64,000 nt of DNA from Halobacillus halophilus DSM 2266 (lineage in GTDB: Bacteria; Bacillota; Bacilli; Bacillales; Halobacillaceae): the NCBI RefSeq assembly GCF_000284515.1, contig NC_017668.1, positions 868,001-932,000 on the forward strand, given 5' to 3'. The notes under the pieces were generated by a model. That model saw only the letters and a list, made by a program, of their open reading frames with translations. It searched no databases and was not told where the DNA came from. Each line of letters starts with the position of its first letter. Positions within the stretch are counted from its first letter, which is position 1. Positions 1 through 64,000 of the stretch are shown one piece after another. Position numbers and translations under genes: made by a program.

Positions 1-1005
1 GCTTTTGTTGCAAGCTTATCCCAAAACGTTATACCTGTTCATATTGCCTTTATACCTATATTAATACCACCGTTATTAAAGCTTTTCGATGAAATGAAAC
101 TGGATCGTCGCGCTGTTGCTGCAGCGCTAACGTTTGGCTTGAAAGCTCCTTACGTCATGATCCCAGTAGGTTTTGGTTTTCTTTTTCACGAGACCATTCA
201 GGAGGCAATGAATGCCAATGGAATTAGTCTCGGCATCGGATCTATAGCCCAGTCGCTGCTTATTCCAGGGTCTGGAATGGTCGTTGGATTGTTTATAGCT
301 GTATTAATCACATATCGGAAGAAGCGGGAAGCCCCTGTTCTTGATGAAGCTGAATCTGTGGTGAAAGAACCCGTCAAAAGCCAGAGTTTTCAGACTAAAC
401 ATGTATGGACGATTCTTGCTATTTTAGTTACTTTATTTATCCAGGCTTTCTGGCAGAACCTGATCCTCGCTGCTCTAGCTGGAATAATCATTATGTTTAT
501 CTTTCGTGTTGTTCCTTTTGCAAAAGGGGACAAAGTGGTTAACGACGGAATTGGAATGATGGGGTTTATCGCCTTTGTTATGCTTGTAGCATCAGGTTAT
601 GCCAATGTGTTAACCAAGACGGAATCTGTAAGTGCATTAGTGGAAATCAGTTCTGATTATATCGGAGATAATCAAGCTGTGATTGCCTTTATCTTATTGC
701 TCGTAGGACTAGTTGTTACGATGGGAATTGGCTCTTCCTTTGCGACCGTACCAATTCTAGCAGCTTTATTCGTTCCTATATGCGTCAGTGCCGGTTTTTC
801 ACCGATGGCTACAGCAGCTCTGATCGGAACTGCAGGCGCTCTGGGCGATGCAGGCTCGCCGGCGTCCGACAGCACACTTGGACCTACTTCCGGTTTGAAT
901 GCGGATGGCAGGCATAACCACATCTGGGATACATGTGTACCTACTTTCCTTCATTATAATATTCCGTTATTCATCTTCGGATGGGCTGCTGCACTAATTC
1001 TTTAA
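1..1005 (+). CDS. Na+/H+ antiporter family transporter (YuiF/NhaC-like), 5' truncated
   Basis: Integral membrane transporter, probably exchanging Na+ for H+ or carrying a small organic cation. The frame is open from base 1, so the N-terminus lies outside the window; 334 codons remain. About eight hydrophobic segments are visible. The C-terminal block GDAGSPASDSTLGPTSGLNA, followed by an HNHIWDTCVPTFLHYN-type tail, is characteristic of the COG2056 antiporter family to which B. subtilis YuiF belongs (family knowledge). The substrate cannot be read from the sequence; some relatives are annotated as amino acid carriers. It ends 86 bases before pdaA, with no clear terminator between them. Confidence 0.8.
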   Translation, partial: AFVASLSQNVIPVHIAFIPILIPPLLKLFDEMKLDRRAVAAALTFGLKAPYVMIPVGFGFLFHETIQEAMNANGISLGIGSIAQSLLIPGSGMVVGLFIAVLITYRKKREAPVLDEAESVVKEPVKSQSFQTKHVWTILAILVTLFIQAFWQNLILAALAGIIIMFIFRVVPFAKGDKVVNDGIGMMGFIAFVMLVASGYANVLTKTESVSALVEISSDYIGDNQAVIAFILLLVGLVVTMGIGSSFATVPILAALFVPICVSAGFSPMATAALIGTAGALGDAGSPASDSTLGPTSGLNADGRHNHIWDTCVPTFLHYNIPLFIFGWAAALIL

Positions 1006-1091
1006 TAAAGGCGGTGGGTAATATTCCCACTTGTCTTTCTTTATATTTAGCTGCTGACTCACGCATACTAAGCAAAAAGTGAGTGGTAGTC

Positions 1092-1871
1092 ATGTGGAAA
1101 TATATGCTGTCTTTACTTGTAGCCTTTACGTTTCTTCTTCAGCCATTATCGATACAGGCAGAAGGCTGGGGGTACAAAAAAAGCAATAATGGAGAAGCAC
1201 CGGATGTAGGCCGGTATGGGCCTATGCTGGAAAAAGAGGATGGATTCTATGTCGATTCTTCTGGAGCTCCTGTTATTTACTTAACCTTTGATAATGGATA
1301 CGAACAGGGATATACAGGGAAAGTATTAGATATTTTAAAGGAAAAAGAAGTGCCTGCTACTTTTTTTGTGACCGGGCATTACATTCAAAGCGCTCCGGAT
1401 CTGTTAAAACGCATGGCTAATGAAGGCCATTTAATCGGAAATCATTCTTGGAGCCATCCTGATTTCACGAAAGTTTCTAAGGAACAAATGAAAGAGGAAC
1501 TGGACAAAGTAAATCAGGAAGTGAAAAAACTAACAGATCAGGAGACCATGACATTTGTCCGTCCACCTCGGGGCACGTTTAATGAACAAACTTTAAAGTG
1601 GGCCAAAGAATTTGGATATACCCATGCGTTCTGGTCTCTTGCTTTTAAGGACTGGGAAACAAATAACCAAAAAGGCTGGGAGTATGCTTATCATAGTGTC
1701 CTCGACCAAATCCATCCTGGGGCTGTCATTCTTTTGCATACAGTCTCGCAGGATAATGCGGAAGCTCTAGAGCAATTAATTGATGAACTTAGAAAACGCG
1801 GCTACCATTTCGGCAGCCTTAACGATTTAATGGTAAAAAAACTGCTTCCTTTTCCAATTTTGAGCCTGTAA
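1092..1871 (+). CDS. pdaA: Delta-lactam-biosynthetic de-N-acetylase PdaA (spore cortex)
   Basis: Polysaccharide deacetylase that removes the acetyl group from N-acetylmuramic acid, a step needed to form muramic delta-lactam in spore cortex peptidoglycan. The 259-residue product has an N-terminal signal peptide (hydrophobic residues 3-22 ending SIQAEG). It carries the family motifs in order: TFDNGYE (metal-binding Asp), GNHSWSHPD (metal-binding His pair), RPPRG and LLHTVSQDNAEAL near the C-terminus. Length and motif spacing match B. subtilis PdaA. I prefer ATG 1092; an in-frame GTG at 1083 is possible because the ribosome binding site is weak (GAGTGG just upstream). A strong terminator follows. 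Confidence 0.9.
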   Translation: MWKYMLSLLVAFTFLLQPLSIQAEGWGYKKSNNGEAPDVGRYGPMLEKEDGFYVDSSGAPVIYLTFDNGYEQGYTGKVLDILKEKEVPATFFVTGHYIQSAPDLLKRMANEGHLIGNHSWSHPDFTKVSKEQMKEELDKVNQEVKKLTDQETMTFVRPPRGTFNEQTLKWAKEFGYTHAFWSLAFKDWETNNQKGWEYAYHSVLDQIHPGAVILLHTVSQDNAEALEQLIDELRKRGYHFGSLNDLMVKKLLPFPILSL

Positions 1872-1877
1872 CAAACT

Positions 1878-1910
1878 GCCTCTACACGCACCGCGTGTAG
1901 AGGCTTTATT
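1878..1910 (+). terminator. Intrinsic terminator of pdaA
   Basis: A perfect 12-bp stem (GCCTCTACACGC / GCGTGTAGAGGC) with a 3-nt loop, followed by TTTATTAT, lies 7 bases after the pdaA stop codon. Confidence 0.9.
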
Positions 1911-1935
1911 ATACCTTTTTGACGATATTAAAGAT

Positions 1936-2474
1936 AAGCTCCCGTTTATTTAAGACTCAGTTTCGAGATAAATGGGTGCGTTACGATAGATGGATAAGGG
2001 TTGGTGGGGAAATAACTCGCTTTCCTGTGGGGGAACTGGTGAGCCTCCTCAGTCGTTTCACTCCTTGTGGGGTCTCACCTAGATCCTTCTCCCACGGGAG
2101 TCTCGCCATTTCCCCACCAACCTAACTATAATACTGCGAACGGACCTTCTAGAACAGAAAGGTTCTCCTTCATCTTTAAGAAATGCTTTTGTGACAGACT
2201 ATTGCGGGTCTTTACATCCTGAGAATAGGTAGAAAACCACATGGTCTAAGGCCTCATCAAGCAGGTGATGTTTAATGTGGTTTCGAGATTCTGATTTAGT
2301 AAGGTCCGGAGGGGGACGATGAAGACTCCTGTGGGATAAACATGATCGGTGAGACCCCGGAAAGCGAAGCTTGAGGAGGCTCAGCACATGCCCACGGAAA
2401 GCGAAATCGTCCCCCGCAGGACCTTCACGGCAAACCAATATCTCGAAACTGAGTCTTCAACTAAACGGCCCTTT
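1936..2474 (+). repeat. Composite inverted repeat element R1
   Basis: Founding copy of a six-member intergenic family in this window. Terminal inverted repeats of about 35 bp (left with AAGACTCAGTTTCGAGATA at 1952-1970, right with TATCTCGAAACTGAGTCTTC from 2438) enclose two hairpin modules. Module A (1999-2122) closes with a perfect 15-bp stem, GGTTGGTGGGGAAAT / ATTTCCCCACCAACC, with further pairing inside. Module B (2303-2423) is its homologue in reverse orientation, closed by GGTCC / GGACC. A spacer of about 180 nt between them contains AACCACAT / ATGTGGTT. The outer ends differ: AAGCTCCCG (alpha) on the left and CGGCCC (beta) on the right. No plausible coding capacity. It sits between pdaA and a glycosylase gene. 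Confidence 0.85.
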
Positions 2475-2706
2475 AGTGCAATATTCTACTTCCGGAAAAT
2501 TCAACAATAACGGTTAAAAGATTCTTTTATTAAAGGATCTGTTTGATATCCACGTTATTTTTTTAGTTAAAATCCCCATTGTGTGAGACTTTATTTCGAA
2601 AAGACTTTAGCATGTAATATTAAATTTAGATTAGGCATTAATGGAGTAGGGAAAAGGTAAGGAAACACATTATAATGGATCACTTGGAGCGAAGGAGGTT
2701 ACAGGG

Positions 2707-3573
2707 GTGTGGGAAGAAATACTTACAGCAAATAGTTATTATGATTTCGATTATACATTGCAGCGATGGTCATATGACCCTTTAACGAAGTTGGATCAAG
2801 AGGAGCGGTGGGTAGATGTTCCTGTGAAGCTAACCAACGGTTCTCATGTAGTCCGAGTCCAGGCCCATGGCACCACTGCTCGTCCATCTTTTAGTATTTC
2901 CAGTGAAGATGAAGATGCCATAGAAGCTTTGATTCAGCATGTGCAATACTTATTCCAATGGGATCGTAATCTTGAGAACGTCCAGAGCCATTTTCTTAAC
3001 ACCAACCTTGCAGATTTGTTTTCAGCTTATCCAGGTACACCTATCGTCAAGGACTTTCATTTGTACGATTGCTTAGTTAAAGTCATTATACATCAGCAGT
3101 TAAATATGAAATTTGCTCATACGTTAAGTACTCGGTTTGTCGAACGGCTGGGATACCAAAAGGACGGCGTCTGGTTTTATCCTGAACCTGAAACCGTTGC
3201 TGAGGTCCCTTATGAAGAGCTGAGAAAGCTTCAGTTCAGCCAGAGGAAGGCTGAATATGTGATCGATGCCTCCCGTAAAATAGTTGAAGGTGAGTTGGAT
3301 CTGGAGTGGTTAGCCCGTCAGGCAGACGAAGAGGTAATGAAGCATCTTGTAAAAATTAGAGGTATTGGTCCCTGGACAGCTGAAAATTGGCTGATGTTCG
3401 GAGTGGGAAGGGAAAATCTGCTGCCTAAAGCAGATATCGGTATACAAAATGCGCTAAAATCCTATTTTAATTTGGAAGATAAGCCTTCCAAAGAACAGAT
3501 GGAATCGTTCAGTGAAAGCTGGCCTCCTTATCAAAGCTACGCTTCCCTGACTTTATGGAGAAGTATTGAATAA
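2707..3573 (+). CDS. DNA-3-methyladenine glycosylase (AlkA/YfjP-like)
   Basis: Base-excision repair glycosylase that would cleave the N-glycosidic bond of alkylated purines. The 288-residue protein has a helix-hairpin-helix GPD core: IRGIGPWTAENWLMFGVG around residues 218-236, followed by PKADIGIQNAL, which contains the expected catalytic Asp. The N-terminal 100 residues fit the AlkA-N type fold. The start is GTG 2707, supported by GAAGGAGG about 9 bases upstream. B. subtilis has a similar protein, YfjP, encoded close to pdaA, so the neighbourhood is conserved apart from the inserted repeat R1. The exact lesion specificity is not known. Confidence 0.82.
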   Translation: MWEEILTANSYYDFDYTLQRWSYDPLTKLDQEERWVDVPVKLTNGSHVVRVQAHGTTARPSFSISSEDEDAIEALIQHVQYLFQWDRNLENVQSHFLNTNLADLFSAYPGTPIVKDFHLYDCLVKVIIHQQLNMKFAHTLSTRFVERLGYQKDGVWFYPEPETVAEVPYEELRKLQFSQRKAEYVIDASRKIVEGELDLEWLARQADEEVMKHLVKIRGIGPWTAENWLMFGVGRENLLPKADIGIQNALKSYFNLEDKPSKEQMESFSESWPPYQSYASLTLWRSIE

Positions 3574-3667
3574 TAAACAAAGTAGAATAAAGTCATAATA
3601 TCCATTTTAATTAAATAAAATGTAAAGATAATAAAACCTAAATTTTAAGAATAATTGTTTGAAAATA

Positions 3668-3696
3668 TTCAAAATTTTCCCTTGATGCGTTATAAT
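3668..3696 (+). promoter_or_regulatory. Probable sigma-A promoter of the sensor kinase
   Basis: TTCAAA (3668-3673), a 17-bp spacer and a perfect TATAAT (3691-3696) lie about 50 bases upstream of the kinase start in an AT-rich intergenic stretch. Confidence 0.5.
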
Positions 3697-3749
3697 AATA
3701 CACGTATTGGAAAATCTTGAACGGTAAAGGAAAAGAGGTCTTAATATTG

Positions 3750-5621
3750 GTGATAAGAGAAAGGTATTCTGACCAAGTCCATAGTAATGAAATTCTGGAT
3801 GTCCTTAGTATGAATGGCACACCTGGCTGTTTACTGGATTTGCGTCTTCAGAAGGTTATACTAAATCCTGAGATGCAAAGGACACTTGAACTGGAAGATG
3901 TTGAGTTATCATTCACCAAATGGCTTCAATCCTTCCCTTCATCCAGTCAAAATACTTTGCAACGTGTTTTACACCAGTTATTAACAGAAGGACTACGTGA
4001 CATCTCCCTGCAGGTGAACAACGGGAACACCTTTCGACCATGGGATTGTAAAATGGTTCATCTTACTAACGGTCAGATTGCGTTTTCTTTACGGGAGAAA
4101 GTGAGAAATGAGAGACTTCATCCTGAAGATTCTGTACAAGTGACCAAGGAAGAGGAACAATTGTCCGCTGGTAAATCCTTTAAAGGCACATTAGCTGAAA
4201 AACCGAAAAAACAGAGCATTCGTTATTCAACTTCTAAGAGTTCGCAGTTGAAACATCGAATGACCCATCTGGTAGACAAGTTTCCTCACGGGTTAGCCAT
4301 TATCAGCCATAACTGGGAGATTACCTACGCGAATCAGAAGATGGAACAAATCACTGGCATTACTTTTGAACAAAATTGTAATCGTAAGTTATGGGATGTT
4401 TATCCTATCAATGAATATTATAATTTTTTTCAATATTATTTAAGGGCCATGGAAACTCAGGAGACGTGTGAATTCGAAGGTTTCATTCAAAAGACTAATA
4501 CGGTCGTACTGATGACGGTTCACCCTACGGAACTTGGAATAACGGTATTTGCCCAGGACATCACTCAATATAAAAAGCAGCTTCAAGCTTTAAAGGATTC
4601 AGAGGAACGGTTTGCATTGCTTGCTAACAATATTAAAGATGTCTTTTGGATTAGTGACCCTCAGTTTAATGAAGTCCATTATATCAGTCCTTCTTTCCAA
4701 AATTTATTTGGAATCTCCCGCCGCGAAGCCTTTAATAACCCGTCCATTATCCTACGTGTGGTTAATGCTGCAGATCATTCAAAAGTCGAAGAGTCTATGA
4801 AGCTAATGAGAACAAAGAAAGATCAAGTAGAGTATCGGGTGAAAAACAGTAATGGGGAAGAGAGATGGATACGGACAAGAGGTTTTCCGGTAGAAAATAA
4901 TGGAACCGATTACGTGATAGGAATTCATGAAGATGTAACTGAATTTAAAGAAATGGAGCAGTTGAAAGAAAAATCCCAGCAGCTTTCTACTATTACTCAA
5001 ATGTCGGCTGGAATTGCCCATGAGATTAAAAACCCTTTGACGGCAATAAAAGGATTCCTGCAAATTGGAGCGGCTAATCCAGAATTAAGGGATAATTATC
5101 AAGATATTATTCTGGATGAAGTGAACCGGATCGAAGCAATTGTACAGGATTTCATGATGTTGTCCAAACCAAAATCATCTATCCAATTAGAACAAGTAGC
5201 TCCAGAGCATATTGTTTCTTACGTCATTCGTTTACTGGAACAGGAAGCGAAGGATAAAGGTGTGAAGCTTGTATTTCAACATAAAGGCTTAGAAGATGAA
5301 ATCGATACAGAACCGAAGCGTCTGAACCAGATCCTCATCAACCTAATTAAAAATGCAATTGATGTGATGGATGGCGGGGAAGTGGTGATTGACGCGGAAA
5401 TGTCGAGTCAGGAACTAACGATTTCCGTTAGTGATGAGGGTCCTGGATTGACTTCTCAAGAACTGGCTAAAATCGGTGAGCCCTTCTTCACTACCAAAGA
5501 AAAAGGAACAGGACTAGGAGTAATGGTTACGAAAAAAATCGTATCTGATCTTAATGGCACGATGTCATATGAAAGTAAAAAGGGAGAAGGAACGACGGTA
5601 ACTGTTCGATTGCCAAAATAG
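3750..5621 (+). CDS. PAS-domain sensor histidine kinase (sporulation-kinase-like)
   Basis: Soluble two-component kinase, 623 residues, with no clear membrane segment. Order of parts: an unassigned N-terminal region (1-165), a PAS domain (about 171-280), a second PAS/PAC domain (about 281-405), HisKA with H-box SAGIAHEIKNPLTAIKG (phosphoacceptor His near 424), then HATPase_c with N-box NLIKNAID, DEGPGL and TTKEKGTGLG. The layout resembles the Bacillus KinA/KinE sporulation kinases, which feed Spo0F (family knowledge). No response regulator gene is adjacent, consistent with an orphan phosphorelay kinase. GTG 3750 is preferred because AGAGGT lies 10 bases upstream; TTG 3717 and TTG 3747 are in-frame alternatives. 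Confidence 0.82.
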   Translation: MIRERYSDQVHSNEILDVLSMNGTPGCLLDLRLQKVILNPEMQRTLELEDVELSFTKWLQSFPSSSQNTLQRVLHQLLTEGLRDISLQVNNGNTFRPWDCKMVHLTNGQIAFSLREKVRNERLHPEDSVQVTKEEEQLSAGKSFKGTLAEKPKKQSIRYSTSKSSQLKHRMTHLVDKFPHGLAIISHNWEITYANQKMEQITGITFEQNCNRKLWDVYPINEYYNFFQYYLRAMETQETCEFEGFIQKTNTVVLMTVHPTELGITVFAQDITQYKKQLQALKDSEERFALLANNIKDVFWISDPQFNEVHYISPSFQNLFGISRREAFNNPSIILRVVNAADHSKVEESMKLMRTKKDQVEYRVKNSNGEERWIRTRGFPVENNGTDYVIGIHEDVTEFKEMEQLKEKSQQLSTITQMSAGIAHEIKNPLTAIKGFLQIGAANPELRDNYQDIILDEVNRIEAIVQDFMMLSKPKSSIQLEQVAPEHIVSYVIRLLEQEAKDKGVKLVFQHKGLEDEIDTEPKRLNQILINLIKNAIDVMDGGEVVIDAEMSSQELTISVSDEGPGLTSQELAKIGEPFFTTKEKGTGLGVMVTKKIVSDLNGTMSYESKKGEGTTVTVRLPK

Positions 5622-5650
5622 AATAGTCATGAAAACAATCAACCTCTTTT

Positions 5651-5684
5651 AAACCACTGCATATTTATGCGGTGGTTTATTTTA
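5651..5684 (+). terminator. Intrinsic terminator of the sensor kinase
   Basis: AAACCACTGCAT / ATGCGGTGGTTT stem (one G-T wobble) followed by ATTTTAT. Confidence 0.8.
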
Positions 5685-5860
5685 TGGCTGTCTTTTTCCT
5701 TCTTATTTATATCGGACTGAAACTCTTAATTGTAAAATAAAATTTAGGGAATTTGACTTAGATATAAAGAGTGAAAGGCAGGATTGGAAAAGTAAAAATT
5801 GTGAATTTTTCAGCTTCAATCGCTTACATAAAATAAAATACTTTTTTACAATCATAGCTG

Positions 5861-5889
5861 TTTACAAACGCATAAAAGGGCTCTATAAT
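5861..5889 (+). promoter_or_regulatory. Sigma-A promoter of the YitT-family gene
   Basis: TTTACA (5861-5866), a 17-bp spacer and TATAAT (5884-5889) lie 64 bases before the start codon. Between the kinase terminator and this promoter (5685-5860) I see only AT-rich sequence with no gene. Confidence 0.65.
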
Positions 5890-5953
5890 CCCGATTGTAC
5901 TATTCATTCGTTCGACAATATTTTTCAATATTTTCAATAAAGGAGGCTTACTG

Positions 5954-6802
5954 ATGCTTAAAAAAATATGGTCCTTTCTAATGATGAATATAGGTGCTTT
6001 ATGCGTAGCGGTTAATGTTCACTTTTTCCTTTCCCCAAACGATCTAGCGACAGGGGGAGTCAGTGGTTTATCAATCGTATTGAATAAAGTCATCCCTGAT
6101 CTATCATTAGGAATGATAATGATCTGCTTAAATATCGTTCTGTTTATTGTTGGTTTTATATTCTTAGGTTTTCAATTTGGAGCGAAAACCATCTATGCTA
6201 GTTTTGCTCTATCTTTCATGGTTTGGGGACTGGAAACCTATGTTCCAATGCAGGAAGCGTTGAGCAATGACTTACTGATTCAACTAATTATTGGTCAAAT
6301 TATTGCGGCATCTGGAATGGCCATTGTTTTTCATCAAGGAGCCTCTACAGGCGGAACAGATATCATTGCGATGATTCTTAATAAATACTTTTCTATTGAA
6401 GTAGGCAAAGGCGTGCTTTTCTCTGACATAGCAATTGCCGCGTCTTCCATCTTTATATTTGGTCCAACAGTCGGTATGTATGCTTTCTTCGGAGTTATTC
6501 TGAATGGCCTAGTGATTGATTATGCGCTACAGCAATTTGATAACAATAAAGAAATTGTTATTATCAGCCGGGAAAGTGATCTTGTGCGTAATTTCATCGT
6601 TCAGCAGCTGGGGCGCGGGGCAACGATTCACTATGCAAAAGGTGCATTTAATCAGGAAGACAAAGAAGTCATTACGACCATCTTAAACCGAAAAGATTAT
6701 ACTCGCTTGAAAAAGTTTATGTCATCTGTAGATGAGCGAGCATTTATTACGGTCCATTCCATGAACGAAATACTAGGAGAAAACTTCAAACGTCTCGCTT
6801 AA
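5954..6802 (+). CDS. YitT family membrane protein (DUF161/DUF2179)
   Basis: Polytopic membrane protein of unknown function, 282 residues. The first about 190 residues hold six hydrophobic segments with the family signature LSPNDLATGGVSGLS near residues 27-41 and HQGASTGGTDIIA near 126-138. The last about 85 residues form the soluble DUF2179 domain (VIISRESDLVRNFIVQQLGRG, then a YTRLKKFM-type end). The start is ATG 5954, preceded by AAAGGAGG. Bacillus genomes carry several paralogues (YitT, YpjC, YqfU, YvjA, YxkD). Which one this is cannot be decided without an alignment. It is transcribed alone, from its own promoter to its own terminator. Confidence 0.85.
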   Translation: MLKKIWSFLMMNIGALCVAVNVHFFLSPNDLATGGVSGLSIVLNKVIPDLSLGMIMICLNIVLFIVGFIFLGFQFGAKTIYASFALSFMVWGLETYVPMQEALSNDLLIQLIIGQIIAASGMAIVFHQGASTGGTDIIAMILNKYFSIEVGKGVLFSDIAIAASSIFIFGPTVGMYAFFGVILNGLVIDYALQQFDNNKEIVIISRESDLVRNFIVQQLGRGATIHYAKGAFNQEDKEVITTILNRKDYTRLKKFMSSVDERAFITVHSMNEILGENFKRLA

Positions 6803-6817
6803 TTGAATAAGAACATG

Positions 6818-6857
6818 AAAAAGCCTTCAGACATTATTTTAGTCTGAAGGCTTTTTT
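6818..6857. terminator. Bidirectional terminator between convergent genes
   Basis: A 15-bp stem AAAAAGCCTTCAGAC / GTCTGAAGGCTTTTT flanked by A and T runs can stop transcription from both sides. The minus-strand reading frame ends inside it. Confidence 0.88.
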
Positions 6858-7052
6858 ATAAGGTTTTTTAATACGTGTGAAGCCTAATAATGCAGAGGCA
6901 TTTATAAAGCTAACAGCGATAATTGAAGCTATGGAGTAGTTATAGCTGCCTATTAGATAAGAAAAGCAGAAAAATAACAAAATAACCATCATGGAAAGAC
7001 TGATAAGTAAGAGCGGCAATGGGCTTATCATGTTTCCGGTTTTTCTTTCCAT
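6834..7052 (-). CDS. Small hypothetical membrane protein
   Basis: 72-residue protein with two predicted membrane helices (about residues 9-33 and 39-58) and a basic C-terminal tail (RIKKPYKKAFRLK). The start ATG is preceded by GAGGAG about 12 bases upstream. Its stop codon lies inside the bidirectional terminator, which suits a compact single-gene unit. I do not recognise a family; a two-helix inner-membrane protein of unknown function is all that can be said. Confidence 0.55.
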   Translation of the reverse strand: MERKTGNMISPLPLLLISLSMMVILLFFCFSYLIGSYNYSIASIIAVSFINASALLGFTRIKKPYKKAFRLK

Positions 7053-7165
7053 TATAAGTTTTCACTCCTCACGAACGAACTTGTTATCGTTAATCATACA
7101 TGAAGGGGTTATTTTCTGTCAATTTACTTAGCTCAATAGATTTGCCCTGGGTAAAATTAAATTGA

Positions 7166-7193
7166 TTGAATAATTAAGAATATTTGATATAAT
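7166..7193 (+). promoter_or_regulatory. Possible sigma-A promoter of the acyl-CoA synthetase
   Basis: TTGAAT (7166-7171), a 16-bp spacer and TATAAT (7188-7193), 54 bases upstream of the chosen start. Confidence 0.45.
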
Positions 7194-7247
7194 TAGTTTG
7201 CTGTAAAAAATGAACAGACGCTCATTATGGTAGAGGAGGAATATGAA

Positions 7248-8822
7248 GTGGATCGTGAAGAATTAATTGCCCCTGAAAGATATAACGTAGTTTCAGAGAT
7301 GGAGAAGTTCGCGGAAGATCCTGACCGAAAGGCTTTATTGTGGCTGAGTGAAGCAGGTGGCCGAAAAGAAGTTACATATGAACAGCTGCTGCATCAGGCA
7401 AACAAGATGGGAAATGCTTTTCTGGACCATGGTTTGCAAAAGGGAGATAAAATCCTTGTCATGATTCCTCGATTGATTGAAGCGTATCAAGTATATATAG
7501 CTGCTTTAAAAGCTGGATTAGTTATTATTCCAAGTTCAGAAATGCTGCGTGCGAAAGACCTGCAGTACCGGATTACTCATGGGGATGTACGTGCGGTCGT
7601 CAGTTACCATCCCTTTACAGAACACTTGGATGAAGTGAAAGAAAGTGAACAACTCCTTAAATTTTCTGTAGGAGGTTCGAAAGAAGGCTGGTTTGACTTT
7701 GACGGATTATTAGAGGATTACAGTTCTACTCTTGAAACAGCTGACACAGCTAGCGACGATATGGCCTTTTTATCGTACACTTCTGGAACGACAGGCAATC
7801 CAAAAGGAGTGGTTCATACCCATGGATGGGGATACGCTCATTTGAAGACTGCTGCTTATAAGTGGCTTGCTATTCAAGATGGTGATACAGTATGGGCGAC
7901 AGCTGGGCCAGGCTGGCAGAAGTGGGTGTGGAGCCCGTTTTTATCCGTCCTGGGTACGGGTGCAAGAGGTCTCGTGTATCAAGGGAAATTCAATCCGAAA
8001 ACCTATTTAAGCCTTATGGATGAGCACAATGTTAACGTTTTATGCTGTACACCAACTGAATACCGCCTGATGGCTAAAGTAGATAATCTTGATGATTATA
8101 AGCTTGCTGGACTGCACAGCGCTGTTTCTGCAGGTGAACCACTAAACAGGGAAGTTATTGATACTTTTAAGAATCATTTCAATGTAACGGTTAGGGATGG
8201 TTATGGTCAGACAGAGAATACTCTTTTAGTAGGAATTTTGAAAGACATGGAGGTCCGTCCTGGTTCCATGGGACGTCCTACACCAGGGAATCAAGTTGAA
8301 ATTATTGATGAACTTGCTGAACCTGTGGAAACGGGAGAAGTTGGAGATATCGCTGTGCATCTGGATACTCCTGCTTTGTTCAAAGAGTATTATAAGGATC
8401 CGGAACGCACAAAAATGTCTCATCGTGGACATTATTATGTGACAGGGGACCAGGCGAGAAAAGATGAAGATGGGTATTTCTGGTTTGAAGGTCGCAGTGA
8501 TGATATTATTATCAGTTCCGGTTACACCATTGGACCTTTTGAAGTAGAAGATGCTCTCGTGAAGCACAAAGCTGTGCAGGAGTGTGCTGTAGTTTCAAGC
8601 CCTGATGAGGTTCGTGGTAATGTTGTTAAAGCTTTTATTGTACTTCAGAACAACTATGAGCCAACAGATAATCTAGTAAAAGAATTACAGGACCATGTTA
8701 AGAACACCACGGCACCTTATAAATATCCGAGAAAAATCGAGTTCACCGAAGAACTTCCTAAAACGACGTCCGGAAAAATACGTCGCGTAGAGCTTCGTAA
8801 AAAAGAAAATGCTTCCAGATAG
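7248..8822 (+). CDS. AMP-forming acyl-CoA synthetase (YtcI/AcsA-like)
   Basis: Adenylate-forming enzyme that activates a carboxylic acid with ATP and ligates it to CoA. 524 residues with the P-loop-like motif YTSGTTGNPKGVVHTH (about residues 178-193), DGYGQTE (A5 region), YVTGDQARKDEDGYFWFEGRSDD (A7-A8) and the C-terminal lysine motif PKTTSGKIRR. The substrate is unknown; the sequence looks like the short/medium-chain acid group. GTG 7248 is the likely start because GAGGAGG sits 8 bases upstream; the upstream in-frame ATG 7227 overlaps that Shine-Dalgarno region and has none of its own. It is a single-gene unit ending in a strong terminator. Confidence 0.82.
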   Translation: MDREELIAPERYNVVSEMEKFAEDPDRKALLWLSEAGGRKEVTYEQLLHQANKMGNAFLDHGLQKGDKILVMIPRLIEAYQVYIAALKAGLVIIPSSEMLRAKDLQYRITHGDVRAVVSYHPFTEHLDEVKESEQLLKFSVGGSKEGWFDFDGLLEDYSSTLETADTASDDMAFLSYTSGTTGNPKGVVHTHGWGYAHLKTAAYKWLAIQDGDTVWATAGPGWQKWVWSPFLSVLGTGARGLVYQGKFNPKTYLSLMDEHNVNVLCCTPTEYRLMAKVDNLDDYKLAGLHSAVSAGEPLNREVIDTFKNHFNVTVRDGYGQTENTLLVGILKDMEVRPGSMGRPTPGNQVEIIDELAEPVETGEVGDIAVHLDTPALFKEYYKDPERTKMSHRGHYYVTGDQARKDEDGYFWFEGRSDDIIISSGYTIGPFEVEDALVKHKAVQECAVVSSPDEVRGNVVKAFIVLQNNYEPTDNLVKELQDHVKNTTAPYKYPRKIEFTEELPKTTSGKIRRVELRKKENASR

Positions 8823-8864
8823 GCTGCCTAATAGGAAGCTTATCTGAGACTGTAATTGAAAGAC

Positions 8865-8907
8865 AAGACCTGTTGCTGAGAAAACTCATCAATGGGTCTT
8901 TTTTTTT
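8865..8907 (+). terminator. Intrinsic terminator of the acyl-CoA synthetase
   Basis: A hairpin of about 15 bp (AGACCTGTTGCTGAG / CTCATCAATGGGTCT, with two wobbles and one mismatch) and an AAAA loop, followed by eight or more T residues. Confidence 0.8.
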
Positions 8908-8930
8908 GAAAGGGATAGGAGAATGAGTCA

Positions 8931-9356
8931 ATGATTAGAGAAGCTGTCATAGATGATGCCAATAATCTGGCAGAACTTATGAAAACATTAGGTTATCCAG
9001 CCACAGAAAACGAGATGAGGCGGCGCTTAGAAGTGATTTTACCTCATAATGATTTCAAAACCTTTGTATATGACTCAACTGAAGGGGTCATTGGCATGAT
9101 TGGGATGAGTTTCAGTTATGCCTATCATACCGATAGCCCTCATGTTCGAGTCATTGCTTTTGTAGTAGATAGAAAACATCAAGGAGAAGGTGTGGGAAGA
9201 TTACTCATGAAAGAGGCAGAGCAGTGGTCAGAGGTAAAAGGTGACAAAACGATTCAGTTAAACAGTGGTAACCGTAAAGAACGTGAAGTAACCCATAAGA
9301 TCTATGAGGGATTTGGTTTTGTCGGAAAAGCTACTGGTTTCTATAAAAAGCTATGA
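8931..9356 (+). CDS. GNAT family N-acetyltransferase
   Basis: 141-residue acetyltransferase using acetyl-CoA. The acetyl-CoA binding region is visible as VDRKHQGEGVGRLLMKEAEQ (about residues 82-101), preceded by the beta-strand RVIAFVV and followed by the Y-containing helix HKIYEGFGFVGKATGFYKKL typical of GNAT motif B. The start is ATG 8931, with AGGAG about 10 bases upstream. The acceptor is unknown; small GNATs of this type modify amines or protein N-termini. It is a single gene between two terminators. Confidence 0.8.
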   Translation: MIREAVIDDANNLAELMKTLGYPATENEMRRRLEVILPHNDFKTFVYDSTEGVIGMIGMSFSYAYHTDSPHVRVIAFVVDRKHQGEGVGRLLMKEAEQWSEVKGDKTIQLNSGNRKEREVTHKIYEGFGFVGKATGFYKKL

Positions 9357-9369
9357 ATTTCTAATCAAA

Positions 9370-9406
9370 ATCCGCTTTAAGAATTTACCTTAAAGCGGAT
9401 TTTATT
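9370..9406. terminator. Bidirectional terminator
   Basis: A perfect 12-bp stem, ATCCGCTTTAAG / CTTAAAGCGGAT, followed by TTTATTATTT, sits between the convergent GNAT and cupin genes. Confidence 0.85.
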
Positions 9407-9408
9407 AT

Positions 9409-9912
9409 TTATGACCGGTTCCATAATTCCATTAACGGTCCATTTTCCCCTAAGAGGGGATCTGCTGCAGGAGCCGGCGCATCAGGAATTTGAGAAAGAG
9501 CTTCTTCGTATTCTTTTTTATCGCCTGTTTTTAAGTCAAATGATTCTCCAAATGGGTAGGCAGCAAGAACTTGGAAATCAACAGTGGCCCCTTCATTTTT
9601 ATGAGCCACGCCGGCTGGAAGAATAATTAAATCTCCTTTTTTAACCTCCAGTGTTTGTCCGTGCGGTCCGCCTAGCTTCAAGCGGGCTGAACCTTCTATC
9701 ACACCTAGAATTTCGTGCGTTCGGCTATGGTAATGGTGGTAATCAAATATTCCGCCCACCCATGTGTTGGACCACCGGTTTTTCTTGAATAATCTTTCAG
9801 CTTCCCTTGTTGGCATATCCATTGCCTGACGATAAACTAACGCTGGCAAATAGGGATGATTTGGATAATAGCCATCCTCTTTCAGCAAAATGCGATCTAT
9901 ACTTGTGTTCAT
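9409..9912 (-). CDS. Cupin domain protein (YjlB-like)
   Basis: 167-residue single-cupin protein. The beta-barrel metal motif is seen as a YHHYHSRTHEILGVIEG stretch near residues 57-73 (His and Glu ligands) and the second cupin motif as LPAGVAHKNEG near 99-109. The family includes B. subtilis YjlB, whose role is unknown; many small cupins bind Mn, Fe or Zn. The start ATG is preceded by GAAAGGAG. It is a single gene reading toward the GNAT gene. Confidence 0.78.
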   Translation of the reverse strand: MNTSIDRILLKEDGYYPNHPYLPALVYRQAMDMPTREAERLFKKNRWSNTWVGGIFDYHHYHSRTHEILGVIEGSARLKLGGPHGQTLEVKKGDLIILPAGVAHKNEGATVDFQVLAAYPFGESFDLKTGDKKEYEEALSQIPDAPAPAADPLLGENGPLMELWNRS

Positions 9913-10147
9913 GAGTCTCTCCTTTCAATATCTCTTCCAGTGAAACATAACCATACATAAAAGAAGATAAACATTTTTTGAATATAAATGAAACTATTAC
10001 CAACTTATGATCGTATGATAATGCAGAGACGCAATTTATGCTAGATAGTTAAATATTATATTAACATAATGTAAATAGTTTAAAAATGTGCTTGTTGAAT
10101 TGGAAAGATATTACTAATATTGTTAGAATAATAAACGAGGTGAGCAA

Positions 10148-10570
10148 ATGGCAAAGAAAATAATCATAATAATGGGTATTCTATTTACGATAATTTTGTC
10201 TCTAGTTTACATAGATCAAAGGTATTTCTTTAATCCGGTAAAATTCAGCCAGGATGCAGTTACACCTCATGATTGGAATGAATATGAACGTCCGATGACC
10301 CTGACTTATTATAATTTAGAGGATGGAAGACAGACTGTTACGATTGATACAGAACAGGAGATTAAAAACTTATTAAGAACGTTAAAACAATCTCCACCTG
10401 AAGAGGATGCGGAACTGTCAGAAGATGTCGAAGGCGCCTTAAAGCTTTCAAGTAATCAGCATACTTTATTAGAGATATACTTTTACGCGGATCATTGGAA
10501 GATTCTGAAGGAGAAAGGTGCCATTTACGAAATTACGCAGCCACTTGAGAAATTATTTAATAAGTACTAG
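10148..10570 (+). CDS. Hypothetical membrane-anchored protein
   Basis: 140 residues with an N-terminal hydrophobic helix (about residues 4-24), then a soluble extracytoplasmic region rich in acidic residues. I see no cysteine lipobox, so the helix is probably an uncleaved anchor. GAGGTGAG lies 5 bases before ATG 10148. I do not recognise the domain; the regular YYNLEDGRQTVTIDTEQEI-type strands suggest a small beta-rich domain. It is followed by its own terminator. Confidence 0.6.
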   Translation: MAKKIIIIMGILFTIILSLVYIDQRYFFNPVKFSQDAVTPHDWNEYERPMTLTYYNLEDGRQTVTIDTEQEIKNLLRTLKQSPPEEDAELSEDVEGALKLSSNQHTLLEIYFYADHWKILKEKGAIYEITQPLEKLFNKY

Positions 10571-10602
10571 TCAGCCGGTTTTTACAGGCTGGCTAGTTTT
10601 TG
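10567..10602 (+). terminator. Intrinsic terminator
   Basis: CTAGTCAGCC / GGCTGGCTAG stem overlapping the stop codon of the preceding gene, followed by TTTTTG. Confidence 0.75.
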
Positions 10603-10647
10603 TTAAGAAAATAATGATTCCTTACGGAGGTCTCGTCTTGTTCAATC

Positions 10648-10790
10648 ACTCAGTTATTCGGGACGTAAGCCTCTCATCAATGAATGGAAAAACGCAATCC
10701 TTTTTGAGGGTCGGCTTACGCCGGTCATGTCTTTCAGGGCAGTTCCAAATTAGAACACTTTCCTGCATCGTGCAGGGTTGAAGCTGAGTC
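10648..10790. repeat. Short relict or minimal relative of the R-family repeat
   Basis: This lies in a 379-bp gene-free interval (10571-10949). ACTCAGTT at 10648 and GAAGCTGAGTC at 10780 form an outer inverted pair resembling the terminal repeats of R1-R6; GAAGCTGAGT is identical to the right end of R5. Inside are an 8-bp stem CGTAAGCC / GGCTTACG and the hairpin CCTGCATCGTGCAGG, which matches the second hairpin of the insert block in R4, R5 and R6. The rest does not align by eye. The remaining bases of the interval show nothing I can name. Confidence 0.45.
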
Positions 10791-10949
10791 ATAAAGAATC
10801 GGGAACTTGACTGAGAATCAAGACGAAGATGTAAAAGAAATTGTCTAATGAAAACTCGATAAAATGTTTATGATAGTCAAAAAAATAAAAAGAATGTAAT
10901 ATACTTGAAGAGGTTAAAATGAATAAGACAACAACGAGGAGTGCATTAA

Positions 10950-11204
10950 ATGAGCAGGATATTTACTCATATCTTTAACATACTGGTTGGAATTCTGATT
11001 CTCATTGAGGGAGGTGTCTACATCTTTGTAAACAATAAAGATGGGGACCTTCATTTTCGCAGTATCATCATGTCCGTTTTGTTACTTTTAGCGTGGGGAA
11101 TGTCTTATCGGAAACAATTAACGAGTGAAAATCCAAGTGCGTGGCTGATTGTCACCATTATTATTACGATCCCAATGATACTCCCATGGCTTTTCTTTAT
11201 TTAA
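10950..11204 (+). CDS. Small hypothetical membrane protein
   Basis: 84 residues, nearly all hydrophobic, with three predicted membrane helices (about residues 7-27, 37-53 and 63-83). GAGGAG lies 9 bases before ATG 10950. It converges with the next gene with no base between the two stop codons. No family recognised. Confidence 0.6.
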   Translation: MSRIFTHIFNILVGILILIEGGVYIFVNNKDGDLHFRSIIMSVLLLLAWGMSYRKQLTSENPSAWLIVTIIITIPMILPWLFFI

Positions 11205-11480
11205 TTAAGAGTTGCCCAGCCAAAGCATAAGGCCTACAGCTCCAAAAACAAGCGCCGAGACAAGGTAAATATACCCGAAAACTCGGTGCTTAACTTCCTC
11301 CTGGCTGGTTTCTACAGCCCCTGAATAGATAAGAAATAAAATAGCTATGATATACATGGATAATTCTACGCTTGCGTAGGGTCCTTTTTTTATTATGAGC
11401 CATAAATCGATGGGAATGGCTGTGAAAAGAGGGAGATAAAGAGGGTTAACCCAATCTCCCCATTTTTTCTCCTTGAACAT
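11205..11480 (-). CDS. Small hypothetical membrane protein
   Basis: 91 residues with three hydrophobic segments (about 14-31, 37-54 and 68-88). The start is ATG 11480, because AGGAGAG lies 6 bases upstream on the minus strand; a longer in-frame form from 11519 has no such site. Its stop abuts the stop of the convergent plus-strand gene. Function unknown. Confidence 0.55.
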   Translation of the reverse strand: MFKEKKWGDWVNPLYLPLFTAIPIDLWLIIKKGPYASVELSMYIIAILFLIYSGAVETSQEEVKHRVFGYIYLVSALVFGAVGLMLWLGNS

Positions 11481-11534
11481 AATATCTCTCCTAATTTTTA
11501 TGGCTTTGTTAAACTTCATTTTTGATTTAAAGGT

Positions 11535-12074
11535 AAAGCTCCCGTTTGCTTAAGACTCAGTTTCGAGATAACTTGGGTCCTTTGCCAAAAAGGGGAGGGC
11601 GGCTACAGAAACAACTAGCTTTCCTGCGGGGGAACTGGCAAGCCTCCTCAGTCGTTAACACTCCTTGTGGGGTCTCGCCTCGCTCCTTCTCCCGCGGGAG
11701 TCTCGTCGTTTCCTCCCCACCCCGGCCATTTCATGTGAACGGACTCTCCCAGTAGAAAAAAGTGGGAACCTTAAATCGGCTTAAATGCTTCTATAGAGGC
11801 GTTTATACCCTGAAGAGACTCGGTACTCAGCGTTGATCATATAGGTTATTCTTCCTCATATGAAGGCATTTACGTAAAGGATTTCGAGCTCTCCATGATC
11901 GCAAAGGGCGGAAGGGAACGGCGAAGACTCCTGCGGGATGAACATGATCGGTGAGATCCCCGCAGGGCTGTTAAGCCCGAGGAAGCTCACCACATGCCCG
12001 CGGAAAGCGAGCCGTTCCCTGGAGCCACTTCTCCACCCAATATCTCGGAATCGAGTCTTCAACTAAACGGCCCG
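11535..12074 (+). repeat. Composite inverted repeat element R2
   Basis: Second copy, same configuration as R1: alpha end AAAGCTCCCG, TIR to 11570, module A (about 11594-11725), spacer, module B (about 11908-12035), right TIR from 12041, beta end CGGCCC. It lacks the 60-nt insert block. The tip of the module A stem reads CCTGCGGG / CCCGCGGG where R1 has CCTGTGGG / CCCACGGG, a compensatory change. Its spacer is nearly the same as that of R5 (for example GAAGGCATTTACGTAAAGGA), so R2 and R5 are the closest pair. Confidence 0.85.
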
Positions 12075-12129
12075 ATTGGGTAATAAAGATCTTATGAAAA
12101 ATCACAAATAAACTCTACCAGAGCCATTT

Positions 12130-13497
12130 TTAGAGAAGCATCCATCCGAGCAGACTTCCTGCAGTTCCAAACCATATAGCAAAACCAATATTCCATTTCG
12201 TTATGCGGTAAGGATTCCTGCCTGTTAACTGGCTCATGATGGTGACGGTCGTATTAAATGTACCCGCAGCGTCACTCGCGAGGGTGGATGTTAACAGTAC
12301 AATAGCGAGACTTAAAGGATTTAATTCGGTCAGTAACGGCTGGATTAAGGTTCCCATCAGGCTAATAGTTACTAAGGGATGGATGCCGATTAATGAGAAG
12401 AGCAGGGAAACCAGCTGGATAGCTATGAACAACAGTAAAGGCAAGGAAGATAATTGCAATAAGGGCGTTTGAATCATATTAATCATTGTAGTCTGTTCAA
12501 ACATTTCACTGAAAAAACCAAGTGATATAAACAAAAGCATTAGATTCTGTAAGCCGTTGACCTGGGGAACCCAGGTTTTTTTGTTATAGCTTATAAATTC
12601 TTTCAGTTGTTTTATCGTAAGCGCCCATAACAGAGTGAAAGGCAAAATCAATAGGATAACGGCATTAAAATAAGTAATACTTAATAGCTTCTGTACCCCA
12701 AAGGCGAGAAAAATAAATAAAAACAGCATGCCGAGTAAGTAGCTGACTTTCCCCATTAATTGACTGCCGGATGTCTCTGAAGACGTTTCCGGTGCTTCAT
12801 AAATCTTTTGTCTGTAGGTGAACCATCCAATGCACCAGTCGATAAGCAATAGTGAAATAGAAAAAAATAGAGCCCACGGCAGCAATTCAAAGTAAGCTAC
12901 TCCTGTAATCGTAACCGTCAGGGCGATAAAAATTTCTATAGGACTCCATACGTTGGCTAGTGCAAAGGAGCGGAGGATGGATTGGCTGGAAAATGGATCA
13001 AGACGTGATTTGCTGAGTTTCTGTGCTGAATCTTTAACCACTCCCTGCACAATAGTAATAGCCGAAAAAAAGACAAAAAGACAGAGAATGTAAGCAATTA
13101 AAGAGCTTCGGTAATACAGCTGCCCTAGATGTTTTGTTCTTAGCTGCAGCAGATTCTGCAGTTCTTCGTCATATTTGCCCACCACCATAAGATTGTTAAT
13201 AAAGGGTAGGAAATATAAAAGACTAAGAAGCAAAGCCGTAGAAGTAAAATGTAAGGGGAGAGTCAGCCAGTTTTCGCCGGAGAAGCTAAAGATCAGGATT
13301 CCGGCAAAAACAAATATAGTAGAAATGATTTGAAACGTACGGCTCGCTCCTTTAAAGGAAACCGGAATAATAACCAGTGCGGTGCAGCCTAATAAATAGG
13401 TTAAGTAATAATTATCCATAAAAAGAGATATTAGGTAAAGAAGGATAAAGCTAGTATACAAGGAGGATTTTAAAATTTTTTTATATGTATGCTCCAT
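12130..13497 (-). CDS. Putative permease, possibly ion transporter superfamily
   Basis: 455-residue polytopic membrane protein with roughly eleven hydrophobic segments and a cytoplasmic loop around residues 225-250 (KIYEAPETSSETSG). The C-terminal half, with LASDAAGTFNTTVTIMSQLTGRNP and a glycine-rich last helix, recalls the re-entrant loops of the ion transporter (DcuC/CitM/gluconate) superfamily, but I cannot assign a family. The start is ATG 13497 with GGGGAG 7 bases upstream. Transcribed alone and divergent from the BCCT carrier. The substrate is unknown. Confidence 0.6.
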   Translation of the reverse strand: MEHTYKKILKSSLYTSFILLYLISLFMDNYYLTYLLGCTALVIIPVSFKGASRTFQIISTIFVFAGILIFSFSGENWLTLPLHFTSTALLLSLLYFLPFINNLMVVGKYDEELQNLLQLRTKHLGQLYYRSSLIAYILCLFVFFSAITIVQGVVKDSAQKLSKSRLDPFSSQSILRSFALANVWSPIEIFIALTVTITGVAYFELLPWALFFSISLLLIDWCIGWFTYRQKIYEAPETSSETSGSQLMGKVSYLLGMLFLFIFLAFGVQKLLSITYFNAVILLILPFTLLWALTIKQLKEFISYNKKTWVPQVNGLQNLMLLFISLGFFSEMFEQTTMINMIQTPLLQLSSLPLLLFIAIQLVSLLFSLIGIHPLVTISLMGTLIQPLLTELNPLSLAIVLLTSTLASDAAGTFNTTVTIMSQLTGRNPYRITKWNIGFAIWFGTAGSLLGWMLL

Positions 13498-13773
13498 GAA
13501 CAAACTCCCCTAATTTTAAGCATCTCGTTATAATCGTCCAAGAATAGAAGTAAAAAGTCAACTTGCATGGATTAAATTTGCCAGACAGTGGGTTTTTATT
13601 ATATATAGACTCAAGTATCGTTTTGTGGATTTGGCATATGTGTATCCACTTGTTAAGCTTAAGCTTGTCTATATCTTAACCCCTCTTTATACCCTCTTTT
13701 TTCCAGAAAGAATGGATTGCTTACTTAGGAACAAACTAACAACTAGCAGATAAGTCAGAAAGGATGTTTTGAA

Positions 13774-15414
13774 ATGAAGACGAAATTGATTGATTGGCCT
13801 ACATTTATAGGCGCATTAATTTTGCTGGTAGCGGTTACGCTTCCACTAATTTTGTTCCCGGAGGCCGGAAAAACTTTTGTGGCTGACGCCAATAGTTTTA
13901 TGACAGGTAACTTTGGCGTGCTGTACATGATTATGGGCTTTGTTGTTTTTGCTTTTCTATTATTTGTAGCGTTCAGTAAAAATGGTTCGATCAAACTAGG
14001 TGATGAAGGAGAAAAGCCTGAATTCAACACGTTTTCCTGGGCGGCCATGTTATTTGCTGCAGGGATTGGTTCGAGTATTCTATATTGGGCAGTAATAGAA
14101 TGGGCTTATTATTATCAGGGGCCTCCATTTGGGGTAACTCCTGAATCTCAAGAAGCCATTCAGTGGGCCTCCGCTTACGGAATTTTTCATTGGGGTCCTA
14201 TTGCATGGGCCATTTATACGCTTCCTGCTTTACCAATTGCTTATTTCTATTATGTAAGGAAAAAGCCGGTACTTAAAGTAAGCGAAGCTGTGCGTCCTGT
14301 ATTAGGAAAATCAGTAGACGGGCCTCTTGGAACTGTAATTGATGTTCTGTTTATGTTTGGGCTGCTGGGCGGTGCAGGGACGACGCTTGCGCTTGGTACG
14401 CCTATGATTGCTGAAGGTGTCAATAGTCTAACAGGTATCCCGGCGAATCTTGGATTGAAATCTTTCATTATGCTGTTATGTACATTGATTTTTGCGATCA
14501 GTTCGTATTCGGGGCTTAAAAGAGGTATTAAAGTTCTCAGTGACATCAACCTTTGGTTATCACTGTTTATTCTGGCCTTTGTTTTCATCTTTGGGCCTAC
14601 CCGGTTCATTAGTGAAACGACGGTTAACGGTCTTGGAATACTCGCAGATAATTTCTTTAAAATGGCTACGTGGATGGAGCCTTTTGCAGGTATAGGTCCA
14701 TTTGGTGAGACTAATTTCCCAGAATCCTGGACTATTTTCTATTGGGCCTGGTGGCTTGTTTATGCCCCGTTCGTAGGTCTGTTTGTTGCCCGAATTTCAA
14801 GAGGTAGAACCATTCGACAAATGGTTCTTGGAACGATGATTTATGGAACAATCGGCTGTATCTTGTTCTTTGGAATCATGGGTAACTTCGGTTTATACAT
14901 GCAGCTCACCGGATCGTTTGATGCGGTTGCTTTTATGGATCAAAATGGAGCTCCGGCAACGATTATTGCTATTATTAATCAACTGCCGCTTGCTAAATTC
15001 ATGGTGCTGGCCTTTACTGTGCTTGCTATCATATTTCTGGCGACGACATTCGATTCTTCCTCCTACATCCTTGCTTCTGTTGTTCAAAAGAGTGTAGAAG
15101 GCGAGCCAATGCGCTGGAACCGACTGTTTTGGGCGTTCGCTCTATGCCTAATGCCGCTTGCGCTCATGTTCCTTGGTGGTTTGGGTACACTTCAGACGGC
15201 AAGTATCGTGGGAGGATTTCCGCTGATTTTCATTATGATTTTATTAGCCTGGTCCTTTATGAGAGCCTCAAGCGAAGATATTCGGGCCTCTGATGACTAT
15301 CAGTCCTCAACGATTCACATCGAACGCTGGAAGAAGAAAGGCAAGAAACGCAGAAGATCAGCTCTCGAAGTACTTGAAGAAAAAAATAAAGATAATGATG
15401 AAGAGGACAAATAA
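13774..15414 (+). CDS. BCCT family betaine/carnitine transporter
   Basis: 546 residues with twelve expected membrane helices and a highly charged C-terminal tail (about residues 500-546, many Lys, Arg, Glu) like the osmosensing tails of BCCT carriers. The substrate-site helix reads AGIGSSILYWAVIEWAYYYQ (about residues 94-113). To my memory this resembles the CaiT-type signature more than the GMGIG signature of Na+-coupled BetP/OpuD. It would therefore fit betaine or carnitine uptake or exchange in a salt-tolerant cell, but coupling is uncertain. AGAAAGGATG precedes ATG 13774. It is a single gene with its own terminator. Confidence 0.82.
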   Translation: MKTKLIDWPTFIGALILLVAVTLPLILFPEAGKTFVADANSFMTGNFGVLYMIMGFVVFAFLLFVAFSKNGSIKLGDEGEKPEFNTFSWAAMLFAAGIGSSILYWAVIEWAYYYQGPPFGVTPESQEAIQWASAYGIFHWGPIAWAIYTLPALPIAYFYYVRKKPVLKVSEAVRPVLGKSVDGPLGTVIDVLFMFGLLGGAGTTLALGTPMIAEGVNSLTGIPANLGLKSFIMLLCTLIFAISSYSGLKRGIKVLSDINLWLSLFILAFVFIFGPTRFISETTVNGLGILADNFFKMATWMEPFAGIGPFGETNFPESWTIFYWAWWLVYAPFVGLFVARISRGRTIRQMVLGTMIYGTIGCILFFGIMGNFGLYMQLTGSFDAVAFMDQNGAPATIIAIINQLPLAKFMVLAFTVLAIIFLATTFDSSSYILASVVQKSVEGEPMRWNRLFWAFALCLMPLALMFLGGLGTLQTASIVGGFPLIFIMILLAWSFMRASSEDIRASDDYQSSTIHIERWKKKGKKRRRSALEVLEEKNKDNDEEDK

Positions 15415-15420
15415 GTAACA

Positions 15421-15451
15421 GAAGCCTCCGTGCATGGCGCGGAGGCTTTTC
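15421..15451 (+). terminator. Intrinsic terminator of the BCCT gene
   Basis: AGCCTCCG / CGGAGGCT stem followed by TTTTCGTG. Confidence 0.75.
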
Positions 15452-15481
15452 GTGTTAAAATAGATCAAAAGGAGGGCTCTT

Positions 15482-15697
15482 ATGATATTAAATGCTTTCG
15501 GAATATTAATCGTTGGGGCAGCTTTAAGTGTATTGATTATTCTGGTAGCTTATAAGTTGTTTGTAAAGAAAGAGTCTATAGACACATCCCATTCCTACAC
15601 TCCTTTTGACTATATAACCGGACAAACCAGTCAGGAGTTCCATGAAGAAGAAGACTTCCTCCAAGAAGAAGAAAAAGATCCTAATGAAAAACCATAG
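15482..15697 (+). CDS. Small membrane protein, DUF3951-like
   Basis: 71 residues: one N-terminal membrane helix (about 4-26), KLFVKKE, then YTPFDYITGQTSQEFHEEE and an acidic tail. The YTPFDYITGQT block with a single helix is what I remember of the DUF3951 family of Bacillus; this assignment is from memory. AAAGGAGG lies about 7 bases before ATG 15482. Function unknown. Confidence 0.65.
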   Translation: MILNAFGILIVGAALSVLIILVAYKLFVKKESIDTSHSYTPFDYITGQTSQEFHEEEDFLQEEEKDPNEKP

Positions 15698-15714
15698 AGA
15701 TAGTTCCATTACTT

Positions 15715-15755
15715 CCCACCTCAGGTCATCCAAATATTGGATGACCTGAGGTGGG
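15715..15755. repeat. Twin hairpin, copy 1
   Basis: A perfect 19-bp palindromic stem (arms 15715-15733 and 15737-15755, core CCACCTCAGGTCATCCA) with a 3-nt loop. It lacks a U run on the minus strand and is only AT-rich on the plus strand. The same arm sequence recurs at 16505-16543, on the other side of the intervening gene. Confidence 0.85.
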
Positions 15756-15770
15756 ATATTTTGTATGGCT

Positions 15771-16472
15771 CTATTTTGGAAGATAGGGCAGAGGTGACTG
15801 AATGATAAAGTCTCCGCTGTCGCTTAAGAACTGATTAAGCAGGTGAAGATGATCGCCTCCAATTAAAACCAAGATTCGATCTTGGGGGCCAGCCATCCGG
15901 GCAATATTGGCGGAGATGGCTAGATCGCGATGGTGCCATTGTTTCAACCATTGAACCCCGACCTGATGCTGGCGGTCTCCCACTTTTGCAAGCTTCATGT
16001 ACACTCTTTGCAGCTCCTGGATATAATCCGGCCGATTAATATAAGACAGGGAATGCAGCAGATCTTCGTCGTTTTCCATCTTCTTCAACTTCGACTGGAC
16101 TTCAAGAATCTCCTGGAATAATTCAGTCTGATGTTCCTTAGCCCATTCAAACACTTGATTTAAAGAAGGTGTATTCATGTTTACGACTTCATCAACGGGA
16201 TATACCCGAGGATGTTCTAGTTCATGAGCCAGTCTGAAAGCAATTTGTTCGACTTCATCGTAGGTAGGTTTCAATTCACCGGATAGAAATTCCCGATATT
16301 TACGATCGAGTTCCTCCTCAATGAGAAAGGACTTTTCAACAGCAATTTTAGTCGGATTATATTTCTTAAAAGCTTCGACGACGGTGTGGATATGATCCTG
16401 CTGCTCATTTACGGTTTGAGGTTCCATTGCCATATGAAATGTACCGAGAAGCATAACTTCAGGTTTACTCAT
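15771..16472 (-). CDS. DUF5694-like / TraB-EreA-fold protein
   Basis: 233-residue soluble protein. Conserved blocks in order: VMLLGTFHMA (residues 6-15), IAVEKS (43-48), YPVDEVVNM (90-98), HHRDLAISANIARM (181-194) and LIGGDHLHLLNQFL (203-216). This GTxH...E...GGxH pattern is that of the TraB/ChaN/EreA-like superfamily and, I think, of DUF5694. Members are putative metal-dependent hydrolases, but no reaction is established for this group. It is flanked on both sides by near-identical hairpins. A GGAGAAT site precedes the ATG. Confidence 0.68.
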   Translation of the reverse strand: MSKPEVMLLGTFHMAMEPQTVNEQQDHIHTVVEAFKKYNPTKIAVEKSFLIEEELDRKYREFLSGELKPTYDEVEQIAFRLAHELEHPRVYPVDEVVNMNTPSLNQVFEWAKEHQTELFQEILEVQSKLKKMENDEDLLHSLSYINRPDYIQELQRVYMKLAKVGDRQHQVGVQWLKQWHHRDLAISANIARMAGPQDRILVLIGGDHLHLLNQFLSDSGDFIIQSPLPYLPK

Positions 16473-16504
16473 TTATCATTCTCCTAACATTATCCCAGTT
16501 TTAC

Positions 16505-16543
16505 CCACCTCAGGTCATCCATATTATGGATGACCTGAGGTGG
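16505..16543. repeat. Twin hairpin, copy 2
   Basis: A perfect 18-bp stem (arms 16505-16522 and 16526-16543) with a 3-nt loop; the first 17 bases of the arm are identical to copy 1. It lies between the start of the DUF5694-like gene and the end of the LLM oxidoreductase gene. Confidence 0.85.
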
Positions 16544-16558
16544 AAGGTTTTAACATGA

Positions 16559-17515
16559 TCATTCTGCTGGTTTATTAAAGTGGGGAATTACATACTCTCC
16601 CAGTTCTTGAAGTATCTCAGGAACGGGGCGTTCATTTTTGGATAGACCAAACATGATATGGTTCACACCCGCTTTTCTATATTCCTCAAGCAGTTCGACG
16701 GCACGTTTTCTACCTGTTCGATAGCCGGCAGGTATTTTCTCGAGCGGGTAATCAGGATCGTCCATTAATTCCAGCGGAAGAGGCATGAAAAAGGGACGAA
16801 AAGCACCAGAACCATGATATTCTTTAACTTTTTCTCTGTAAGCTGAAATAGTCTTTTGCTGCTTATCGGGGGATTGCGGGTAGAACATCCACCCATCTCC
16901 ATGCTCAGCAACCCAGTCCAGGGATTGCTGGCAATAGCCCGTCATAAAGATAGGGATGTTATGTGTAGGCTTAGGGACCAGATTAGACTTGTGCAGCTTT
17001 CCGAACTTTGACTCCACCTCCGGAAATTCCTCTGCAATAACCTCATTGAAATAATGAAAACTCTCGCGGAACAACTCGCCTCGTTTCATAATATCAATCC
17101 CCAGGCCTTCAAAGTCTTTCCTTCGGTCGCCAGAAGAAATTCCGAGCATGAGCCGTTCAGGAAAAAGCCGCTCAATACTGGCAGCTTCTTTGGCCGTGCG
17201 AAGCGGATGACGCAGGGACGTGACCAGAGCCGCTGTTCCCAAATGAATAGACGAGGTTTGGGAGGCCAGATAAGTAAGATAAATTAAGCTGTCGAAAATT
17301 TGTCCGGTAGCCGGATCTTCAAATGTAGGGTCTTCAAGTAGTACATCCTGGAACCATAAGCACTGAAAGCCCATTTTTTCGGCAAGCTGAGCTCTTTCAA
17401 CTTGGTGAATCATCTGTGGTGGTTCTTTATCGTAATTTTCAAGCGGGACATTCACACCAAATGAAAGTTCGTCTTTCTTAAGCATTTTTTGAAAGCCTTT
17501 ATGCTGTTCGAACAA
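16559..17515 (-). CDS. LLM class flavin-dependent oxidoreductase (TIGR03571-like)
   Basis: Luciferase-like monooxygenase fold of 318 residues, using reduced flavin (probably F420- or FMN-type; not decidable here). Visible blocks: SFGVNVPLENYDKEPPQM near the N-terminus, LWFQDVLLEDPTFEDPATGQ, LGTAALVTSLRHPLRTAKEA, RLMLGISSGDRR and MTGYCQQSLDWVAEHGDGW. This fits the TIGR03571 (BA3436-like) group. The start is TTG 17515: GGAGGAGGA lies 6 bases upstream. A longer in-frame form from 17614 would add a hydrophobic segment coded across this Shine-Dalgarno and has no site of its own. Confidence 0.78.
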   Translation of the reverse strand: MFEQHKGFQKMLKKDELSFGVNVPLENYDKEPPQMIHQVERAQLAEKMGFQCLWFQDVLLEDPTFEDPATGQIFDSLIYLTYLASQTSSIHLGTAALVTSLRHPLRTAKEAASIERLFPERLMLGISSGDRRKDFEGLGIDIMKRGELFRESFHYFNEVIAEEFPEVESKFGKLHKSNLVPKPTHNIPIFMTGYCQQSLDWVAEHGDGWMFYPQSPDKQQKTISAYREKVKEYHGSGAFRPFFMPLPLELMDDPDYPLEKIPAGYRTGRKRAVELLEEYRKAGVNHIMFGLSKNERPVPEILQELGEYVIPHFNKPAE

Positions 17516-17783
17516 AGCAGGTCCTCCTCCGTGGTAATGATGATGCTTTCTATTATAAAGAGGAAAGAGAAGAAGTGCGAACAACAGACATTGCAGGTAA
17601 ATTAACAGAGTCAAAAAAACAGTTAGCTGGATTCAATCCATCTATTACAGGAGTCAATGATTCTCTGCTGTGCTTGAAGGTACATCATAAACGAATAACC
17701 CGGGGGGCATAGCTATAAAAGGTGGTCCTCCAGCTCAAAATCGAATGGAATACGCTCTTTATTTAATAATGTCAACAATGACT

Positions 17784-17812
17784 CTGACAAACATGCGTTT
17801 AGATTGTATTGT
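17784..17812 (+). promoter_or_regulatory. Probable promoter of the mannitol operon
   Basis: CTGACA (17784-17789), a 17-bp spacer and TATTGT (17807-17812), directly followed by the cre site. An MtlR operator is expected near the -35 region by analogy with other Firmicute mtl operons, but I cannot point to it. Confidence 0.5.
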
Positions 17813-17821
17813 ATATAGCAC

Positions 17822-17835
17822 TGTAACCGCTTTAA
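17822..17835 (+). promoter_or_regulatory. Catabolite response element (cre) upstream of mtlA
   Basis: TGTAACCGCTTTAA matches the CcpA consensus TGWAANCGNTNWCA at 13 of 14 positions. It starts 9 bases downstream of the -10 hexamer, which suits glucose repression by CcpA with HPr-Ser-P at the transcription start. Confidence 0.7.
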
Positions 17836-17889
17836 AATAAAATTACAGACAAAGAGAAAAAAGCGTTGAGAGACGAAGGAGGAAACAAA

Positions 17890-19698
17890 ATGAGTGAACA
17901 ACAAGAGAAAGTGGGAGTGAGGGCAAGAGTCCAGAAGTTCGGCAGCTTTTTAAGTAGTATGATTATGCCTAATATTGCTGCTTTTATTGCCTGGGGAATT
18001 ATCACCGCTTTATTTATCCCGGATGGCTACTATCCTAATGAAGATTTAGCAGCAATGGTAGGACCAATGATCACTTATCTATTGCCATTATTAATTGCTT
18101 TTACCGGTGGACGGTTGATTCATGGGTTGCGAGGAGGAGTTGTCGCCGCCACGGCTGCCATGGGTGTAATTGTCGGCTCACCGGACACACCAATGTTCCT
18201 TGGCGCCATGGTTGCTGGTCCGATTGCTGGTTATGCCATGAAAAAAGTGGACGAATTCTTTGAAGGAAAAGTTCGACAAGGTTTTGAAATGCTCGTTAAT
18301 AACTTTTCAGCAGGAATATTAGGAGCGGTACTAGCCGTACTTGCTTACTTTACGTTAAGTCCGCTCTTTTCAGGGATCACCGAACTTCTTGGTGTAGGAG
18401 TAGATTTCCTAATCTCAGCTGGTTTATTACCATTAGCCAACTTATTCATTGAACCTGCCAAAGTGGTATTTCTGAACAACGCTATTAACCATGGAATTTT
18501 AACGCCGCTTGGTACAGAACAATCTCTAGAAACAGGAAAGTCGATTCTATTCTTACTTGAAGCGAACCCTGGTCCTGGTCTAGGCGTATTGCTCGCCTTT
18601 ATGTTCTTTGGAAAAGGAGTCTCTAAACAAACAGCACCAGGTGCAGCAATCATTCAATTCTTTGGCGGAATCCATGAGATTTATTTCCCTTATATTTTAT
18701 CCAAGCCACTCGTCATATTAGGCGCGATTGCTGGTGGTATTTCAGGTACAGCTACTTTTGCTTTCTTCAATGCTGGACTGACCGCCGCAGCTTCACCAGG
18801 AAGTATCATAGCTATTATGGGTATGACACCAAGAGGTAATTATCTTGGAGTTGCTGCTGGTGTAGCTGTAGCTGCTGTTGTTTCATTTATCGTATCCTCG
18901 ATTATTTTGAAAGCAAGCAAAGATGAAGACGAGGGAGATATTGAAGAAGCGACCTCTAAGATGGAAGGTATGAAAGGGAAGAAAAGCAGTGTATCTGGTC
19001 AGCTCTCAGGTAAACAGTCTGCAGAAACGACAGAAGCTTCTCCTGAAGACGGTCATACAGCTGAGGTTCCTAAGCTTGATTATTCCAAAGTAGATAAAAT
19101 CATTTTCGCCTGCGATGCCGGAATGGGATCAAGTGCCATGGGGTCATCCTTATTGAAGAATAAGTTTAAAAAAGCGGACCTTGATATTGAAGTAACGAAT
19201 ATGGCCATTAACGACCTGCCGCAGGATGTAGATGTTGTCATTACTCATAAAGATTTAACGGAGCGTGCGAAACAGAAAGTTCCAAATGCTCACCATATTT
19301 CCGTGGATAACTTCCTGAACAGTCCAAAATACGATGAGCTTGTGGAAGAACTGCAAAACAAATCTACTACTAAGGAAGAAGAAACGGGCGGCACAGCAGA
19401 AGTACCTGATGTAGATGCTTCTAAAGTGGACAAAATCATTTTTGCCTGCGATGCCGGCATGGGATCCAGCGCTATGGGCGCATCCCTCTTGAAAAACAAA
19501 TTCAAGAAAGCAGGAATCGATATTAATGTGACGAACATGGCCATTAATGACCTGCCGCAGGATGTGGATATCGTTATTACTCATAAAGACTTAACAGAGC
19601 GAGCGAAGCAAAAAGTTCCAGGTGCCCATCATGTGTCTGTCGATAATTTCTTGAACAGTCCGAAGTATGATGAGTTAGTAGAAGAGCTGCAGAAATAA
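17890..19698 (+). CDS. mtlA: PTS mannitol transporter EIICB with two tandem IIB domains
   Basis: Membrane permease and phosphotransferase that imports mannitol as mannitol-1-phosphate. 602 residues; typical Firmicute EIICB proteins are about 470. Order: EIIC membrane domain (about 1-345, with PNIAAFIAWGIITALFIP, GIHEIYFPYIL and LTAAASPGS), a charged linker (346-395), IIB-1 (about 399-489, phosphorylated Cys 408 in FACDAGMGSSAMG), a second linker and IIB-2 (about 511-601, Cys 520 in the same motif). The two IIB copies are identical at 84 of 91 residues, linker motif AEVP included. AAGGAGG lies 7 bases before ATG 17890. First gene of mtlA-mtlR-mtlF-mtlD. Confidence 0.93.
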   Translation: MSEQQEKVGVRARVQKFGSFLSSMIMPNIAAFIAWGIITALFIPDGYYPNEDLAAMVGPMITYLLPLLIAFTGGRLIHGLRGGVVAATAAMGVIVGSPDTPMFLGAMVAGPIAGYAMKKVDEFFEGKVRQGFEMLVNNFSAGILGAVLAVLAYFTLSPLFSGITELLGVGVDFLISAGLLPLANLFIEPAKVVFLNNAINHGILTPLGTEQSLETGKSILFLLEANPGPGLGVLLAFMFFGKGVSKQTAPGAAIIQFFGGIHEIYFPYILSKPLVILGAIAGGISGTATFAFFNAGLTAAASPGSIIAIMGMTPRGNYLGVAAGVAVAAVVSFIVSSIILKASKDEDEGDIEEATSKMEGMKGKKSSVSGQLSGKQSAETTEASPEDGHTAEVPKLDYSKVDKIIFACDAGMGSSAMGSSLLKNKFKKADLDIEVTNMAINDLPQDVDVVITHKDLTERAKQKVPNAHHISVDNFLNSPKYDELVEELQNKSTTKEEETGGTAEVPDVDASKVDKIIFACDAGMGSSAMGASLLKNKFKKAGIDINVTNMAINDLPQDVDIVITHKDLTERAKQKVPGAHHVSVDNFLNSPKYDELVEELQK

Positions 19699-19708
19699 TG
19701 AAAAGTAG

Positions 19709-19740
19709 AAAAGAGTCTGTTCGATCAGACTCTTTTCTGT
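19709..19740 (+). terminator. Terminator or attenuator between mtlA and mtlR
   Basis: A perfect 11-bp stem AAAAGAGTCTG / CAGACTCTTTT with a short T run. It probably lowers expression of the downstream genes relative to mtlA rather than separating them, since no other promoter is evident before mtlR. Confidence 0.6.
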
Positions 19741-19789
19741 CCGAATATCATTCCCAATGGCTGACGGACAGAGAGGAGTGGAAGGATGT

Positions 19790-21883
19790 ATGTATGTCTC
19801 AGCACGAGAACGAAGACTGATTGAAATGCTGCTTGAGACTCCTCAAGATCTAACCATTAAAGACCTGGCGGAATCTTTAGATGTGAGTGCTCGAACGATT
19901 CATCGAGATTTAAAAGGTGTAGAAGATATACTGGAAAGCCACGGGTTATCCTTAGAGAAAAAAACCGGAAAAGGAATAGCTATTCTTGGCGAAGAAGAAA
20001 GACGCCAGGATTTAAGAATGTCAATAAATGAACAAAACTCTGTAGATTACACACCCGAAGAACGTCATGTGCTTATTCTCTCCTGGCTGCTTGAGTCTCA
20101 GGAACCGGTTAAACTCATGACTTTATCAAACGAACTAGGTGTCACAGTGGCCACGATCAGTCACGATCTGGATAAGATTGAAGAGATTCTTGTTAAATTT
20201 CAACTCCAGCTGATCCGTAAGCGTGGATACGGAGTGGAAGTTCAAGGGGAAGAAGGCAACATCCGTGAAGCTATCCAATATATCATTATGCAGCATATGA
20301 ATGAGCATGATTTTCTTAAATTGCTGCGAGAGAACATCCAATCTCCGGCTGCACCTTCGCTGGATGCCGTCTCCGATCATTTGCTTGGTCTCGTTGACCG
20401 GCAAAACATCAGCACCATTGAACAAACCGTGAACTCTATTCGGGCGGAGCTGCCTTATCATTTGGCTGACAGTGCTTATATTGGATTAGTTATTCATTTA
20501 GCCTTAGCGATTGAACGTCTCCAGCAAGGGGAATTTATACAGATGGAAGACGAGTATCTGGCTCGTCTTCAGTCAACAAAAGAGTTTGATATTGCCGGAA
20601 AATTAATAAGCGAGTTAGAAGAAATCTTTGAGTTATCGATTCCGAAAGCGGAAACCGGGTACATTACGATGCATCTAATGGGGGCAAAAGTCCGGTACAA
20701 TCAGGACTACATTCTGGAAGACAGCAGTTTGAGTATTGCTTTTAAAGCAAAACAGCTGATTGAATTTGTTTCGAATACCTTACATCAGAATCTTCACCAG
20801 TCAGATCAGTTGTTGAATGATCTGGTGGTGCATCTGAAGCCGAGTTTGTACCGGATCCACCAGGGAATGGATATTAAAAATCCGTTGAGGGAACAAATTG
20901 AGCAGGACTATCCAGAATTATTCCTAACACTAGAACGAGCCACAGAATTTGTTTTCCCAACCATTACTTTTCCGAAAGAGGAAACGGCTTTTCTAGTGAT
21001 GCACTTTGCCAGTGCTTTGCTAAATATGGAAGGTTCACGTGGCCTTAAAGCGTTAGTGGTCTGTTCAAGCGGCATAGGTACCGCCAAAATTTTAGCCGCT
21101 AAGCTTAAAAAACAATTTTTGGAGATTGAAGAAGTGGATCACCAGTCTCTGTTCGACTTAGATAAAATAACGAAAGAGGATTACGATTTAGTCGTATCTA
21201 CGATTCCGCTGGATAGTATGGAGGATTATGTACTAGTCAACCCGATGCTTCCAAGTGCGGACATTCAGCGGCTGGAACATCGAATCCGAAAATTGAAGAT
21301 TATGGAAAGTATGAAGCCGATCAAAGAAAACGTGGCGCAAGAAGATGAGACCCTGCAGGCCATCCAAGATTCTGTAGGAGGTATTCAGCGCTATGCTGCA
21401 ACCGTTGGACAGTTGTTAAACGGTCTGTACGTGCTTAGCCACTCAAGTATATCCAAACAAGAAATTCTTCAAGATGCGTGTCTCACATTACAGAACAAAA
21501 ACATGCTCACAGAAGCGGAAGCTATTACGGAAGCCTTAGTGAACAGGGAAACTGTGGGAGGACTCGGGATTCCAGAGACCACTCTTACCTTGTATCATAC
21601 AAGGCATCCCGCTGTACATGAGCCGACCTTCACCCTTATTAAGCTTAACGAAGCCGTGGAGGTTACGGGGATGGATGGCGAAATGATGCCGTCGTCCGTG
21701 TTTATCCTTATGCTGGCCCCACAGGATATAAGTAAAGAGGGGCTAGAGGTGGTCAGCTTCTTGAGTTCTATGCTGATTGAAGAGCCTGAAATGGTGAGGG
21801 TGCTTGAAAAAGAAGAAGAAGACCAAATTAAAAATTATGTGTCTAATCAGCTTCATCAGTTTTTTAAGAAAAAAATATCTTAA
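19790..21883 (+). CDS. mtlR: Mannitol operon activator MtlR (PRD regulator)
   Basis: DNA-binding activator of the mannitol operon, controlled by PTS phosphorylation; 697 residues, close to B. subtilis MtlR. Domains in order: two helix-turn-helix units (LTIKDLAESLDVSARTIHRD and a second around VTVATISHDL), PRD1 (about 180-290), PRD2 (about 300-405, with PKEETAFLVMHFASALL), a Gat-type EIIB-like domain (LVVCSSGIGTAKIL near 420, Cys present) and a C-terminal EIIA-like domain (TLYHTRHPAVHEP near 600). ATG 19790 is preferred to the upstream ATG 19757, which lies before the GAGGAG region. Confidence 0.92.
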   Translation: MYVSARERRLIEMLLETPQDLTIKDLAESLDVSARTIHRDLKGVEDILESHGLSLEKKTGKGIAILGEEERRQDLRMSINEQNSVDYTPEERHVLILSWLLESQEPVKLMTLSNELGVTVATISHDLDKIEEILVKFQLQLIRKRGYGVEVQGEEGNIREAIQYIIMQHMNEHDFLKLLRENIQSPAAPSLDAVSDHLLGLVDRQNISTIEQTVNSIRAELPYHLADSAYIGLVIHLALAIERLQQGEFIQMEDEYLARLQSTKEFDIAGKLISELEEIFELSIPKAETGYITMHLMGAKVRYNQDYILEDSSLSIAFKAKQLIEFVSNTLHQNLHQSDQLLNDLVVHLKPSLYRIHQGMDIKNPLREQIEQDYPELFLTLERATEFVFPTITFPKEETAFLVMHFASALLNMEGSRGLKALVVCSSGIGTAKILAAKLKKQFLEIEEVDHQSLFDLDKITKEDYDLVVSTIPLDSMEDYVLVNPMLPSADIQRLEHRIRKLKIMESMKPIKENVAQEDETLQAIQDSVGGIQRYAATVGQLLNGLYVLSHSSISKQEILQDACLTLQNKNMLTEAEAITEALVNRETVGGLGIPETTLTLYHTRHPAVHEPTFTLIKLNEAVEVTGMDGEMMPSSVFILMLAPQDISKEGLEVVSFLSSMLIEEPEMVRVLEKEEEDQIKNYVSNQLHQFFKKKIS

Positions 21884-21905
21884 TCATTTAAAGAGGAGAA
21901 TGAAT

Positions 21906-22343
21906 ATGTCTGATAACATTTTAACGTCCAATACGATTGAATTGAATGCACAGTTCAGCTCTAAAGAAGAAGCGATCCGCTATGTGGGAGGTCTGCTTCA
22001 CGATGGCGGTTATGTAGAAGAAGCTTATATTGATAAAATGATGGAAAGAGAAGAAGTGACTTCTACCTTTATGGGGAACTACGTAGCCATCCCTCATGGT
22101 ACGGAAGATGCAAAGAAATCAGTGAAAGAAACAGGTCTTGCTGTAGTTACCGTGCCAGATGGCGTTGATTTTGGTGACGGGAATATCGTGAAATTGCTCA
22201 TTGGAATTGCTGGAAAAGGGGACGAGCACCTTCAGATCCTTTCTCAAATTGCCATTGTATGTTCAGAAGAAGAGAACATTGATACGATTCTAAATGCTCA
22301 ATCGAAAGAAGAAATTATCAGCATCTTTAACGAGGTGAATTAA
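21906..22343 (+). CDS. mtlF: PTS mannitol-specific EIIA component
   Basis: 145-residue cytoplasmic phosphocarrier that passes phosphate from HPr to the IIB domain(s) of MtlA. The active-site histidine is seen in NYVAIPHGTEDAKKS, and MMEREEVTSTFMG precedes it as usual. ATG 21906 has GAGGAG 7 bases upstream; ATG 21900 is too close to that site. It follows mtlR by 22 bases and precedes mtlD by 3 bases. Confidence 0.93.
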   Translation: MSDNILTSNTIELNAQFSSKEEAIRYVGGLLHDGGYVEEAYIDKMMEREEVTSTFMGNYVAIPHGTEDAKKSVKETGLAVVTVPDGVDFGDGNIVKLLIGIAGKGDEHLQILSQIAIVCSEEENIDTILNAQSKEEIISIFNEVN

Positions 22344-22346
22344 AAA

Positions 22347-23483
22347 ATGAAAGCCGTTCACTTTGGAGCAGGAAATATCGGAAGAGGATTCATTGGTGCA
22401 CTGTTATCGCAGGCAGGGTATGAAACTATTTTTGTAGATGTGAATGGTGAGTTAATCAATGAACTAAACCAGAAAAGGTCCTATCAAGTGGATCTTGCCG
22501 GCACAGATCGTTCGCTTGAGGTCACGAATGTATCAGGGCTAAACAGCATCAACGATGAACAGGCAGTTATTAAGGCGATTGAGGAAGCTGAGATTATTAC
22601 TACGGCTGTTGGCCCTAATATTCTGTCTGTCATTGCCCCTGTACTGGCCAAAGGTCTGCTTCACAAGAAGGAAAAAGGAAACGTAATCGCCTGCGAAAAT
22701 ATGGTAGGTGGAAGTGAAATTTTGAAAAATCACATTCTTGAACACGCAGATGCTGAGGAAAAGGATTGGATCATTGAGAATATTGGCTTTCCGAATTCAG
22801 CTGTGGATCGAATTGTGCCGGATCAGCATCAGGAAGATTTATTAACGGTAAAAGTGGAGCCCTATTTTGAGTGGGTAGTAGAAACGACTGCTATTAAAGG
22901 GGGTCGTCCGGAAATTAAAGGAATTACGTATGTCGATGATTTGACTCCTTACATCGAGCGTAAACTTTTCACAGTGAACACGGGGCATGCCGTGGCTGCC
23001 TATTTAGGGAAATTCCATGGCTACCAGACGATTAAGCAGGTTATGGACGATCCAGCTATTAAAGAGAAAATCCGAGGGGCCCTACAGGAATCAGGAGCTG
23101 TTCTGATCGAGAAATATAAATTTGATGAGGAAGTGCATTACGAATATATTGAAACGATTCTCAGCCGTTTCGAAAACCCGGATTTATCAGATGAAGTTAC
23201 TCGTGTCGGACGAGCACCAATTCGAAAACTCGGACCAAATGACCGTCTTGTACAGCCGGCCGTTTCTTATCTGGAATACGTAAAGGAGGATCCGGTACGT
23301 CTTGCGGAGGTTATAGCAGCTGCTTTATTTTACGAGAACGAGAAGGATGAGGAAGCTGTTGAACTGCAGAAACTTATCACAGAAAAAGGAAGAATCAATG
23401 CCTTTAAGGAAGTCGCAGAGTTGGACAGCGATCATCGACTTGTCAAAGCAGTTGAAGCACAGGTCCATCATTTAGAAAAATAA
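22347..23483 (+). CDS. mtlD: Mannitol-1-phosphate 5-dehydrogenase
   Basis: NAD-dependent oxidation of mannitol-1-phosphate to fructose-6-phosphate, the last step of the operon. 378 residues with N-terminal Rossmann motif HFGAGNIGRGFIG (residues 5-17), the polyol dehydrogenase signature ENIGFPNSAVDRIVP (about 148-162) and KLFTVNTGHAVAAYLG with the family's active-site Lys region. CGAGGTG in the end of mtlF serves as ribosome binding site. The operon ends at the terminator just downstream. Confidence 0.94.
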   Translation: MKAVHFGAGNIGRGFIGALLSQAGYETIFVDVNGELINELNQKRSYQVDLAGTDRSLEVTNVSGLNSINDEQAVIKAIEEAEIITTAVGPNILSVIAPVLAKGLLHKKEKGNVIACENMVGGSEILKNHILEHADAEEKDWIIENIGFPNSAVDRIVPDQHQEDLLTVKVEPYFEWVVETTAIKGGRPEIKGITYVDDLTPYIERKLFTVNTGHAVAAYLGKFHGYQTIKQVMDDPAIKEKIRGALQESGAVLIEKYKFDEEVHYEYIETILSRFENPDLSDEVTRVGRAPIRKLGPNDRLVQPAVSYLEYVKEDPVRLAEVIAAALFYENEKDEEAVELQKLITEKGRINAFKEVAELDSDHRLVKAVEAQVHHLEK

Positions 23484-23489
23484 GTACTA

Positions 23490-23531
23490 AAAAAAACCTC
23501 CAGAGGAATTTTAACCCTCCGGAGTTTTTTT
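23490..23531. terminator. Bidirectional terminator after mtlD
   Basis: CTCCAGAGG / CCTCCGGAG stem with an A run on one side and TTTTTTT on the other, between convergent mtlD and the PilZ gene. Confidence 0.8.
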
Positions 23532-23882
23532 GTCTTTTATTTGATTGTGTTTCTTTAAAGCCTGAATCACTTCTTCTTGATGGTCACCGATAAAATCAAG
23601 GCCGTAATGATATTGGCCGTGAGCCGGCTTCATCCATATGACTTCCGCTGTAAAAGAAAGATCGTGACCGGCTAGTGAGGTGGCGACGAATAAGTGGACG
23701 GTTTTGCTAGTGGGTATATGTACATCGGAAGCAAGTCTCATCCCTCCAGGACTAATGTCTATAACACTGCCAGATCCCATGGAGGAATTGACAGATTTTT
23801 TATCTACCTTGATTAGTTTAAAGCCAGCGGAGAGAGGCTCCTCGAAGGTGTATCGCAATGTTTCATTTCTTCGGTATCGCAT
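23511..23882 (-). CDS. PilZ domain protein (c-di-GMP effector candidate)
   Basis: 123 residues forming one PilZ domain. The c-di-GMP-binding elements are present: RYRRNE at residues 2-7 (RxxxR type) and DISPGGMRL at about 43-51 (D/NxSxxG). The rest fits the six-strand barrel (VHLFVATSLAGHDLSFTAEV, HYGLDFIG). It lacks the YcgR-N domain of B. subtilis YpfA, so it may act as a small stand-alone adaptor. Its partner cannot be inferred from neighbours. The stop lies within the shared terminator. Confidence 0.8.
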   Translation of the reverse strand: MRYRRNETLRYTFEEPLSAGFKLIKVDKKSVNSSMGSGSVIDISPGGMRLASDVHIPTSKTVHLFVATSLAGHDLSFTAEVIWMKPAHGQYHYGLDFIGDHQEEVIQALKKHNQIKDKKTPEG

Positions 23883-24043
23883 GAAATCGACCTTTCTGGC
23901 TAAGACATCTTTTAATTGAAAATACCAAAATATTCTTGATAAAGCAATCTATCGTTTTATGAGTTGTTCACTTTATCTTGTGTGTGAAAATTCTGATACA
24001 ATGAGATAGGTGAATATGTTTACATAAAAGAAAGGGGAACGTT

Positions 24044-25822
24044 ATGAATACTCTCCATAAAACGTGGAATTTAGAAACGATTTTTGAAGGAGGCAGTGAA
24101 TCTGAACAGTTTCATAATTATGTTCTGAAAACAGAACAGGAAATTAGCAAGCTTGAAAGTCTTGTACACTCATTCACATCGCCCCAAAATACAGACCAGA
24201 CAAAAGAACTCTCTGAAATTGTAGATCAAATTCAACTAGTAACGAAACGACTGGGAGAAATCGGGGCATTTATTAGCTGTTTGAATGCTCAGGATGTAAA
24301 TGATAAAAAAGCAGGTGCCTGGCAGTCCAGACAGAATGAACTCAGCGCTGCGTTTGGAAATCTGCTCACACAATTCGATCAGAAATTAGTTCAGACGGAT
24401 GAAGATGTATGGAAATCGTTATTGAAACATGCTCCATTTCATCAGTTGGAATTTATCCTTAATGAGCGACGAAGGGCTGCCAAGGACAAATTGGAGCTGC
24501 GGCAAGAGTCCTTAATTAATGATTTAGGGGTGGATGGATATCACGCTTGGGGACAAATGTATGATGCTATTGTTGGGAAATTAACTATTACACATGAAGG
24601 AAAGACGCTTTCCGTAGGACAGGCCTCAAACTTGCTCGACTCACCCGACCGCGCCGTTCGGAAGGATGTTTTTGATAAGCTGCAGAAGACCTGGAAAGCA
24701 CAGACGGATCTATTCAGTGAGACATTGAATCATCTGTCAGGTTTCAGACTTCAAACCTATAAATATCGAGGTTGGGAGCGGGTGCTGAAAGAACCGCTTG
24801 AGTACAATCGAATGAGTGAAAAGACCTTGAACACAATGTGGGAAACGATCACAAAATACAAAAAACATTACCTTCCTTATTTAAAAAGAAAGGCGCATAT
24901 GCTTGGTATAGAACGTTTAAGTTTTTACGATGTGGAAGCACCTGTAGGCTCAACGGAACAGACAATGAGCTTTCAACAGGGAGCTGAGTTTATTACTCAG
25001 CAATTCCGTTCGTTCAGTCCTAAGATGGCAGATTTTGCAGAAATGGCTTTTGAAAAGCGCTGGATCGAAGCAGAAGACCGTTCAGGCAAAAGGCCAGGAG
25101 GCTTCTGCACAAGCTTTCCTGACAGCGGACAGACAAGGATCTTTATGACATATTCCGGTACACCATCTAATGTGGCCACGCTGGCCCATGAGCTGGGACA
25201 TGCCTATCACCAGCACGTAATGGATGATCTGCCTGCCCTGAATCAGGGATACGCTATGAACGTGGCTGAGACAGCTTCAACATTTGCGGAGATGATTGTT
25301 TCTGATGCAGCCGTGAAGCATGCGGCCAGCGACACTGAAAAAATGACGCTGCTTGAAGATAAAGTTCAGAGAAGTATTGCTTTCTTTATGAACATCCACG
25401 CTCGTTTCTTGTTTGAAACCAGATTTTATGAAGAACGTAAAAAGGGAGTGGTTTCAGCTGAACGCTTAAACGAACTTATGGTTGAGGCACAGAAGGAAGC
25501 CTATGAAGAGGCGCTGGATGAGTACGATCCAACCTTTTGGGCATCCAAACTTCATTTCCACATTACAGATGTACCATTCTATAATTTCCCTTATACGTTT
25601 GGTTATTTGTTCAGCTTGGGTATTTACGCGAAAGCTCTAAACTCGGACAGTAATTTTGAAAATGACTACATTGCCCTGTTGCAGGATACGGGTCGTATGA
25701 CGACAGAAGATTTAGCAGCTAAGCATCTGGGTGTAGATTTAGAGAAGCCTGAATTCTGGGAACAAGCTATGGATCTTTGTATGAAAGATCTAAATGACTT
25801 TATGGAGCTTAGCGCAAAATAA
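24044..25822 (+). CDS. M3 family oligoendopeptidase (PepF type)
   Basis: Cytoplasmic zinc metallopeptidase that cleaves oligopeptides, 592 residues. The zinc motif HELGHAYHQH is at about 382-391 (HExxH) with the third ligand Glu in NVAETASTFAEM about 25 residues later. The N-terminal PepF_N helical region (about 110-180) precedes the catalytic M3 domain. The FCTSFPDSGQTRIFMTYSGT block ahead of the zinc site is typical. AAAGGGGAA precedes ATG 24044. It ends 28 bases before the pterin dehydratase gene, so the two are probably cotranscribed. Confidence 0.9.
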   Translation: MNTLHKTWNLETIFEGGSESEQFHNYVLKTEQEISKLESLVHSFTSPQNTDQTKELSEIVDQIQLVTKRLGEIGAFISCLNAQDVNDKKAGAWQSRQNELSAAFGNLLTQFDQKLVQTDEDVWKSLLKHAPFHQLEFILNERRRAAKDKLELRQESLINDLGVDGYHAWGQMYDAIVGKLTITHEGKTLSVGQASNLLDSPDRAVRKDVFDKLQKTWKAQTDLFSETLNHLSGFRLQTYKYRGWERVLKEPLEYNRMSEKTLNTMWETITKYKKHYLPYLKRKAHMLGIERLSFYDVEAPVGSTEQTMSFQQGAEFITQQFRSFSPKMADFAEMAFEKRWIEAEDRSGKRPGGFCTSFPDSGQTRIFMTYSGTPSNVATLAHELGHAYHQHVMDDLPALNQGYAMNVAETASTFAEMIVSDAAVKHAASDTEKMTLLEDKVQRSIAFFMNIHARFLFETRFYEERKKGVVSAERLNELMVEAQKEAYEEALDEYDPTFWASKLHFHITDVPFYNFPYTFGYLFSLGIYAKALNSDSNFENDYIALLQDTGRMTTEDLAAKHLGVDLEKPEFWEQAMDLCMKDLNDFMELSAK

Positions 25823-25850
25823 CCGGGACGATTAACGAGGAGGAATTCAA

Positions 25851-26150
25851 ATGGAAGAGAAGCTTATTCCTGAAGCTGAAAAGCAGCAGCGAGTAGAAGA
25901 ATTAGAAGGCTGGAAATTGACGGATAACAAGTTTATTGTTAAACGCTATCGCTTTGAAGACTTTCTTTCCGGCATCCGTTTTGTTAATCTTGTGGCCGAA
26001 TATTCGGAAGAAATTCAGCATCATCCTTTCATCAGTATCGATTACAAAGTGGTCACCATGAAGCTGACTTCGTGGAATGCCAAGGGACTTACGGAGCTTG
26101 ATCTGGCATGCGCAGAAAAATATGATATTTTATACAGCAATATAAAGTAA
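25851..26150 (+). CDS. 4a-hydroxytetrahydrobiopterin dehydratase (PCD)
   Basis: 99-residue pterin-4a-carbinolamine dehydratase that regenerates oxidised pterin cofactor. The active-site segment reads EEIQHHPFISIDYKVVTMKL (about residues 48-67), with the His-His-Pro core, followed by TSWNAKGLTELDLACAEKYD. Many PCDs have three histidines; here the first is Gln, as in some bacterial homologues. CGAGGAGG precedes ATG 25851. No pterin-dependent hydroxylase is nearby, so its partner reaction is unknown. Confidence 0.85.
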   Translation: MEEKLIPEAEKQQRVEELEGWKLTDNKFIVKRYRFEDFLSGIRFVNLVAEYSEEIQHHPFISIDYKVVTMKLTSWNAKGLTELDLACAEKYDILYSNIK

Positions 26151-26154
26151 GGAC

Positions 26155-26200
26155 AAGAAAGACCAGTGTAAGGAAAAAATCGCACTGGTCTTTCTTAAGT
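26155..26200 (+). terminator. Intrinsic terminator after the PCD gene
   Basis: A 14-bp stem AAGAAAGACCAGTG / CACTGGTCTTTCTT. Confidence 0.8.
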
Positions 26201-26345
26201 TATGGTAAGCATTACAGAAGATTCCACCCAATTGCAGCGGAAGGATCATCGAATATCATTGCCTCTGAAAGAAGCACTATCAACGAACGATCCACTTTTT
26301 ATAGAAAAAAGTTTTATTAAGTATTGCCAAATTATTGCCTTTCAG

Positions 26346-26827
26346 AAAAGCTCCCGATACTGGAATACTCAGTTTCGAGATAGTTGGGGCCCGTTGCAAA
26401 TAATAGATGAGGGCGGCTACGGAAACAACTCGCTTTCCTGCGGCCCTACAAGACGTAGGGTCGATCGACGTTGCCACAGGACGTGGCGACTTTAGTCAAT
26501 CCTCCTTTTACCAGAAGCCTCCTCAGTCGTTAACACTCCTTGTGGGGTCTCGCCTAGCTCCTTCTCCCGCGGGAGTCTCGTCGTTTCCTCCGCCACCCCA
26601 ACGATATCTAGTGAACGAACCCTGCTATAGGAGACAGGAGCCATACTGCATCTGCCTCAAATGCTTTATAACAGGGTTCCTACACGTAATCAAACATTAA
26701 AACTCAGGGTGGTTATAGATTATCCTTGTTCATTGGAAGGTGTTTATTCAGAGAATTTCGAGCCGTTCCCTGGAGCCCCTTTCTCCACACAATATCTCGA
26801 AACTGAGTCTTACAGTATCCGGCCCTA
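26346..26827 (+). repeat. Composite inverted repeat element R3 (module B deleted)
   Basis: Alpha end AAAAGCTCCCG and TIR to 26382; right TIR from 26793; beta end GGCCC. Module A (about 26409-26605) carries the 60-nt double-hairpin insert at 26442-26500. Module B is almost missing: TTTCGAG (26757-26763) runs straight into CCGTTCCCTGGAG, the far end of module B as seen in R2 and R5. The TIR tips read CCCGATACTG / CAGTATCCGG, whereas R1 and R2 read CCCGTTTA / TAAACGG. The downstream end lies about 65 bases from the SRPBCC gene. Confidence 0.82.
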
Positions 26828-26894
26828 TTGTGGAAGAAATTGCTTATTAAAATTAACAACAATGTTGAACATATATGTTAAAGGAGGGAATGGA

Positions 26895-27374
26895 ATGACG
26901 GTGGTAAAAATTGCGATATGGATCGATGTTCCGATCGAGTTTTGTTTTGACATCGCCAGAAATATCAGCCTCCATCCTCAGTCAGTCCCTCATACAAAAG
27001 AGAAGGCAGTGGCTGGAGTGACGGAAGGATTAATACATGAAGGAGAAACCGTGACGTGGGAAGCCATTCACTTAGGGATCCGGCAGACTTTGACAGCTCG
27101 GATCATTTCCATGAATCCGCCTTATGAGTTCGTGGACCGCATGGAAGAAGGCGCTTTTCAATCCCTTATCCACGTTCACCTTTTTGAGGAACAGAATGGG
27201 GGTACGCTTATGACGGACATCTTACAATTTGAATCTCCATTTGGTCCTGTAGGAAAAGTTTTTAATCGGTTATTTCTAAAAAAATACATGAGGGATTTCC
27301 TCGCTCGCCGGTCAGAAAATCTAAAGCAGATTGCAGAAGATGAATATATGAGTGGAGACAATCCCGACACCTAG
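26895..27374 (+). CDS. SRPBCC family protein (START-like lipid-binding fold)
   Basis: 159 residues with the helix-grip pattern of polyketide cyclase/START-like proteins: WIDVPIEFCFDIARNISLHP near the N-terminus, LTARIISMNPPYEFVDRMEEGAF in the middle and a long C-terminal helix (GKVFNRLFLKKYMRDFLARRSENLKQIAED). Such proteins bind hydrophobic ligands; no ligand can be inferred. ATG 26895 is set by AAAGGAGGG 8 bases upstream. The frame continues upstream into repeat R3, but that extension is not credible as protein. Confidence 0.78.
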   Translation: MTVVKIAIWIDVPIEFCFDIARNISLHPQSVPHTKEKAVAGVTEGLIHEGETVTWEAIHLGIRQTLTARIISMNPPYEFVDRMEEGAFQSLIHVHLFEEQNGGTLMTDILQFESPFGPVGKVFNRLFLKKYMRDFLARRSENLKQIAEDEYMSGDNPDT

Positions 27375-27481
27375 TTCATCAGAAAAACCTGAATTAAATT
27401 AAAAGCTATTTCAGATTCGAAAGAAGGAGAAGTTTTTCTATCGAACGAAAAAAACAGGTAGGAAAATCCTCAACACGCTAG

Positions 27482-27515
27482 GAAAGCCGCTCTTAATTAA
27501 GAGCGGCTTTCTGCA
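27482..27515 (+). terminator. Intrinsic terminator after the SRPBCC gene
   Basis: GAAAGCCGCTCTT / AAGAGCGGCTTTC stem with an AATT loop. Confidence 0.75.
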
Positions 27516-27656
27516 TGTGGTGTTAAGTTAACCCTTCGTCCTGACGTCGAATCATTCTATATCTATTAGTTTATGTGCTCTCTTACTATGAAAAGGCTAA
27601 CAAGCCAAGATTAGCACACCTTCTACTCAAAATCCATAAAGTAAAGTAGACAATTA

Positions 27657-28589
27657 TTACAAATTTTCCAAAGCTTCTACGTGCTCCTTTTTAAAGAAGG
27701 GCGAATCTTCCGGAGGTATAGCCAGACAGCGAACTTCCTTCTCGGTGAAAGGGTGGATAAATGTCAGACGTGCGGCATGAAGAGCCTGAGAAAGTCCATT
27801 TTTTTCTTCTCCTCCGTACAGTTCGTCACCGAGAAGCGGGTGGCCTAAATAGCTCATGTGCACACGAATCTGGTGTGTCCGTCCCGATTGGAGATTAAGT
27901 GTAACCAGCGAAGCCTTTCTTGCTTTATCATATTCAAGCACTTCATAAGTCGTAATAGCCGGCTGACCATTTGGGGAAACACGGCGTCTTACCGGATGAT
28001 GGCGGTCTTTGCCGATAGGCTGATCTATCGTAGCTTTTTTCGGCTTTAACCGGCCATGGGCCCACGCAATATATGTTCTTTTAATATTTCGATCCTGCAG
28101 TTCTTTCCCTAGCATGGCAATAGCCAAATCGTGTTTGGCAAAAAGGATTGCCCCCGATGTGTCCTTGTCAAGCCGGTGCACATACTTTGGGGTGGCTTCA
28201 ATACCGTTCATCTGAAAGTAAAAAGCAACACCATTAACCAGCGTATGATGATCATCCGGTGTGTTGGGATGGGTAAATAATCCAGCAGGTTTATTAACAA
28301 CCAGCAGGTGGTCATCTTCATAGACGACGTCGATGTCCATGTACACAGGTGTGACCTCAAGCTGGCGAGGCTTGAATAATCGAATTCTTAAAAGGTCGTT
28401 TGCCTGTACTCTTGTATCTTTCCAGTTCGCGGTTTCATTATTTAACGTCAATTCTTTGTTGGAGCGGAATTCGTGGACCAGCTTTCTCGGCACAAACCAT
28501 TCTTTTTTCATGACCCGTTCAATGGTATACCCGTTCCATTTCTCTGGTATAGTAACCTCCAGCCATTCTCCAATTCTTTTCGTTTTCAT
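27657..28589 (-). CDS. RluA family pseudouridine synthase (YhcT/YjbO type)
   Basis: Converts uridine to pseudouridine in RNA, probably rRNA. 310 residues: an S4-like N-terminal region (about 15-80) and the RluA catalytic domain with HRLDKDTSGAILFAK (catalytic Asp, about residue 139), followed by YIAWAHGRL, LQSGRTHQIRVHM and PLLGDELYGG. ATG 28589 is favoured by TTAGGTG 7 bases upstream; an ATG 18 bases earlier is possible. The target uridine is unknown. It is divergent from typA. Confidence 0.88.
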   Translation of the reverse strand: MKTKRIGEWLEVTIPEKWNGYTIERVMKKEWFVPRKLVHEFRSNKELTLNNETANWKDTRVQANDLLRIRLFKPRQLEVTPVYMDIDVVYEDDHLLVVNKPAGLFTHPNTPDDHHTLVNGVAFYFQMNGIEATPKYVHRLDKDTSGAILFAKHDLAIAMLGKELQDRNIKRTYIAWAHGRLKPKKATIDQPIGKDRHHPVRRRVSPNGQPAITTYEVLEYDKARKASLVTLNLQSGRTHQIRVHMSYLGHPLLGDELYGGEEKNGLSQALHAARLTFIHPFTEKEVRCLAIPPEDSPFFKKEHVEALENL

Positions 28590-28827
28590 ATACACACCTA
28601 ACTTCATTAATTGATATCGTGCGGCATTCTCGTTATTTTACCCGGGATGTTCTTCTTCACGCAATGGCTATTTTACCCAATGCATTCTTTTTTGTTAAGT
28701 TTATAAGAGAGGAAAAGTGGTTATTATGACGATTATGTAAAGAATTGTGGACTGGTATCGACATCTGCATAACTATGTTATAATAGATGGGTTGAATAAT
28801 TAGTGAAACGAAAGAGGTGTGTGCTTC

Positions 28828-30669
28828 ATGCAACACAGAAATGATATTCGCAATATAGCGATCATCGCTCACGTTGACCACGGGAAAACCACATTGGTTG
28901 ACCAAATGCTTCATTACTCTGGAACATTCCGTGATAATGAGCACGTTGACGAGCGTGCGATGGACTCAAACGATTTAGAGAAAGAACGCGGAATTACGAT
29001 TTTGGCGAAAAATACCGCGATCAACTATAATGATGCACGGATCAACATTCTTGATACACCAGGTCACGCCGATTTTGGTGGAGAAGTTGAACGTATTCTG
29101 AAAATGGTTGATGGCGTACTTCTAGTGGTTGATGCTTATGAAGGCTGTATGCCACAAACACGTTTCGTGCTTAAAAAAGCACTGGAACAAAAGTTAACAC
29201 CCGTAGTTGTATTGAACAAAATTGACCGTCCGAATGCCCGTCCCGGTGAAGTAATTGATGAAGTCCTTGATCTGTTCATCGAGCTTGGTGCGGATGATGA
29301 ACAGCTTGAATTCCCTGTTGTATATGCATCTGCTCTAAACGGCACTTCAGGCGATGAGCCGGAAGAACAGAACGATACGATGGATCCGATTTTCAAATTA
29401 ATCATGAACAATATCCCGGCTCCTTTAGATACGAAAGAAGAGCCATTGCAGTTCCAGGTAACGCTTTTGGATTACAACGATTATCTTGGACGTATTGGTG
29501 TAGGCCGCGTCTTTAGAGGCAGTATCAAAGTGGGACAGCAAGTCTCTCTTATGAAGAAGGACGGATCAGTGAAAAACTTCAGAGTGTCCAAACTCTTTGG
29601 TTTCATTGGTCTAAAACGTATAGAAATCCAAGAAGCTAAAGCAGGAGATATTATTGCTCTTGCAGGACTTGAAGACATTAACGTAGGAGAAACCGTCTGC
29701 CCTCCTGATAATCAGGAAGCAATGGAAATTCCTCGTATTGATGAGCCGACGCTTCAAATGACGTTCGTTGTTAATAACAGCCCATTTGCTGGACGTGAAG
29801 GTAAATATGTAACTTCCCGTCAGATCGAAGAGCGTCTATTGACTCAATTAGAGACGGATGTCAGTCTTCGTGTTGAACCTACGGATTCTCCAGATGCCTT
29901 TACGGTATCCGGCCGTGGTGAGCTTCACCTGTCCATTCTAGTAGAGAACATGCGTCGTGAAGGTTTTGAACTTCAATTATCCAAGCCGAAAGTTATCTTG
30001 AAAGAGATTGACGGCCAGGTTTGTGAGCCGGTTGAACGCGTTCAAATCGACACGCCTGAAGAATATCAGGGCGGTGTTATGGAATCTATCGGTTACCGTA
30101 AAGGTGAAATGCAGGATATGGTCAACGACGGCAATGGTCAAGTTCGTCTTGAATTCCTTGTACCATCTCGCGGATTGATTGGATATTCCACTGAATTTAT
30201 GACTCAGACGCGCGGTTACGGAATTTTGAACCATACGTTTGATGGCTACGCTCCATTAACTAAAGGTCAAGTCGGCGGTCGCCGTGAAGGTGTGCTTGTT
30301 TCCCTTGATAAAGGAAAAGCTTCCACTTACGGCATCATGAACCTTGAGGACCGGGGAACTATTTTCGTAGAACCGGGTACTGAAGTTTATGAAGGAATGA
30401 TTGTAGGAGAGCACAACCGCGAAAACGACCTTACCGTTAATATAACTAAAGAAAAACATTTAACGAACGTGCGTTCCGCTAACAAAGACACGACAAATAC
30501 CATCAAGAAAACTCGTAAAATGACGCTTGAAGAAGCGATTGAGTATCTGGATGACGATGAGTATTGCGAAGTAACACCTGAAAACGTACGTCTTCGTAAG
30601 AAATACTTGAACAAAAACGAACGTGAAAAAATGGCGAAGCAGAAAAAACTGCAAAACGCTGATATTTAA
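28828..30669 (+). CDS. typA: Translational GTPase TypA/BipA
   Basis: Ribosome-associated GTPase involved in stress adaptation and 50S assembly. 613 residues, same length as B. subtilis BipA. G-domain motifs: AHVDHGKTTL (residues 13-22), switch I RGITILAKNT, DTPGHADFGG and NKIDRPNARP. Then come domain II (about 205-290), the two EF-G-like domains and the BipA-specific C-terminal domain with RGLIGYSTEFMTQTRGYGI. GAGGTG lies upstream of ATG 28828. TATAAT at 28779-28784 is a likely -10 hexamer with a weak -35. Confidence 0.95.
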   Translation: MQHRNDIRNIAIIAHVDHGKTTLVDQMLHYSGTFRDNEHVDERAMDSNDLEKERGITILAKNTAINYNDARINILDTPGHADFGGEVERILKMVDGVLLVVDAYEGCMPQTRFVLKKALEQKLTPVVVLNKIDRPNARPGEVIDEVLDLFIELGADDEQLEFPVVYASALNGTSGDEPEEQNDTMDPIFKLIMNNIPAPLDTKEEPLQFQVTLLDYNDYLGRIGVGRVFRGSIKVGQQVSLMKKDGSVKNFRVSKLFGFIGLKRIEIQEAKAGDIIALAGLEDINVGETVCPPDNQEAMEIPRIDEPTLQMTFVVNNSPFAGREGKYVTSRQIEERLLTQLETDVSLRVEPTDSPDAFTVSGRGELHLSILVENMRREGFELQLSKPKVILKEIDGQVCEPVERVQIDTPEEYQGGVMESIGYRKGEMQDMVNDGNGQVRLEFLVPSRGLIGYSTEFMTQTRGYGILNHTFDGYAPLTKGQVGGRREGVLVSLDKGKASTYGIMNLEDRGTIFVEPGTEVYEGMIVGEHNRENDLTVNITKEKHLTNVRSANKDTTNTIKKTRKMTLEEAIEYLDDDEYCEVTPENVRLRKKYLNKNEREKMAKQKKLQNADI

Positions 30670-30673
30670 TAAC

Positions 30674-30717
30674 AAAAAGGCCTGAACCTCTTTATTAGAG
30701 GCTCAGGCCTTTTTTTA
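30674..30717. terminator. Bidirectional terminator after typA
   Basis: GCCTGAACCTC / GAGGCTCAGGC stem with one mismatch, flanked by AAAAA and TTTTTTT, between convergent typA and the lipoprotein gene. Confidence 0.85.
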
Positions 30718-31509
30718 CTCTGTAACTTCAACTGTCTCTTCCTGGTGGCCGTGAATATCCTGATCCGGTTTTTCATAATGGATGGTAATGGTATAGTCAC
30801 CAGCAGCAGGGAAAGAGTGAGCGGCTGTGTATTCTCCAGGTTCTTGCTCTTTGGCATCCACATAAATATGCTTATCCAATTGCTCGGAATTGATTTCAAA
30901 ACGCACCAGACCATCTTCAAATGGCTGTTCCATCTGATTGATGTGGGTGGTTAGCTGCACTTCCTCTCCAGCTTTAAAGCCTTCTTCCTTCATAAAATGA
31001 ACCATGAATTTCTCTTTCATTTCGTCGTGACCTTGTGAATCCTCGTGACTGTGTGAGGTGCTATCATCAGAAGTAGCTGACTGTTCTTCTCCAACTTTTA
31101 CTTCAACCTGAGGCATCGTATGCAGATCTCCTACTTGTGTATGCGCAATAACTTGATAGGTACCTGAAGAATCGAAAGTATATTCGATCGTATAGATTCC
31201 GTCACCTGTATGCTCTGCCTCAATGGTTTTGGAACTTTCCTGACCTTGTGAATTGTTCCAAATTTCAAAATCTACATAATCAGCGTCTTCTACAGGTTCA
31301 CTTCCCTGTGTGACGACTGCTTCAATGTTTGTTTTCTCTTTTACGGGAAGTGGCTGCTCTCCAAACTTTACCTCTACTTCAGGAATTTCAGCTACTTGAT
31401 CCTCCGAAGAGCTTGTTTCGTTATTCTGCTGGCTTTGTTCATTCGTTCCGCAAGCAGCTAATAGTAAAATAAATATAAATACGAGTAAACTCCATAGAAA
31501 TCGATTCAT
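30715..31509 (-). CDS. Lipoprotein with two FixH/YtkA-like domains
   Basis: 264-residue exported lipoprotein: hydrophobic signal (5-18) and lipobox LAACG (Cys 20). Two similar beta-sandwich domains follow, one at about 48-145 (VEVKFGEQPLPVKEKTNIEA) and one at about 165-264 (FMVHFMKEEGFKAGEEVQLT). A His-rich linker (HSHEDSQGHDEMKEK) lies between them. The pattern fits FixH/YtkA-like domains, often in copper or redox proteins (family knowledge). The His-rich linker could bind metal, but this is inference. AAGGAG precedes the ATG. Confidence 0.72.
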   Translation of the reverse strand: MNRFLWSLLVFIFILLLAACGTNEQSQQNNETSSSEDQVAEIPEVEVKFGEQPLPVKEKTNIEAVVTQGSEPVEDADYVDFEIWNNSQGQESSKTIEAEHTGDGIYTIEYTFDSSGTYQVIAHTQVGDLHTMPQVEVKVGEEQSATSDDSTSHSHEDSQGHDEMKEKFMVHFMKEEGFKAGEEVQLTTHINQMEQPFEDGLVRFEINSEQLDKHIYVDAKEQEPGEYTAAHSFPAAGDYTITIHYEKPDQDIHGHQEETVEVTE

Positions 31510-31635
31510 GATCAGACTCCTTTCCGTAGTTTCTGTCTTTCATCATAACATTTCTATCTTAAACCAAAATGTGCGTTTTTAGACATTCCTGTGACATAAG
31601 GAATTACCTGCACATCTTATGGTCAGACAACAAGA

Positions 31636-31672
31636 AAAAAAGGCTGCACTCTTATAGAGCCAACCTTCCTTT
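31636..31672 (-). terminator. Probable terminator of bshB2
   Basis: On the minus strand an imperfect hairpin (AAGGTTGGCTCT / AGTGCAGCCTT) is followed by a run of seven U. Confidence 0.6.
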
Positions 31673-31676
31673 TCTT

Positions 31677-32366
31677 TTATCTCCCGGGGTCTATGGACCA
31701 ATCTTTATACGTATAAAAACGTTCATTAGTGACCCACTTCATAGCTTCAGGATCTTTGATTTTAATGCCTTCTTCTAGCATCTCAAGCATCCGTGCAGTT
31801 TGAGAGATATGGGCACGCATTGCGTTCAGCTTTTCTGTTTGTACGGATTGAATATCGTTCACTACATCCGGCTCTCCTAACTTTTCTTCCGTGTCGTTAG
31901 CGAAAGCAATCGCATGAAATTTTGGCCGTTCGTCCGGTTCCATCTCACGAAGAGCTCGGACTACTGCTCGTGCCGTGGCTTCATGATCGGGATGAACGGC
32001 AAAACCGGGGTAGAAACTGATAACTAAAGAAGGCTCCAGCTCATCAATTAAATCTCGTACCATTTGCTTCATTTGTTGATCATCTTCGAACTCGAGTGTT
32101 TTATCCCGAAGCCCCATCATACGGAGGTCTTCAATTCCCATTGCTTCTGCCGCTTTTTTTAATTCTTTACGGCGGATATCGGGGAGTGATTCCCGTGTCG
32201 CGAATTGGGGATTTCCGAGATTTCTGCCCATTTCACCGAGTGTAAGGCACGCATAAGTTAAGGGAGTTCCTTGTTTTATATATGATGTAATGGTTCCTGA
32301 CACACCGAAAGCTTCATCGTCGGGGTGCGGAAAAATAACGAGAACGTGTCGTTCTTGTTCAATCAT
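31677..32366 (-). CDS. bshB2: Bacillithiol biosynthesis deacetylase BshB2
   Basis: Zinc-dependent GlcNAc-malate deacetylase of bacillithiol synthesis. 229 residues, LmbE/PIG-L fold: the zinc motif PHPDDEAFG near residues 12-20, GEMGRNLGNPQFATRE, the ISFYPGFAVHPDHEATARAV block with the third metal His, and a C-terminal EGIKIKDPEAMKWVTNERFY typical of the YojG/BshB2 group. ATG 32366 has AAAGGAG 8 bases upstream; a GTG 9 bases earlier is in frame but sits on that site. Bacillithiol supports placement in the Bacillaceae. Confidence 0.88.
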   Translation of the reverse strand: MIEQERHVLVIFPHPDDEAFGVSGTITSYIKQGTPLTYACLTLGEMGRNLGNPQFATRESLPDIRRKELKKAAEAMGIEDLRMMGLRDKTLEFEDDQQMKQMVRDLIDELEPSLVISFYPGFAVHPDHEATARAVVRALREMEPDERPKFHAIAFANDTEEKLGEPDVVNDIQSVQTEKLNAMRAHISQTARMLEMLEEGIKIKDPEAMKWVTNERFYTYKDWSIDPGR

Positions 32367-32515
32367 CTGATTCACTCCTTTTGCAGGCTTTCTATTTTAA
32401 CATTATCACGTAATTTCTTGTAATTTTAAAGCTATTTGTTTTTGAAGTTTTTTATGAAATGGTCGTTAGGGCCTTCTCTACATGAGAGAGCCAGTTCATA
32501 TTTACCAGATAATAA

Positions 32516-32551
32516 AGGAAAAACCCCCTGGCCAATGGCCAGAGGGCTTGA
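32516..32551 (-). terminator. Terminator of the YczE-family gene
   Basis: On the minus strand CCCTCTGGCCA / TGGCCAGGGGG is followed by TTTTTCC. Confidence 0.8.
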
Positions 32552-32554
32552 AAT

Positions 32555-33193
32555 TTATAATACGGGAGTAAGCCGTTCGCGGTAGTTAGGGTGGTATAGA
32601 TAATATAATGGATAACCATACGTGTAAAAGTACTGAATCATGATACCGGCAAAAGCCACACCAGCTGCGGTTCCTAGTCCGACTGGCCCGCCGACAAAGA
32701 AAGCGGCGGTAGAGGTTGTAAGAGCTATAGCCGTTTGACTCACCCGTAAGCTCAGATTAAATCTCTTGGCGACCACCAAAAATAGTTGATCCACAGGAGC
32801 CCGCGGCAGCTGAGGTAAAATATAAATCGACACACCCAGCGCACTGAAGGTAACACCTATCAGCAATAACGCTAGCTGAACGAGAAATGGAGCAGACGCC
32901 ATCGTCATATTTTTAAATACAATTTCTACCCAAAAATCAAGTATAAGACTTTCTAAAACGAGCGGGAGCAGAGCTCTTACTTCTGGCTTTTGCTTCATAA
33001 GCCAGCCATTAACAAAAATAAAAATCAATTGAAAAATGGCGTACCAGATTCCGACAGTAAAACCAAGCCGATCAGATAATCCTACAAATAACGCGGTCCA
33101 GAATCCTGCACCTAATGTGGCTTTTATCAAAAGGGCTACACCAAAAAAGTTAACAAACATGCCAAGAATATAAATAGACATACGGTATAGCAT
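32555..33193 (-). CDS. YczE/YyaS family membrane protein
   Basis: 212 residues with about five or six membrane helices. Family features: GMFVNFFGVALLIKATLGAGFWTA near the N-terminus, LGVSIYILPQLPRAPVDQLF in the middle and VGLGTAAGVAFAGIMIQYF near the end. Function unknown; B. subtilis YczE influences surfactin and bacillaene production, but that cannot be transferred. GAGGAT lies 8 bases before the ATG. It is divergent from the Bcr/CflA pump. Confidence 0.8.
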   Translation of the reverse strand: MLYRMSIYILGMFVNFFGVALLIKATLGAGFWTALFVGLSDRLGFTVGIWYAIFQLIFIFVNGWLMKQKPEVRALLPLVLESLILDFWVEIVFKNMTMASAPFLVQLALLLIGVTFSALGVSIYILPQLPRAPVDQLFLVVAKRFNLSLRVSQTAIALTTSTAAFFVGGPVGLGTAAGVAFAGIMIQYFYTYGYPLYYLYHPNYRERLTPVL

Positions 33194-33482
33194 TGTGAAT
33201 CCTCATCTTTCTCATAAGTTGAAACTTAAAGCCTTTGCTTTTTTCCTTCGGCTATTCTAATAGCGGTGCCCCCCGCCGTCAATAGAGGAAGTTATATGGA
33301 TTATTTTTACTAGTTTGCTGTGTAGTTCAGGGGAATAGGGGCAGGACTCGAAGTTTTTCAATCATAAAAGTGGATTTATTGTTTAAAGAAAGATAAAATC
33401 GTAGTTTAATAGCTTCTTACAGCGGGGGATATACAGCAGTGGGAAATAAACGAATGGTTTCGTAAAGAAAGGTATGAGATTA

Positions 33483-34691
33483 ATGCTACATAATCCAACA
33501 GGAAAAGAGCGTCTGGGTCTGGCTTTACTTCTAGGTATGCTCGGAATTTTAGGCCCGCTGAATATAGATATGTATTTACCAAGCTTCCCGGGAATTGCTT
33601 CGGATTTAAATGCTTCTGCATCACTCGTACAGTTGAGTTTGACGGCTTGTTTAATCGGACTTGCGATCGGACAGATTGTGGTAGGGCCGATTAGTGATGC
33701 CCAGGGCAGGAGGAAGCCTTTGCTTCTGTTCATATTTTTATTTGCGGTTGCTTCCCTGCTTTGCGCGCTCGCTCCTAATATCTACATATTAATAATAGCG
33801 CGTTTTATTCAAGGGTTTACAGCTTCAGCAGGTATTGTCCTATCCCGCGCGGTTGTGCGTGATGTTTTCGATGGAAGAGAGCTTACAAAGTTCTTTGCTC
33901 TGTTAATGGTCATTAATGCAACAGCGCCGATGATTGCACCTATGACAGGGGGAGCTATTTTGCTATTGCCATTTGCAACATGGCATACGATTTTTTATTT
34001 CCTCTGCCTGCTAGGTTTGATCATTGTATCGACGATTGCCCTGAAGTTAAAAGAAACCCTTCCGCCTGAAAAGAGAATTCCAAGTTCAATTCGGGAGTCC
34101 ATAAAAACGATTGGGAGGCTCTTAAAGGATCGTTCCTTTATTGGTTATGCGTTAACGATCGGATTTGTACACGGGGGCAGCTTTGCGTACGTGTCGGGGA
34201 CTCCGTTTGTGTATCAGGGTATTTACGGCGTGTCTCCACAGGTTTTCAGTGTTTTGTTCGGCATCAATGGTCTGGCGATTATTACGGGCAGCTTTCTTAT
34301 TGGCCGCCTGGGCGGCATAATTCATGAGAGAAGCCTGCTTCGAGCAGCAGTCATTACGGCTGTGAGTGCTACCTCATTTCTTTTAATTATGACGATTATT
34401 GAAGGACCGCTGGCTTCGCTTGTTATCCCTATTTTTATATACATGACGGCTATGGGAATGGTTTTAACCAGTACCTTTACGCTTGCCATGGAACATCAGG
34501 GGCATCGGGCAGGAAGTGCCAGTGCTGTTTTAGGGATGCTGCCTCTATTGTTTGGATCGATGGTTTCTCCGCTTGTCGGTCTGGATGAAAGCACCGCTGT
34601 TCCAATGGGAGCCACGTTATTTATTACCGCCTCCATTGGTTCGATTGCTTTCTTTACGCTAACGAGCAAAAATCAAGCCGCACAAGTATAA
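33483..34691 (+). CDS. Bcr/CflA family multidrug efflux MFS transporter
   Basis: Proton-driven drug exporter with twelve membrane helices, 402 residues. Motifs: GPLNIDMYLPSFPGIASDL in helix 1 (family signature), the MFS loop 2-3 motif GPISDAQGRRKPLL, and RFIQGFTASAGIVLSRAVVRD after helix 4. ATG 33483 is preferred (AAAGG 10 bases upstream) to ATG 33474, which is one base from the same site. The substrate is unknown. A clear terminator follows, and the TnpB element begins just beyond it. Confidence 0.85.
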   Translation: MLHNPTGKERLGLALLLGMLGILGPLNIDMYLPSFPGIASDLNASASLVQLSLTACLIGLAIGQIVVGPISDAQGRRKPLLLFIFLFAVASLLCALAPNIYILIIARFIQGFTASAGIVLSRAVVRDVFDGRELTKFFALLMVINATAPMIAPMTGGAILLLPFATWHTIFYFLCLLGLIIVSTIALKLKETLPPEKRIPSSIRESIKTIGRLLKDRSFIGYALTIGFVHGGSFAYVSGTPFVYQGIYGVSPQVFSVLFGINGLAIITGSFLIGRLGGIIHERSLLRAAVITAVSATSFLLIMTIIEGPLASLVIPIFIYMTAMGMVLTSTFTLAMEHQGHRAGSASAVLGMLPLLFGSMVSPLVGLDESTAVPMGATLFITASIGSIAFFTLTSKNQAAQV

Positions 34692-34694
34692 ATG

Positions 34695-34732
34695 AAAGAT
34701 CCAGACGATTTGCGCGTGTCTGGGTCTTTTTA
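34695..34732 (+). terminator. Intrinsic terminator of the Bcr/CflA gene
   Basis: AAAGATCCAGAC / GTCTGGGTCTTTT stem with a 10-nt loop and T-rich tail. Confidence 0.8.
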
Positions 34733-34892
34733 GCATTTATCGGCAGAAGCCTCCCTCTTCAAGCACTGTGTCGAAGACCAGTGGTAAGGGAGAGATGCAT
34801 GCCTTCGCCTTCAGGCGAAGGTTTTCGTTTTCTATTTTTACGGTCGTATGGTATTCTAAAATGAGAACATAAGTTCCTGTACGGAGGTGAAA

Positions 34893-36017
34893 ATGGTGAC
34901 GCACAAAGCTTATAATTTTCGCATTTATCCTAGTAAAGAACAAACAACGTTAATTGCTAAATCCATCGGATGTTCACGTTTTGTGTTTAATCATTTCCTC
35001 TCCAAGTGGAACAATGCTTACAAACTTTCTGGTAAAGGTTTGTCTTATGCAAAATGCAATAAACAACTGACACAAATCAAACAAGATTTCCAATGGTTAA
35101 AAGAAGTTGATAGTACAGCTCTGCAAAATTCGCTGAGGGATCTTGCAGATTCTTTCGATCGCTTTTTTAAGAAACTTAACAATAGACCAAAATTCAAGTC
35201 TAAAAAGAATAGAAAGCAATCTTATACCGCTCAATACAACAAAGACAATATCAGAATCGACGGTAATAAAGTGAAGCTACCAAAGGTAGGCTGGGTGTTG
35301 TGTGCTAAGAGTCGTGAAGTAGAAGGGCGTATTTTAAGCGCAACTGTTAGGCGGAATCCTTCAGGTAAACATTTTGTTTCTATTCTTGTTGATACAAAAG
35401 TCGAGAGACTTCCTAAAACCAACTCCTCTGTAGGCATTGATCTCGGATTGAAAGACTTCGCTGTTCTCTCGAATGGCACCACCTATGAAAACCCACGATA
35501 CCTACGTAAGACCGAAAAGAAACTAGCAAAAGCTCAACGTATCCTTTCCCGAAGGGTAAAGGGATCTTCGAATTGGCATAAGCAACGTATTAAAGTAGCT
35601 AGACTCCACGAAAAGATTGCAAACTCTCGCAAAGATCATCTGCATAAGATTTCTACCGAAATCATCAAAAACCACGATGTGGTCGGGGTAGAAAATCTCC
35701 AAATTTCCAATATGCTCAAGAACCGAAAACTATCCAAATCGATTAGTGATGCGAGCTGGTCGATGTTCACGTCTATGCTCAAATACAAAGCAAAGTGGTA
35801 CGGAAAACAATTAATACCCGTATCAAAAATTTTTGCGAGTTCGCAACTGTGTTCCTATTGTGGATACCAAAACGATGAGGTGAAGAATCTCGCTGTTCGA
35901 ACGTGGAACTGCCCAAATTGTGGAAGCCACCACGACCGCGATCTAAATGCGAGCTTCAATATATTGAAGGAGATTCAAAGGATCCTTCCAACCGTCGGTG
36001 CGACGGGGCTAGCCTAA
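34893..36017 (+). CDS. tnpB: IS605-family RNA-guided endonuclease TnpB
   Basis: RNA-guided nuclease of 374 residues, ancestral to Cas12. The N-terminal helix-turn-helix and wedge region begins [12 protein letters not shown]. RuvC motifs are intact: Asp in [16 protein letters not shown] (about 182), Glu in [13 protein letters not shown] (about 265) and Asp in [13 protein letters not shown] (about 348). A zinc finger CSYCGYQ...[11 protein letters not shown] lies between the last two. The length is typical, with no frameshift. ATG 34893 has GGAGG 5 bases upstream; GTG 34896 is an alternative. It would use an RNA from the element's right end. Confidence 0.9.
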
Positions 36018-36100
36018 TCATTTGAACGAACCGTTAGGTTTGTGCTCTTAGGAATCCCCCAACTTCAAGGAGCGTCAGCGAGTAAGTGGGGGTAGTTCAA
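36018..36100 (+). ncRNA. Right-end (omega/re) RNA scaffold region for TnpB
   Basis: In this family the guide RNA is made from the 3' end of tnpB and the right end (established knowledge). Here AACC / GGTT and CCCCCAACTT / AAGTGGGGG stems lead to GTTCAA. If the boundary is right, the guide begins at 36101 (TTTGAGACAAGGCAAATTAT). The 5' limit of the RNA is unknown and probably lies within tnpB. Confidence 0.5.
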
Positions 36101-36200
36101 TTTGAGACAAGGCAAATTATAAAATATCTCGTGCTTTTTTTGTTAAAATAAACGAATGGGCTAAATAATAAACAAATGATCATATAAGGAGAGTTTAACG

Positions 36201-36674
36201 ATGAACGAAGCGGAGCGGACACTTAAGGAGAAATTAACCGGGGTTTGGAAACTCGTTAATTATCAGGTGACAGATTCGAGGGGCGTATCCAATCACCCAA
36301 TGGGTAAAGATGCCTCGGGAATCGCTATTTACCACGAAGATGGATATATGTCTGTTCAAATTATGAGTTCACGACGGCTTGCCTATGCAGCAGGCGGCAT
36401 CCATACGGGTCCGACCAAGGCGGTCGCAGCAGCTGCCAAAGGGTATCTTGCCTACTCTGGGACATACGAAATAGATTCAGGGAAAAGCATGGTTGAGCAC
36501 TATATGACGGTAAGTTTGAATCCGAACTGGGAAGGCGATACGCAGCCGCGTTACGTTCAATTTGAAGGAGACCGATTGATTATTAACAGCCAGCCGGTTT
36601 TTATTCAGGGGCAGGAAAAGAATACACAATTAATCTGGGAAAGAGCAGACTCATCCTCAAAAAATGAAGGTTGA
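36201..36674 (+). CDS. Lipocalin-like domain protein
   Basis: 157 residues fitting the lipocalin-like (PF13924-type) fold: LTGVWKLVNYQVTDSRGV (residues 11-28), GIAIYHEDGYMSVQIMS (about 42-58), YSGTYEIDSGKSMVEHYMTVSL (about 93-114) and the last strands LIINSQPVFIQGQEKNTQLIWERA. Cytoplasmic, no signal peptide. Members are mostly uncharacterised; some lie in biosynthetic clusters. AAGGAGAG precedes ATG 36201. Repeat R4 starts 9 bases after the stop. Confidence 0.78.
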   Translation: MNEAERTLKEKLTGVWKLVNYQVTDSRGVSNHPMGKDASGIAIYHEDGYMSVQIMSSRRLAYAAGGIHTGPTKAVAAAAKGYLAYSGTYEIDSGKSMVEHYMTVSLNPNWEGDTQPRYVQFEGDRLIINSQPVFIQGQEKNTQLIWERADSSSKNEG

Positions 36675-36682
36675 TCATTCAG

Positions 36683-37231
36683 AAAAGCTCCTTTTTCTAT
36701 AAGACTCAGTTTCGATATATTGTTTGATGAGGAAGTTCCTCCAGGGGACGATTTTCGCTCTCCGGCCCTGCACGACGCAGGGTCGTTCGACGTTCTTACA
36801 TGACGTGACATTCTTAGTCGAACCTCTTCTGTGGTGAGTTTCCTCGGGCTTTAAAATTGCTGCAGAATCTCACCGATCATGTTCATCCCAAAGGAGTCTC
36901 CCCGTTTTCCCAACCCCTATACGTTAAGAAGAGGCTTGAAATGATATACATGGTGTAGAGCTTTTGAACGTGGAAATCTTGATTAACAGCTATATTTTAC
37001 GATGATCCATATGATCATAGCTTCCGTTTTCCTAAGATAATTTCGAGCCTTTTATATCGCAAGGGTCGTGGGGGAAGGGGGAGACTCCCGTGGGAGAAGG
37101 GAGTAGGCGAGATCCCACAGGGCGCAGCCCGAGGAAGCTTGCCGGTTCCCCCACAGGAAAGCGAGTCCTTCCCCAACGACCCTAAATACCTACAAACATC
37201 TCGAAATCGAGTCTTCCACTATCCGACCCTA
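36683..37231 (-). repeat. Composite inverted repeat element R4 (interior inverted)
   Basis: The alpha end AAAAGCTCC is on the left and the beta end (CCGACCC) on the right, as in R1. The interior, however, is reversed: module B, with the 60-nt insert at 36764-36823, comes first and module A (about 37065-37187, GGTCGT / ACGACC closure) comes last. Left TIR ends near 36720; right TIR starts near 37194. It separates the convergent lipocalin-like and acyl-CoA dehydrogenase genes. Two short stretches are more diverged than in R2 and R5, so this is an older or separate subfamily copy. Confidence 0.82.
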
Positions 37232-37315
37232 GTGTGGCAAAATTCTTTAATGAATATCTTGAAGCTAACCAAAAAGAAAGGCGCTAATCTAGGAATAGGC
37301 GCCTTTCTTTTTTAA

Positions 37316-38509
37316 TCAGGATTTAAACTGCCAGGCAGGGAGCGTTTGTTTTAGCGGTTTATCCTTCCGATAACCAAGGACGTATTCAGCCTGCATGATG
37401 GTGTGAATTTCCCTTGTACCCTCATAAATGACCGGAGCCTTAGAGTTACGTAAATAGCGTTCAACCGGATATTCATTGGAGTAACCATAAGCTCCATGAA
37501 TTTGAACGGCATCATCCGCAGCCTGATTCGCAAAATTGCAGGCCTGCCATTTAGCAAGCGACGTTTCCCGCGTATTCCGAACACCTTGATTCTTCATCTC
37601 CCCGGCCCGATAGACGAGGAGGCGGCTCATTTGAAGACCAGTTTCCATATTTGCAATCATTTGCTGGACCAGCTGATGCCTTCCGATTTCCTTTCCGAAC
37701 GTATGACGCTCATGGCAGTAATCAACACTTGCCTCGAGACAAGCCATGATTTGACCGCAAGCCCCGGCCGCCACCGTAAAACGGCCATTATCCAATGCAG
37801 CCATAGCAATCTTAAACCCATCGCCCTCAGCGCCGACCAAGTTTTCTTTAGGTACCCTGACTTGATCGAAAAATAATTCTCCTGTATTTCCGGCGCGTAT
37901 GCCTAATTTTCCTTTGATACCTTTTGAAGAGAACCCTGTCATGGTTCGTTCCACGATAAAGGCTGAAATGCCGTGATGCTTTTTACTTTTGTCGGTATAG
38001 GCGAAAACGAGAAAATAATCGGCCGAATCACAAAGGGAGATCCACGTCTTCTGTCCGGTAAGCACATATGCATCGCCATCCTGCCTCGCGGTTGTTTGGA
38101 GTGCGGCGACATCAGAGCCAGCCCCGGGTTCTGTAAGTCCAAATCCTCCTATTTTTTCCCCCTTTGCCTGCGGAACTAAGTACCGCTGTTTTTGTTCATC
38201 CGTTCCCCATTGCAATAGCGTCATACTGTTAAGACCAGTATGGACAGACACAGCGGTTCGGAAGGCCGTATCTCCACGCTCTAATTCTTCACATACGATA
38301 GCAAGGGAATTGTAGTCCATGCCGCTTCCACCATATTTTTCTGGAATACAGACGCCCATAAGACCTAAGTCAGCCAGTTTTTTTAACAAGTTTGGATCAA
38401 ATTTTCCATTCGCATCCCACTCTCCGATATACGGCATGATTTCCTTATCCACAAATCCGCGCACTGTCCTGCGGAGCATGACCTGCTCTTCACTGAAATC
38501 AAAATCCAT
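37316..38509 (-). CDS. Acyl-CoA dehydrogenase, probably glutaryl-CoA type
   Basis: FAD enzyme of 397 residues oxidising an acyl-CoA at alpha-beta. Seen: GFGLTEPGAGSDVAALQTTA (FAD/substrate signature, about 122-141), KTWISLCDSADYF, HTFGKEIGRHQLVQQM, QIHGAYGYSNEYPVERYLRN and IYEGTREIHTIMQAEYVLGYR with the catalytic Glu (about 366). The GTREIHTIMQAEYVLG ending is closer to glutaryl-CoA dehydrogenases than to butyryl-CoA enzymes, but this is a by-eye judgement. The family III CoA transferase gene lies 11 bases upstream in the same operon, as in gcdG-gcdH pairs of Pseudomonas. Proposed role: glutaryl-CoA to crotonyl-CoA plus CO2. Confidence 0.75.
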   Translation of the reverse strand: MDFDFSEEQVMLRRTVRGFVDKEIMPYIGEWDANGKFDPNLLKKLADLGLMGVCIPEKYGGSGMDYNSLAIVCEELERGDTAFRTAVSVHTGLNSMTLLQWGTDEQKQRYLVPQAKGEKIGGFGLTEPGAGSDVAALQTTARQDGDAYVLTGQKTWISLCDSADYFLVFAYTDKSKKHHGISAFIVERTMTGFSSKGIKGKLGIRAGNTGELFFDQVRVPKENLVGAEGDGFKIAMAALDNGRFTVAAGACGQIMACLEASVDYCHERHTFGKEIGRHQLVQQMIANMETGLQMSRLLVYRAGEMKNQGVRNTRETSLAKWQACNFANQAADDAVQIHGAYGYSNEYPVERYLRNSKAPVIYEGTREIHTIMQAEYVLGYRKDKPLKQTLPAWQFKS

Positions 38510-38520
38510 AAGATCTCTCC

Positions 38521-39708
38521 TTAAATAACACTCATTTTTCGCAGTTCTTCAATTTCCTTCTTCTTATACCCCAGGGACTTAAGAATTTCGTCCGTATGTT
38601 CTCCGGGTTCAGGTGGGTGGCGCTTTAGTTTTACCTTGGATCGGGACAGTTTCAACGGACTTCCGATCATTTTTATGGGGCCGGCTTTAGGATGCTCGGC
38701 TTTTAGAAACATCTCTCTTTCTTTAAGCTGTGGGTCGAGAAATAAGTCATCCAGCGTATAGATAGGGCCAAATGGGATATTGGCTCCCTGACATTTTTCC
38801 TTCCAATAATCTGTAGGTTTCTCAAGGAATCCTTCTTGTAAGAGCGGAATTAACTCCTGTCGATGGGAGACTCGATCTGGATTCGTGCGAAAGCGAATAT
38901 CTGCAGCCAGCTCGGGTTTTTGGATGACTTGGCAGAGAGAAGCAAATTGAATGTCATTTCCAACTGCTATAACCATGTCACCATCTTTAGTTCGAAAAGT
39001 TTGGTAAGGGACAATGTTGGCATGGTGATTTCCGAGGCGCCCCGGAATGTCACCAGACATTAAATAATTGCTTCCTATATTAACAAGTGAACTGACAGCC
39101 GCATCGTATAAAGATAAATCGAGTTGCTGGCCATACCCTGAATGAGACCGCTCGAGTAAAGCAGCCTGAACGCCGATACAGGCATACAACCCTGTTAAGA
39201 TGTCCGTGATCGCAACACCCGTTTTCTGAGGACCGGATTCTTCGTTTCCTGTAATGCTCATCAGTCCGCTCATGGCTTGAATGATGAAATCGTACCCTGG
39301 AAGGTGTTTATATGGACCAGTTTCACCAAAACCAGTGATCGAACAGTATACAATTCCTTCATTAACTTTTTTTAGCTGATCATAACCCAACCCAAGGCGC
39401 TCCATGGTTCCAGTTTTAAAATTATGAAGGATAACATCACTTTCAGATACTAGCTGACGAATGATATTCGTTCCTTTCTCGGCCTTTAAATTGATGGTGA
39501 GACTCTTTTTATTACGATTAGCACATGCATAATAAGCACTGACTCCTTCTTGGAACGGCGGCCCCCACTTCCGGGTATCATCACTTCCTCCAGGGGCCTC
39601 CACTTTAATAACGTCTGCCCCTAAATCTCCAAGAATCATCGAACAATAAGGACCAGCAAGCACCCGGGTCAAATCAAGTACACGAATTCCTTCAAGAGCC
39701 CCAGCCAA
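38521..39708 (-). CDS. CaiB/BaiF family III CoA transferase (glutarate CoA transferase candidate)
   Basis: 395 residues. Family signature LEGIRVLDLTRVLAGPYCSMILGDLGADVIKVE begins at residue 4 (first half shown in pieces: LDLTRVLAGP, GDLGADVIKVE). KKSLTINLKAEKG, the catalytic Asp region LPGYDFIIQAMSGLMSITG and TDILTGLYACIGVQAALLERS follow. TTG 39708 is the likely start, with AAAGGA about 10 bases upstream; the frame remains open to 39867 but that stretch codes a leader hairpin. It sits in an operon with the acyl-CoA dehydrogenase. Proposed role by context: activation of glutarate with succinyl-CoA. Confidence 0.78.
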   Translation of the reverse strand: MAGALEGIRVLDLTRVLAGPYCSMILGDLGADVIKVEAPGGSDDTRKWGPPFQEGVSAYYACANRNKKSLTINLKAEKGTNIIRQLVSESDVILHNFKTGTMERLGLGYDQLKKVNEGIVYCSITGFGETGPYKHLPGYDFIIQAMSGLMSITGNEESGPQKTGVAITDILTGLYACIGVQAALLERSHSGYGQQLDLSLYDAAVSSLVNIGSNYLMSGDIPGRLGNHHANIVPYQTFRTKDGDMVIAVGNDIQFASLCQVIQKPELAADIRFRTNPDRVSHRQELIPLLQEGFLEKPTDYWKEKCQGANIPFGPIYTLDDLFLDPQLKEREMFLKAEHPKAGPIKMIGSPLKLSRSKVKLKRHPPEPGEHTDEILKSLGYKKKEIEELRKMSVI

Positions 39709-39731
39709 ATGAATCACTTCCTTTCTAACAA

Positions 39732-39777
39732 GTAAAAAGCCAGAAGAACCCATACGAAGTATGAATCCAACTGGCTT
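39732..39777 (-). promoter_or_regulatory. Attenuator-like hairpin in the CoA-transferase leader
   Basis: On the minus strand AAGCCAG...CATAC and GTATG...CTGGCTT form a near-continuous stem of about 19 bp with a UUC loop, followed by UUUUUAC, ending 23 bases before the start codon. No gene lies upstream on this strand, so it would terminate the operon's own leader transcript. Confidence 0.55.
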
Positions 39778-39933
39778 GGGAACGATGGTCTTGATCGTAA
39801 TAGGGTCTGTCCTAAAAGGGTTACACTTCATCTTATTCCAAGGGTACGGTGGATATGAATGCTTCATTCATTTTTAATCAACGAATAAATGCCTATCATG
39901 AAATAATTTCTATCGTAATAGGATAGAGCAGTG

Positions 39934-39967
39934 GGACAAATCTGAGAAAAGCAGGACAGGTCTCAGA
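39934..39967. promoter_or_regulatory. Putative operator in the divergent lysine-cluster control region
   Basis: Two direct 14-mers, GGACAAATCTGAGA (39934) and GGACAGGTCTCAGA (39954), start exactly 20 bp apart. Their ends also form the dyad TCTGAGA / TCTCAGA. The 322-bp gap 39709-40030 otherwise contains the leader hairpin and TTGACA at 40005, too close to the start codon to serve the plus-strand gene by itself. Confidence 0.4.
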
Positions 39968-40030
39968 AGCGGCCCATTCATTTACATCTTAGAAATTAAG
40001 ATTACTTGACAGTGACTTGGGGGTTTTACA

Positions 40031-41215
40031 ATGGAATTTGGTTCAAGACAGGTGAAAAGTCTGCCTCCTTATTTATTTTCCATCTTTCATGAGAAAAAGA
40101 AGAAATTAAAACAGCAGGGGATAGACGTTATTGATTTAGGAATAGGAGCTCCGGATTTGCCTGCTCCGTCCTTTATTATCGATCGTTTAACTGTAGAAGC
40201 GGCCAATCCTGACAATCATAAATATGCCCCTTACGGCGGATGCGAGGAATTTAAGCAGGCGGTCGCTTCCTTTTACAAGAAGCATTATGATGTTGACCTC
40301 GACCCAGAGACAGAGGTACTTGCCTTAATTGGTTCAAAGGAAGGAATCGCTCATTTAATTCGGGCGGTCATTGACCCGGGGGACGGGGTGCTGATTCCTG
40401 ATCCAGGCTACCCTGTTTATCAATCAGCTGTCCATCTTGCTTACGGAACGGCGCTTCCTTATCCATTGGACAGACAGAATGGGTATGTACCTGATTATCA
40501 ATTGCTGGTAGAGGAAGACGTGGAGAAAGCAAAACTCATGATTCTAAATTATCCCGGGAATCCAACCGGGGCAACGGTAGAGATGGAGACTTTTGAGAAA
40601 GCTGTGGCATTTGCGAAGCAGCATAAGCTCTGTGTAGCTCACGATGCTGCTTATGATTTAGTAACGTTCTCTGGTTATAAGGCTCCCAGTATTCTGCAGA
40701 TACCAGGTTCGAAAGAGACGGCGGTGGAGTTTGGTTCTTTATCGAAAAGTTTTAATATGACCGGGTGGAGAATTGGATATGCGGTAGGCAATAAAGAATT
40801 GATACAAGCCTTAGCTGTAATGAAAAGTAACACCGATACCAGTCAGTTTCTGCCTATTCAAAAAGCAGGAGCGGCTGCTTTAAACAGTGACTTCTCAACA
40901 GTGAAAGAGAATAACAGGATTTATGAAAAGCGTATGGACCGGATGCTAACTGGTTTATCGGAAATGGACATACATGCAGATCGTCCAAGAGGCACCTTTT
41001 TTATCTGGGCACCCGTTCCAAAGGGGTATACATCTCAAGGGTACGTTGAAAAAGTACTGGATGAGGCCGGAGTGATTTTAACACCAGGAACAGCTTTCGG
41101 AAAGAAAGGAGAGGGGTATTTCAGGATTTCCTTATCCGTCCCTGAAGAGCGTCTGCAGGAAGCGGTTAATCGTATGAAAATTATGAAGGCAGGAGAGCAT
41201 TCGAATGGTCCATAA
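40031..41215 (+). CDS. Class I/II PLP aminotransferase (2-aminoadipate aminotransferase candidate)
   Basis: 394 residues of fold-type I, LL-DAP-aminotransferase-like subgroup. Seen: IDLGIGAPDLPAPSFI, KYAPYGGCEEFKQAVASFY, LNYPGNPTGATVEMETFEKA, the Asp/Tyr pair in AHDAAYDLVTFSGYKAPS and the PLP lysine in GSLSKSFNMTGWRIGYAVG (about residue 238). Substrate not readable from sequence; by context I propose 2-aminoadipate to 2-oxoadipate. It overlaps the next gene by 11 bases, indicating translational coupling. GGGGG is 8 bases before ATG 40031. Confidence 0.8.
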   Translation: MEFGSRQVKSLPPYLFSIFHEKKKKLKQQGIDVIDLGIGAPDLPAPSFIIDRLTVEAANPDNHKYAPYGGCEEFKQAVASFYKKHYDVDLDPETEVLALIGSKEGIAHLIRAVIDPGDGVLIPDPGYPVYQSAVHLAYGTALPYPLDRQNGYVPDYQLLVEEDVEKAKLMILNYPGNPTGATVEMETFEKAVAFAKQHKLCVAHDAAYDLVTFSGYKAPSILQIPGSKETAVEFGSLSKSFNMTGWRIGYAVGNKELIQALAVMKSNTDTSQFLPIQKAGAAALNSDFSTVKENNRIYEKRMDRMLTGLSEMDIHADRPRGTFFIWAPVPKGYTSQGYVEKVLDEAGVILTPGTAFGKKGEGYFRISLSVPEERLQEAVNRMKIMKAGEHSNGP

Positions 41216-42860
41216 GGAATCGCCATTGATGACAAGTGCCAGGGCAATTATAGAATGCATGAAAATAGAAGCCATCGAGAAAGTGTTTTGTGTACCAGGA
41301 GAAAGCTATCTCCCAGTCATGGACGCTATTCTTAATGAACCCTCTATGAAGCTTGTATCTGCACGGCATGAGGGCGGAGCTTCCTTTATGGCTGAAGGTT
41401 ACGCAAAAGCTACGGGTAAGCCTGGTGTTGTAATGGCTACAAGAGGGGTGGGCGGATCGAATCTTGCGATTGGCGTGCACACAGCTTATCAGGATTCCAC
41501 TCCCTTAGTCGTTTTTTTAGGACAAGTTCACAGCAGCTTCAGAGGGAGAGAGGGGTTCCAGGAAATTGACCTGGCTCACTTCTTTAGTTCGATTACGAAA
41601 TGGACGGTTGAAATCGATAACCCTGTCCGCATTCCTGAATTGGTTCAGCGGGCCTTTCGGATCGCACAAACAGGACGGCCGGGACCTGTAGTCATTTCTT
41701 TACCGGAAGATCTACTAACAAAAGAAGCAACCATGGAGTTTCAAAATCCAACGGTCAGGCCCTGTCCTGCTCCATCCCGAAAAGAAATTAAGCTTGTAGA
41801 AGAGTATATGCAAAAAGCAGAGCGTCCTCTCATTATTGCAGGTGGCGGAGTGAAAATAGCTGGTGCAGAAGACACGCTCGTTCAATTTGCAGAGAAATAT
41901 GATATGTCTGTGATGGCGGCCTTTAGGAGGCAGGATGTTTTTCCAAATAACCACAGGCTGTATGCCGGTCATCTCGGTTTAGGAACGGAGAAATCTATCG
42001 TGCAGACGGTGAAGGAAGCAGATTTCATCCTTTCAGTAGGTACAAGGTTATCAGAGATTACCACCCGGGATTATACGATATTCAATAAGGATCAGACCTT
42101 GATCCATATGGATATAAATGTTGAAACCCTGGGGAAAGTGTATGCACCTGATGTGGGAATTGTAGCCGATGCGAAAGAAGGGTTGAAAGCGCTTTTAACT
42201 TTAAGTGCTGTTCCAAATTGGAAGAATTGGACAATGAAGAGGAGAGAAATCTATCAATCTTCGCTGAGTCAATCGGTTCATAACAATAGTAATCAGCGGA
42301 TCATCGCACTTCTTCAAGAACATTTGCCTAATGATGCGATTCTTACGAATGATGCCGGAAACTTTGCTGGATGGCTCCATAAGTACTACCAGTTCAACTA
42401 TAAGAAAACGTATATTGGCCCTACATCCGGAGCCATGGGATATGGTTTGCCGGCGGCTCTCGGAGCCAAGTTAGCTCATCCGAAGCGTACGGTCGTTTCT
42501 CTCTCTGGAGATGGCGGGTTCCTCATGACCATGCAGGAGCTTGAGACCGCTGTAAGGTATAACATTCCGGTCATTAGTATTGTATTTAACAATTGTATGT
42601 ATGGAACGATCCGTATGCACCAGGAAATGCGGTACCCATTTAAAACGATTGGAACGGATCTTGGGAACGTGCCTTTTGCGGATATGGCCGTTCAGTTAGG
42701 TGCCATGGGTTTCTACGTTAAGAATCCTGACGAGTTTGAACAAGCCTTACTGGGAGCCCTGGAGTGCCAGGAGCCGGCTCTCATTGAAATAGAAAGTGAT
42801 GCAGAACAGATATCTGTGTCTTCAACAATTCAACAAATAAGGCAGCGAGCTGCAGATTAA
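41205..42860 (+). CDS. ThDP-dependent decarboxylase/synthase-like enzyme
   Basis: 551 residues of the acetolactate synthase/benzoylformate decarboxylase superfamily. Pyr domain with VFCVPGESYLPVMDAI and the ThDP-activating Glu in ARHEGGASFMAEGYAKATG (about 56); central domain (about 190-325); PP domain with GAMGYGLPAALGAKLA and the Mg-ThDP motif SGDGGFLMTMQELETAVRYN...NN (about 426-460). It lacks a CoA- or lipoyl-linked partner gene nearby, so a simple decarboxylase is plausible. By context I propose 2-oxoadipate to glutarate semialdehyde. An acetolactate-synthase-like side role cannot be excluded. ATG 41205, inside the previous gene, has GGAGAG upstream. Confidence 0.78.
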   Translation: MVHKESPLMTSARAIIECMKIEAIEKVFCVPGESYLPVMDAILNEPSMKLVSARHEGGASFMAEGYAKATGKPGVVMATRGVGGSNLAIGVHTAYQDSTPLVVFLGQVHSSFRGREGFQEIDLAHFFSSITKWTVEIDNPVRIPELVQRAFRIAQTGRPGPVVISLPEDLLTKEATMEFQNPTVRPCPAPSRKEIKLVEEYMQKAERPLIIAGGGVKIAGAEDTLVQFAEKYDMSVMAAFRRQDVFPNNHRLYAGHLGLGTEKSIVQTVKEADFILSVGTRLSEITTRDYTIFNKDQTLIHMDINVETLGKVYAPDVGIVADAKEGLKALLTLSAVPNWKNWTMKRREIYQSSLSQSVHNNSNQRIIALLQEHLPNDAILTNDAGNFAGWLHKYYQFNYKKTYIGPTSGAMGYGLPAALGAKLAHPKRTVVSLSGDGGFLMTMQELETAVRYNIPVISIVFNNCMYGTIRMHQEMRYPFKTIGTDLGNVPFADMAVQLGAMGFYVKNPDEFEQALLGALECQEPALIEIESDAEQISVSSTIQQIRQRAAD

Positions 42861-42891
42861 AGTTAAAGTTAGTTCGAGGAGGAGATTACCT

Positions 42892-44394
42892 GTGAGTCAA
42901 AAGTTGAACCAAGAAGAAAAACTTCAGAATTTCATTAATGGGGAATGGCTGGAACCTGGTAATGGTGCGTATGCTGATGTAACCAATCCGGCTACGCTTG
43001 AAACGCTGGTGCAAGTGCCATTGTCTGGTAAAGAAGAAGTAGCTTCCGCTGTAGAGGCTGCCAAGAAAGCTCAAAAGGACTGGGCGCTTGTTCCTGCTCC
43101 TCAGCGTGCGGAAGTACTTTACCGTGTTGGTTTAATTATGAAAGAAAGAAAAGAGTACTTGTCCCGCTGGCTGACGATGGAAAATGGAAAGGTGCTGGAA
43201 GAAGCACGCGGAGAAGTGCAGGAAGGGATCGATATGGCTTTCTATATGGCTGGGGAAGGACGAAGGTTATTCGGCCAGACCACTCCATCCGAACTGAAGG
43301 ACAAATTCGCTATGAGTGTACGCGCCCCTGTGGGAGTGGTCGGAATAATTACACCATGGAATTTTCCGATAGCCATAGCGACTTGGAAGTCGTTTCCGGC
43401 CATCGTCGCAGGGAATGCGGTTGTATGGAAACCCGCCTCCGAAACACCGGTCATGGCTTTTGAATTAGCTAAAATATTTGAAGAAGCAGGCCTTCCTAAA
43501 GGGGTTATCAATGTCGTATTCGGTTCAGGTTCTTCCGTCGGGGAAGCTATGCTTGAAGAAAATGATATACGGGTCATCTCGTTTACTGGTTCTAATGAAG
43601 TGGGGCGCGGAATTGCTTCTAAGTGCGGTCAAAAACTGAAAAAAGTCTCACTCGAAATGGGAGGCAAAAACGCGGTCATTGTTATGGATGATGCTGATCT
43701 TTCACTAGCCGTAGAGGGTATTTTGTGGAGCGCATTTGGAACGAGCGGACAGCGTTGTACCGCCTGCAGCCGCGTATTGGTTCACGAAAGCTTAAAGGAT
43801 CAATTAGAAGAACGGCTGATGTACGAAATGGCTAAGCTGACCATAGGTAACGGATTAGATGAATCGATCAAGGTAGGTCCGATTATTAATCAAAAAGGAC
43901 TTGAAAAAATAAAAAGTTATATTCGAGTAGGGAATGCAGAAGGGGCCAAGCTGCTTGCAGGCGGTTATGTACTGGAAAATGGAGAACATAAAAAAGGGCA
44001 TTATTTCGCCCCTACACTATTCACAGATGTGAAAGCCGATATGCGTATCGCTCAGGAAGAAATCTTTGGACCGGTCGTTTCCCTGATTCCAGTAAAGAGT
44101 CTCGAAGAAGCTGTTGAGATCAATAACGGCGTGGAGTTCGGTCTCTCGAGTTCTATCTTTACGAAGGATATCAATAAGGTTTTTGCAGCCCAGCGCGATC
44201 TGGACACAGGAATTGTGTATGTAAATGCAGGGACAACAGGCGCAGAGATTCATCTTCCTTTTGGAGGAACAAAAGGAACGGGCAATGGGCACCGTGATTC
44301 CGGTCTTGCCGCTTTAGATGTGTTTACGGAATGGAAATCCGTGTATGTGGATTTTAGCGGTAAATTACAGCGTGCTCAAATCGACGTGGAGTAG
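42892..44394 (+). CDS. Aldehyde dehydrogenase (aminoadipate/glutarate semialdehyde candidate)
   Basis: NAD(P)-dependent ALDH superfamily enzyme, 500 residues. [19 protein letters not shown] (about 146-164), the [16 protein letters not shown] cofactor motif, catalytic Glu in [17 protein letters not shown] (about 261) and catalytic Cys in [18 protein letters not shown] (about 295). GTSGQRC and the nearby VMDDADL recall antiquitin-like and ketoglutarate semialdehyde dehydrogenases. The position between the ThDP enzyme and lysine dehydrogenase suggests oxidation of aminoadipate semialdehyde, glutarate semialdehyde or both. Start GTG 42892 with GGAGGAG 9 bases upstream. Confidence 0.83.
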
Positions 44395-44428
44395 ATTGTA
44401 TGGTCATGAGGGAAGAGGAGGACGGATG

Positions 44429-45580
44429 ATGAAAGTAGCAGTACTTGGATCTGGTCTAATGGGTAAAGAAGCAGCTAGGGATTTAGTCCATAGTCCAGGA
44501 GTCGAGCACGTGGGACTCGCTGATATTGATTTATCTCGAGCGGAGAAGGTCTGTAAGAGCATAAACTCTCCTAAAATTCACGCTTATAAAGTGGATGCAG
44601 GAAACGCTGCTGAACTGGCTGCTTTTATGAAATCTTATGATGTCGTCATTAATGCTTTATTCTATTCATTCAATGAGATGGTTGCCAGAACAGCCATAGG
44701 GGTAGGTGTAAGTTCCGTAGATCTTGGAGGGCATATCGGTCATATCACGGACAAAGTGTTGGAGCTGGATGAAAAAGCCCGGGCCGCAGGAGTCACCATT
44801 ATTCCTGATCTCGGGGTAGCTCCTGGAATGATTAATATTCTATCAGGCTATGGAGTTAGTAAACTGGACAAGCTGGATTCCCTGCGCCTGTTTGTTGGAG
44901 GCATACCTGTCCAGCCAGAACCTCCTTTAGAATACAATCACGTTTTCTCAATGGAAGGTCTGCTTGATCATTATACAGATCCTTCTACCATTATTCGAAA
45001 CGGCAAACTTGAGGAAGTCTCCTCCCTTTCGGAAATAGAACCTATCTATTTTGAACGTTATGGTCCGCTTGAAGCGTTCCATACGTCCGGGGGAACATCT
45101 ACATTACTTAAGTCCTATCCAAAAGTTCGTACGCTGGAATACAAAACCATCCGGTATCCGGGCCACGCGGAAAAGATGAAGCTGCTGGTCGACTTGAATT
45201 TAACGCATAACGACAGCGAAGTTGAGGTGGGCGGTGTGAAGATTAAAACCAGAGAAGTGCTGTTAAAGACGATTGACCCAATTGTTAGCTTAAAGAATAA
45301 AGAGGATGCGGTTCTTCTGAGAGTAAATGTGGGCGGAGAAAAGGATGGGAAACAGGCCGCCTATCAATATGAAATGGTCACCTATAAGGATCGGGTCACA
45401 AATGTGACGGCCATGGCACGAGCTACGGCCAACACGATATCAGTAGTCGCTCAGATGATCGGCAGTCAGGCCATCACTAAAAAAGGTGTGTGTCCTCCTG
45501 AGCAAATAGTTCCGGGTGATCTTTATATTAAAGAGATGGGCCAAAGAGGAGTCGTCATTACTGAAAAACAAATCACTTAG
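44429..45580 (+). CDS. Saccharopine-dehydrogenase family, L-lysine 6-dehydrogenase candidate
   Basis: 383 residues, the length of known lysine 6-dehydrogenases. N-terminal Rossmann motif [17 protein letters not shown] (residues 3-19), [12 protein letters not shown], then [52 protein letters not shown] and a C-terminal helix-rich region. This DLGVAPGM-type enzyme group oxidatively deaminates the epsilon-amino group of lysine to aminoadipate semialdehyde (family knowledge, from Geobacillus and Pyrococcus enzymes). ATG 44429 has GAGGAGG 7 bases upstream; ATG 44426 is adjacent. A strong terminator ends the operon. Confidence 0.82.
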
Positions 45581-45584
45581 AATG

Positions 45585-45618
45585 ATAGAAGCTGCTAAAC
45601 GCAGCTTCTATTTTTTTA
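45585..45618 (+). terminator. Terminator of the lysine operon
   Basis: A perfect 11-bp stem ATAGAAGCTGC / GCAGCTTCTAT, a TAAAC loop and TTTTTTT. Confidence 0.92.
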
Positions 45619-45656
45619 TGGAGAGCTTACTAAAGCTCTGTGACAATAGTTACAGC

Positions 45657-46260
45657 AAAGCTCCCGATACTGGAAGACTCAGTTTCGAGATAGTTGGGCC
45701 CGTTACTAAGATGGGGATGAGGGTTGGTTGGGAAATAATTCGCTTTCCTGCGGGGGAACTAGCAAGCCTCCTCGGTCGTTTCACTCCCTGTGGGGTCTCG
45801 CCTCGCTCCTTCTCCCGCGGGAGTCTCACCATTTCCCCACCAACCCAACTATAATTTTGCGAACGGAACCTGCCAGTAGAAAAAAGTGGGAACCTTACAT
45901 CGTCTTAAATGCTTCTATAGCGGCGTTTATATCTTGTACAGACTCGGTGCTTAGCGTGGATCGCACAGGTTATTCTTCGTCATATGAAGGCATTTACGTA
46001 AAGGATTTCGAGCTCTACATGATCGTAAAGGTGCGGAAGGGAACGGCGAAGACTCCTGCGGGATGAACATGACAGGTGAGGCCCCGGAAGGCGCCAGCCT
46101 GAGGAGACTCAGCGCAAGGGATGTTCGACTAAGATCGCCACGTCCTGTGGCAACGTCGAACGACCCTGCGTCGTGCAGGGCCGCGAAAAGCGAGCCGTTC
46201 CCTGGAGCGCCTCTCTCCACACAATATCTCGAAGCTGAGTTTTCCACAATCCGGCGCTTT
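45657..46260 (+). repeat. Composite inverted repeat element R5
   Basis: Complete copy with alpha end AAAGCTCCCG left and beta end right. Module A (about 45720-45847) has a GCGGG / CCCGC stem. The spacer is almost the same as in R2. Module B (about 46031-46205) contains the 60-nt insert at 46123-46182. The right TIR is diverged (GAAGCTGAGTTTTCC). It lies between the lysine operon terminator and the YjiH gene. From 46261 to the gene at 46509 I see only AT-rich promoter-like sequence. Confidence 0.85.
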
Positions 46261-46508
46261 AGTGGAATAGAAGTGATGGGAACTATTCAAAAGCGTTTGG
46301 TATGATCATTATAGAAAATTAGATGATTATGTATATTTATTCCTTAATATGGATGGGGTTATTAGAAATTGAAACAGAGGAGTAAGTTTCTTCTTAAAAA
46401 CCATTGAATCAATATGCAATAAAATGTATGATTAACAAATTGAAAAGGATATATAACCTTTAAATTCGAAAAAAATATGCATTCATATTCAGAAGTGGAG
46501 GAAGGAAG

Positions 46509-47885
46509 ATGGAGTTAGAAAAGCAAGAACTACAGATGGAAAAGAAATATACAGCCAAACAATTAGTTAAATTCTTAATCCCGTCTATCATAGGGGTGCT
46601 ATTGTTCCTCGTGCCCATCTCCGTAGATGGTACGGTCACGATTGGACTCGGAGTAATGGCTGATGGGCTGCAGGCTGCTATTTCCGATTACATTCCTTTA
46701 TTTATGACAAGTGTACTTTGGATTTCAGCTGTCGGCGCAATTGCAATCAAAGGAATCAGCCAGCCCGCAATTCGCAATCATACATTTATTGCAAAATTAT
46801 TTGATGTTGGCTTATTCTGGATTGTTCTGCGTTTACTGGGAGCTGTCTTTGCAACCCTGACACTCACTGGTGCAGGACCTGAAGTGGTGTCTTCTGAATT
46901 AACTGGTCAGGTTGTGTTATTTGATCTGATTCCCGTACTAATGGTCTGGTTTTTATTTGCCAGCTTGTTCATGCCGTTGTTATTGGAATTTGGATTAATG
47001 GATTTCATTGGGACGATGGTCCGTAAGGTTATGCATCCATTATTCAAACTTCCGGGCCGTTCCTCCGTCGATGCTTTAGCTTCATGGATGGGCAGTGGTA
47101 CGGTTGGAGTGTTGTTGACTACTCAGCAGTACGAAGGGGGCTATTACTCTAAACGGGAAGCGGCCGTGGTTGCGACTAACTTTTCCATTGCATCGATCGC
47201 CTTCAGTTTAGTTATTGCAAGATTCATAGGAATTGACCATATGTTCGTCCAGTTTTATTTCACGGTAGCCGTATGCGGTATTGTAGCGGCGGTGATCTGT
47301 CCGCGTCTTCCTCCGCTTTCCCAGAAGAAGAGTACGTACTATGGGCCGGCAGGAAAGCAAATTGATGAGGCTGTCCCTTCGGGGTATTCAAGCTTCCAAT
47401 GGGCGGTGGAACAGGCTGTAAGAAAGGCCGACCAGGTAAAAAGCGCTCGTAGTGTAATCAATAGAGGAATTTTCAATGTCGCCGATATTTGGCTCGGTCT
47501 TATTCCTCTGGTTATGGCCCTTGGGACGATTGCTCTTATGATTGCTGAATTTACGCCGATTTTCACGTTCTTATCTTATCCATTTATTCCTTTCTTGAAC
47601 CTGTTGCAAATACCAGAGGCTCAGGCCGCCGCTCCGGCAATGATTGTCGGATTTGCGGACATGTTCCTGCCAGCTGTTATCGGATCGGGAATTGAATCAG
47701 AGTTGACCCGCTTTATCATCGGAGTCATGTCTCTGACCCAATTAGTGTATATGTCTGAGATTGGTATTCTATTAATTAAATCGAAAATTCCTTTGAACAT
47801 TGGAGAATTGTTCATTATCTTTTTACAGAGAACCGTTATTACGCTGCCCATCGCAGCTTTGATGGCTCATCTATTATTCTTCTGA
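46509..47885 (+). CDS. YjiH family permease with nucleoside-recognition (Gate) domains
   Basis: 458-residue polytopic membrane protein with about ten helices and a central cytoplasmic loop (about 275-320). Blocks such as LASWMGSGTVGVLLTTQQYEGGYYSKREAA and MFLPAVIGSGIESELTRFIIGVMSLTQLVYMSEIG are those of the YjiH family with Gate domains. Members are poorly characterised and sit near amino acid catabolic genes. By context it may import lysine or a related amine (inference). GGAGGAAGG precedes ATG 46509. It is followed after 46 bases by the GabT-like gene, probably one operon. Confidence 0.8.
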   Translation: MELEKQELQMEKKYTAKQLVKFLIPSIIGVLLFLVPISVDGTVTIGLGVMADGLQAAISDYIPLFMTSVLWISAVGAIAIKGISQPAIRNHTFIAKLFDVGLFWIVLRLLGAVFATLTLTGAGPEVVSSELTGQVVLFDLIPVLMVWFLFASLFMPLLLEFGLMDFIGTMVRKVMHPLFKLPGRSSVDALASWMGSGTVGVLLTTQQYEGGYYSKREAAVVATNFSIASIAFSLVIARFIGIDHMFVQFYFTVAVCGIVAAVICPRLPPLSQKKSTYYGPAGKQIDEAVPSGYSSFQWAVEQAVRKADQVKSARSVINRGIFNVADIWLGLIPLVMALGTIALMIAEFTPIFTFLSYPFIPFLNLLQIPEAQAAAPAMIVGFADMFLPAVIGSGIESELTRFIIGVMSLTQLVYMSEIGILLIKSKIPLNIGELFIIFLQRTVITLPIAALMAHLLFF

Positions 47886-47931
47886 ACCGCGTGCTATTAT
47901 AGAGAGAGTTTTTTTATGGAGGTAGTTTTTA

Positions 47932-49245
47932 ATGGGGAACGACTGGAATCATCTTGTTGAAAATATGTCAAACCGGCTGGCGCCGAGCATGGCTAAGGAC
48001 CACCCGAACTTGCCAGTACTTAAAGAAGAAGGGTGCTATTATTACGGTGTAGATGGCAGAACGTATCTGGATTTTACTTCGGGTATTGCCACCACCAATG
48101 TGGGACATCGGCATCCAAAAGTGGTGGAGGCGATTAAGGAAGGAGCAGATCAGCTAGGGCACGGACCATCTGGAGTCATTATTTATGAATCAATTTTGAA
48201 ACTTGCAGACCGTCTGGCTGAAATCATGCCCGGGGATCTCGATTGCTTCTTTTTTGGAAATAGCGGAGCAGAAGCCATTGAAGGAGCCATCAAGCTAGCA
48301 AAACATGTGACGGAACGGCCTTACATTGTATCATTTATCGGCGGTTTTCACGGGCGTTCAATGGGAGCCCTCAGTGTAACAAGTTCAAAAAGTAAATACC
48401 GCAAGTTTCTAAATCCGACCGGATCTTATCAAATTCCATACGCCCAGGTGGAGGATGCCCCTGAAGGCACGGATCCAGAGCAGTTTGTAGTGCAGCAATT
48501 AGAAAAGGATTTCGAGCGATTGTTTGCCCACCAAGTGACATCTGATGAGGTAGCAGCTGTTTTAGTTGAACCTGTACTTGGAGAAGGTGGCTATATCGTC
48601 CCGCCAAAAGCCTGGCTACAAAAGGTCCGCGAACTATGCGACTATTACGGTTTATTACTCATTTTTGATGAGGTTCAGACAGGGTTCGGACGGACAGGTG
48701 AATGGTTTGCCTCCCAAACCTTTGATGTGACACCGGATATCATGGCGATTGCGAAAGGCATTGCTAATGGAATGCCGCTCAGTGCGACGGTTGCTCCAAA
48801 TGCACTGATGAAGCAGTGGCCGTTGGGAAGTCATGCCACAACTTTCGGTGGAAATCCAATCGCCTGTTCTGCAGCCAATGCGGTTCTGGATGTGATACAG
48901 GAAGAGAATCTGCTTGAAAATACGAAGAAAGCTGGAGCTTACGCTGCTGAGAAGCTGCATAAGATAAAAGGGCGGCATCCATCAATCGGACGCATCCGGT
49001 CAGTCGGTCTTATGATCGGTATTGAAATCGTGGATCCCGTTACTGGAAAACCCAACAGTGAAGGTTTATTTAACGTTCTGGACAAGGCTCTTGAAAATGG
49101 AGTTCTCTTTTACTTTGGCGGCAATCAGACGGAAATCATTCGAATGATACCTCCATTAACGATAAGTAAAGAACAGATTGACGAGGGTCTGAAGATGTTT
49201 GAGGAAGCTTTAACGGCTTATGAAGAAGAAATAACGGTGTATTAG
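47932..49245 (+). CDS. Class III omega-aminotransferase (GabT-like)
   Basis: 437 residues, PLP fold-type I class III. Seen: [58 protein letters not shown], the [20 protein letters not shown] block with the PLP-ring Asp, the Schiff-base Lys in [17 protein letters not shown] (about 279) and [13 protein letters not shown]. Substrate unknown; candidates in this setting are an omega-amino acid, 5-aminovalerate or lysine itself. ATGGAGG precedes ATG 47932. Confidence 0.85.
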
Positions 49246-49285
49246 AAAAAGACGAGAGATCGCTGTTGATCTCTCGTCTTTATTA
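49246..49285 (+). terminator. Terminator after the GabT-like gene
   Basis: A perfect 14-bp stem AAAGACGAGAGATC / GATCTCTCGTCTTT with a 6-nt loop. Confidence 0.88.
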
Positions 49286-49329
49286 GTGTAAAACTTTTAT
49301 GAATGACCCAAAACTGCGTTGTACTTCGT

Positions 49330-50115
49330 CTATTTTAAAAGCGCCGTTTCTACTTTTGCTACGGGTTCTGTTTTTTCCTTAGATAGGAACCAGCCGCCGG
49401 CACCGATAGTGAGGAGAACAGACCAGAAGATAAGTTTCCAGGTCAGGCTTTTAGCAAAACCGTCCGCTAATAGTGCGACTTCTGGGTGGTCGAGTGTATA
49501 GACAGCGAGCTTCACGCCTACCCAACCGACAATAAGGTAAGCAGCTGTCTCAAGACCAGGGCGCTTGTCGAGAAGAATTACAAAATATCTAGCAGCGAAA
49601 CGCATGATGATGAGGCCGATTATACCGCCGGCAAGAATAACGGCAAAGTGTCCGCCGTCTAAACCGCCGATTTGAGGGAGGCTGGTAGCAGGGAGCATCA
49701 CGGCCAAAGCTACAGCAGCAAGGATGGAATCAACAGCGAACGCAATATCAGCAAGTTCGACTTTAACAACGGTCATCCAGAAGCCTGAGCTTTTGCTTGT
49801 GGAGTGTGATTTTTTCAATTTTGGTTTCAATACATGTTTTTTCAACAAATGGTAAGCAGCTATTCCAATTAAATACAAAGCACCAATAGCTTGAACCTGC
49901 CAAATTTGGACCAGGTAGGAGATGACAAACAGGGAGGCAAATCGGAAAACGAAAGCTCCGCCTAGACCATAAAACAAAGCCTTTTTCCGCTGCTTTTCCG
50001 GAAGGTGTTTTACCATAGTAGCAATGACAAGGGCGTTGTCTGCTGCCAAAATTCCCTCAAGACCAATTAGAATTAATAAGACCCAGCCGTATTCCATCAA
50101 TAATGAAATGTCCAT
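49330..50115 (-). CDS. TerC family protein, manganese exporter candidate
   Basis: 261-residue membrane protein with seven or eight helices. TerC signature acidic residues are present in LEGILAADNALVIATMV (about 19-35) and VELADIAFAVDSILAAVAL (about 118-136). B. subtilis YkoY and YceF of this family export Mn2+, supporting metalation of secreted proteins (family knowledge). The upstream Mn riboswitch strongly supports a manganese role here. GAGGAG precedes the ATG. Second gene of a two-gene operon, 29 bases after the Spo0M-like gene. Confidence 0.85.
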   Translation of the reverse strand: MDISLLMEYGWVLLILIGLEGILAADNALVIATMVKHLPEKQRKKALFYGLGGAFVFRFASLFVISYLVQIWQVQAIGALYLIGIAAYHLLKKHVLKPKLKKSHSTSKSSGFWMTVVKVELADIAFAVDSILAAVALAVMLPATSLPQIGGLDGGHFAVILAGGIIGLIIMRFAARYFVILLDKRPGLETAAYLIVGWVGVKLAVYTLDHPEVALLADGFAKSLTWKLIFWSVLLTIGAGGWFLSKEKTEPVAKVETALLK

Positions 50116-50144
50116 TCATTTTCTCCTCTTTAATGTATTATGGT

Positions 50145-50531
50145 TTAATTCAAAACGACAAGTTCGTCGTGGTCAAAACTTTTCACATCATCGGTAAATA
50201 CAATTTTTGTCTTTAAGCGATACGTCTCTGCGTTCGTTGTAGGAGGAAGATCTTCCGGAATTTGATAGTGAAAGGGAACTTCACGCATTCCTTTTGGTTC
50301 CATTGTCTGAGACATTAACACGGTAGCAGCTGGGGCAATTACTTCGGTTTTCCGGCCTTTCGTTTCTTTTACAAAATCGCATTCCAGTCGTTTAATTTTT
50401 TGCGGCAGCCATCCGCCATAAATGTGGAAAGAACCCTTTACGATGGCGCCTGGTACAATCTGATGAGATTGCAGCACTAAATCTACTTTCGGGGAACCAA
50501 TTTTAAATAAGTTTAATAATGATTGAATCAC
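50145..50531 (-). CDS. Spo0M-like arrestin-fold protein, half length
   Basis: 128 residues that match only one beta-sandwich of the Spo0M/arrestin-like family: KIGSPKVDLVLQSHQIVPGAIVKGSFHI at the N-terminus (VDLVL...VPG is typical) and GMREVPFHYQIPEDLPPTTN toward the end. Spo0M itself is about 258 residues with two sandwiches, so this is a short form. GTG 50531 is chosen because AAGGAGG lies 9 bases upstream; a longer form to 50576 has no site. It is placed directly behind a Mn riboswitch together with TerC, which suggests a link to Mn-dependent export or sporulation (inference). Confidence 0.65.
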   Translation of the reverse strand: MIQSLLNLFKIGSPKVDLVLQSHQIVPGAIVKGSFHIYGGWLPQKIKRLECDFVKETKGRKTEVIAPAATVLMSQTMEPKGMREVPFHYQIPEDLPPTTNAETYRLKTKIVFTDDVKSFDHDELVVLN

Positions 50532-50583
50532 GAGCTGGATCCTCCTTAGATTTTTTGGTATTGGTTCGATAATCAACTTTCAT
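50503..50583 (-). CDS. Possible 26-codon leader ORF overlapping the Spo0M-like start
   Basis: ATG at 50583 has GAAGGAG 9 bases upstream and encodes MKVDYRTNTKKSKEDPARDS plus six hydrophobic residues before TAA at 50503. It lies between the riboswitch terminator and the Spo0M-like gene and overlaps that gene's start in another frame, so translation could be coupled. It is short enough to be chance. Confidence 0.35.
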   Translation of the reverse strand: MKVDYRTNTKKSKEDPARDSIIIKLI

Positions 50584-50611
50584 TGAATGATACTCCTTCT
50601 TTTTTGTGCAT

Positions 50612-50646
50612 TAAAAAAACCTTTACCATCGCTCTGGTAAAGGTTT
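50612..50646 (-). terminator. Riboswitch-controlled terminator
   Basis: Minus-strand AAACCUUUACC / GGUAAAGGUUU stem followed by seven U. Its 5' arm can alternatively pair with the upstream GGUAAAGGU. Confidence 0.85.
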
Positions 50647-50679
50647 GGGATATCCAAATAAATATACCTTTACCAAATT

Positions 50680-50770
50680 GGCAAAGGTCTCGCAAACAAC
50701 ATTATGTTGCCAGTTAAGCCGGTGATGAATCATCACGTATTGTCGACATAACTGTAAGCTACTCCCCTTT
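50680..50770 (-). promoter_or_regulatory. yybP-ykoY manganese riboswitch aptamer
   Basis: Minus-strand RNA shows the conserved elements of the yybP-ykoY class: AAAGGGGAGUAGC at the 5' side, CGUGAUGAUUCAUCACCGGC hairpin, GGCAACAU and the 3' GCGAGACCUUUGCC. CAAAGG and CCUUUG can close P1. Downstream, GGUAAAGGU (about 50664-50672) can pair with the aptamer's CCUUUGCC or with the terminator's CCUUUACC. This matches an ON switch in which Mn2+ stabilises P1 and prevents termination. It controls the Spo0M-like and TerC genes. Confidence 0.9.
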
Positions 50771-50894
50771 GGAGTATTATAAGCTCCTTATGAGCACAGT
50801 CTTTACTCTCTAACTGTAACTCTATATTATTATATTTTTCCAACTCTGTCAATTTATATTTTGAAAATTCTTTCATCGGACACGCCTGAATTTA

Positions 50895-50985
50895 TCTGAG
50901 GAACGGTTGGCAAGGGCAGGATTGGCAGTTGCGCCACTCCTGCAGATAAGGATAGACTGGTGAGACCCTGGAGGATGAAGGGATG
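50895..50985 (+). repeat. Degenerate single-module relic of the R family
   Basis: ACTCCTGC...GGTGAGACCCTGG at 50937-50970 resembles the module B core (GACTCCTGCGGG...GGTGAGACCCCGG) seen in R1, R2 and R5, but no terminal inverted repeats or partner module are visible. Confidence 0.35.
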
Positions 50986-51117
50986 CCGTTGAAAAGGTAC
51001 GTTTTAATTATCAATCCAGAAGACAGCCTAAGTATTGTGGAAGCAAAATCGATGAGGCATGCCTATGAGAATCACTACGGCAAAATTACCAGTGATCCTT
51101 CAGGCGACTATCCGTAA
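50983..51117 (+). CDS. Short hypothetical ORF upstream of the SDR gene
   Basis: 44 codons from ATG 50983, with GGAGGATGAAGGG just upstream, to TAA 51117, 24 bases before the SDR start. The product (starting MPLKRYVLIINPEDSLSIVE) is soluble and of ordinary composition. I do not recognise it; it could be a real small protein, a fragment of a decayed gene, or chance. Confidence 0.35.
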   Translation: MPLKRYVLIINPEDSLSIVEAKSMRHAYENHYGKITSDPSGDYP

Positions 51118-51141
51118 AATAATTAGTTAGGAGAATGAAAT

Positions 51142-51882
51142 ATGCCCGATATAACAAATCAAATAATCCTTGTTACCGGGGCTAATCGAGGACAGGGGAA
51201 AGCGATGGCTGAACATTTGGCTGAACTGGGGAGCCGTGTGGTGGTTGCCGCCCGGGATTATTCTCAAGCAATGGAAACAGCTGAAGAAATCGGAAATGAA
51301 AAGGCTTTTCCAGTCAAGTTGGATGTTACCAATGAAGAAGAATGGAAAGAAGCAGTCAGTCTGGTCATTAAAAAATTCGGCCGAATCGATACTCTTATTA
51401 ATAATGCTGGAATCCTTATACGTAAACCTTTCAGTCAACTCACAATAGAAGAATATCAACAGTTAATTCATGTAAACCAGCTCGGAGTATTCATCGGCAT
51501 GCAAACCGTTACTCCTTACATGGAAAAACAGAAAAAGGGATCGATCATTAATAACCTATCCATTTCATCTTTTGCTCCTATCAGCCGTTCCTCAGCTTAT
51601 GCCGCAACTAAGGCGGCAGTGGTGGCCATGTCTAAATCTGCGGCAATTGAATTAGGACCGAAAGGCATTCGAGTCAATATGATTCATCCCGGGGGGATCG
51701 AAACGGAGATGGCTACTCAGGGTAAAGGAGTTCCGGAGTCCTATCAAAATATCCCTTTGGGTCGTATTGGGCAGCCTATAGAAATAGCCAGAGTGGCAGC
51801 TTTTCTTGCTTCGGATGAAAGTTCATACTGCACAGGGACGGAAATCGTGGTAGATGGAGGCATGACACTTGGTACCTCTTGA
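51142..51882 (+). CDS. SDR family NAD(P)-dependent oxidoreductase
   Basis: 246-residue classical short-chain dehydrogenase. TGANRGQGKAMAEHL (cofactor Gly motif, residues 12-26), LINNAGILIRKPF (NNAG), catalytic Ser in LSISSFAPIS and YAATKAAVVAMSKSAA (Tyr-Lys), then VNMIHPGGIETEM and CTGTEIVVDGGM. Substrate unknown. AGGAG lies 9 bases before ATG 51142. Confidence 0.88.
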   Translation: MPDITNQIILVTGANRGQGKAMAEHLAELGSRVVVAARDYSQAMETAEEIGNEKAFPVKLDVTNEEEWKEAVSLVIKKFGRIDTLINNAGILIRKPFSQLTIEEYQQLIHVNQLGVFIGMQTVTPYMEKQKKGSIINNLSISSFAPISRSSAYAATKAAVVAMSKSAAIELGPKGIRVNMIHPGGIETEMATQGKGVPESYQNIPLGRIGQPIEIARVAAFLASDESSYCTGTEIVVDGGMTLGTS

Positions 51883-52059
51883 GATATAGAGGGCAAATCG
51901 TGATGTATTTTTTAGTTATCACGTCTGCCAGGTAAAGGCAGGTTTGTTTAAATAACATCACGAATTGTTTAAGTTTTTGTAACAAAAAGACGCATTTTGT
52001 ACATCTATGGTATGATAACTTAGGTTTATTGAAATTATATTATAATAAGGATGATCATT

Positions 52060-53184
52060 ATGCAGAAAGATAGAATTGAATCTATCTATTTTTTAAGGCT
52101 GTTTGCCATGCTGATGGTTGTACTAGTTCATACTACAGGTATCTTCCAATCCGTCTTTTCTGAAGGTAGTATGGAGTTTGGAGTCTATCACTTTATCAAT
52201 CGGATTATACGATTAGAAGCTGGTATCTTCATTATGATTACAGCCATGGTATTTTTCTATAAATATATAGATAAAAAAATGACAGTACCGGAATTAAAAG
52301 ATTATTACAAGAAGCGGGCGCTTTATATTGTGGTTCCCTACCTTTTATGGGCCTTATTTTATGAAGCTTTCTCTCTTTATATTGGAGCGGTTCCTCTTAA
52401 TTTTGCAGAGATGACCTGGAGAATAATCCAAGGAGAATCCTTTTACCAGCTTCATTTTATATTCTTAATTGTGCAATTTTATCTGGTATTTCCTATTATT
52501 TTGTTTGTTGCGCAGAAAGTTCCTGTGTTTAAAAAATATATGTGGGTATTTGGAATTGCTATAGAAATCGGTTACTATTTCTTTGACCAGACGTTCAAGT
52601 TGATTCCGTTTTCCATCTTCCTAAGTTCTCTGGGACCTTATTTGCTGGGAGCGTGGATCGGTACGTATTATAAGGAACAGCGCTCGCTCATCTATAGAAA
52701 AACGAATGTTGCGTGGGCCGTTTTTGCACTGGCAGCCGGTGTGACTACCGTGTTCTTACACTATCATTTATACACGGTTTCTACGTTCGTCCTCCCGGGG
52801 TATGTTTATTTAATTATGAACCTTTCCTACATTCTAAGTGGGAGCTATATATTGTTCCGATTGACCGAAGTTGTCTGTGATAAATGGCCAGCCATTATTC
52901 CGTATGTGCAGCGTGTGGCTGTGTATTCTTTTGGATTTTATCTGCTTCATCCTTTTATCCTGAAACTCGTGGCTCAGTTCATTCCTGCGCCAGAAGGGTA
53001 TTGGTTCCATCTGTTTATTCTTCTCAGGTACGTGAGCACGATTGTCCTTTGTTACTTGGTCATCTGGTTCACCCATAAGTACTTCGTACGGCCTGGATTA
53101 CTATTTGGAAAACTCCCAAGAAGAGCACCTTCGATTTTGGAAACACCTAAAGTTTCAACGGAAAATAAAAGGACTGGAACGTAA
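52060..53184 (+). CDS. Membrane acyltransferase (Acyltransferase_3 family)
   Basis: 374 residues with ten or so membrane helices. The N-terminal block SIYFLRLFAMLMVVLVHTTG contains the family His of the first helix; VPYLLWALFYEAF and HFIFLIVQFYLVFPI follow. Such proteins O-acylate cell-surface or secreted glycans; the substrate is unknown. ATG 52060 has AAGGA 9 bases upstream; ATG 52051 is adjacent to that site. It is a single gene with a terminator. Confidence 0.82.
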   Translation: MQKDRIESIYFLRLFAMLMVVLVHTTGIFQSVFSEGSMEFGVYHFINRIIRLEAGIFIMITAMVFFYKYIDKKMTVPELKDYYKKRALYIVVPYLLWALFYEAFSLYIGAVPLNFAEMTWRIIQGESFYQLHFIFLIVQFYLVFPIILFVAQKVPVFKKYMWVFGIAIEIGYYFFDQTFKLIPFSIFLSSLGPYLLGAWIGTYYKEQRSLIYRKTNVAWAVFALAAGVTTVFLHYHLYTVSTFVLPGYVYLIMNLSYILSGSYILFRLTEVVCDKWPAIIPYVQRVAVYSFGFYLLHPFILKLVAQFIPAPEGYWFHLFILLRYVSTIVLCYLVIWFTHKYFVRPGLLFGKLPRRAPSILETPKVSTENKRTGT

Positions 53185-53200
53185 ATTTAAATTTTTTTCA

Positions 53201-53237
53201 AAGATGTACGCTCTTTCCAGGGCGTGCATCTTTTTTT
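53201..53237 (+). terminator. Terminator of the acyltransferase gene
   Basis: AGATGTACGCTC / GGGCGTGCATCT stem with wobbles, followed by TTTTTTT. Confidence 0.8.
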
Positions 53238-53376
53238 AATCTGGAAGTGCTTCCATTACCCCCTCCAGATGATGAAGATTCTATTCTTCCTGACCGCCAT
53301 TCATAAACAAGGTTTATATTATATCGGAATAAGGAACAGAACCCATATAGTGTAAATTACGAAGGGGGAAATTAGA

Positions 53377-54126
53377 ATGAAGGAAAGAATCGATTATTTA
53401 ACTGAATGGTTACAAGGTAAAGTAAAAGAGGCAGGAGCGGATGGAGTTCTTGTAGGTATCAGCGGGGGGATCGATTCAGCTGTAGTTTCGTATTTAATTA
53501 AACGAGCATTCCCCGAAAACTCTTTAGGTGTACTGCTTCCTATTAATCAGGAAGTAAAAGACCAGACCGATGCTTTGAATGTAGTAGAAGGCGCTGACCT
53601 TGATTATGTAGGAATTAATCTAACGTCGTCTTATGAAACCACGTATTCAACTATTCAGGAAGAACTCGAAAAGAAAGGCGATTGGAATAGTGATAAATCC
53701 CAATTGGGTGGAGCGAATCTTCAGGCCCGCCTGCGTATGAGCACGCTTTATGCTGTCGCTAATAATTATAATTATCTAGTCGTAGGCACAGATAATGCTC
53801 CCGAAGATTATACAGGTTACTTTACGAAGTACGGAGACGGTGGCGTGGACTTAGTCCCTCTTATTAATATGAGAAAAGAAGAAGTAAGGGAAATGGCCAA
53901 GGCACTTAACGTAACAGATGCCATTATTCATAAGAAGCCGAGTGCAGAATTATGGGAAGGACAGTCCGATGAAGAAGAACTTGGTCTTTCCTATGACACG
54001 ATAGATGCTTACTTACGCGGAGAACAAATAAACCCAGAGGATGAAAAACTCCTGAAGGATCTGCATGAGAAAACAGAGCATAAGCGTCAGATTCCAGCAG
54101 GTCCGGAAAAATACAACGGAAAGTGA
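53377..54126 (+). CDS. nadE: NAD(+) synthase, ammonia-dependent
   Basis: Amidates deamido-NAD to NAD using ATP and ammonia. 249 residues; no glutaminase domain. P-loop VLVGISGGIDSAVVSYL (about 26-42), GGANLQARLRMSTLYAVAN (about 111-129), GTDNAPEDYTGYFTKYGDGG (about 140-159) and PSAELWEGQSDEEELGLSYD. Slightly shorter than B. subtilis NadE (272). GAAGGGGGAA precedes ATG 53377. It is followed 10 bases later by a hydrolase gene, likely one operon. Confidence 0.92.
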   Translation: MKERIDYLTEWLQGKVKEAGADGVLVGISGGIDSAVVSYLIKRAFPENSLGVLLPINQEVKDQTDALNVVEGADLDYVGINLTSSYETTYSTIQEELEKKGDWNSDKSQLGGANLQARLRMSTLYAVANNYNYLVVGTDNAPEDYTGYFTKYGDGGVDLVPLINMRKEEVREMAKALNVTDAIIHKKPSAELWEGQSDEEELGLSYDTIDAYLRGEQINPEDEKLLKDLHEKTEHKRQIPAGPEKYNGK

Positions 54127-54136
54127 GTTTTGTTAC

Positions 54137-54694
54137 ATGGAAAACGATACAGCGCTCATTATCATTGATATGATCAATAAAATGGATTTTAACGGAGGCG
54201 AAGACCTTCTTGAGAATACAAAGCCTATGGTTGAAAACCTCCAATCTTTTAAAAAGGAAATGCAAAAAGAAGGCTTACCTGTCATTTATGTTAATGATAA
54301 CTTTGGTCTTTGGCAGGATAATGTATCTGACTTGATTGATGAATGCAGGAAGGGACAGGGAGAATCGGTTATCAATCAAATTCTTCCTGATGAAGATGAC
54401 TATTTCATCATTAAGCCTAAGCATTCAGGCTTTTTTGGAACTCAGCTTGATATCCTGCTCAATCAATTAGGTGTGAAGAACCTCATTTTAACTGGAATTG
54501 CAGGAGATATCTGCGTTTTATTCACAGCAAATGACGCGTACATGCGTGAGTACAATTTGTGGGTTCCGGAAGATTGCACGGCCTCAGAAAAAGCAGAAGG
54601 CAATGAAAATGCCCTCAAAATTATTGAGCGCTCCTTATTTACGAGTACAGCACCAACCACTGAAGAAAGGTACCAGTCCATTTTTGAGGATTGA
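54137..54694 (+). CDS. Isochorismatase-family cysteine hydrolase (nicotinamidase-like)
   Basis: 185 residues with the catalytic triad pattern of this family: Asp in LIIIDMINKMDF (residue 11), Lys in FIIKPKHSGFFGTQLD (about 96) and Cys in LTGIAGDICVLFTANDAYM (about 132). Being 10 bases behind nadE suggests nicotinamide salvage, as nicotinamidase feeds the NAD pathway, but the metal-binding Asp-x-His motif of PncA is not evident, so another amide substrate is possible. The ribosome binding site is weak, consistent with translational coupling. Confidence 0.78.
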   Translation: MENDTALIIIDMINKMDFNGGEDLLENTKPMVENLQSFKKEMQKEGLPVIYVNDNFGLWQDNVSDLIDECRKGQGESVINQILPDEDDYFIIKPKHSGFFGTQLDILLNQLGVKNLILTGIAGDICVLFTANDAYMREYNLWVPEDCTASEKAEGNENALKIIERSLFTSTAPTTEERYQSIFED

Positions 54695-54719
54695 CATTTC
54701 CTTCTTCAGCACATATATT
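54691..54719 (+). promoter_or_regulatory. Consensus sigma-A promoter of an orphan transcript
   Basis: TTGACA (54691-54696), a 17-bp spacer and TATATT (54714-54719), overlapping the stop codon of the preceding gene. The next recognised gene starts 467 bases downstream, beyond two terminators. Confidence 0.75.
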
Positions 54720-54726
54720 AAAAAAA

Positions 54727-54970
54727 GGAGCAGACACCTGTTCCGCCAACAAACATCCTTTCAATAAGAGGAGAATGATTTATGAGTGTGGTTGTTCTTA
54801 ACTAATCCGAAATTGGATAGAGTCCTGATGAAGCAATGGGAAAAAGGCGTGCATCTGACACGTCTTGTTTGTAAACCCATTTTTCAGGAACAGTTAAGAA
54901 CAAGCATAAGCGTAGCACGTTGAGGATATAAACGAAGCTATGACTGGCTTATTCAGTCATAGCTTTTTTA
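54727..54970 (+). ncRNA. Orphan short transcript with tiny ORFs
   Basis: Predicted RNA of about 245 nt between a consensus promoter and a strong terminator. An AAGAGGAGA site leads to ATG 54782, encoding only MSVVVLN before a stop. A 12-bp perfect inverted repeat (TTGTTCTTAACT 54792-54803, AGTTAAGAACAA 54892-54903) encloses 88 nt, and the tiny ORF ends in its 5' arm. A second frame from GTG 54786 runs 44 codons to TGA 54929 (within it: MKQWEKGVHLTRLVCKPIF) but is poorly placed relative to the Shine-Dalgarno. It could be a regulatory RNA, a leader whose gene was lost, or a small-protein gene. Confidence 0.5.
54935..54970 (+). terminator. Strong terminator of the orphan transcript
   Basis: A perfect 12-bp stem AAGCTATGACTG / CAGTCATAGCTT followed by TTTTTA. 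Confidence 0.88.
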
Positions 54971-55025
54971 TATTCTCTGTTGGCGGAATAGGAGCCTTCA
55001 CTTATTAGTGAGGTCTGTTCTAATC

Positions 55026-55064
55026 AAGCCACGGCAAGCGTATCTGCTTGCCGTGGCTTTTTTT
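55026..55064 (+). terminator. Second strong terminator
   Basis: A perfect 14-bp stem AAGCCACGGCAAGC / GCTTGCCGTGGCTT followed by TTTTTTATTT, only 55 bases after the previous terminator and with no gene between them. The rest of 55065-55185 shows only upstream sequence for the MutS2-like gene. Confidence 0.85.
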
Positions 55065-55185
55065 ATTTATTGGCAGAGAAAGAGTGCAGGGCAAACGGTT
55101 CGATTTTCCAGCCCCCTTTTGTCACCCAAAAATCTGCCCTTTAGTCCATTATAGAAAATTGAACCCTTAAGAGGAGGAGTCACCC

Positions 55186-57102
55186 ATGAACGAACGCACG
55201 TACAAGACTTTAGAATTTTTTGAGATATTGAAAATAGTGAGCCAACTTGCTTTTACAAAGCCCGGAAAAGAATCAATTGAATCCTTACGGCCAGTACGTA
55301 ATATAAAAGCCATGAACCGCTGGCATGAAGAGGTGAAAGAGGCCGTAGCTATTTTAAACACAAGTGGAAACATCCCCATCCATACATTGGAGGATGTAAC
55401 GGATATGCTTGAACAAGGAAAAAAGGGGATGTTCATTCGCGCAAACCAATTTTCAGCATTGCTTTCATTTTTGGATCATTGTACAAAGTTGAAGCGTTTT
55501 ATGCAGGATAAAGAGATTATTGCTCCGATAATCAGTCTATATGCTTCCTCTATTTCTGACTTAAGCAGGCTGGAGGAGGATATCCATCAGGTGATTCGTC
55601 ACGGACAGGTGGATGATTATGCTTCTAAGAATTTAGCTAAGATCCGCAAGCAGATTCAAACGAAACAAAGCCGATTGAAGGAAAGGACAGAGGCTCAGGC
55701 AAAAAAATATAAAACGATCATGCAGGAACCAAGACCCGTCGAGAAAGATGGACGATGGACTCTCCCGATTAAAAGAGAAAACCGGAACAAAATTAAAGGA
55801 GGCATTGTCGATCAATCTGCTTCAGGAGCTACCCTTTTTGTTGAACCAGAAGAGCTCGCCAATCTTCAGGAAGAGTTGCAGTTACTGCGCATGAATGAAG
55901 AACATGAAGTGGAACAGATTCTTTATACAATGACAGCAGAAGTGCTGGACCACGAGTCAGAGTTAAATCTTGCAATGGAAACCATGCATGAATATGATGT
56001 TATTTTTGCCAAAGGGAAATACAGCCGCATGATCAACGGGACAGCACCGGAATTCTCCGAAGACTTTACGCTTCGTATCAGCATGGCGAGACACCCAATG
56101 CTTGGTGAAAAGGCCGTTCCATTAAGTATCCAAATGAATTCAGAAGACCAGGCTTTACTCATTACGGGACCTAATACAGGAGGGAAAACGGTAACACTGA
56201 AGACGGTGGGACTGCTCTGTCTCATGGCTCAGTCCGGTCTTCCGATTCCGGCAGAAAAAGGCAGTGTACTACCTGTTTTTCAGCAGATATTTGTGGATAT
56301 TGGAGATGGGCAGAGCATTGAAGAGAACTTAAGTACTTTTAGTTCAAGACTTGTTAACTTAATTGATATTTTGAGAGAGGCTAATGATCATTCGATGCTT
56401 TTACTAGATGAAATTGGATCAGGGACAGATCCTGGAGAAGGGATGGGGCTTGCAACAGCCATACTCGATAAGCTCTCGGAAAAGGGGGCCACCATCCTTG
56501 CGACCACCCATTATAGTGAAATGAAGGAGTACGCCCGGCATAAGCCAGGATTTATGAATGGGGCAATGGAATTCGACCTTGAAACGCTTAAGCCAACCTA
56601 CCGGCTGCTTCTTGGAACCTCGGGGAGAAGTCAGGCTTTTGATATTGCTCATAAATTAGGTCTTCATCCGGAGATTTTAAACCAGGCGTACTCGATCACT
56701 TATAAGCAGGAGGGAGATTTTCAGGTTAGTGATCAGAAGTTAAAGGAAACAGAATATAAACGCCAGGCAGCCGTAAATCGTTACAGAAGAGGGAAAACTC
56801 CCCGGGTGTCTGCGACCGAAAAACCGCATTTTCAAATGGGGGATAATGTAATTATTCAGGCTACAGGAGAAACCGCCATTGTATATAAAGGTCCAGATCA
56901 AACAGGCAACTATGTGGTGCAGGTGAAAGGAGAGAAGTTCACCTACAATCACAAACGCCTTAAGCTCCACATTCGTGCTGAAGATTTATATCCTGAGGAT
57001 TATGACTTCGATATTATCTTCAAGTCTAAAGAATACCGGAAAGTTCGAAAGCAGCTGGATCGGAAACATGTGGAGGGTCTGATCCTGGAGGAAGAAGATT
57101 GA
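55186..57102 (+). CDS. MutS2-like ATPase lacking the Smr domain
   Basis: 638 residues. N-terminal core (YKTLEFFEILKIVSQLAFTKPGK) and clamp-like coiled region (about 130-260, rich in Lys/Arg/Glu), then the ABC-type ATPase with Walker A LLITGPNTGGKTVTLKT (about 324-340), SIEENLSTFSSRL signature, Walker B MLLLDEIGSGTDPGEG and TTHYSEMKEYA. The C-terminal 100 residues look SH3/KOW-like (MGDNVIIQATGETAIVYKGP). The Smr nuclease domain and the LDLRG motif of full MutS2 (about 785 residues) are absent. It is thus a paralogue rather than the standard mutS2. GAGGAGG precedes ATG 55186. Confidence 0.85.
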   Translation: MNERTYKTLEFFEILKIVSQLAFTKPGKESIESLRPVRNIKAMNRWHEEVKEAVAILNTSGNIPIHTLEDVTDMLEQGKKGMFIRANQFSALLSFLDHCTKLKRFMQDKEIIAPIISLYASSISDLSRLEEDIHQVIRHGQVDDYASKNLAKIRKQIQTKQSRLKERTEAQAKKYKTIMQEPRPVEKDGRWTLPIKRENRNKIKGGIVDQSASGATLFVEPEELANLQEELQLLRMNEEHEVEQILYTMTAEVLDHESELNLAMETMHEYDVIFAKGKYSRMINGTAPEFSEDFTLRISMARHPMLGEKAVPLSIQMNSEDQALLITGPNTGGKTVTLKTVGLLCLMAQSGLPIPAEKGSVLPVFQQIFVDIGDGQSIEENLSTFSSRLVNLIDILREANDHSMLLLDEIGSGTDPGEGMGLATAILDKLSEKGATILATTHYSEMKEYARHKPGFMNGAMEFDLETLKPTYRLLLGTSGRSQAFDIAHKLGLHPEILNQAYSITYKQEGDFQVSDQKLKETEYKRQAAVNRYRRGKTPRVSATEKPHFQMGDNVIIQATGETAIVYKGPDQTGNYVVQVKGEKFTYNHKRLKLHIRAEDLYPEDYDFDIIFKSKEYRKVRKQLDRKHVEGLILEEED

Positions 57103-57180
57103 GGCCTGCATATTCCTAGAAGGTAATCGAGTTCCCATGCTATGATGAAGGTAAATAAAGCTATAAAGGTGGGCATCAAG

Positions 57181-57864
57181 ATGAAGCGGAAAAAATGGTT
57201 GATTATAGCCGGCGTGCTCGTGATCATTGGGATTTTTGCGATTCCAGAAGCTTATGCCTATTTGACGAAAAGAAATTATGAAAGTGAAGCTATAACGCAG
57301 GAGCAGGTTCCAGAAGGCTATCAGGTTGCTACCTTTGCAGGGGGCTGTTTCTGGTGCATGGAACCGCCTTTTGAAAAATTGAAAGGCATTCAGGAGGTTG
57401 TCTCAGGTTACACGGGTGGCGATACCAAAAACCCTTCTTATAAAGAGGTTTCCTCCGGTGGAACCGGCCATGTGGAAGCCGTACAGGTCTACTATGACCC
57501 GGAAGTGATTTCGTACGAACAGCTCTTACAAGTATTTTGGCGTCAGATTAATCCGACCGATGATGAAGGGCAATTCGTTGATCGCGGGTTTCAATACACG
57601 ACAGGGATCTTTTATCATAATGAAGAACAGAAACAAGCAGCCATGGAATCCAAACAGCAGCAGGCGGAATCCGGTCGTTTCGAAAGTGAAATTGTGACCC
57701 CTGTGCAGCAGGCTGAAGAATTTTACCGGGCTGAAGAATATCACCAGGATTATTATAAGAAAAATAAGGTTCGATATGATTTTTACCGTGGTAACTCTGG
57801 CCGTGATGATTATCTGGAGGATACATGGGGAAGCGATAGGGAACTAGATTTACCGAAGAAATGA
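57181..57864 (+). CDS. msrA: Membrane-anchored peptide-methionine (S)-S-oxide reductase
   Basis: Repairs methionine S-sulfoxide in proteins. 227 residues: an N-terminal membrane helix (about 5-24, WLIIAGVLVIIGIFAI) and then the MsrA domain with the catalytic motif FAGGCFWCMEPPFE (about 51-64; Cys 55 nucleophile), GYTGGDTKNPSY, GHVEAVQVYYDP and NPTDDEGQFVDRG. The helix would place it outside the membrane, unlike most cytoplasmic MsrA. ATG 57181 has AAAGGTGGG 7 bases upstream; an ATG at 57142 is less likely. A hairpin without a good U tract follows at 57869-57895. Confidence 0.9.
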   Translation: MKRKKWLIIAGVLVIIGIFAIPEAYAYLTKRNYESEAITQEQVPEGYQVATFAGGCFWCMEPPFEKLKGIQEVVSGYTGGDTKNPSYKEVSSGGTGHVEAVQVYYDPEVISYEQLLQVFWRQINPTDDEGQFVDRGFQYTTGIFYHNEEQKQAAMESKQQQAESGRFESEIVTPVQQAEEFYRAEEYHQDYYKKNKVRYDFYRGNSGRDDYLEDTWGSDRELDLPKK

Positions 57865-58032
57865 TAAGAACTCCCCTTGCAGGTCAAGGGGAGTTATAAA
57901 ATACAAACCGAAATCCTTTATCTATGAGCTTCTTCCAAATTTCGACAAGTTTATTCATACAATTAGAAGGGAACGAGAGTATATATACGTACTTATCACC
58001 ATTTTTTCAAAATTACAGAGGGGATGAATTAG

Positions 58033-58239
58033 GTGAACAACTACAAATTGGATCGCTTTGAAGGGGCTTATGCCATTCTGATTCAAGAGGATGCTCATAA
58101 TAATGAAATATCTGTATTAAAGGAGCGTTTAATTGCGTTCGCCAAACCCGGAGATTTTATTAAGATCGATTTTGACAATATTGGGAACTTAAAGCACGTG
58201 GAAATTATATCTAAAGTAGATAAAATGGAAAAGGCATAA
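58033..58239 (+). CDS. DUF3006-like small protein
   Basis: 68 residues: YKLDRFEGAYAILIQEDAHN at the N-terminus, then LKERLIAFAKPGDFIKIDFDNIGNLKHVEI. The DRFEG-Y-A start followed by a GD-containing strand is the pattern I associate with DUF3006. GTG 58033 has AGGGGATG upstream. Function unknown; own terminator. Confidence 0.65.
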   Translation: MNNYKLDRFEGAYAILIQEDAHNNEISVLKERLIAFAKPGDFIKIDFDNIGNLKHVEIISKVDKMEKA

Positions 58240-58249
58240 GCCGTTGTAG

Positions 58250-58279
58250 AAACCAGGGACATTCCCTGGTTTATTTTTT
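58250..58279 (+). terminator. Intrinsic terminator
   Basis: A perfect 10-bp stem AAACCAGGGA / TCCCTGGTTT with a 3-nt loop, then ATTTTTTC. Confidence 0.88.
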
Positions 58280-58362
58280 CTGAAAATTAAGTCGAATGTT
58301 CTTGATTTTCTCCTTAATACCTTCATAATAAAAGTAAGATACACACCGAGGGGGAAATGAAG

Positions 58363-59103
58363 GTGCTCTTGCGAAATGCTATGGATCTTTTAGATGAAGG
58401 TGTATTGATTCTAAACAAAGAATTCAAAGTGACGTACGTTAATCCTGCCTATGTTCAAATGTTTCAATTAGAAGAAGAAAGGGTTGTCGGAGAGCACATT
58501 CACGATATTTATCCCAATTTACCTCAGTCCAAACGTGTGATTACCCATACGATTGAAAGAGAAAAAGATATCACAGTAGAGTCTATGGAATTTCATTGGC
58601 GCGGGAAAGAGATGATGCTCCAATTTAAGACGAAGCGTTTTATCCATGAGGGCGAATGGTACGTGTTAAGCCGTATTATAGATATTACAGAACAATTCCA
58701 GACAGAAAAGCATCTCATACATATGATTGAGGAGATGACGGCGAATGTGGTCACAATCGCCAAGGGCTATGCGCTGTTACCTTTGCAGCCGATTTTAAGA
58801 GAAGAGCAGCGTTTGATTCTGCTGGAAAAAGTCCCTGTACAATGCCAGGAACAAAACGTAACCCGCCTGGTAATCCAGTTTTCCGGCATCTCAGAAATTG
58901 ACCAGGAATGGACGGTGCTGCTTAGAGATTTAATGCATAGCTTGAAATTACTGGGAATTGAAGTGGTTCTGGCAGGGATGCGTCCTAAAGTGGTTAGACA
59001 GTTCACAGAAAATAACATTATGCTGAATGATGTTCGCACCTTTATGAACATAAGCCAGGCGACTAAATATTTTTTAGAAACCGGTTTAAAAGCAAACTTT
59101 TAA
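58363..59103 (+). CDS. PAS-STAS protein (RsbR-like stressosome candidate)
   Basis: 246 residues: an N-terminal PAS domain (about 1-110; MDLLDEGVLILNKEFKVTYVNPAY, IIDITEQFQTEK) and a C-terminal STAS domain (about 125-235). STAS features: GYALLPLQPILREEQRLILLEK and the LKLLGIEVVLAGMRPKVVRQF segment typical of RsbR/RsbS paralogues. The region where RsbR proteins carry phosphorylatable Thr/Ser reads VIQFSGISEIDQEW, so a Ser is available. Probable input to sigma-B or another signalling route; no rsb genes nearby. GTG 58363 (GAGGGGG 9 bases upstream) is slightly preferred to ATG 58357. Confidence 0.75.
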   Translation: MLLRNAMDLLDEGVLILNKEFKVTYVNPAYVQMFQLEEERVVGEHIHDIYPNLPQSKRVITHTIEREKDITVESMEFHWRGKEMMLQFKTKRFIHEGEWYVLSRIIDITEQFQTEKHLIHMIEEMTANVVTIAKGYALLPLQPILREEQRLILLEKVPVQCQEQNVTRLVIQFSGISEIDQEWTVLLRDLMHSLKLLGIEVVLAGMRPKVVRQFTENNIMLNDVRTFMNISQATKYFLETGLKANF

Positions 59104-59159
59104 TGTGATACTACGTTAAAAGTTTTTATTGATTTTAAAAACCGGCTTATTACACAATA

Positions 59160-59757
59160 GGTCGGATTGTGGAAGACTCAGTTTCGAGATAATTCTGGTC
59201 CATTACGATATTTGGAGAAGGGCTGGTGGGGAAATAGCTCGCTTTCCTATGGGGGAACGGTAAGCTTCCTCGCTCGTTGTCACTCCCTGCGGGATCTTAC
59301 CTAGTTCCTTCTCCCATGGGAGTCTCGCCATTTCCCCACCAACCCAGCCGAGTGAGAATAACGGACGCTTTTATAGGAGAAATTGAACTGTTTCTTATCG
59401 ATCCTAAATGCTTTTATGACAGGCTATTTCACATCGTTAGAGCATAAAAATAGCGTCATGAGTACATGCTTATTTCTCATCAACTCATCGACGTTTTAAA
59501 TGGTTTCGAGTTTCTTATTCGACCAGGTCCGGAGGGGGACGATGTAGACTCCTGGGGATGAACATGATCGGTGAGATCCCGCAGGGCTGTTAAGCCCGAG
59601 GAAGCTCAGCACAAGGGATGTTCGACTAAGATCGCCACGTCCTGTGGCAACGTCGAACGACCCTGCATCGTGCAGGGCCGGAAAGCGAAATCGTCCCCCG
59701 GAGGACCTTCCGCTCCTCCAATGTCTCGAAACTGAGTCTTTAAGTAAGGGGAGCTTT
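59160..59757 (-). repeat. Composite inverted repeat element R6 (interior inverted relative to ends)
   Basis: The beta end (GGTCGGATTGTGG) is on the left and the alpha end (GGGGAGCTTTCC) on the right, while module A (about 59220-59351) is still left and module B (about 59529-59708) right. Its end/interior configuration therefore equals that of R4, not that of R1-R3 and R5. Module B has the 60-nt insert at 59620-59679. Module A tip is CCTATGGG / CCCATGGG and inner stem GGTAAG / CTTACC, both compensated relative to R1. It lies between convergent genes. Confidence 0.85.
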
Positions 59758-59798
59758 CCTGCAATATTACCAGTGGGATTTTACAATGTTCTATAAAT

Positions 59799-59853
59799 AA
59801 AAAACCCCGCCTCATTCCATTTAATAGATAAATGGTCAGAGGCGGGGTTTTTT
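59799..59853. terminator. Bidirectional terminator before the OYE gene end
   Basis: A 14-bp stem AAAAACCCCGCCTC / GAGGCGGGGTTTTT with an inner ATTCCATTT / AAATGGT pairing and T/A runs on both sides. Confidence 0.88.
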
Positions 59854-59858
59854 GGGGA

Positions 59859-60974
59859 TTATACGATAATATGCTTGTTTAATTCATGGTCTTTAATGTG
59901 AGCCTGTGGGAGCATAATTGAACCGAAATCAAATTCTTCCAGAGCTTTCTCCTGTTTAATTCGCTTCGGGGCATCAGGATTTTGAAGCGCGCTGGTACCT
60001 AAACTCACAAAATCGGCATGTCCGTTGTTCAGCATATAAACGGCTTTTTCCGGATCAGCTAATTTACCGTTTGCGATGACCGGAATATTACTGTGTTTCT
60101 TAGCTGCTTCAGCCATGGACATAGAGCCCTGACCGAATCCAGGTTTCTCAGCATCGTCATCTGTAACATGGATATAATCGAGAGATTCGCTTCCAAGGGT
60201 GCTGAAAATAGTATCGGCGTCCGATTCTCCAAGCGCCCATCGATGATCGGCATCGGAGGCTTTCCCTTGAGAGATGCGAATTCCTACGATAAAGTCCTTT
60301 CCGACTTTTTTCCGAACTTCTTTAATAACCTCAAGAGCAAAACGAAGTCGGTTTTTGGTATCGCCGCCGAATTCATCTTCTCTACGGTTGAAATAATCAG
60401 TTAGAAACTGATCTATTAAATAGCCGTTTGCTCCATGAATTTCTACACCATCGAAACCAGCTTCTTTAGCAAGTTCAGCAGAGCGGCCGAAGGATTCCAC
60501 AGCTGTTTGTATATCGTCGTGACTCATTCTCTTCGGCTCAGGAAAAGGACCTTCTCCTCCATAGAAAGATAGCTTATCATTCTTCGGGGCTACTTGGGAG
60601 GGACCGATATTGTGTTCAGCATATGGATTTTCCTGCGATTGTGCGCCTGCATGCATAATTTGCGCAATGAAAAGCGCTCCATGTTCCTGAACACTTTTCA
60701 CAATTGGCTTCCAAGCATCGCGCTGAGCTTCATTTGCGAGGCCGGGCTGATTAGGATATCCTTGTGAAAATCGTTCATCAGGATAGACTCCTTCCGTAAT
60801 GACGGTCCCGAACCCGCCTTTAGCATAGCGTTCATAATATTTTTTCATCGTATCATTTGGCATTCCATTATTCTCGGCACTTACACGGGTCATCGGTGCT
60901 ACAACATAGCGGTTGGCAAACGTACGGTCATTTATGGTTTTACTTTCAAACAATGGTTGATGTTGTTCCTTCAT
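59859..60974 (-). CDS. Old yellow enzyme family NADH:flavin oxidoreductase
   Basis: FMN-dependent ene-reductase-like TIM barrel, 371 residues. Seen: RYVVAPMTRVSAENNGMPN near the N-terminus, GFGTVITEGVYPDERFSQGY, the HAGAQSQENP flavin region, FDGVEIHGANGYLIDQFL (about 176-193), DYFNRREDEFGGDTKNRLRF and the IPVIANGKLADPEKA phosphate-binding end. Physiological substrate unknown. ATG 60974 has AAGGAG 9 bases upstream; an in-frame ATG 27 bases earlier overlaps it. Divergent from the helicase gene. Confidence 0.87.
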   Translation of the reverse strand: MKEQHQPLFESKTINDRTFANRYVVAPMTRVSAENNGMPNDTMKKYYERYAKGGFGTVITEGVYPDERFSQGYPNQPGLANEAQRDAWKPIVKSVQEHGALFIAQIMHAGAQSQENPYAEHNIGPSQVAPKNDKLSFYGGEGPFPEPKRMSHDDIQTAVESFGRSAELAKEAGFDGVEIHGANGYLIDQFLTDYFNRREDEFGGDTKNRLRFALEVIKEVRKKVGKDFIVGIRISQGKASDADHRWALGESDADTIFSTLGSESLDYIHVTDDDAEKPGFGQGSMSMAEAAKKHSNIPVIANGKLADPEKAVYMLNNGHADFVSLGTSALQNPDAPKRIKQEKALEEFDFGSIMLPQAHIKDHELNKHIIV

Positions 60975-61099
60975 ATTATTCAACTCCTTCTTGGATTTCA
61001 TAACCTCTACGCGCTTTTTTTAAACAGCTGGGTCTGCTGACTATCTTCCCTGATATGCTATAATACAAACAAATGTTCTTTGAAAGGTGAGTACTTTTT

Positions 61100-63262
61100 A
61101 TGGAAGAACTTCTTGCAGAATTAAATGAATCCCAACAGGAAGCTGTCGTTTCCACTGAAGGATTTATCCGGGTCATTGCCGGAGCAGGCTCAGGAAAAAC
61201 GCGTGCCCTGACCCATCGTTACGCACTTATTGTAAATGAACTCGGGGTAGATCCTTCCAATATACTTTCGGTCACATTCACAAATAAGGCTGCTCATGAA
61301 ATGAGGCGACGTGTGAAGAAGCTGATCGGCGGGGAGCAGGATACTGGGTTTATTACCACATATCACGGATTTTGTGTTCGTGTACTTCGAGAGGATATCC
61401 ACCGATTGTTTTATCCTAAGAATTTTATCATTTTAGATGTGGAAGACCAGAAAATTCTGCTGAGAGAAATTTTTGAAGATATGGATTTAAAAATGAACGA
61501 TAAAACCTTTAAGCGGCTGCTAGATAAGATAGGAATTCTCAAGGCAAACACTCATTACGTTCAGCAAATGATTTTGCGAGGGGAGATGCCTTCTGTGGAA
61601 GCGGCTGGAGATATGGACGGTCAAATTATCCAGCGCTATTTAAAGAAACAAAAGCGTGTGTATGGCCTTGATTTTGATGATCTTCTTAATTTTGTGTTTG
61701 TCCTTTTTGACCAGTATCAGGAAGTACTGGAGAAATGGCAGGATCGTCTTTTCTATATTCAAGTGGATGAGTTTCAGGACAGCAGCCTGAAGCAATTTGA
61801 GTTAGTGAAAAAGCTTTCGGCCAATCATGGAAACCTCTTTGCAGTGGGGGATCCTGATCAGACCATCTATGAGTGGAGGGGGGCTGATCCTAAGTACATG
61901 GTTGATTTTGAAAAGTATTTTCCTGACACACAGACGATCTTTTTAAAGCAGAATTACCGTTCTACCCCGGAGATTCTTTCCCTTGGAAATGCCCTTATCC
62001 AGAATAACTATTTCCGTGTGGATAAGGATATGGAAACTAGCAATCCATCTGGTGTGAAAGTCGTTCATTATCACGGAAAGAATGAAGTGGATGAGGCGAA
62101 GTGGGTGGTGAACCGGATCAAGGAGATTGTGGAAGCCCGGCAGGCAAACTATAGTGACATTGCGATACTATACCGGGCGAACTATCTGTCGCGTTCCATT
62201 GAACAGGAACTTATCAGTGCTAACATTGAGTACACAATTTTTGGGGGCTTTAAATTCTTTGATCGACTGGAAATAAAAGATGCCCTGGCTCACTTACGTA
62301 TGACTGCTGCGGCAGATGACCTGTCATTTTCCAGAATTGTAAATGTTCCCAAGCGGCAGATTGGTAAAAAGCGAATGCAGTTTCTTCGTGAACGAGCTGA
62401 AGCAGAGAATCTATCTTTGTATGAAACTTTAAAAAAATATAAAGATCACGAACGGTTCAAATCAACAGGTGCTCATTCATTTATCGAAGCTATTGAATAT
62501 TTAAAGAATCGAAAAGATGAGTTGAAAGTTTCTGAATTACTTCAGGAAGCACTGCAGAAAACAGGTTACGAAGCGTACCGGCGGGAAGATGGAGACCAGG
62601 AGCGCCTGGATAACCTGACTGAATTACTTCATTCTATCTTTCAATATGAGCAGACACTAGGGGAAGATATTAATCTGGAAGAATATCTTCAGATGATTTC
62701 GTTGTACACCGATAATGAACGTGACGATCAACTAGATTCTGTTAAGCTGATGACCATTCATACGGCTAAAGGGCTTGAGTTTCCTTATGTATTTGTAGTA
62801 GGGATGACAGAAAGCGTGCTGCCAAATGTGCGTGCGCTCAGAGAAAGAAAAGAGCGGGCGCTTGAAGAGGAGCGGCGGCTGGCTTATGTGGCGGTGACCC
62901 GTGCTGAACGAGAGCTTTACTTAACTGAATCTGAAGGGTTTCAAAATGGTGGCCAGAAGAAATATCCGTCCCGTTTCATTTTTGAAGTGGAAGATGATCT
63001 CTATGAAAGAATCGGAGAATTAGATGAAGCCCTCATTGAAGAAGCGAAAGAATATATACGAGCGACCCATCACAGTAAGGAAAAGGCTCCTGCAGTCTTT
63101 TTTGAAAAGGGCGCCCGGGTGAAACACCCTGTATTCGGAGAAGGTGAGATTGTGGATATAGATGAAAAGAAAAATACTTACCGAGTGTTCTTTGATAATC
63201 TGAAAGCACCGAGACCGATCAGCAGGAATTTCAAGAAACTCGAGAAACTAGAAGAATCCTAA
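61100..63262 (+). CDS. UvrD/PcrA-family DNA helicase (YjcD-like)
   Basis: SF1A 3'-5' helicase, 720 residues. Motif Q/I: LNESQQEAVVSTEG and VIAGAGSGKTRALTHR (about 25-40); Ia SVTFTNKAAHEM; II VDEFQDSSLKQFELV (about 222-236); III VGDPDQTIYEWRGADP; IV LKQNYRSTPEILSLG; V TIHTAKGLEFPYVFVVGM (about 551-568); VI YVAVTRAERELYL. The C-terminal 60 residues (GARVKHPVFGEGEIVDIDEKK) form a PcrA-type tail. It is shorter and more diverged than PcrA and fits the paralogue YjcD. GAAAGGTGAG precedes ATG 61100. Confidence 0.87.
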   Translation: MEELLAELNESQQEAVVSTEGFIRVIAGAGSGKTRALTHRYALIVNELGVDPSNILSVTFTNKAAHEMRRRVKKLIGGEQDTGFITTYHGFCVRVLREDIHRLFYPKNFIILDVEDQKILLREIFEDMDLKMNDKTFKRLLDKIGILKANTHYVQQMILRGEMPSVEAAGDMDGQIIQRYLKKQKRVYGLDFDDLLNFVFVLFDQYQEVLEKWQDRLFYIQVDEFQDSSLKQFELVKKLSANHGNLFAVGDPDQTIYEWRGADPKYMVDFEKYFPDTQTIFLKQNYRSTPEILSLGNALIQNNYFRVDKDMETSNPSGVKVVHYHGKNEVDEAKWVVNRIKEIVEARQANYSDIAILYRANYLSRSIEQELISANIEYTIFGGFKFFDRLEIKDALAHLRMTAAADDLSFSRIVNVPKRQIGKKRMQFLRERAEAENLSLYETLKKYKDHERFKSTGAHSFIEAIEYLKNRKDELKVSELLQEALQKTGYEAYRREDGDQERLDNLTELLHSIFQYEQTLGEDINLEEYLQMISLYTDNERDDQLDSVKLMTIHTAKGLEFPYVFVVGMTESVLPNVRALRERKERALEEERRLAYVAVTRAERELYLTESEGFQNGGQKKYPSRFIFEVEDDLYERIGELDEALIEEAKEYIRATHHSKEKAPAVFFEKGARVKHPVFGEGEIVDIDEKKNTYRVFFDNLKAPRPISRNFKKLEKLEES

Positions 63263-63278
63263 AGGAAGGATCGGTTGT

Positions 63279-64000
63279 GTGAAGAATCTATCTGGCAATG
63301 AACTTTGGATGAATTCATTTGTAGTATTTGCGGTTGTACTGATTTCGGTAATTGTGGTGAGAGGTATTCTTATTGGCACTTTGAAGAAATGGAGCTCTAA
63401 TAAAGAGGAACGATCGAGAATTTTTTATATGATGCAAAGCATTATTAATTGGATTGCCTTATATGGAGTTGTCATCTATACTCTTTTTCATTTTCGAAGT
63501 GCCCAGTGGATGTTCAGTGCTCTATTTACGATTGGTTCAGAACCAGTATCTGTGTTCTTACTGATTATAGCTGTACTGATTATTTCTCTTACAAATCGCA
63601 TATCCAAGCTTTTTCGCGGATATGTGTTTCCGGGAGTGTATAAGCGGTATGAACTGGATCGCGGCGTACAGTTTACGTTCGACAAAGCGTTTCATTATTT
63701 AATCATGGTACTGGCTATTATAATCAGTTTATCTACGGTAGGGTTCGAGTTGAGCGCTCTTACGGTTTTTGCTGGAGTCATAGGAGTCGGGATTGGTTTC
63801 GGGATGCAGAATATTGCCTCTAATTTCATTTCCGGAATTATTCTTTTATTTGAAAGGCCGATAAAAGTAGGTGACCGGGTCATTGTGGACGAAATTATTG
63901 GTGACGTACAGCGTATAAATATGAGAGCAACCGTTATTAAAACCTTGGATAATGAACATATTATTGTTCCCAATTCGTATTTTCTGGAAGAGCATGTGAT
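63279..64000 (+). CDS. MscS family mechanosensitive channel, 3' truncated
   Basis: The frame is open from GTG 63279 to the end of the window (about 240 codons). AAAGGAAGGA lies about 8 bases upstream. Three or four membrane helices are followed by the pore/beta domain: LTVFAGVIGVGIGFGMQNIA, then NFISGIILLFERPIKVGDRVIV and IIVPNSYFLEE. This is the MscS pore helix and beta-domain pattern. It would release osmolytes on hypo-osmotic shock, which fits a salt-adapted cell. It follows the helicase gene by 16 bases. Confidence 0.85.
   Translation, partial: MKNLSGNELWMNSFVVFAVVLISVIVVRGILIGTLKKWSSNKEERSRIFYMMQSIINWIALYGVVIYTLFHFRSAQWMFSALFTIGSEPVSVFLLIIAVLIISLTNRISKLFRGYVFPGVYKRYELDRGVQFTFDKAFHYLIMVLAIIISLSTVGFELSALTVFAGVIGVGIGFGMQNIASNFISGIILLFERPIKVGDRVIVDEIIGDVQRINMRATVIKTLDNEHIIVPNSYFLEEHV

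Follow-up and report, generated by a model that had tools for sequence, protein, structure and literature searches.

Intergenic repeats of Halobacillus halophilus are very probably old, non-autonomous copies of an IS1595-family transposon

All six repeats under study, designated R1 to R6, were present in the window, the whole stretch of 64 kb of Halobacillus halophilus DNA that was analysed. Judging from sequence comparison, they are very probably old copies of a non-autonomous, MITE-like transposon of the IS1595 family with a length of ~620 bp, since their ends and 8-bp target duplications are common to IS1595 transposons with an intact transposase. MITEs derived from insertion sequences are a well-known kind of element, and the Bacillaceae-1 piece within the repeats is already in Rfam. 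With this assignment, a repeat that is highly abundant in Halobacillus and related bacteria would gain an identity, true ends, a candidate enzyme, and a transposon family, and an Rfam-listed sRNA family would, in this genome, be a block within a mobile element.

The stretches between the inner 19-mers (half-palindromes), located by 19-mer pairing, were 1952–2457 in R1, 11552–12059 in R2, 26364–26811 in R3, 36701–37215 in R4, 45674–46243 in R5, and 59173–59740 in R6. With up to 3 mismatches, the 19-mer yielded 210 + 220 matches in the own 4.17-Mb Halobacillus genome compared to 1 + 0 for the reversed-pattern control, which excludes chance as the source of the family. Its size was thus roughly 200 copies, and the "hundreds per genome" of the initial annotation was right in order of magnitude. 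In 464 kb of own-genome sequence, 34 facing 19-mer pairs less than 1000 bp apart were found, 16 of them spanning 495–515 bp, and the elements made up 4.4% of this sequence. None of the 34 pairs lay inside a gene according to the ORF calls made in this analysis, and all six window copies were confirmed as intergenic and provided with inverted repeats. The interiors of R1 to R6 contained neither a transposase nor an ORF of transposase size, as had been claimed. The description of an interspersed, high-copy, ORF-less family with paired GC-rich hairpins, common to other Bacillaceae, was also correct.

The initial annotation had placed the terminus of the element at AAGACTCAGTTTCGAGATA. This sequence proved to be internal: in the consensus of copies, conservation runs outward past the 19-mer to GGCTCTGTTAAA. 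The element ends on both sides were GGCTCTGTTAAA-N7-GTTGATTT, lying 50 or about 66 nt outside the 19-mers, and complete copies were about 615–625 bp long. With up to 3 mismatches allowed, 49 + 48 outer ends were counted in the own genome, against 0 + 0 for the control. Target duplications were searched for at 45 facing end pairs in 258 sequences. The flanking 8 bp matched at 8/8 positions in 22 pairs and at 7/8 or more in 29, while the shifted control reached 7/8 once in 1125 comparisons and never 8/8. The remaining 16 pairs matched at 6/8 bases or fewer; a few of these were mispairings (e.g., L206 1020–3239). The duplications were 8 bp long and varied in sequence among copies. One S-type and one K-type arm were present in 25/25 elements typed on both sides, so the element is a directional unit.

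Within the window, the whole R2 element occupied 624 bp (11502–12125), with ends GGCTTTGTTAAAC.. and ..CTACCAGAGCC, and was flanked by the left duplication ATTTTTAT (11494–11501) and the right duplication ATTTTTAG (12126–12133; 7/8 match), the only target duplication retained among R1 to R6. Checking empty sites and duplications, as initially proposed, yielded 8-bp duplications at GGCTCTG ends, and the R2 site was cleanly empty in a relative (G019), with a single ATTTTTAT. This was the only clean empty site in 25 site comparisons; most others differed by partial deletions or insertions, holding remnants of the element or having lost it along with further changes. Outer ends were scored by matches to a 28-position consensus; a score of 19 was attained by 9 of 1000 random stretches of 90 nt. 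Both ends were above chance only in R1 and R2. The whole R1 element was inferred to span 1902–2524, beginning with GGCTTTATTATAC.. (1902) and ending with ..GTTAAAAGATTC (2524) at scores of 19/28 and 21/28, with no duplication left. The right end of R3 was perhaps at 26876 (19/28) and its left end was unrecognisable (13/28); R6 had a left end at 59109 (20/28) and an unrecognisable right end (15/28). Neither end could be recognised in R4 (14/28 and 13/28) or R5 (15/28 and 14/28).

IS1595-family elements (PF12762/NF033547) resemble the repeats in having terminal inverted repeats starting from GG and 8-bp duplications, which are usual among IS1595 members according to the available part of PMC8101967. 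A search of 20 chosen genomes with the PF12762 profile gave matches in four of them. Two loci, L229 (963–2598) and L231 (951–2569), had GGCTCTGTTAAA-type ends, perfect 8-bp duplications, and transposases scoring 212 bits each against the NCBIfam IS1595 model NF033547 (cut-off 75). Two more elements came from Halobacillus sp. A1 (G188): L289 (510–2508; 1999 bp), with the duplication AATTCTTT present twice, and L288 (553–3386; 2834 bp), with TTATATTT present twice. Each of the latter carried a 350-aa transposase and a palindrome, P. The 27-bp end pattern of the repeats was identical in all four loci. Halobacillus sp. A1 also contained short copies (L293 and L294), both with perfect duplications. 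Unlike the IS1595 family, the repeats have two facing GC-rich hairpins in place of a transposase.

No PF12762 match was detected by profile search in the own genome or in four Halobacillus relatives, and the longest transposase piece across 22 genomes of the genus covered at most 82 of 350 residues; mobilisation in trans in Halobacillus halophilus is therefore historical. A decayed copy in the own genome (L272/L292) retained an outer end, P, and two pieces 72–74% like the transposase end of L289. The repeats would have reached their AT-rich intergenic sites through an IS1595 transposase that recognised these ends in trans and generated the 8-bp duplication upon insertion. The transposase gene would since have decayed in the lineage, so that the copies may now only erode.

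Several other partners or carriers were considered. IS6 elements have GG..CTGTT ends and 8-bp duplications; this candidate was set aside because IS1595 with matching ends was found. ISL3 was present in the own genome, but its ends differed from those of the repeats, and no facing pair of the repeat ends surrounded the ISL3 gene at three own loci and one G029 locus. Carriage by phages was rejected: four viral contigs had one outer end each, no second end (up to 4 mismatches) occurred in the retrieved stretches, and no transposase-like ORF was seen by eye. Plasmid carriage was likewise rejected, with 2 of 72,556 plasmid records matching about 100 bp of one module. Loci from other genera were chosen for an exact outer end among the matches listed and do not represent a random sample.

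A close known counterpart was an ISHwa6-related IS1595 MITE of 165 bp in the archaeon Haloquadratum walsbyi, which is described in the accessible portion of PMC3852290. Like the repeats, it is non-autonomous, with inverted repeats of 25 bp and direct repeats of 8 bp. It has seven copies of 165 bp vs. about 200 of ~620 bp, and on that description the palindromic joints and nested blocks set the repeats apart (PMC3852290). In the Bacillus cereus group, bcr1 repeats are, in the excerpt of PMC6542083, likewise short, interspersed, and mobile-like, with tens to more than 100 copies. They are tied there to the motif TTTAT and to a mechanism resembling recombination, whereas our repeats have 8-bp duplications and IS1595 ends (PMC6542083). 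Identity with bcr1 was rejected, since no TTTAT-type end was found and the duplications are 8 bp long and varied. Bhal-1 of Bacillus halodurans, a related species, is likewise a short intergenic stem-loop repeat, with 74 bp, and was compared by its description only, as far as given in the extract of PMC2267715. Among the matches listed in a sequence-word search of papers, only GAGGAGGCTCA was matched, in unrelated work. The initial statement that no description of the paired, TIR-bounded architecture was known held for open-access full text; the kind of element and the Bacillaceae-1 piece are known.

As initially described, two facing hairpin modules were found in five copies, and R3 retained one. 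The module A cores lay on the minus strand (2017–2103 in R1 and 11616–11703 in R2) and the module B cores on the plus strand (2323–2404 and 11925–12010, respectively), all located by the module pattern. This pattern gave 95 matches, 55 of 82–89 nt and 15 of 141–149 nt; one of the 55 (own 84743) was a chance match. When folded as single-stranded DNA, four of six tested module stretches were better than all 200 shuffles of each, as was the 60-bp palindrome; 37068–37183 (z −1.5) and 11595–11724 (z +1.0) did not surpass all of theirs. The GC-rich hairpins contain nested blocks, among them Bacillaceae-1. In the window, the RF01690 covariance model matched four times, at 46–70 bits vs. a gathering threshold of 35: in the single module of R3 (26445–26511, minus strand, 66.8 bits), in R4 (36767–36833, minus strand, 46.3 bits), in module B of R5 (46113–46179, plus strand, 68.5 bits, immediately 5' of GAAAAGCGA), and in module B of R6 (59610–59676, plus strand, 70 bits). 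R1 and R2 gave no match in this search. These were 67-nt full-length matches to the RNA described in the table passage of PMC2864571. The blocks had escaped recognition in the initial annotation. Bacillaceae-1 is here one block nested in a larger mobile element and occurs in other contexts too in other genera, where the same GC-rich hairpin was seen by eye in 2 of the 19 loci viewed out of 30 (L239 and L246).

A structured non-coding RNA gene family, with the Bacillaceae-1 sRNA and its larger relatives kept for their function, would agree with the folding results, with the sRNA gene entry in Rfam, and with the matches to RF01690 that 78 out of 150 genomes from the order gave. We consider it very improbable: all 16 Bacillaceae-1 matches in the 464 kb lay within elements covering 4.4% of it, copies at shared sites differed by 74–918 bp in 23 of 25 comparisons with relatives, and the hairpins are strand-symmetric, so that DNA structure accounts for them equally. 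Selection on the inner 19-mer was not supported either; it was 82.9% identical between orthologous sides vs. 89.7% in flanks and thus diverges more than they do, with no purifying selection seen. The 8-bp duplications and IS1595 ends speak, for the element as a whole, against REP/BIME-like palindromes moved without target duplication by an IS200/IS605-type (RAYT) transposase, a scarcely credible origin despite the paired facing hairpins, the 60-bp palindrome, and the high intergenic copy number. Co-option behind genes, be it to terminate transcription or to act on mRNA stability, also seems improbable. By our ORF calls, 11 of 34 elements lay between convergent genes compared to 50 of 289 gaps, but this excess was weak (Fisher p = 0.06), divergent gaps showed no significant difference (4/34 vs. 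52/289, p = 0.48), and a preference for harmless sites would equally explain the placement.

A stronger competitor, quite conceivable though on balance we doubt it, is that gene conversion or homologous recombination among the copies at old sites was the main process by which the interior spread and became homogenised, with transposition minor and past. Sites are common to 91%-identical relatives, yet the interiors differ, and in one relative, G002, many of the copies listed belong to a separate variant with the ending GATG. The inner 19-mer was perfect on 31 of 66 sides in the own genome and the outer ends on 2 of 66, a difference that decay alone does not predict; between orthologous sides, the 19-mer was identical (19/19) on only 2 of 43. 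However, the 19-mer stands out as an island, the sequence to its left and right being more variable, where a long conversion tract would look otherwise, and conversion leaves the end duplications unexplained.

With less confidence, we take the inner 19-mer pair of the IS1595-type repeats to be the two halves of P, which was 60 bp long in 24 of 25 matches; the halves flank the interior of the composite in swapped order. P may be a joint where interior cassettes swap by recombination, these being the transposase, small membrane-protein genes, or the paired GC-rich hairpins of R1 to R6. Exchange at P would account for a variable interior length and content with a constant arm order. A bolder proposal, which we hold only tentatively and think rather unlikely, is that P is a docking joint at which Halobacillus IS1595 cassettes are swapped by dedicated or host recombination. 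One set of transposon ends would then spread many cargoes (transposase, YesK-like or other small-protein genes, and GC-rich hairpin blocks), the hairpin cassette of R1 to R6 being one, and the transposon design would be simple and modular. In the autonomous Halobacillus element, P lay 29–30 bp 3' of the transposase gene, and in L274, L277, L040, and L124, too, it lay next to a transposase or to what remains of one. Compared by eye, L288 and L289 were 96–97% identical apart from ~830 extra bp between P-like half sites.

The six intergenic repeats R1–R6, which the initial annotation placed at 1936–2474, 11535–12074, 26346–26827, 36683–37231, 45657–46260 and 59160–59757, were confirmed at these positions in the window sequence. 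The family is a non-autonomous element of the IS1595 transposon family. The genome of Halobacillus halophilus DSM 2266 (4,170,008 bases, three contigs) contained 430 matches, at up to 3 mismatches, to the inner conserved inverted repeat (19-mer). Counts across 22 genomes of the genus ranged from 430 down to 1; the lowest are background, since the control gave 0–2 per genome. Among the matches listed for named genomes, the 17-base core of the 19-mer occurred mainly in Halobacillus and Thalassobacillus, with few others. One exact core match on a contig labelled Candidatus Uhrbacteria (L155) is due either to chance or to contamination. When 400 kb of the genome was joined with the window (464 kb), 34 pairs of facing 19-mers less than 1000 bp apart were counted; 16 were 495–515 bp long (full range 277–975 bp).

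Conservation extended beyond the 19-mers into two types of arm, S (containing AAGCTCCCG) and K (containing AGGGCCGG), followed by the outer end, GGCTCTGTTAAA-N7-GTTGATTT. All 25 elements typed at both sides had one S and one K arm. Genome-wide, the outer pattern had 49 + 48 matches, against 0 + 0 for the control, and both-ended elements were mostly 614–626 bp long. In R1 both outer ends were recognised, with 19 and 21 of 28 consensus matches (random stretches attain 19 in 9 of 1000 tries) and without target duplication; R3 and R6 had a single recognisable outer end apiece, and those of R4 and R5 were not recognisable against the 28-position consensus.

Across 258 sequences, 45 facing pairs of outer ends were found. 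The eight flanking bases were identical in 22 of them, and 7–8 matched in 29; shifted controls (n = 1125) gave 7 matches once and 8 never. The duplications were AT-rich. The 16 pairs with six or fewer matching bases included evident mispairings and old copies. Duplications of 8 bp are described as usual for IS1595 members in PMC8101967. R2 is flanked by ATTTTTAT / ATTTTTAG, and the empty site that the initial annotation proposed to look for was found in the relative G019, where the matching flanks enclose just one copy of ATTTTTAT.

The exact outer end was present in 21 of 81 genomes of the order. Examples selected for having this end were elements of 150–570 bp, many of them with perfect 8-bp duplications and GC-rich hairpin interiors. 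IS1595 transposase was detected in 4 of 20 selected genomes. At loci L229 and L231 the transposase gene was enclosed by outer ends of this kind with perfect duplications, and the proteins were assigned to IS1595 by NCBIfam; L230 had an inward outer end at just one of its sides, and L232 contained an internal stop. In Halobacillus sp. A1 (found via L081), the elements L289 (1999 bp) and L288 (2834 bp) are intact: both encode a 350-aa transposase along with a small YesK-like protein and lie in perfect duplications. The same genome holds the short copies L293 and L294, whose duplications are likewise perfect. Across the 22-genome genus set, the transposase was detected only as pieces, in 11 genomes, none exceeding 82 of 350 residues. 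One such piece in H. halophilus sits between a decayed outer end before it and a 60-bp palindrome after it. Halobacillus sp. A1 also had small membrane or lipoprotein genes within IS1595-type ends or close to them, at L288:997-1212, L289:843-1121 and, in a putative element, L291:1153-4062; they were YesK-like or, by Pfam, DUF3221 and DUF4181, with DUF4190 below cut-off. Four viral contigs (L199:3884, L200:6530, L201:533, L202:601) each had one exact match to the outer end; it adjoins phage or cargo genes and follows a T/A-rich stretch.

The palindrome (P) is the 19-mer in inside-out order, TATCTCGAAACTGAGTCTT-N22-AAGACTCAGTTTCGAGATA, 60 bp long in 24 of 25 matches, and its consensus folds into a near-perfect hairpin (z −12.5). 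P lies 29–30 bp behind the transposase gene in L288 and L289, and by eye its halves stand in swapped order around the interior of composite elements. L288 and L289 were 96–97% identical except for ~830 bp extra in L288, flanked, by eye, by P-like half sites. We read P as a joint between cassettes, at which these may be exchanged. In most of 29 P loci compared with L289, transposase and outer ends were both absent nearby; therefore, P also occurs alone. Lone P was observed in intergenic DNA at many loci (L066:6034, L082:3446, L114:455, L080:93 and the 1496300 region of H. halophilus, L292:733), in most of them with neither transposase nor outer ends close by.

Module cores had discrete lengths: 82–89 nt in 55 of 95 pattern matches and 141–149 nt in 15, where a block of the Rfam sRNA family Bacillaceae-1 (RF01690) precedes the GAAAGCGA end. 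Ten matches carried a further ~205-nt block, two of them with another block within. Three-deep nesting (hairpin module, ~205-nt block, ~130-nt block) was observed at coordinates 9518 and 338995 in H. halophilus. All 16 Bacillaceae-1 matches in the 464 kb fell inside the 34 elements. The family was found in 78 of 150 genomes of the order, and also in other surroundings, as judged by eye from 19 of 30 loci; thus, Bacillaceae-1 is a separate repeat that nests in these elements. The literature records it as a candidate RNA (PMC2864571), among abundant sRNAs (PMC9029176) and with eight structures in B. subtilis (PMC8208703).

None of the 34 elements lay within genes by our ORF calls; 19 occupied tandem, 11 convergent and 4 divergent gaps, compared with 187, 50 and 52 of all gaps (convergent excess, p = 0.06).

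Site comparisons with relatives G001 and G019 differed by 74–918 bp in 23 of 25 cases, with flanks ~90% identical. At 33 loci detected from modules alone, at least one of them (84743) a chance match, a perfect 19-mer was present at 31 of 66 sides and a perfect outer 12-mer at 2 of 66. Orthologous 19-mers, leaving out five sides that could not be aligned, were 82.9% identical vs. 89.7% for flanks, 71–77% for inner neighbours and 77% immediately outside; the 19-mer is thus kept better than its neighbours, not better than flanking DNA. Conversion among the copies, a recent expansion or weak constraint could each account for its uniformity within the genome.

The composite, palindrome-jointed build of this non-autonomous IS1595 element is new. 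Searches of open-access full texts listed no description of the element. An archaeal IS1595 MITE is on record in PMC3852290, and the terms IS1595 and Bacillus are absent from the main text of a MITE review (PMC10969869). Two other repeats were observed in the window: a separate palindromic repeat, CCACCTCAGGTCATCCA..TGGATGACCTGAGGTGG, in two copies (15706–15762 and 16495–16551), and a 300-nt direct repeat (19057–19356 and 19393–19692; 79% identity) within one 610-aa ORF.
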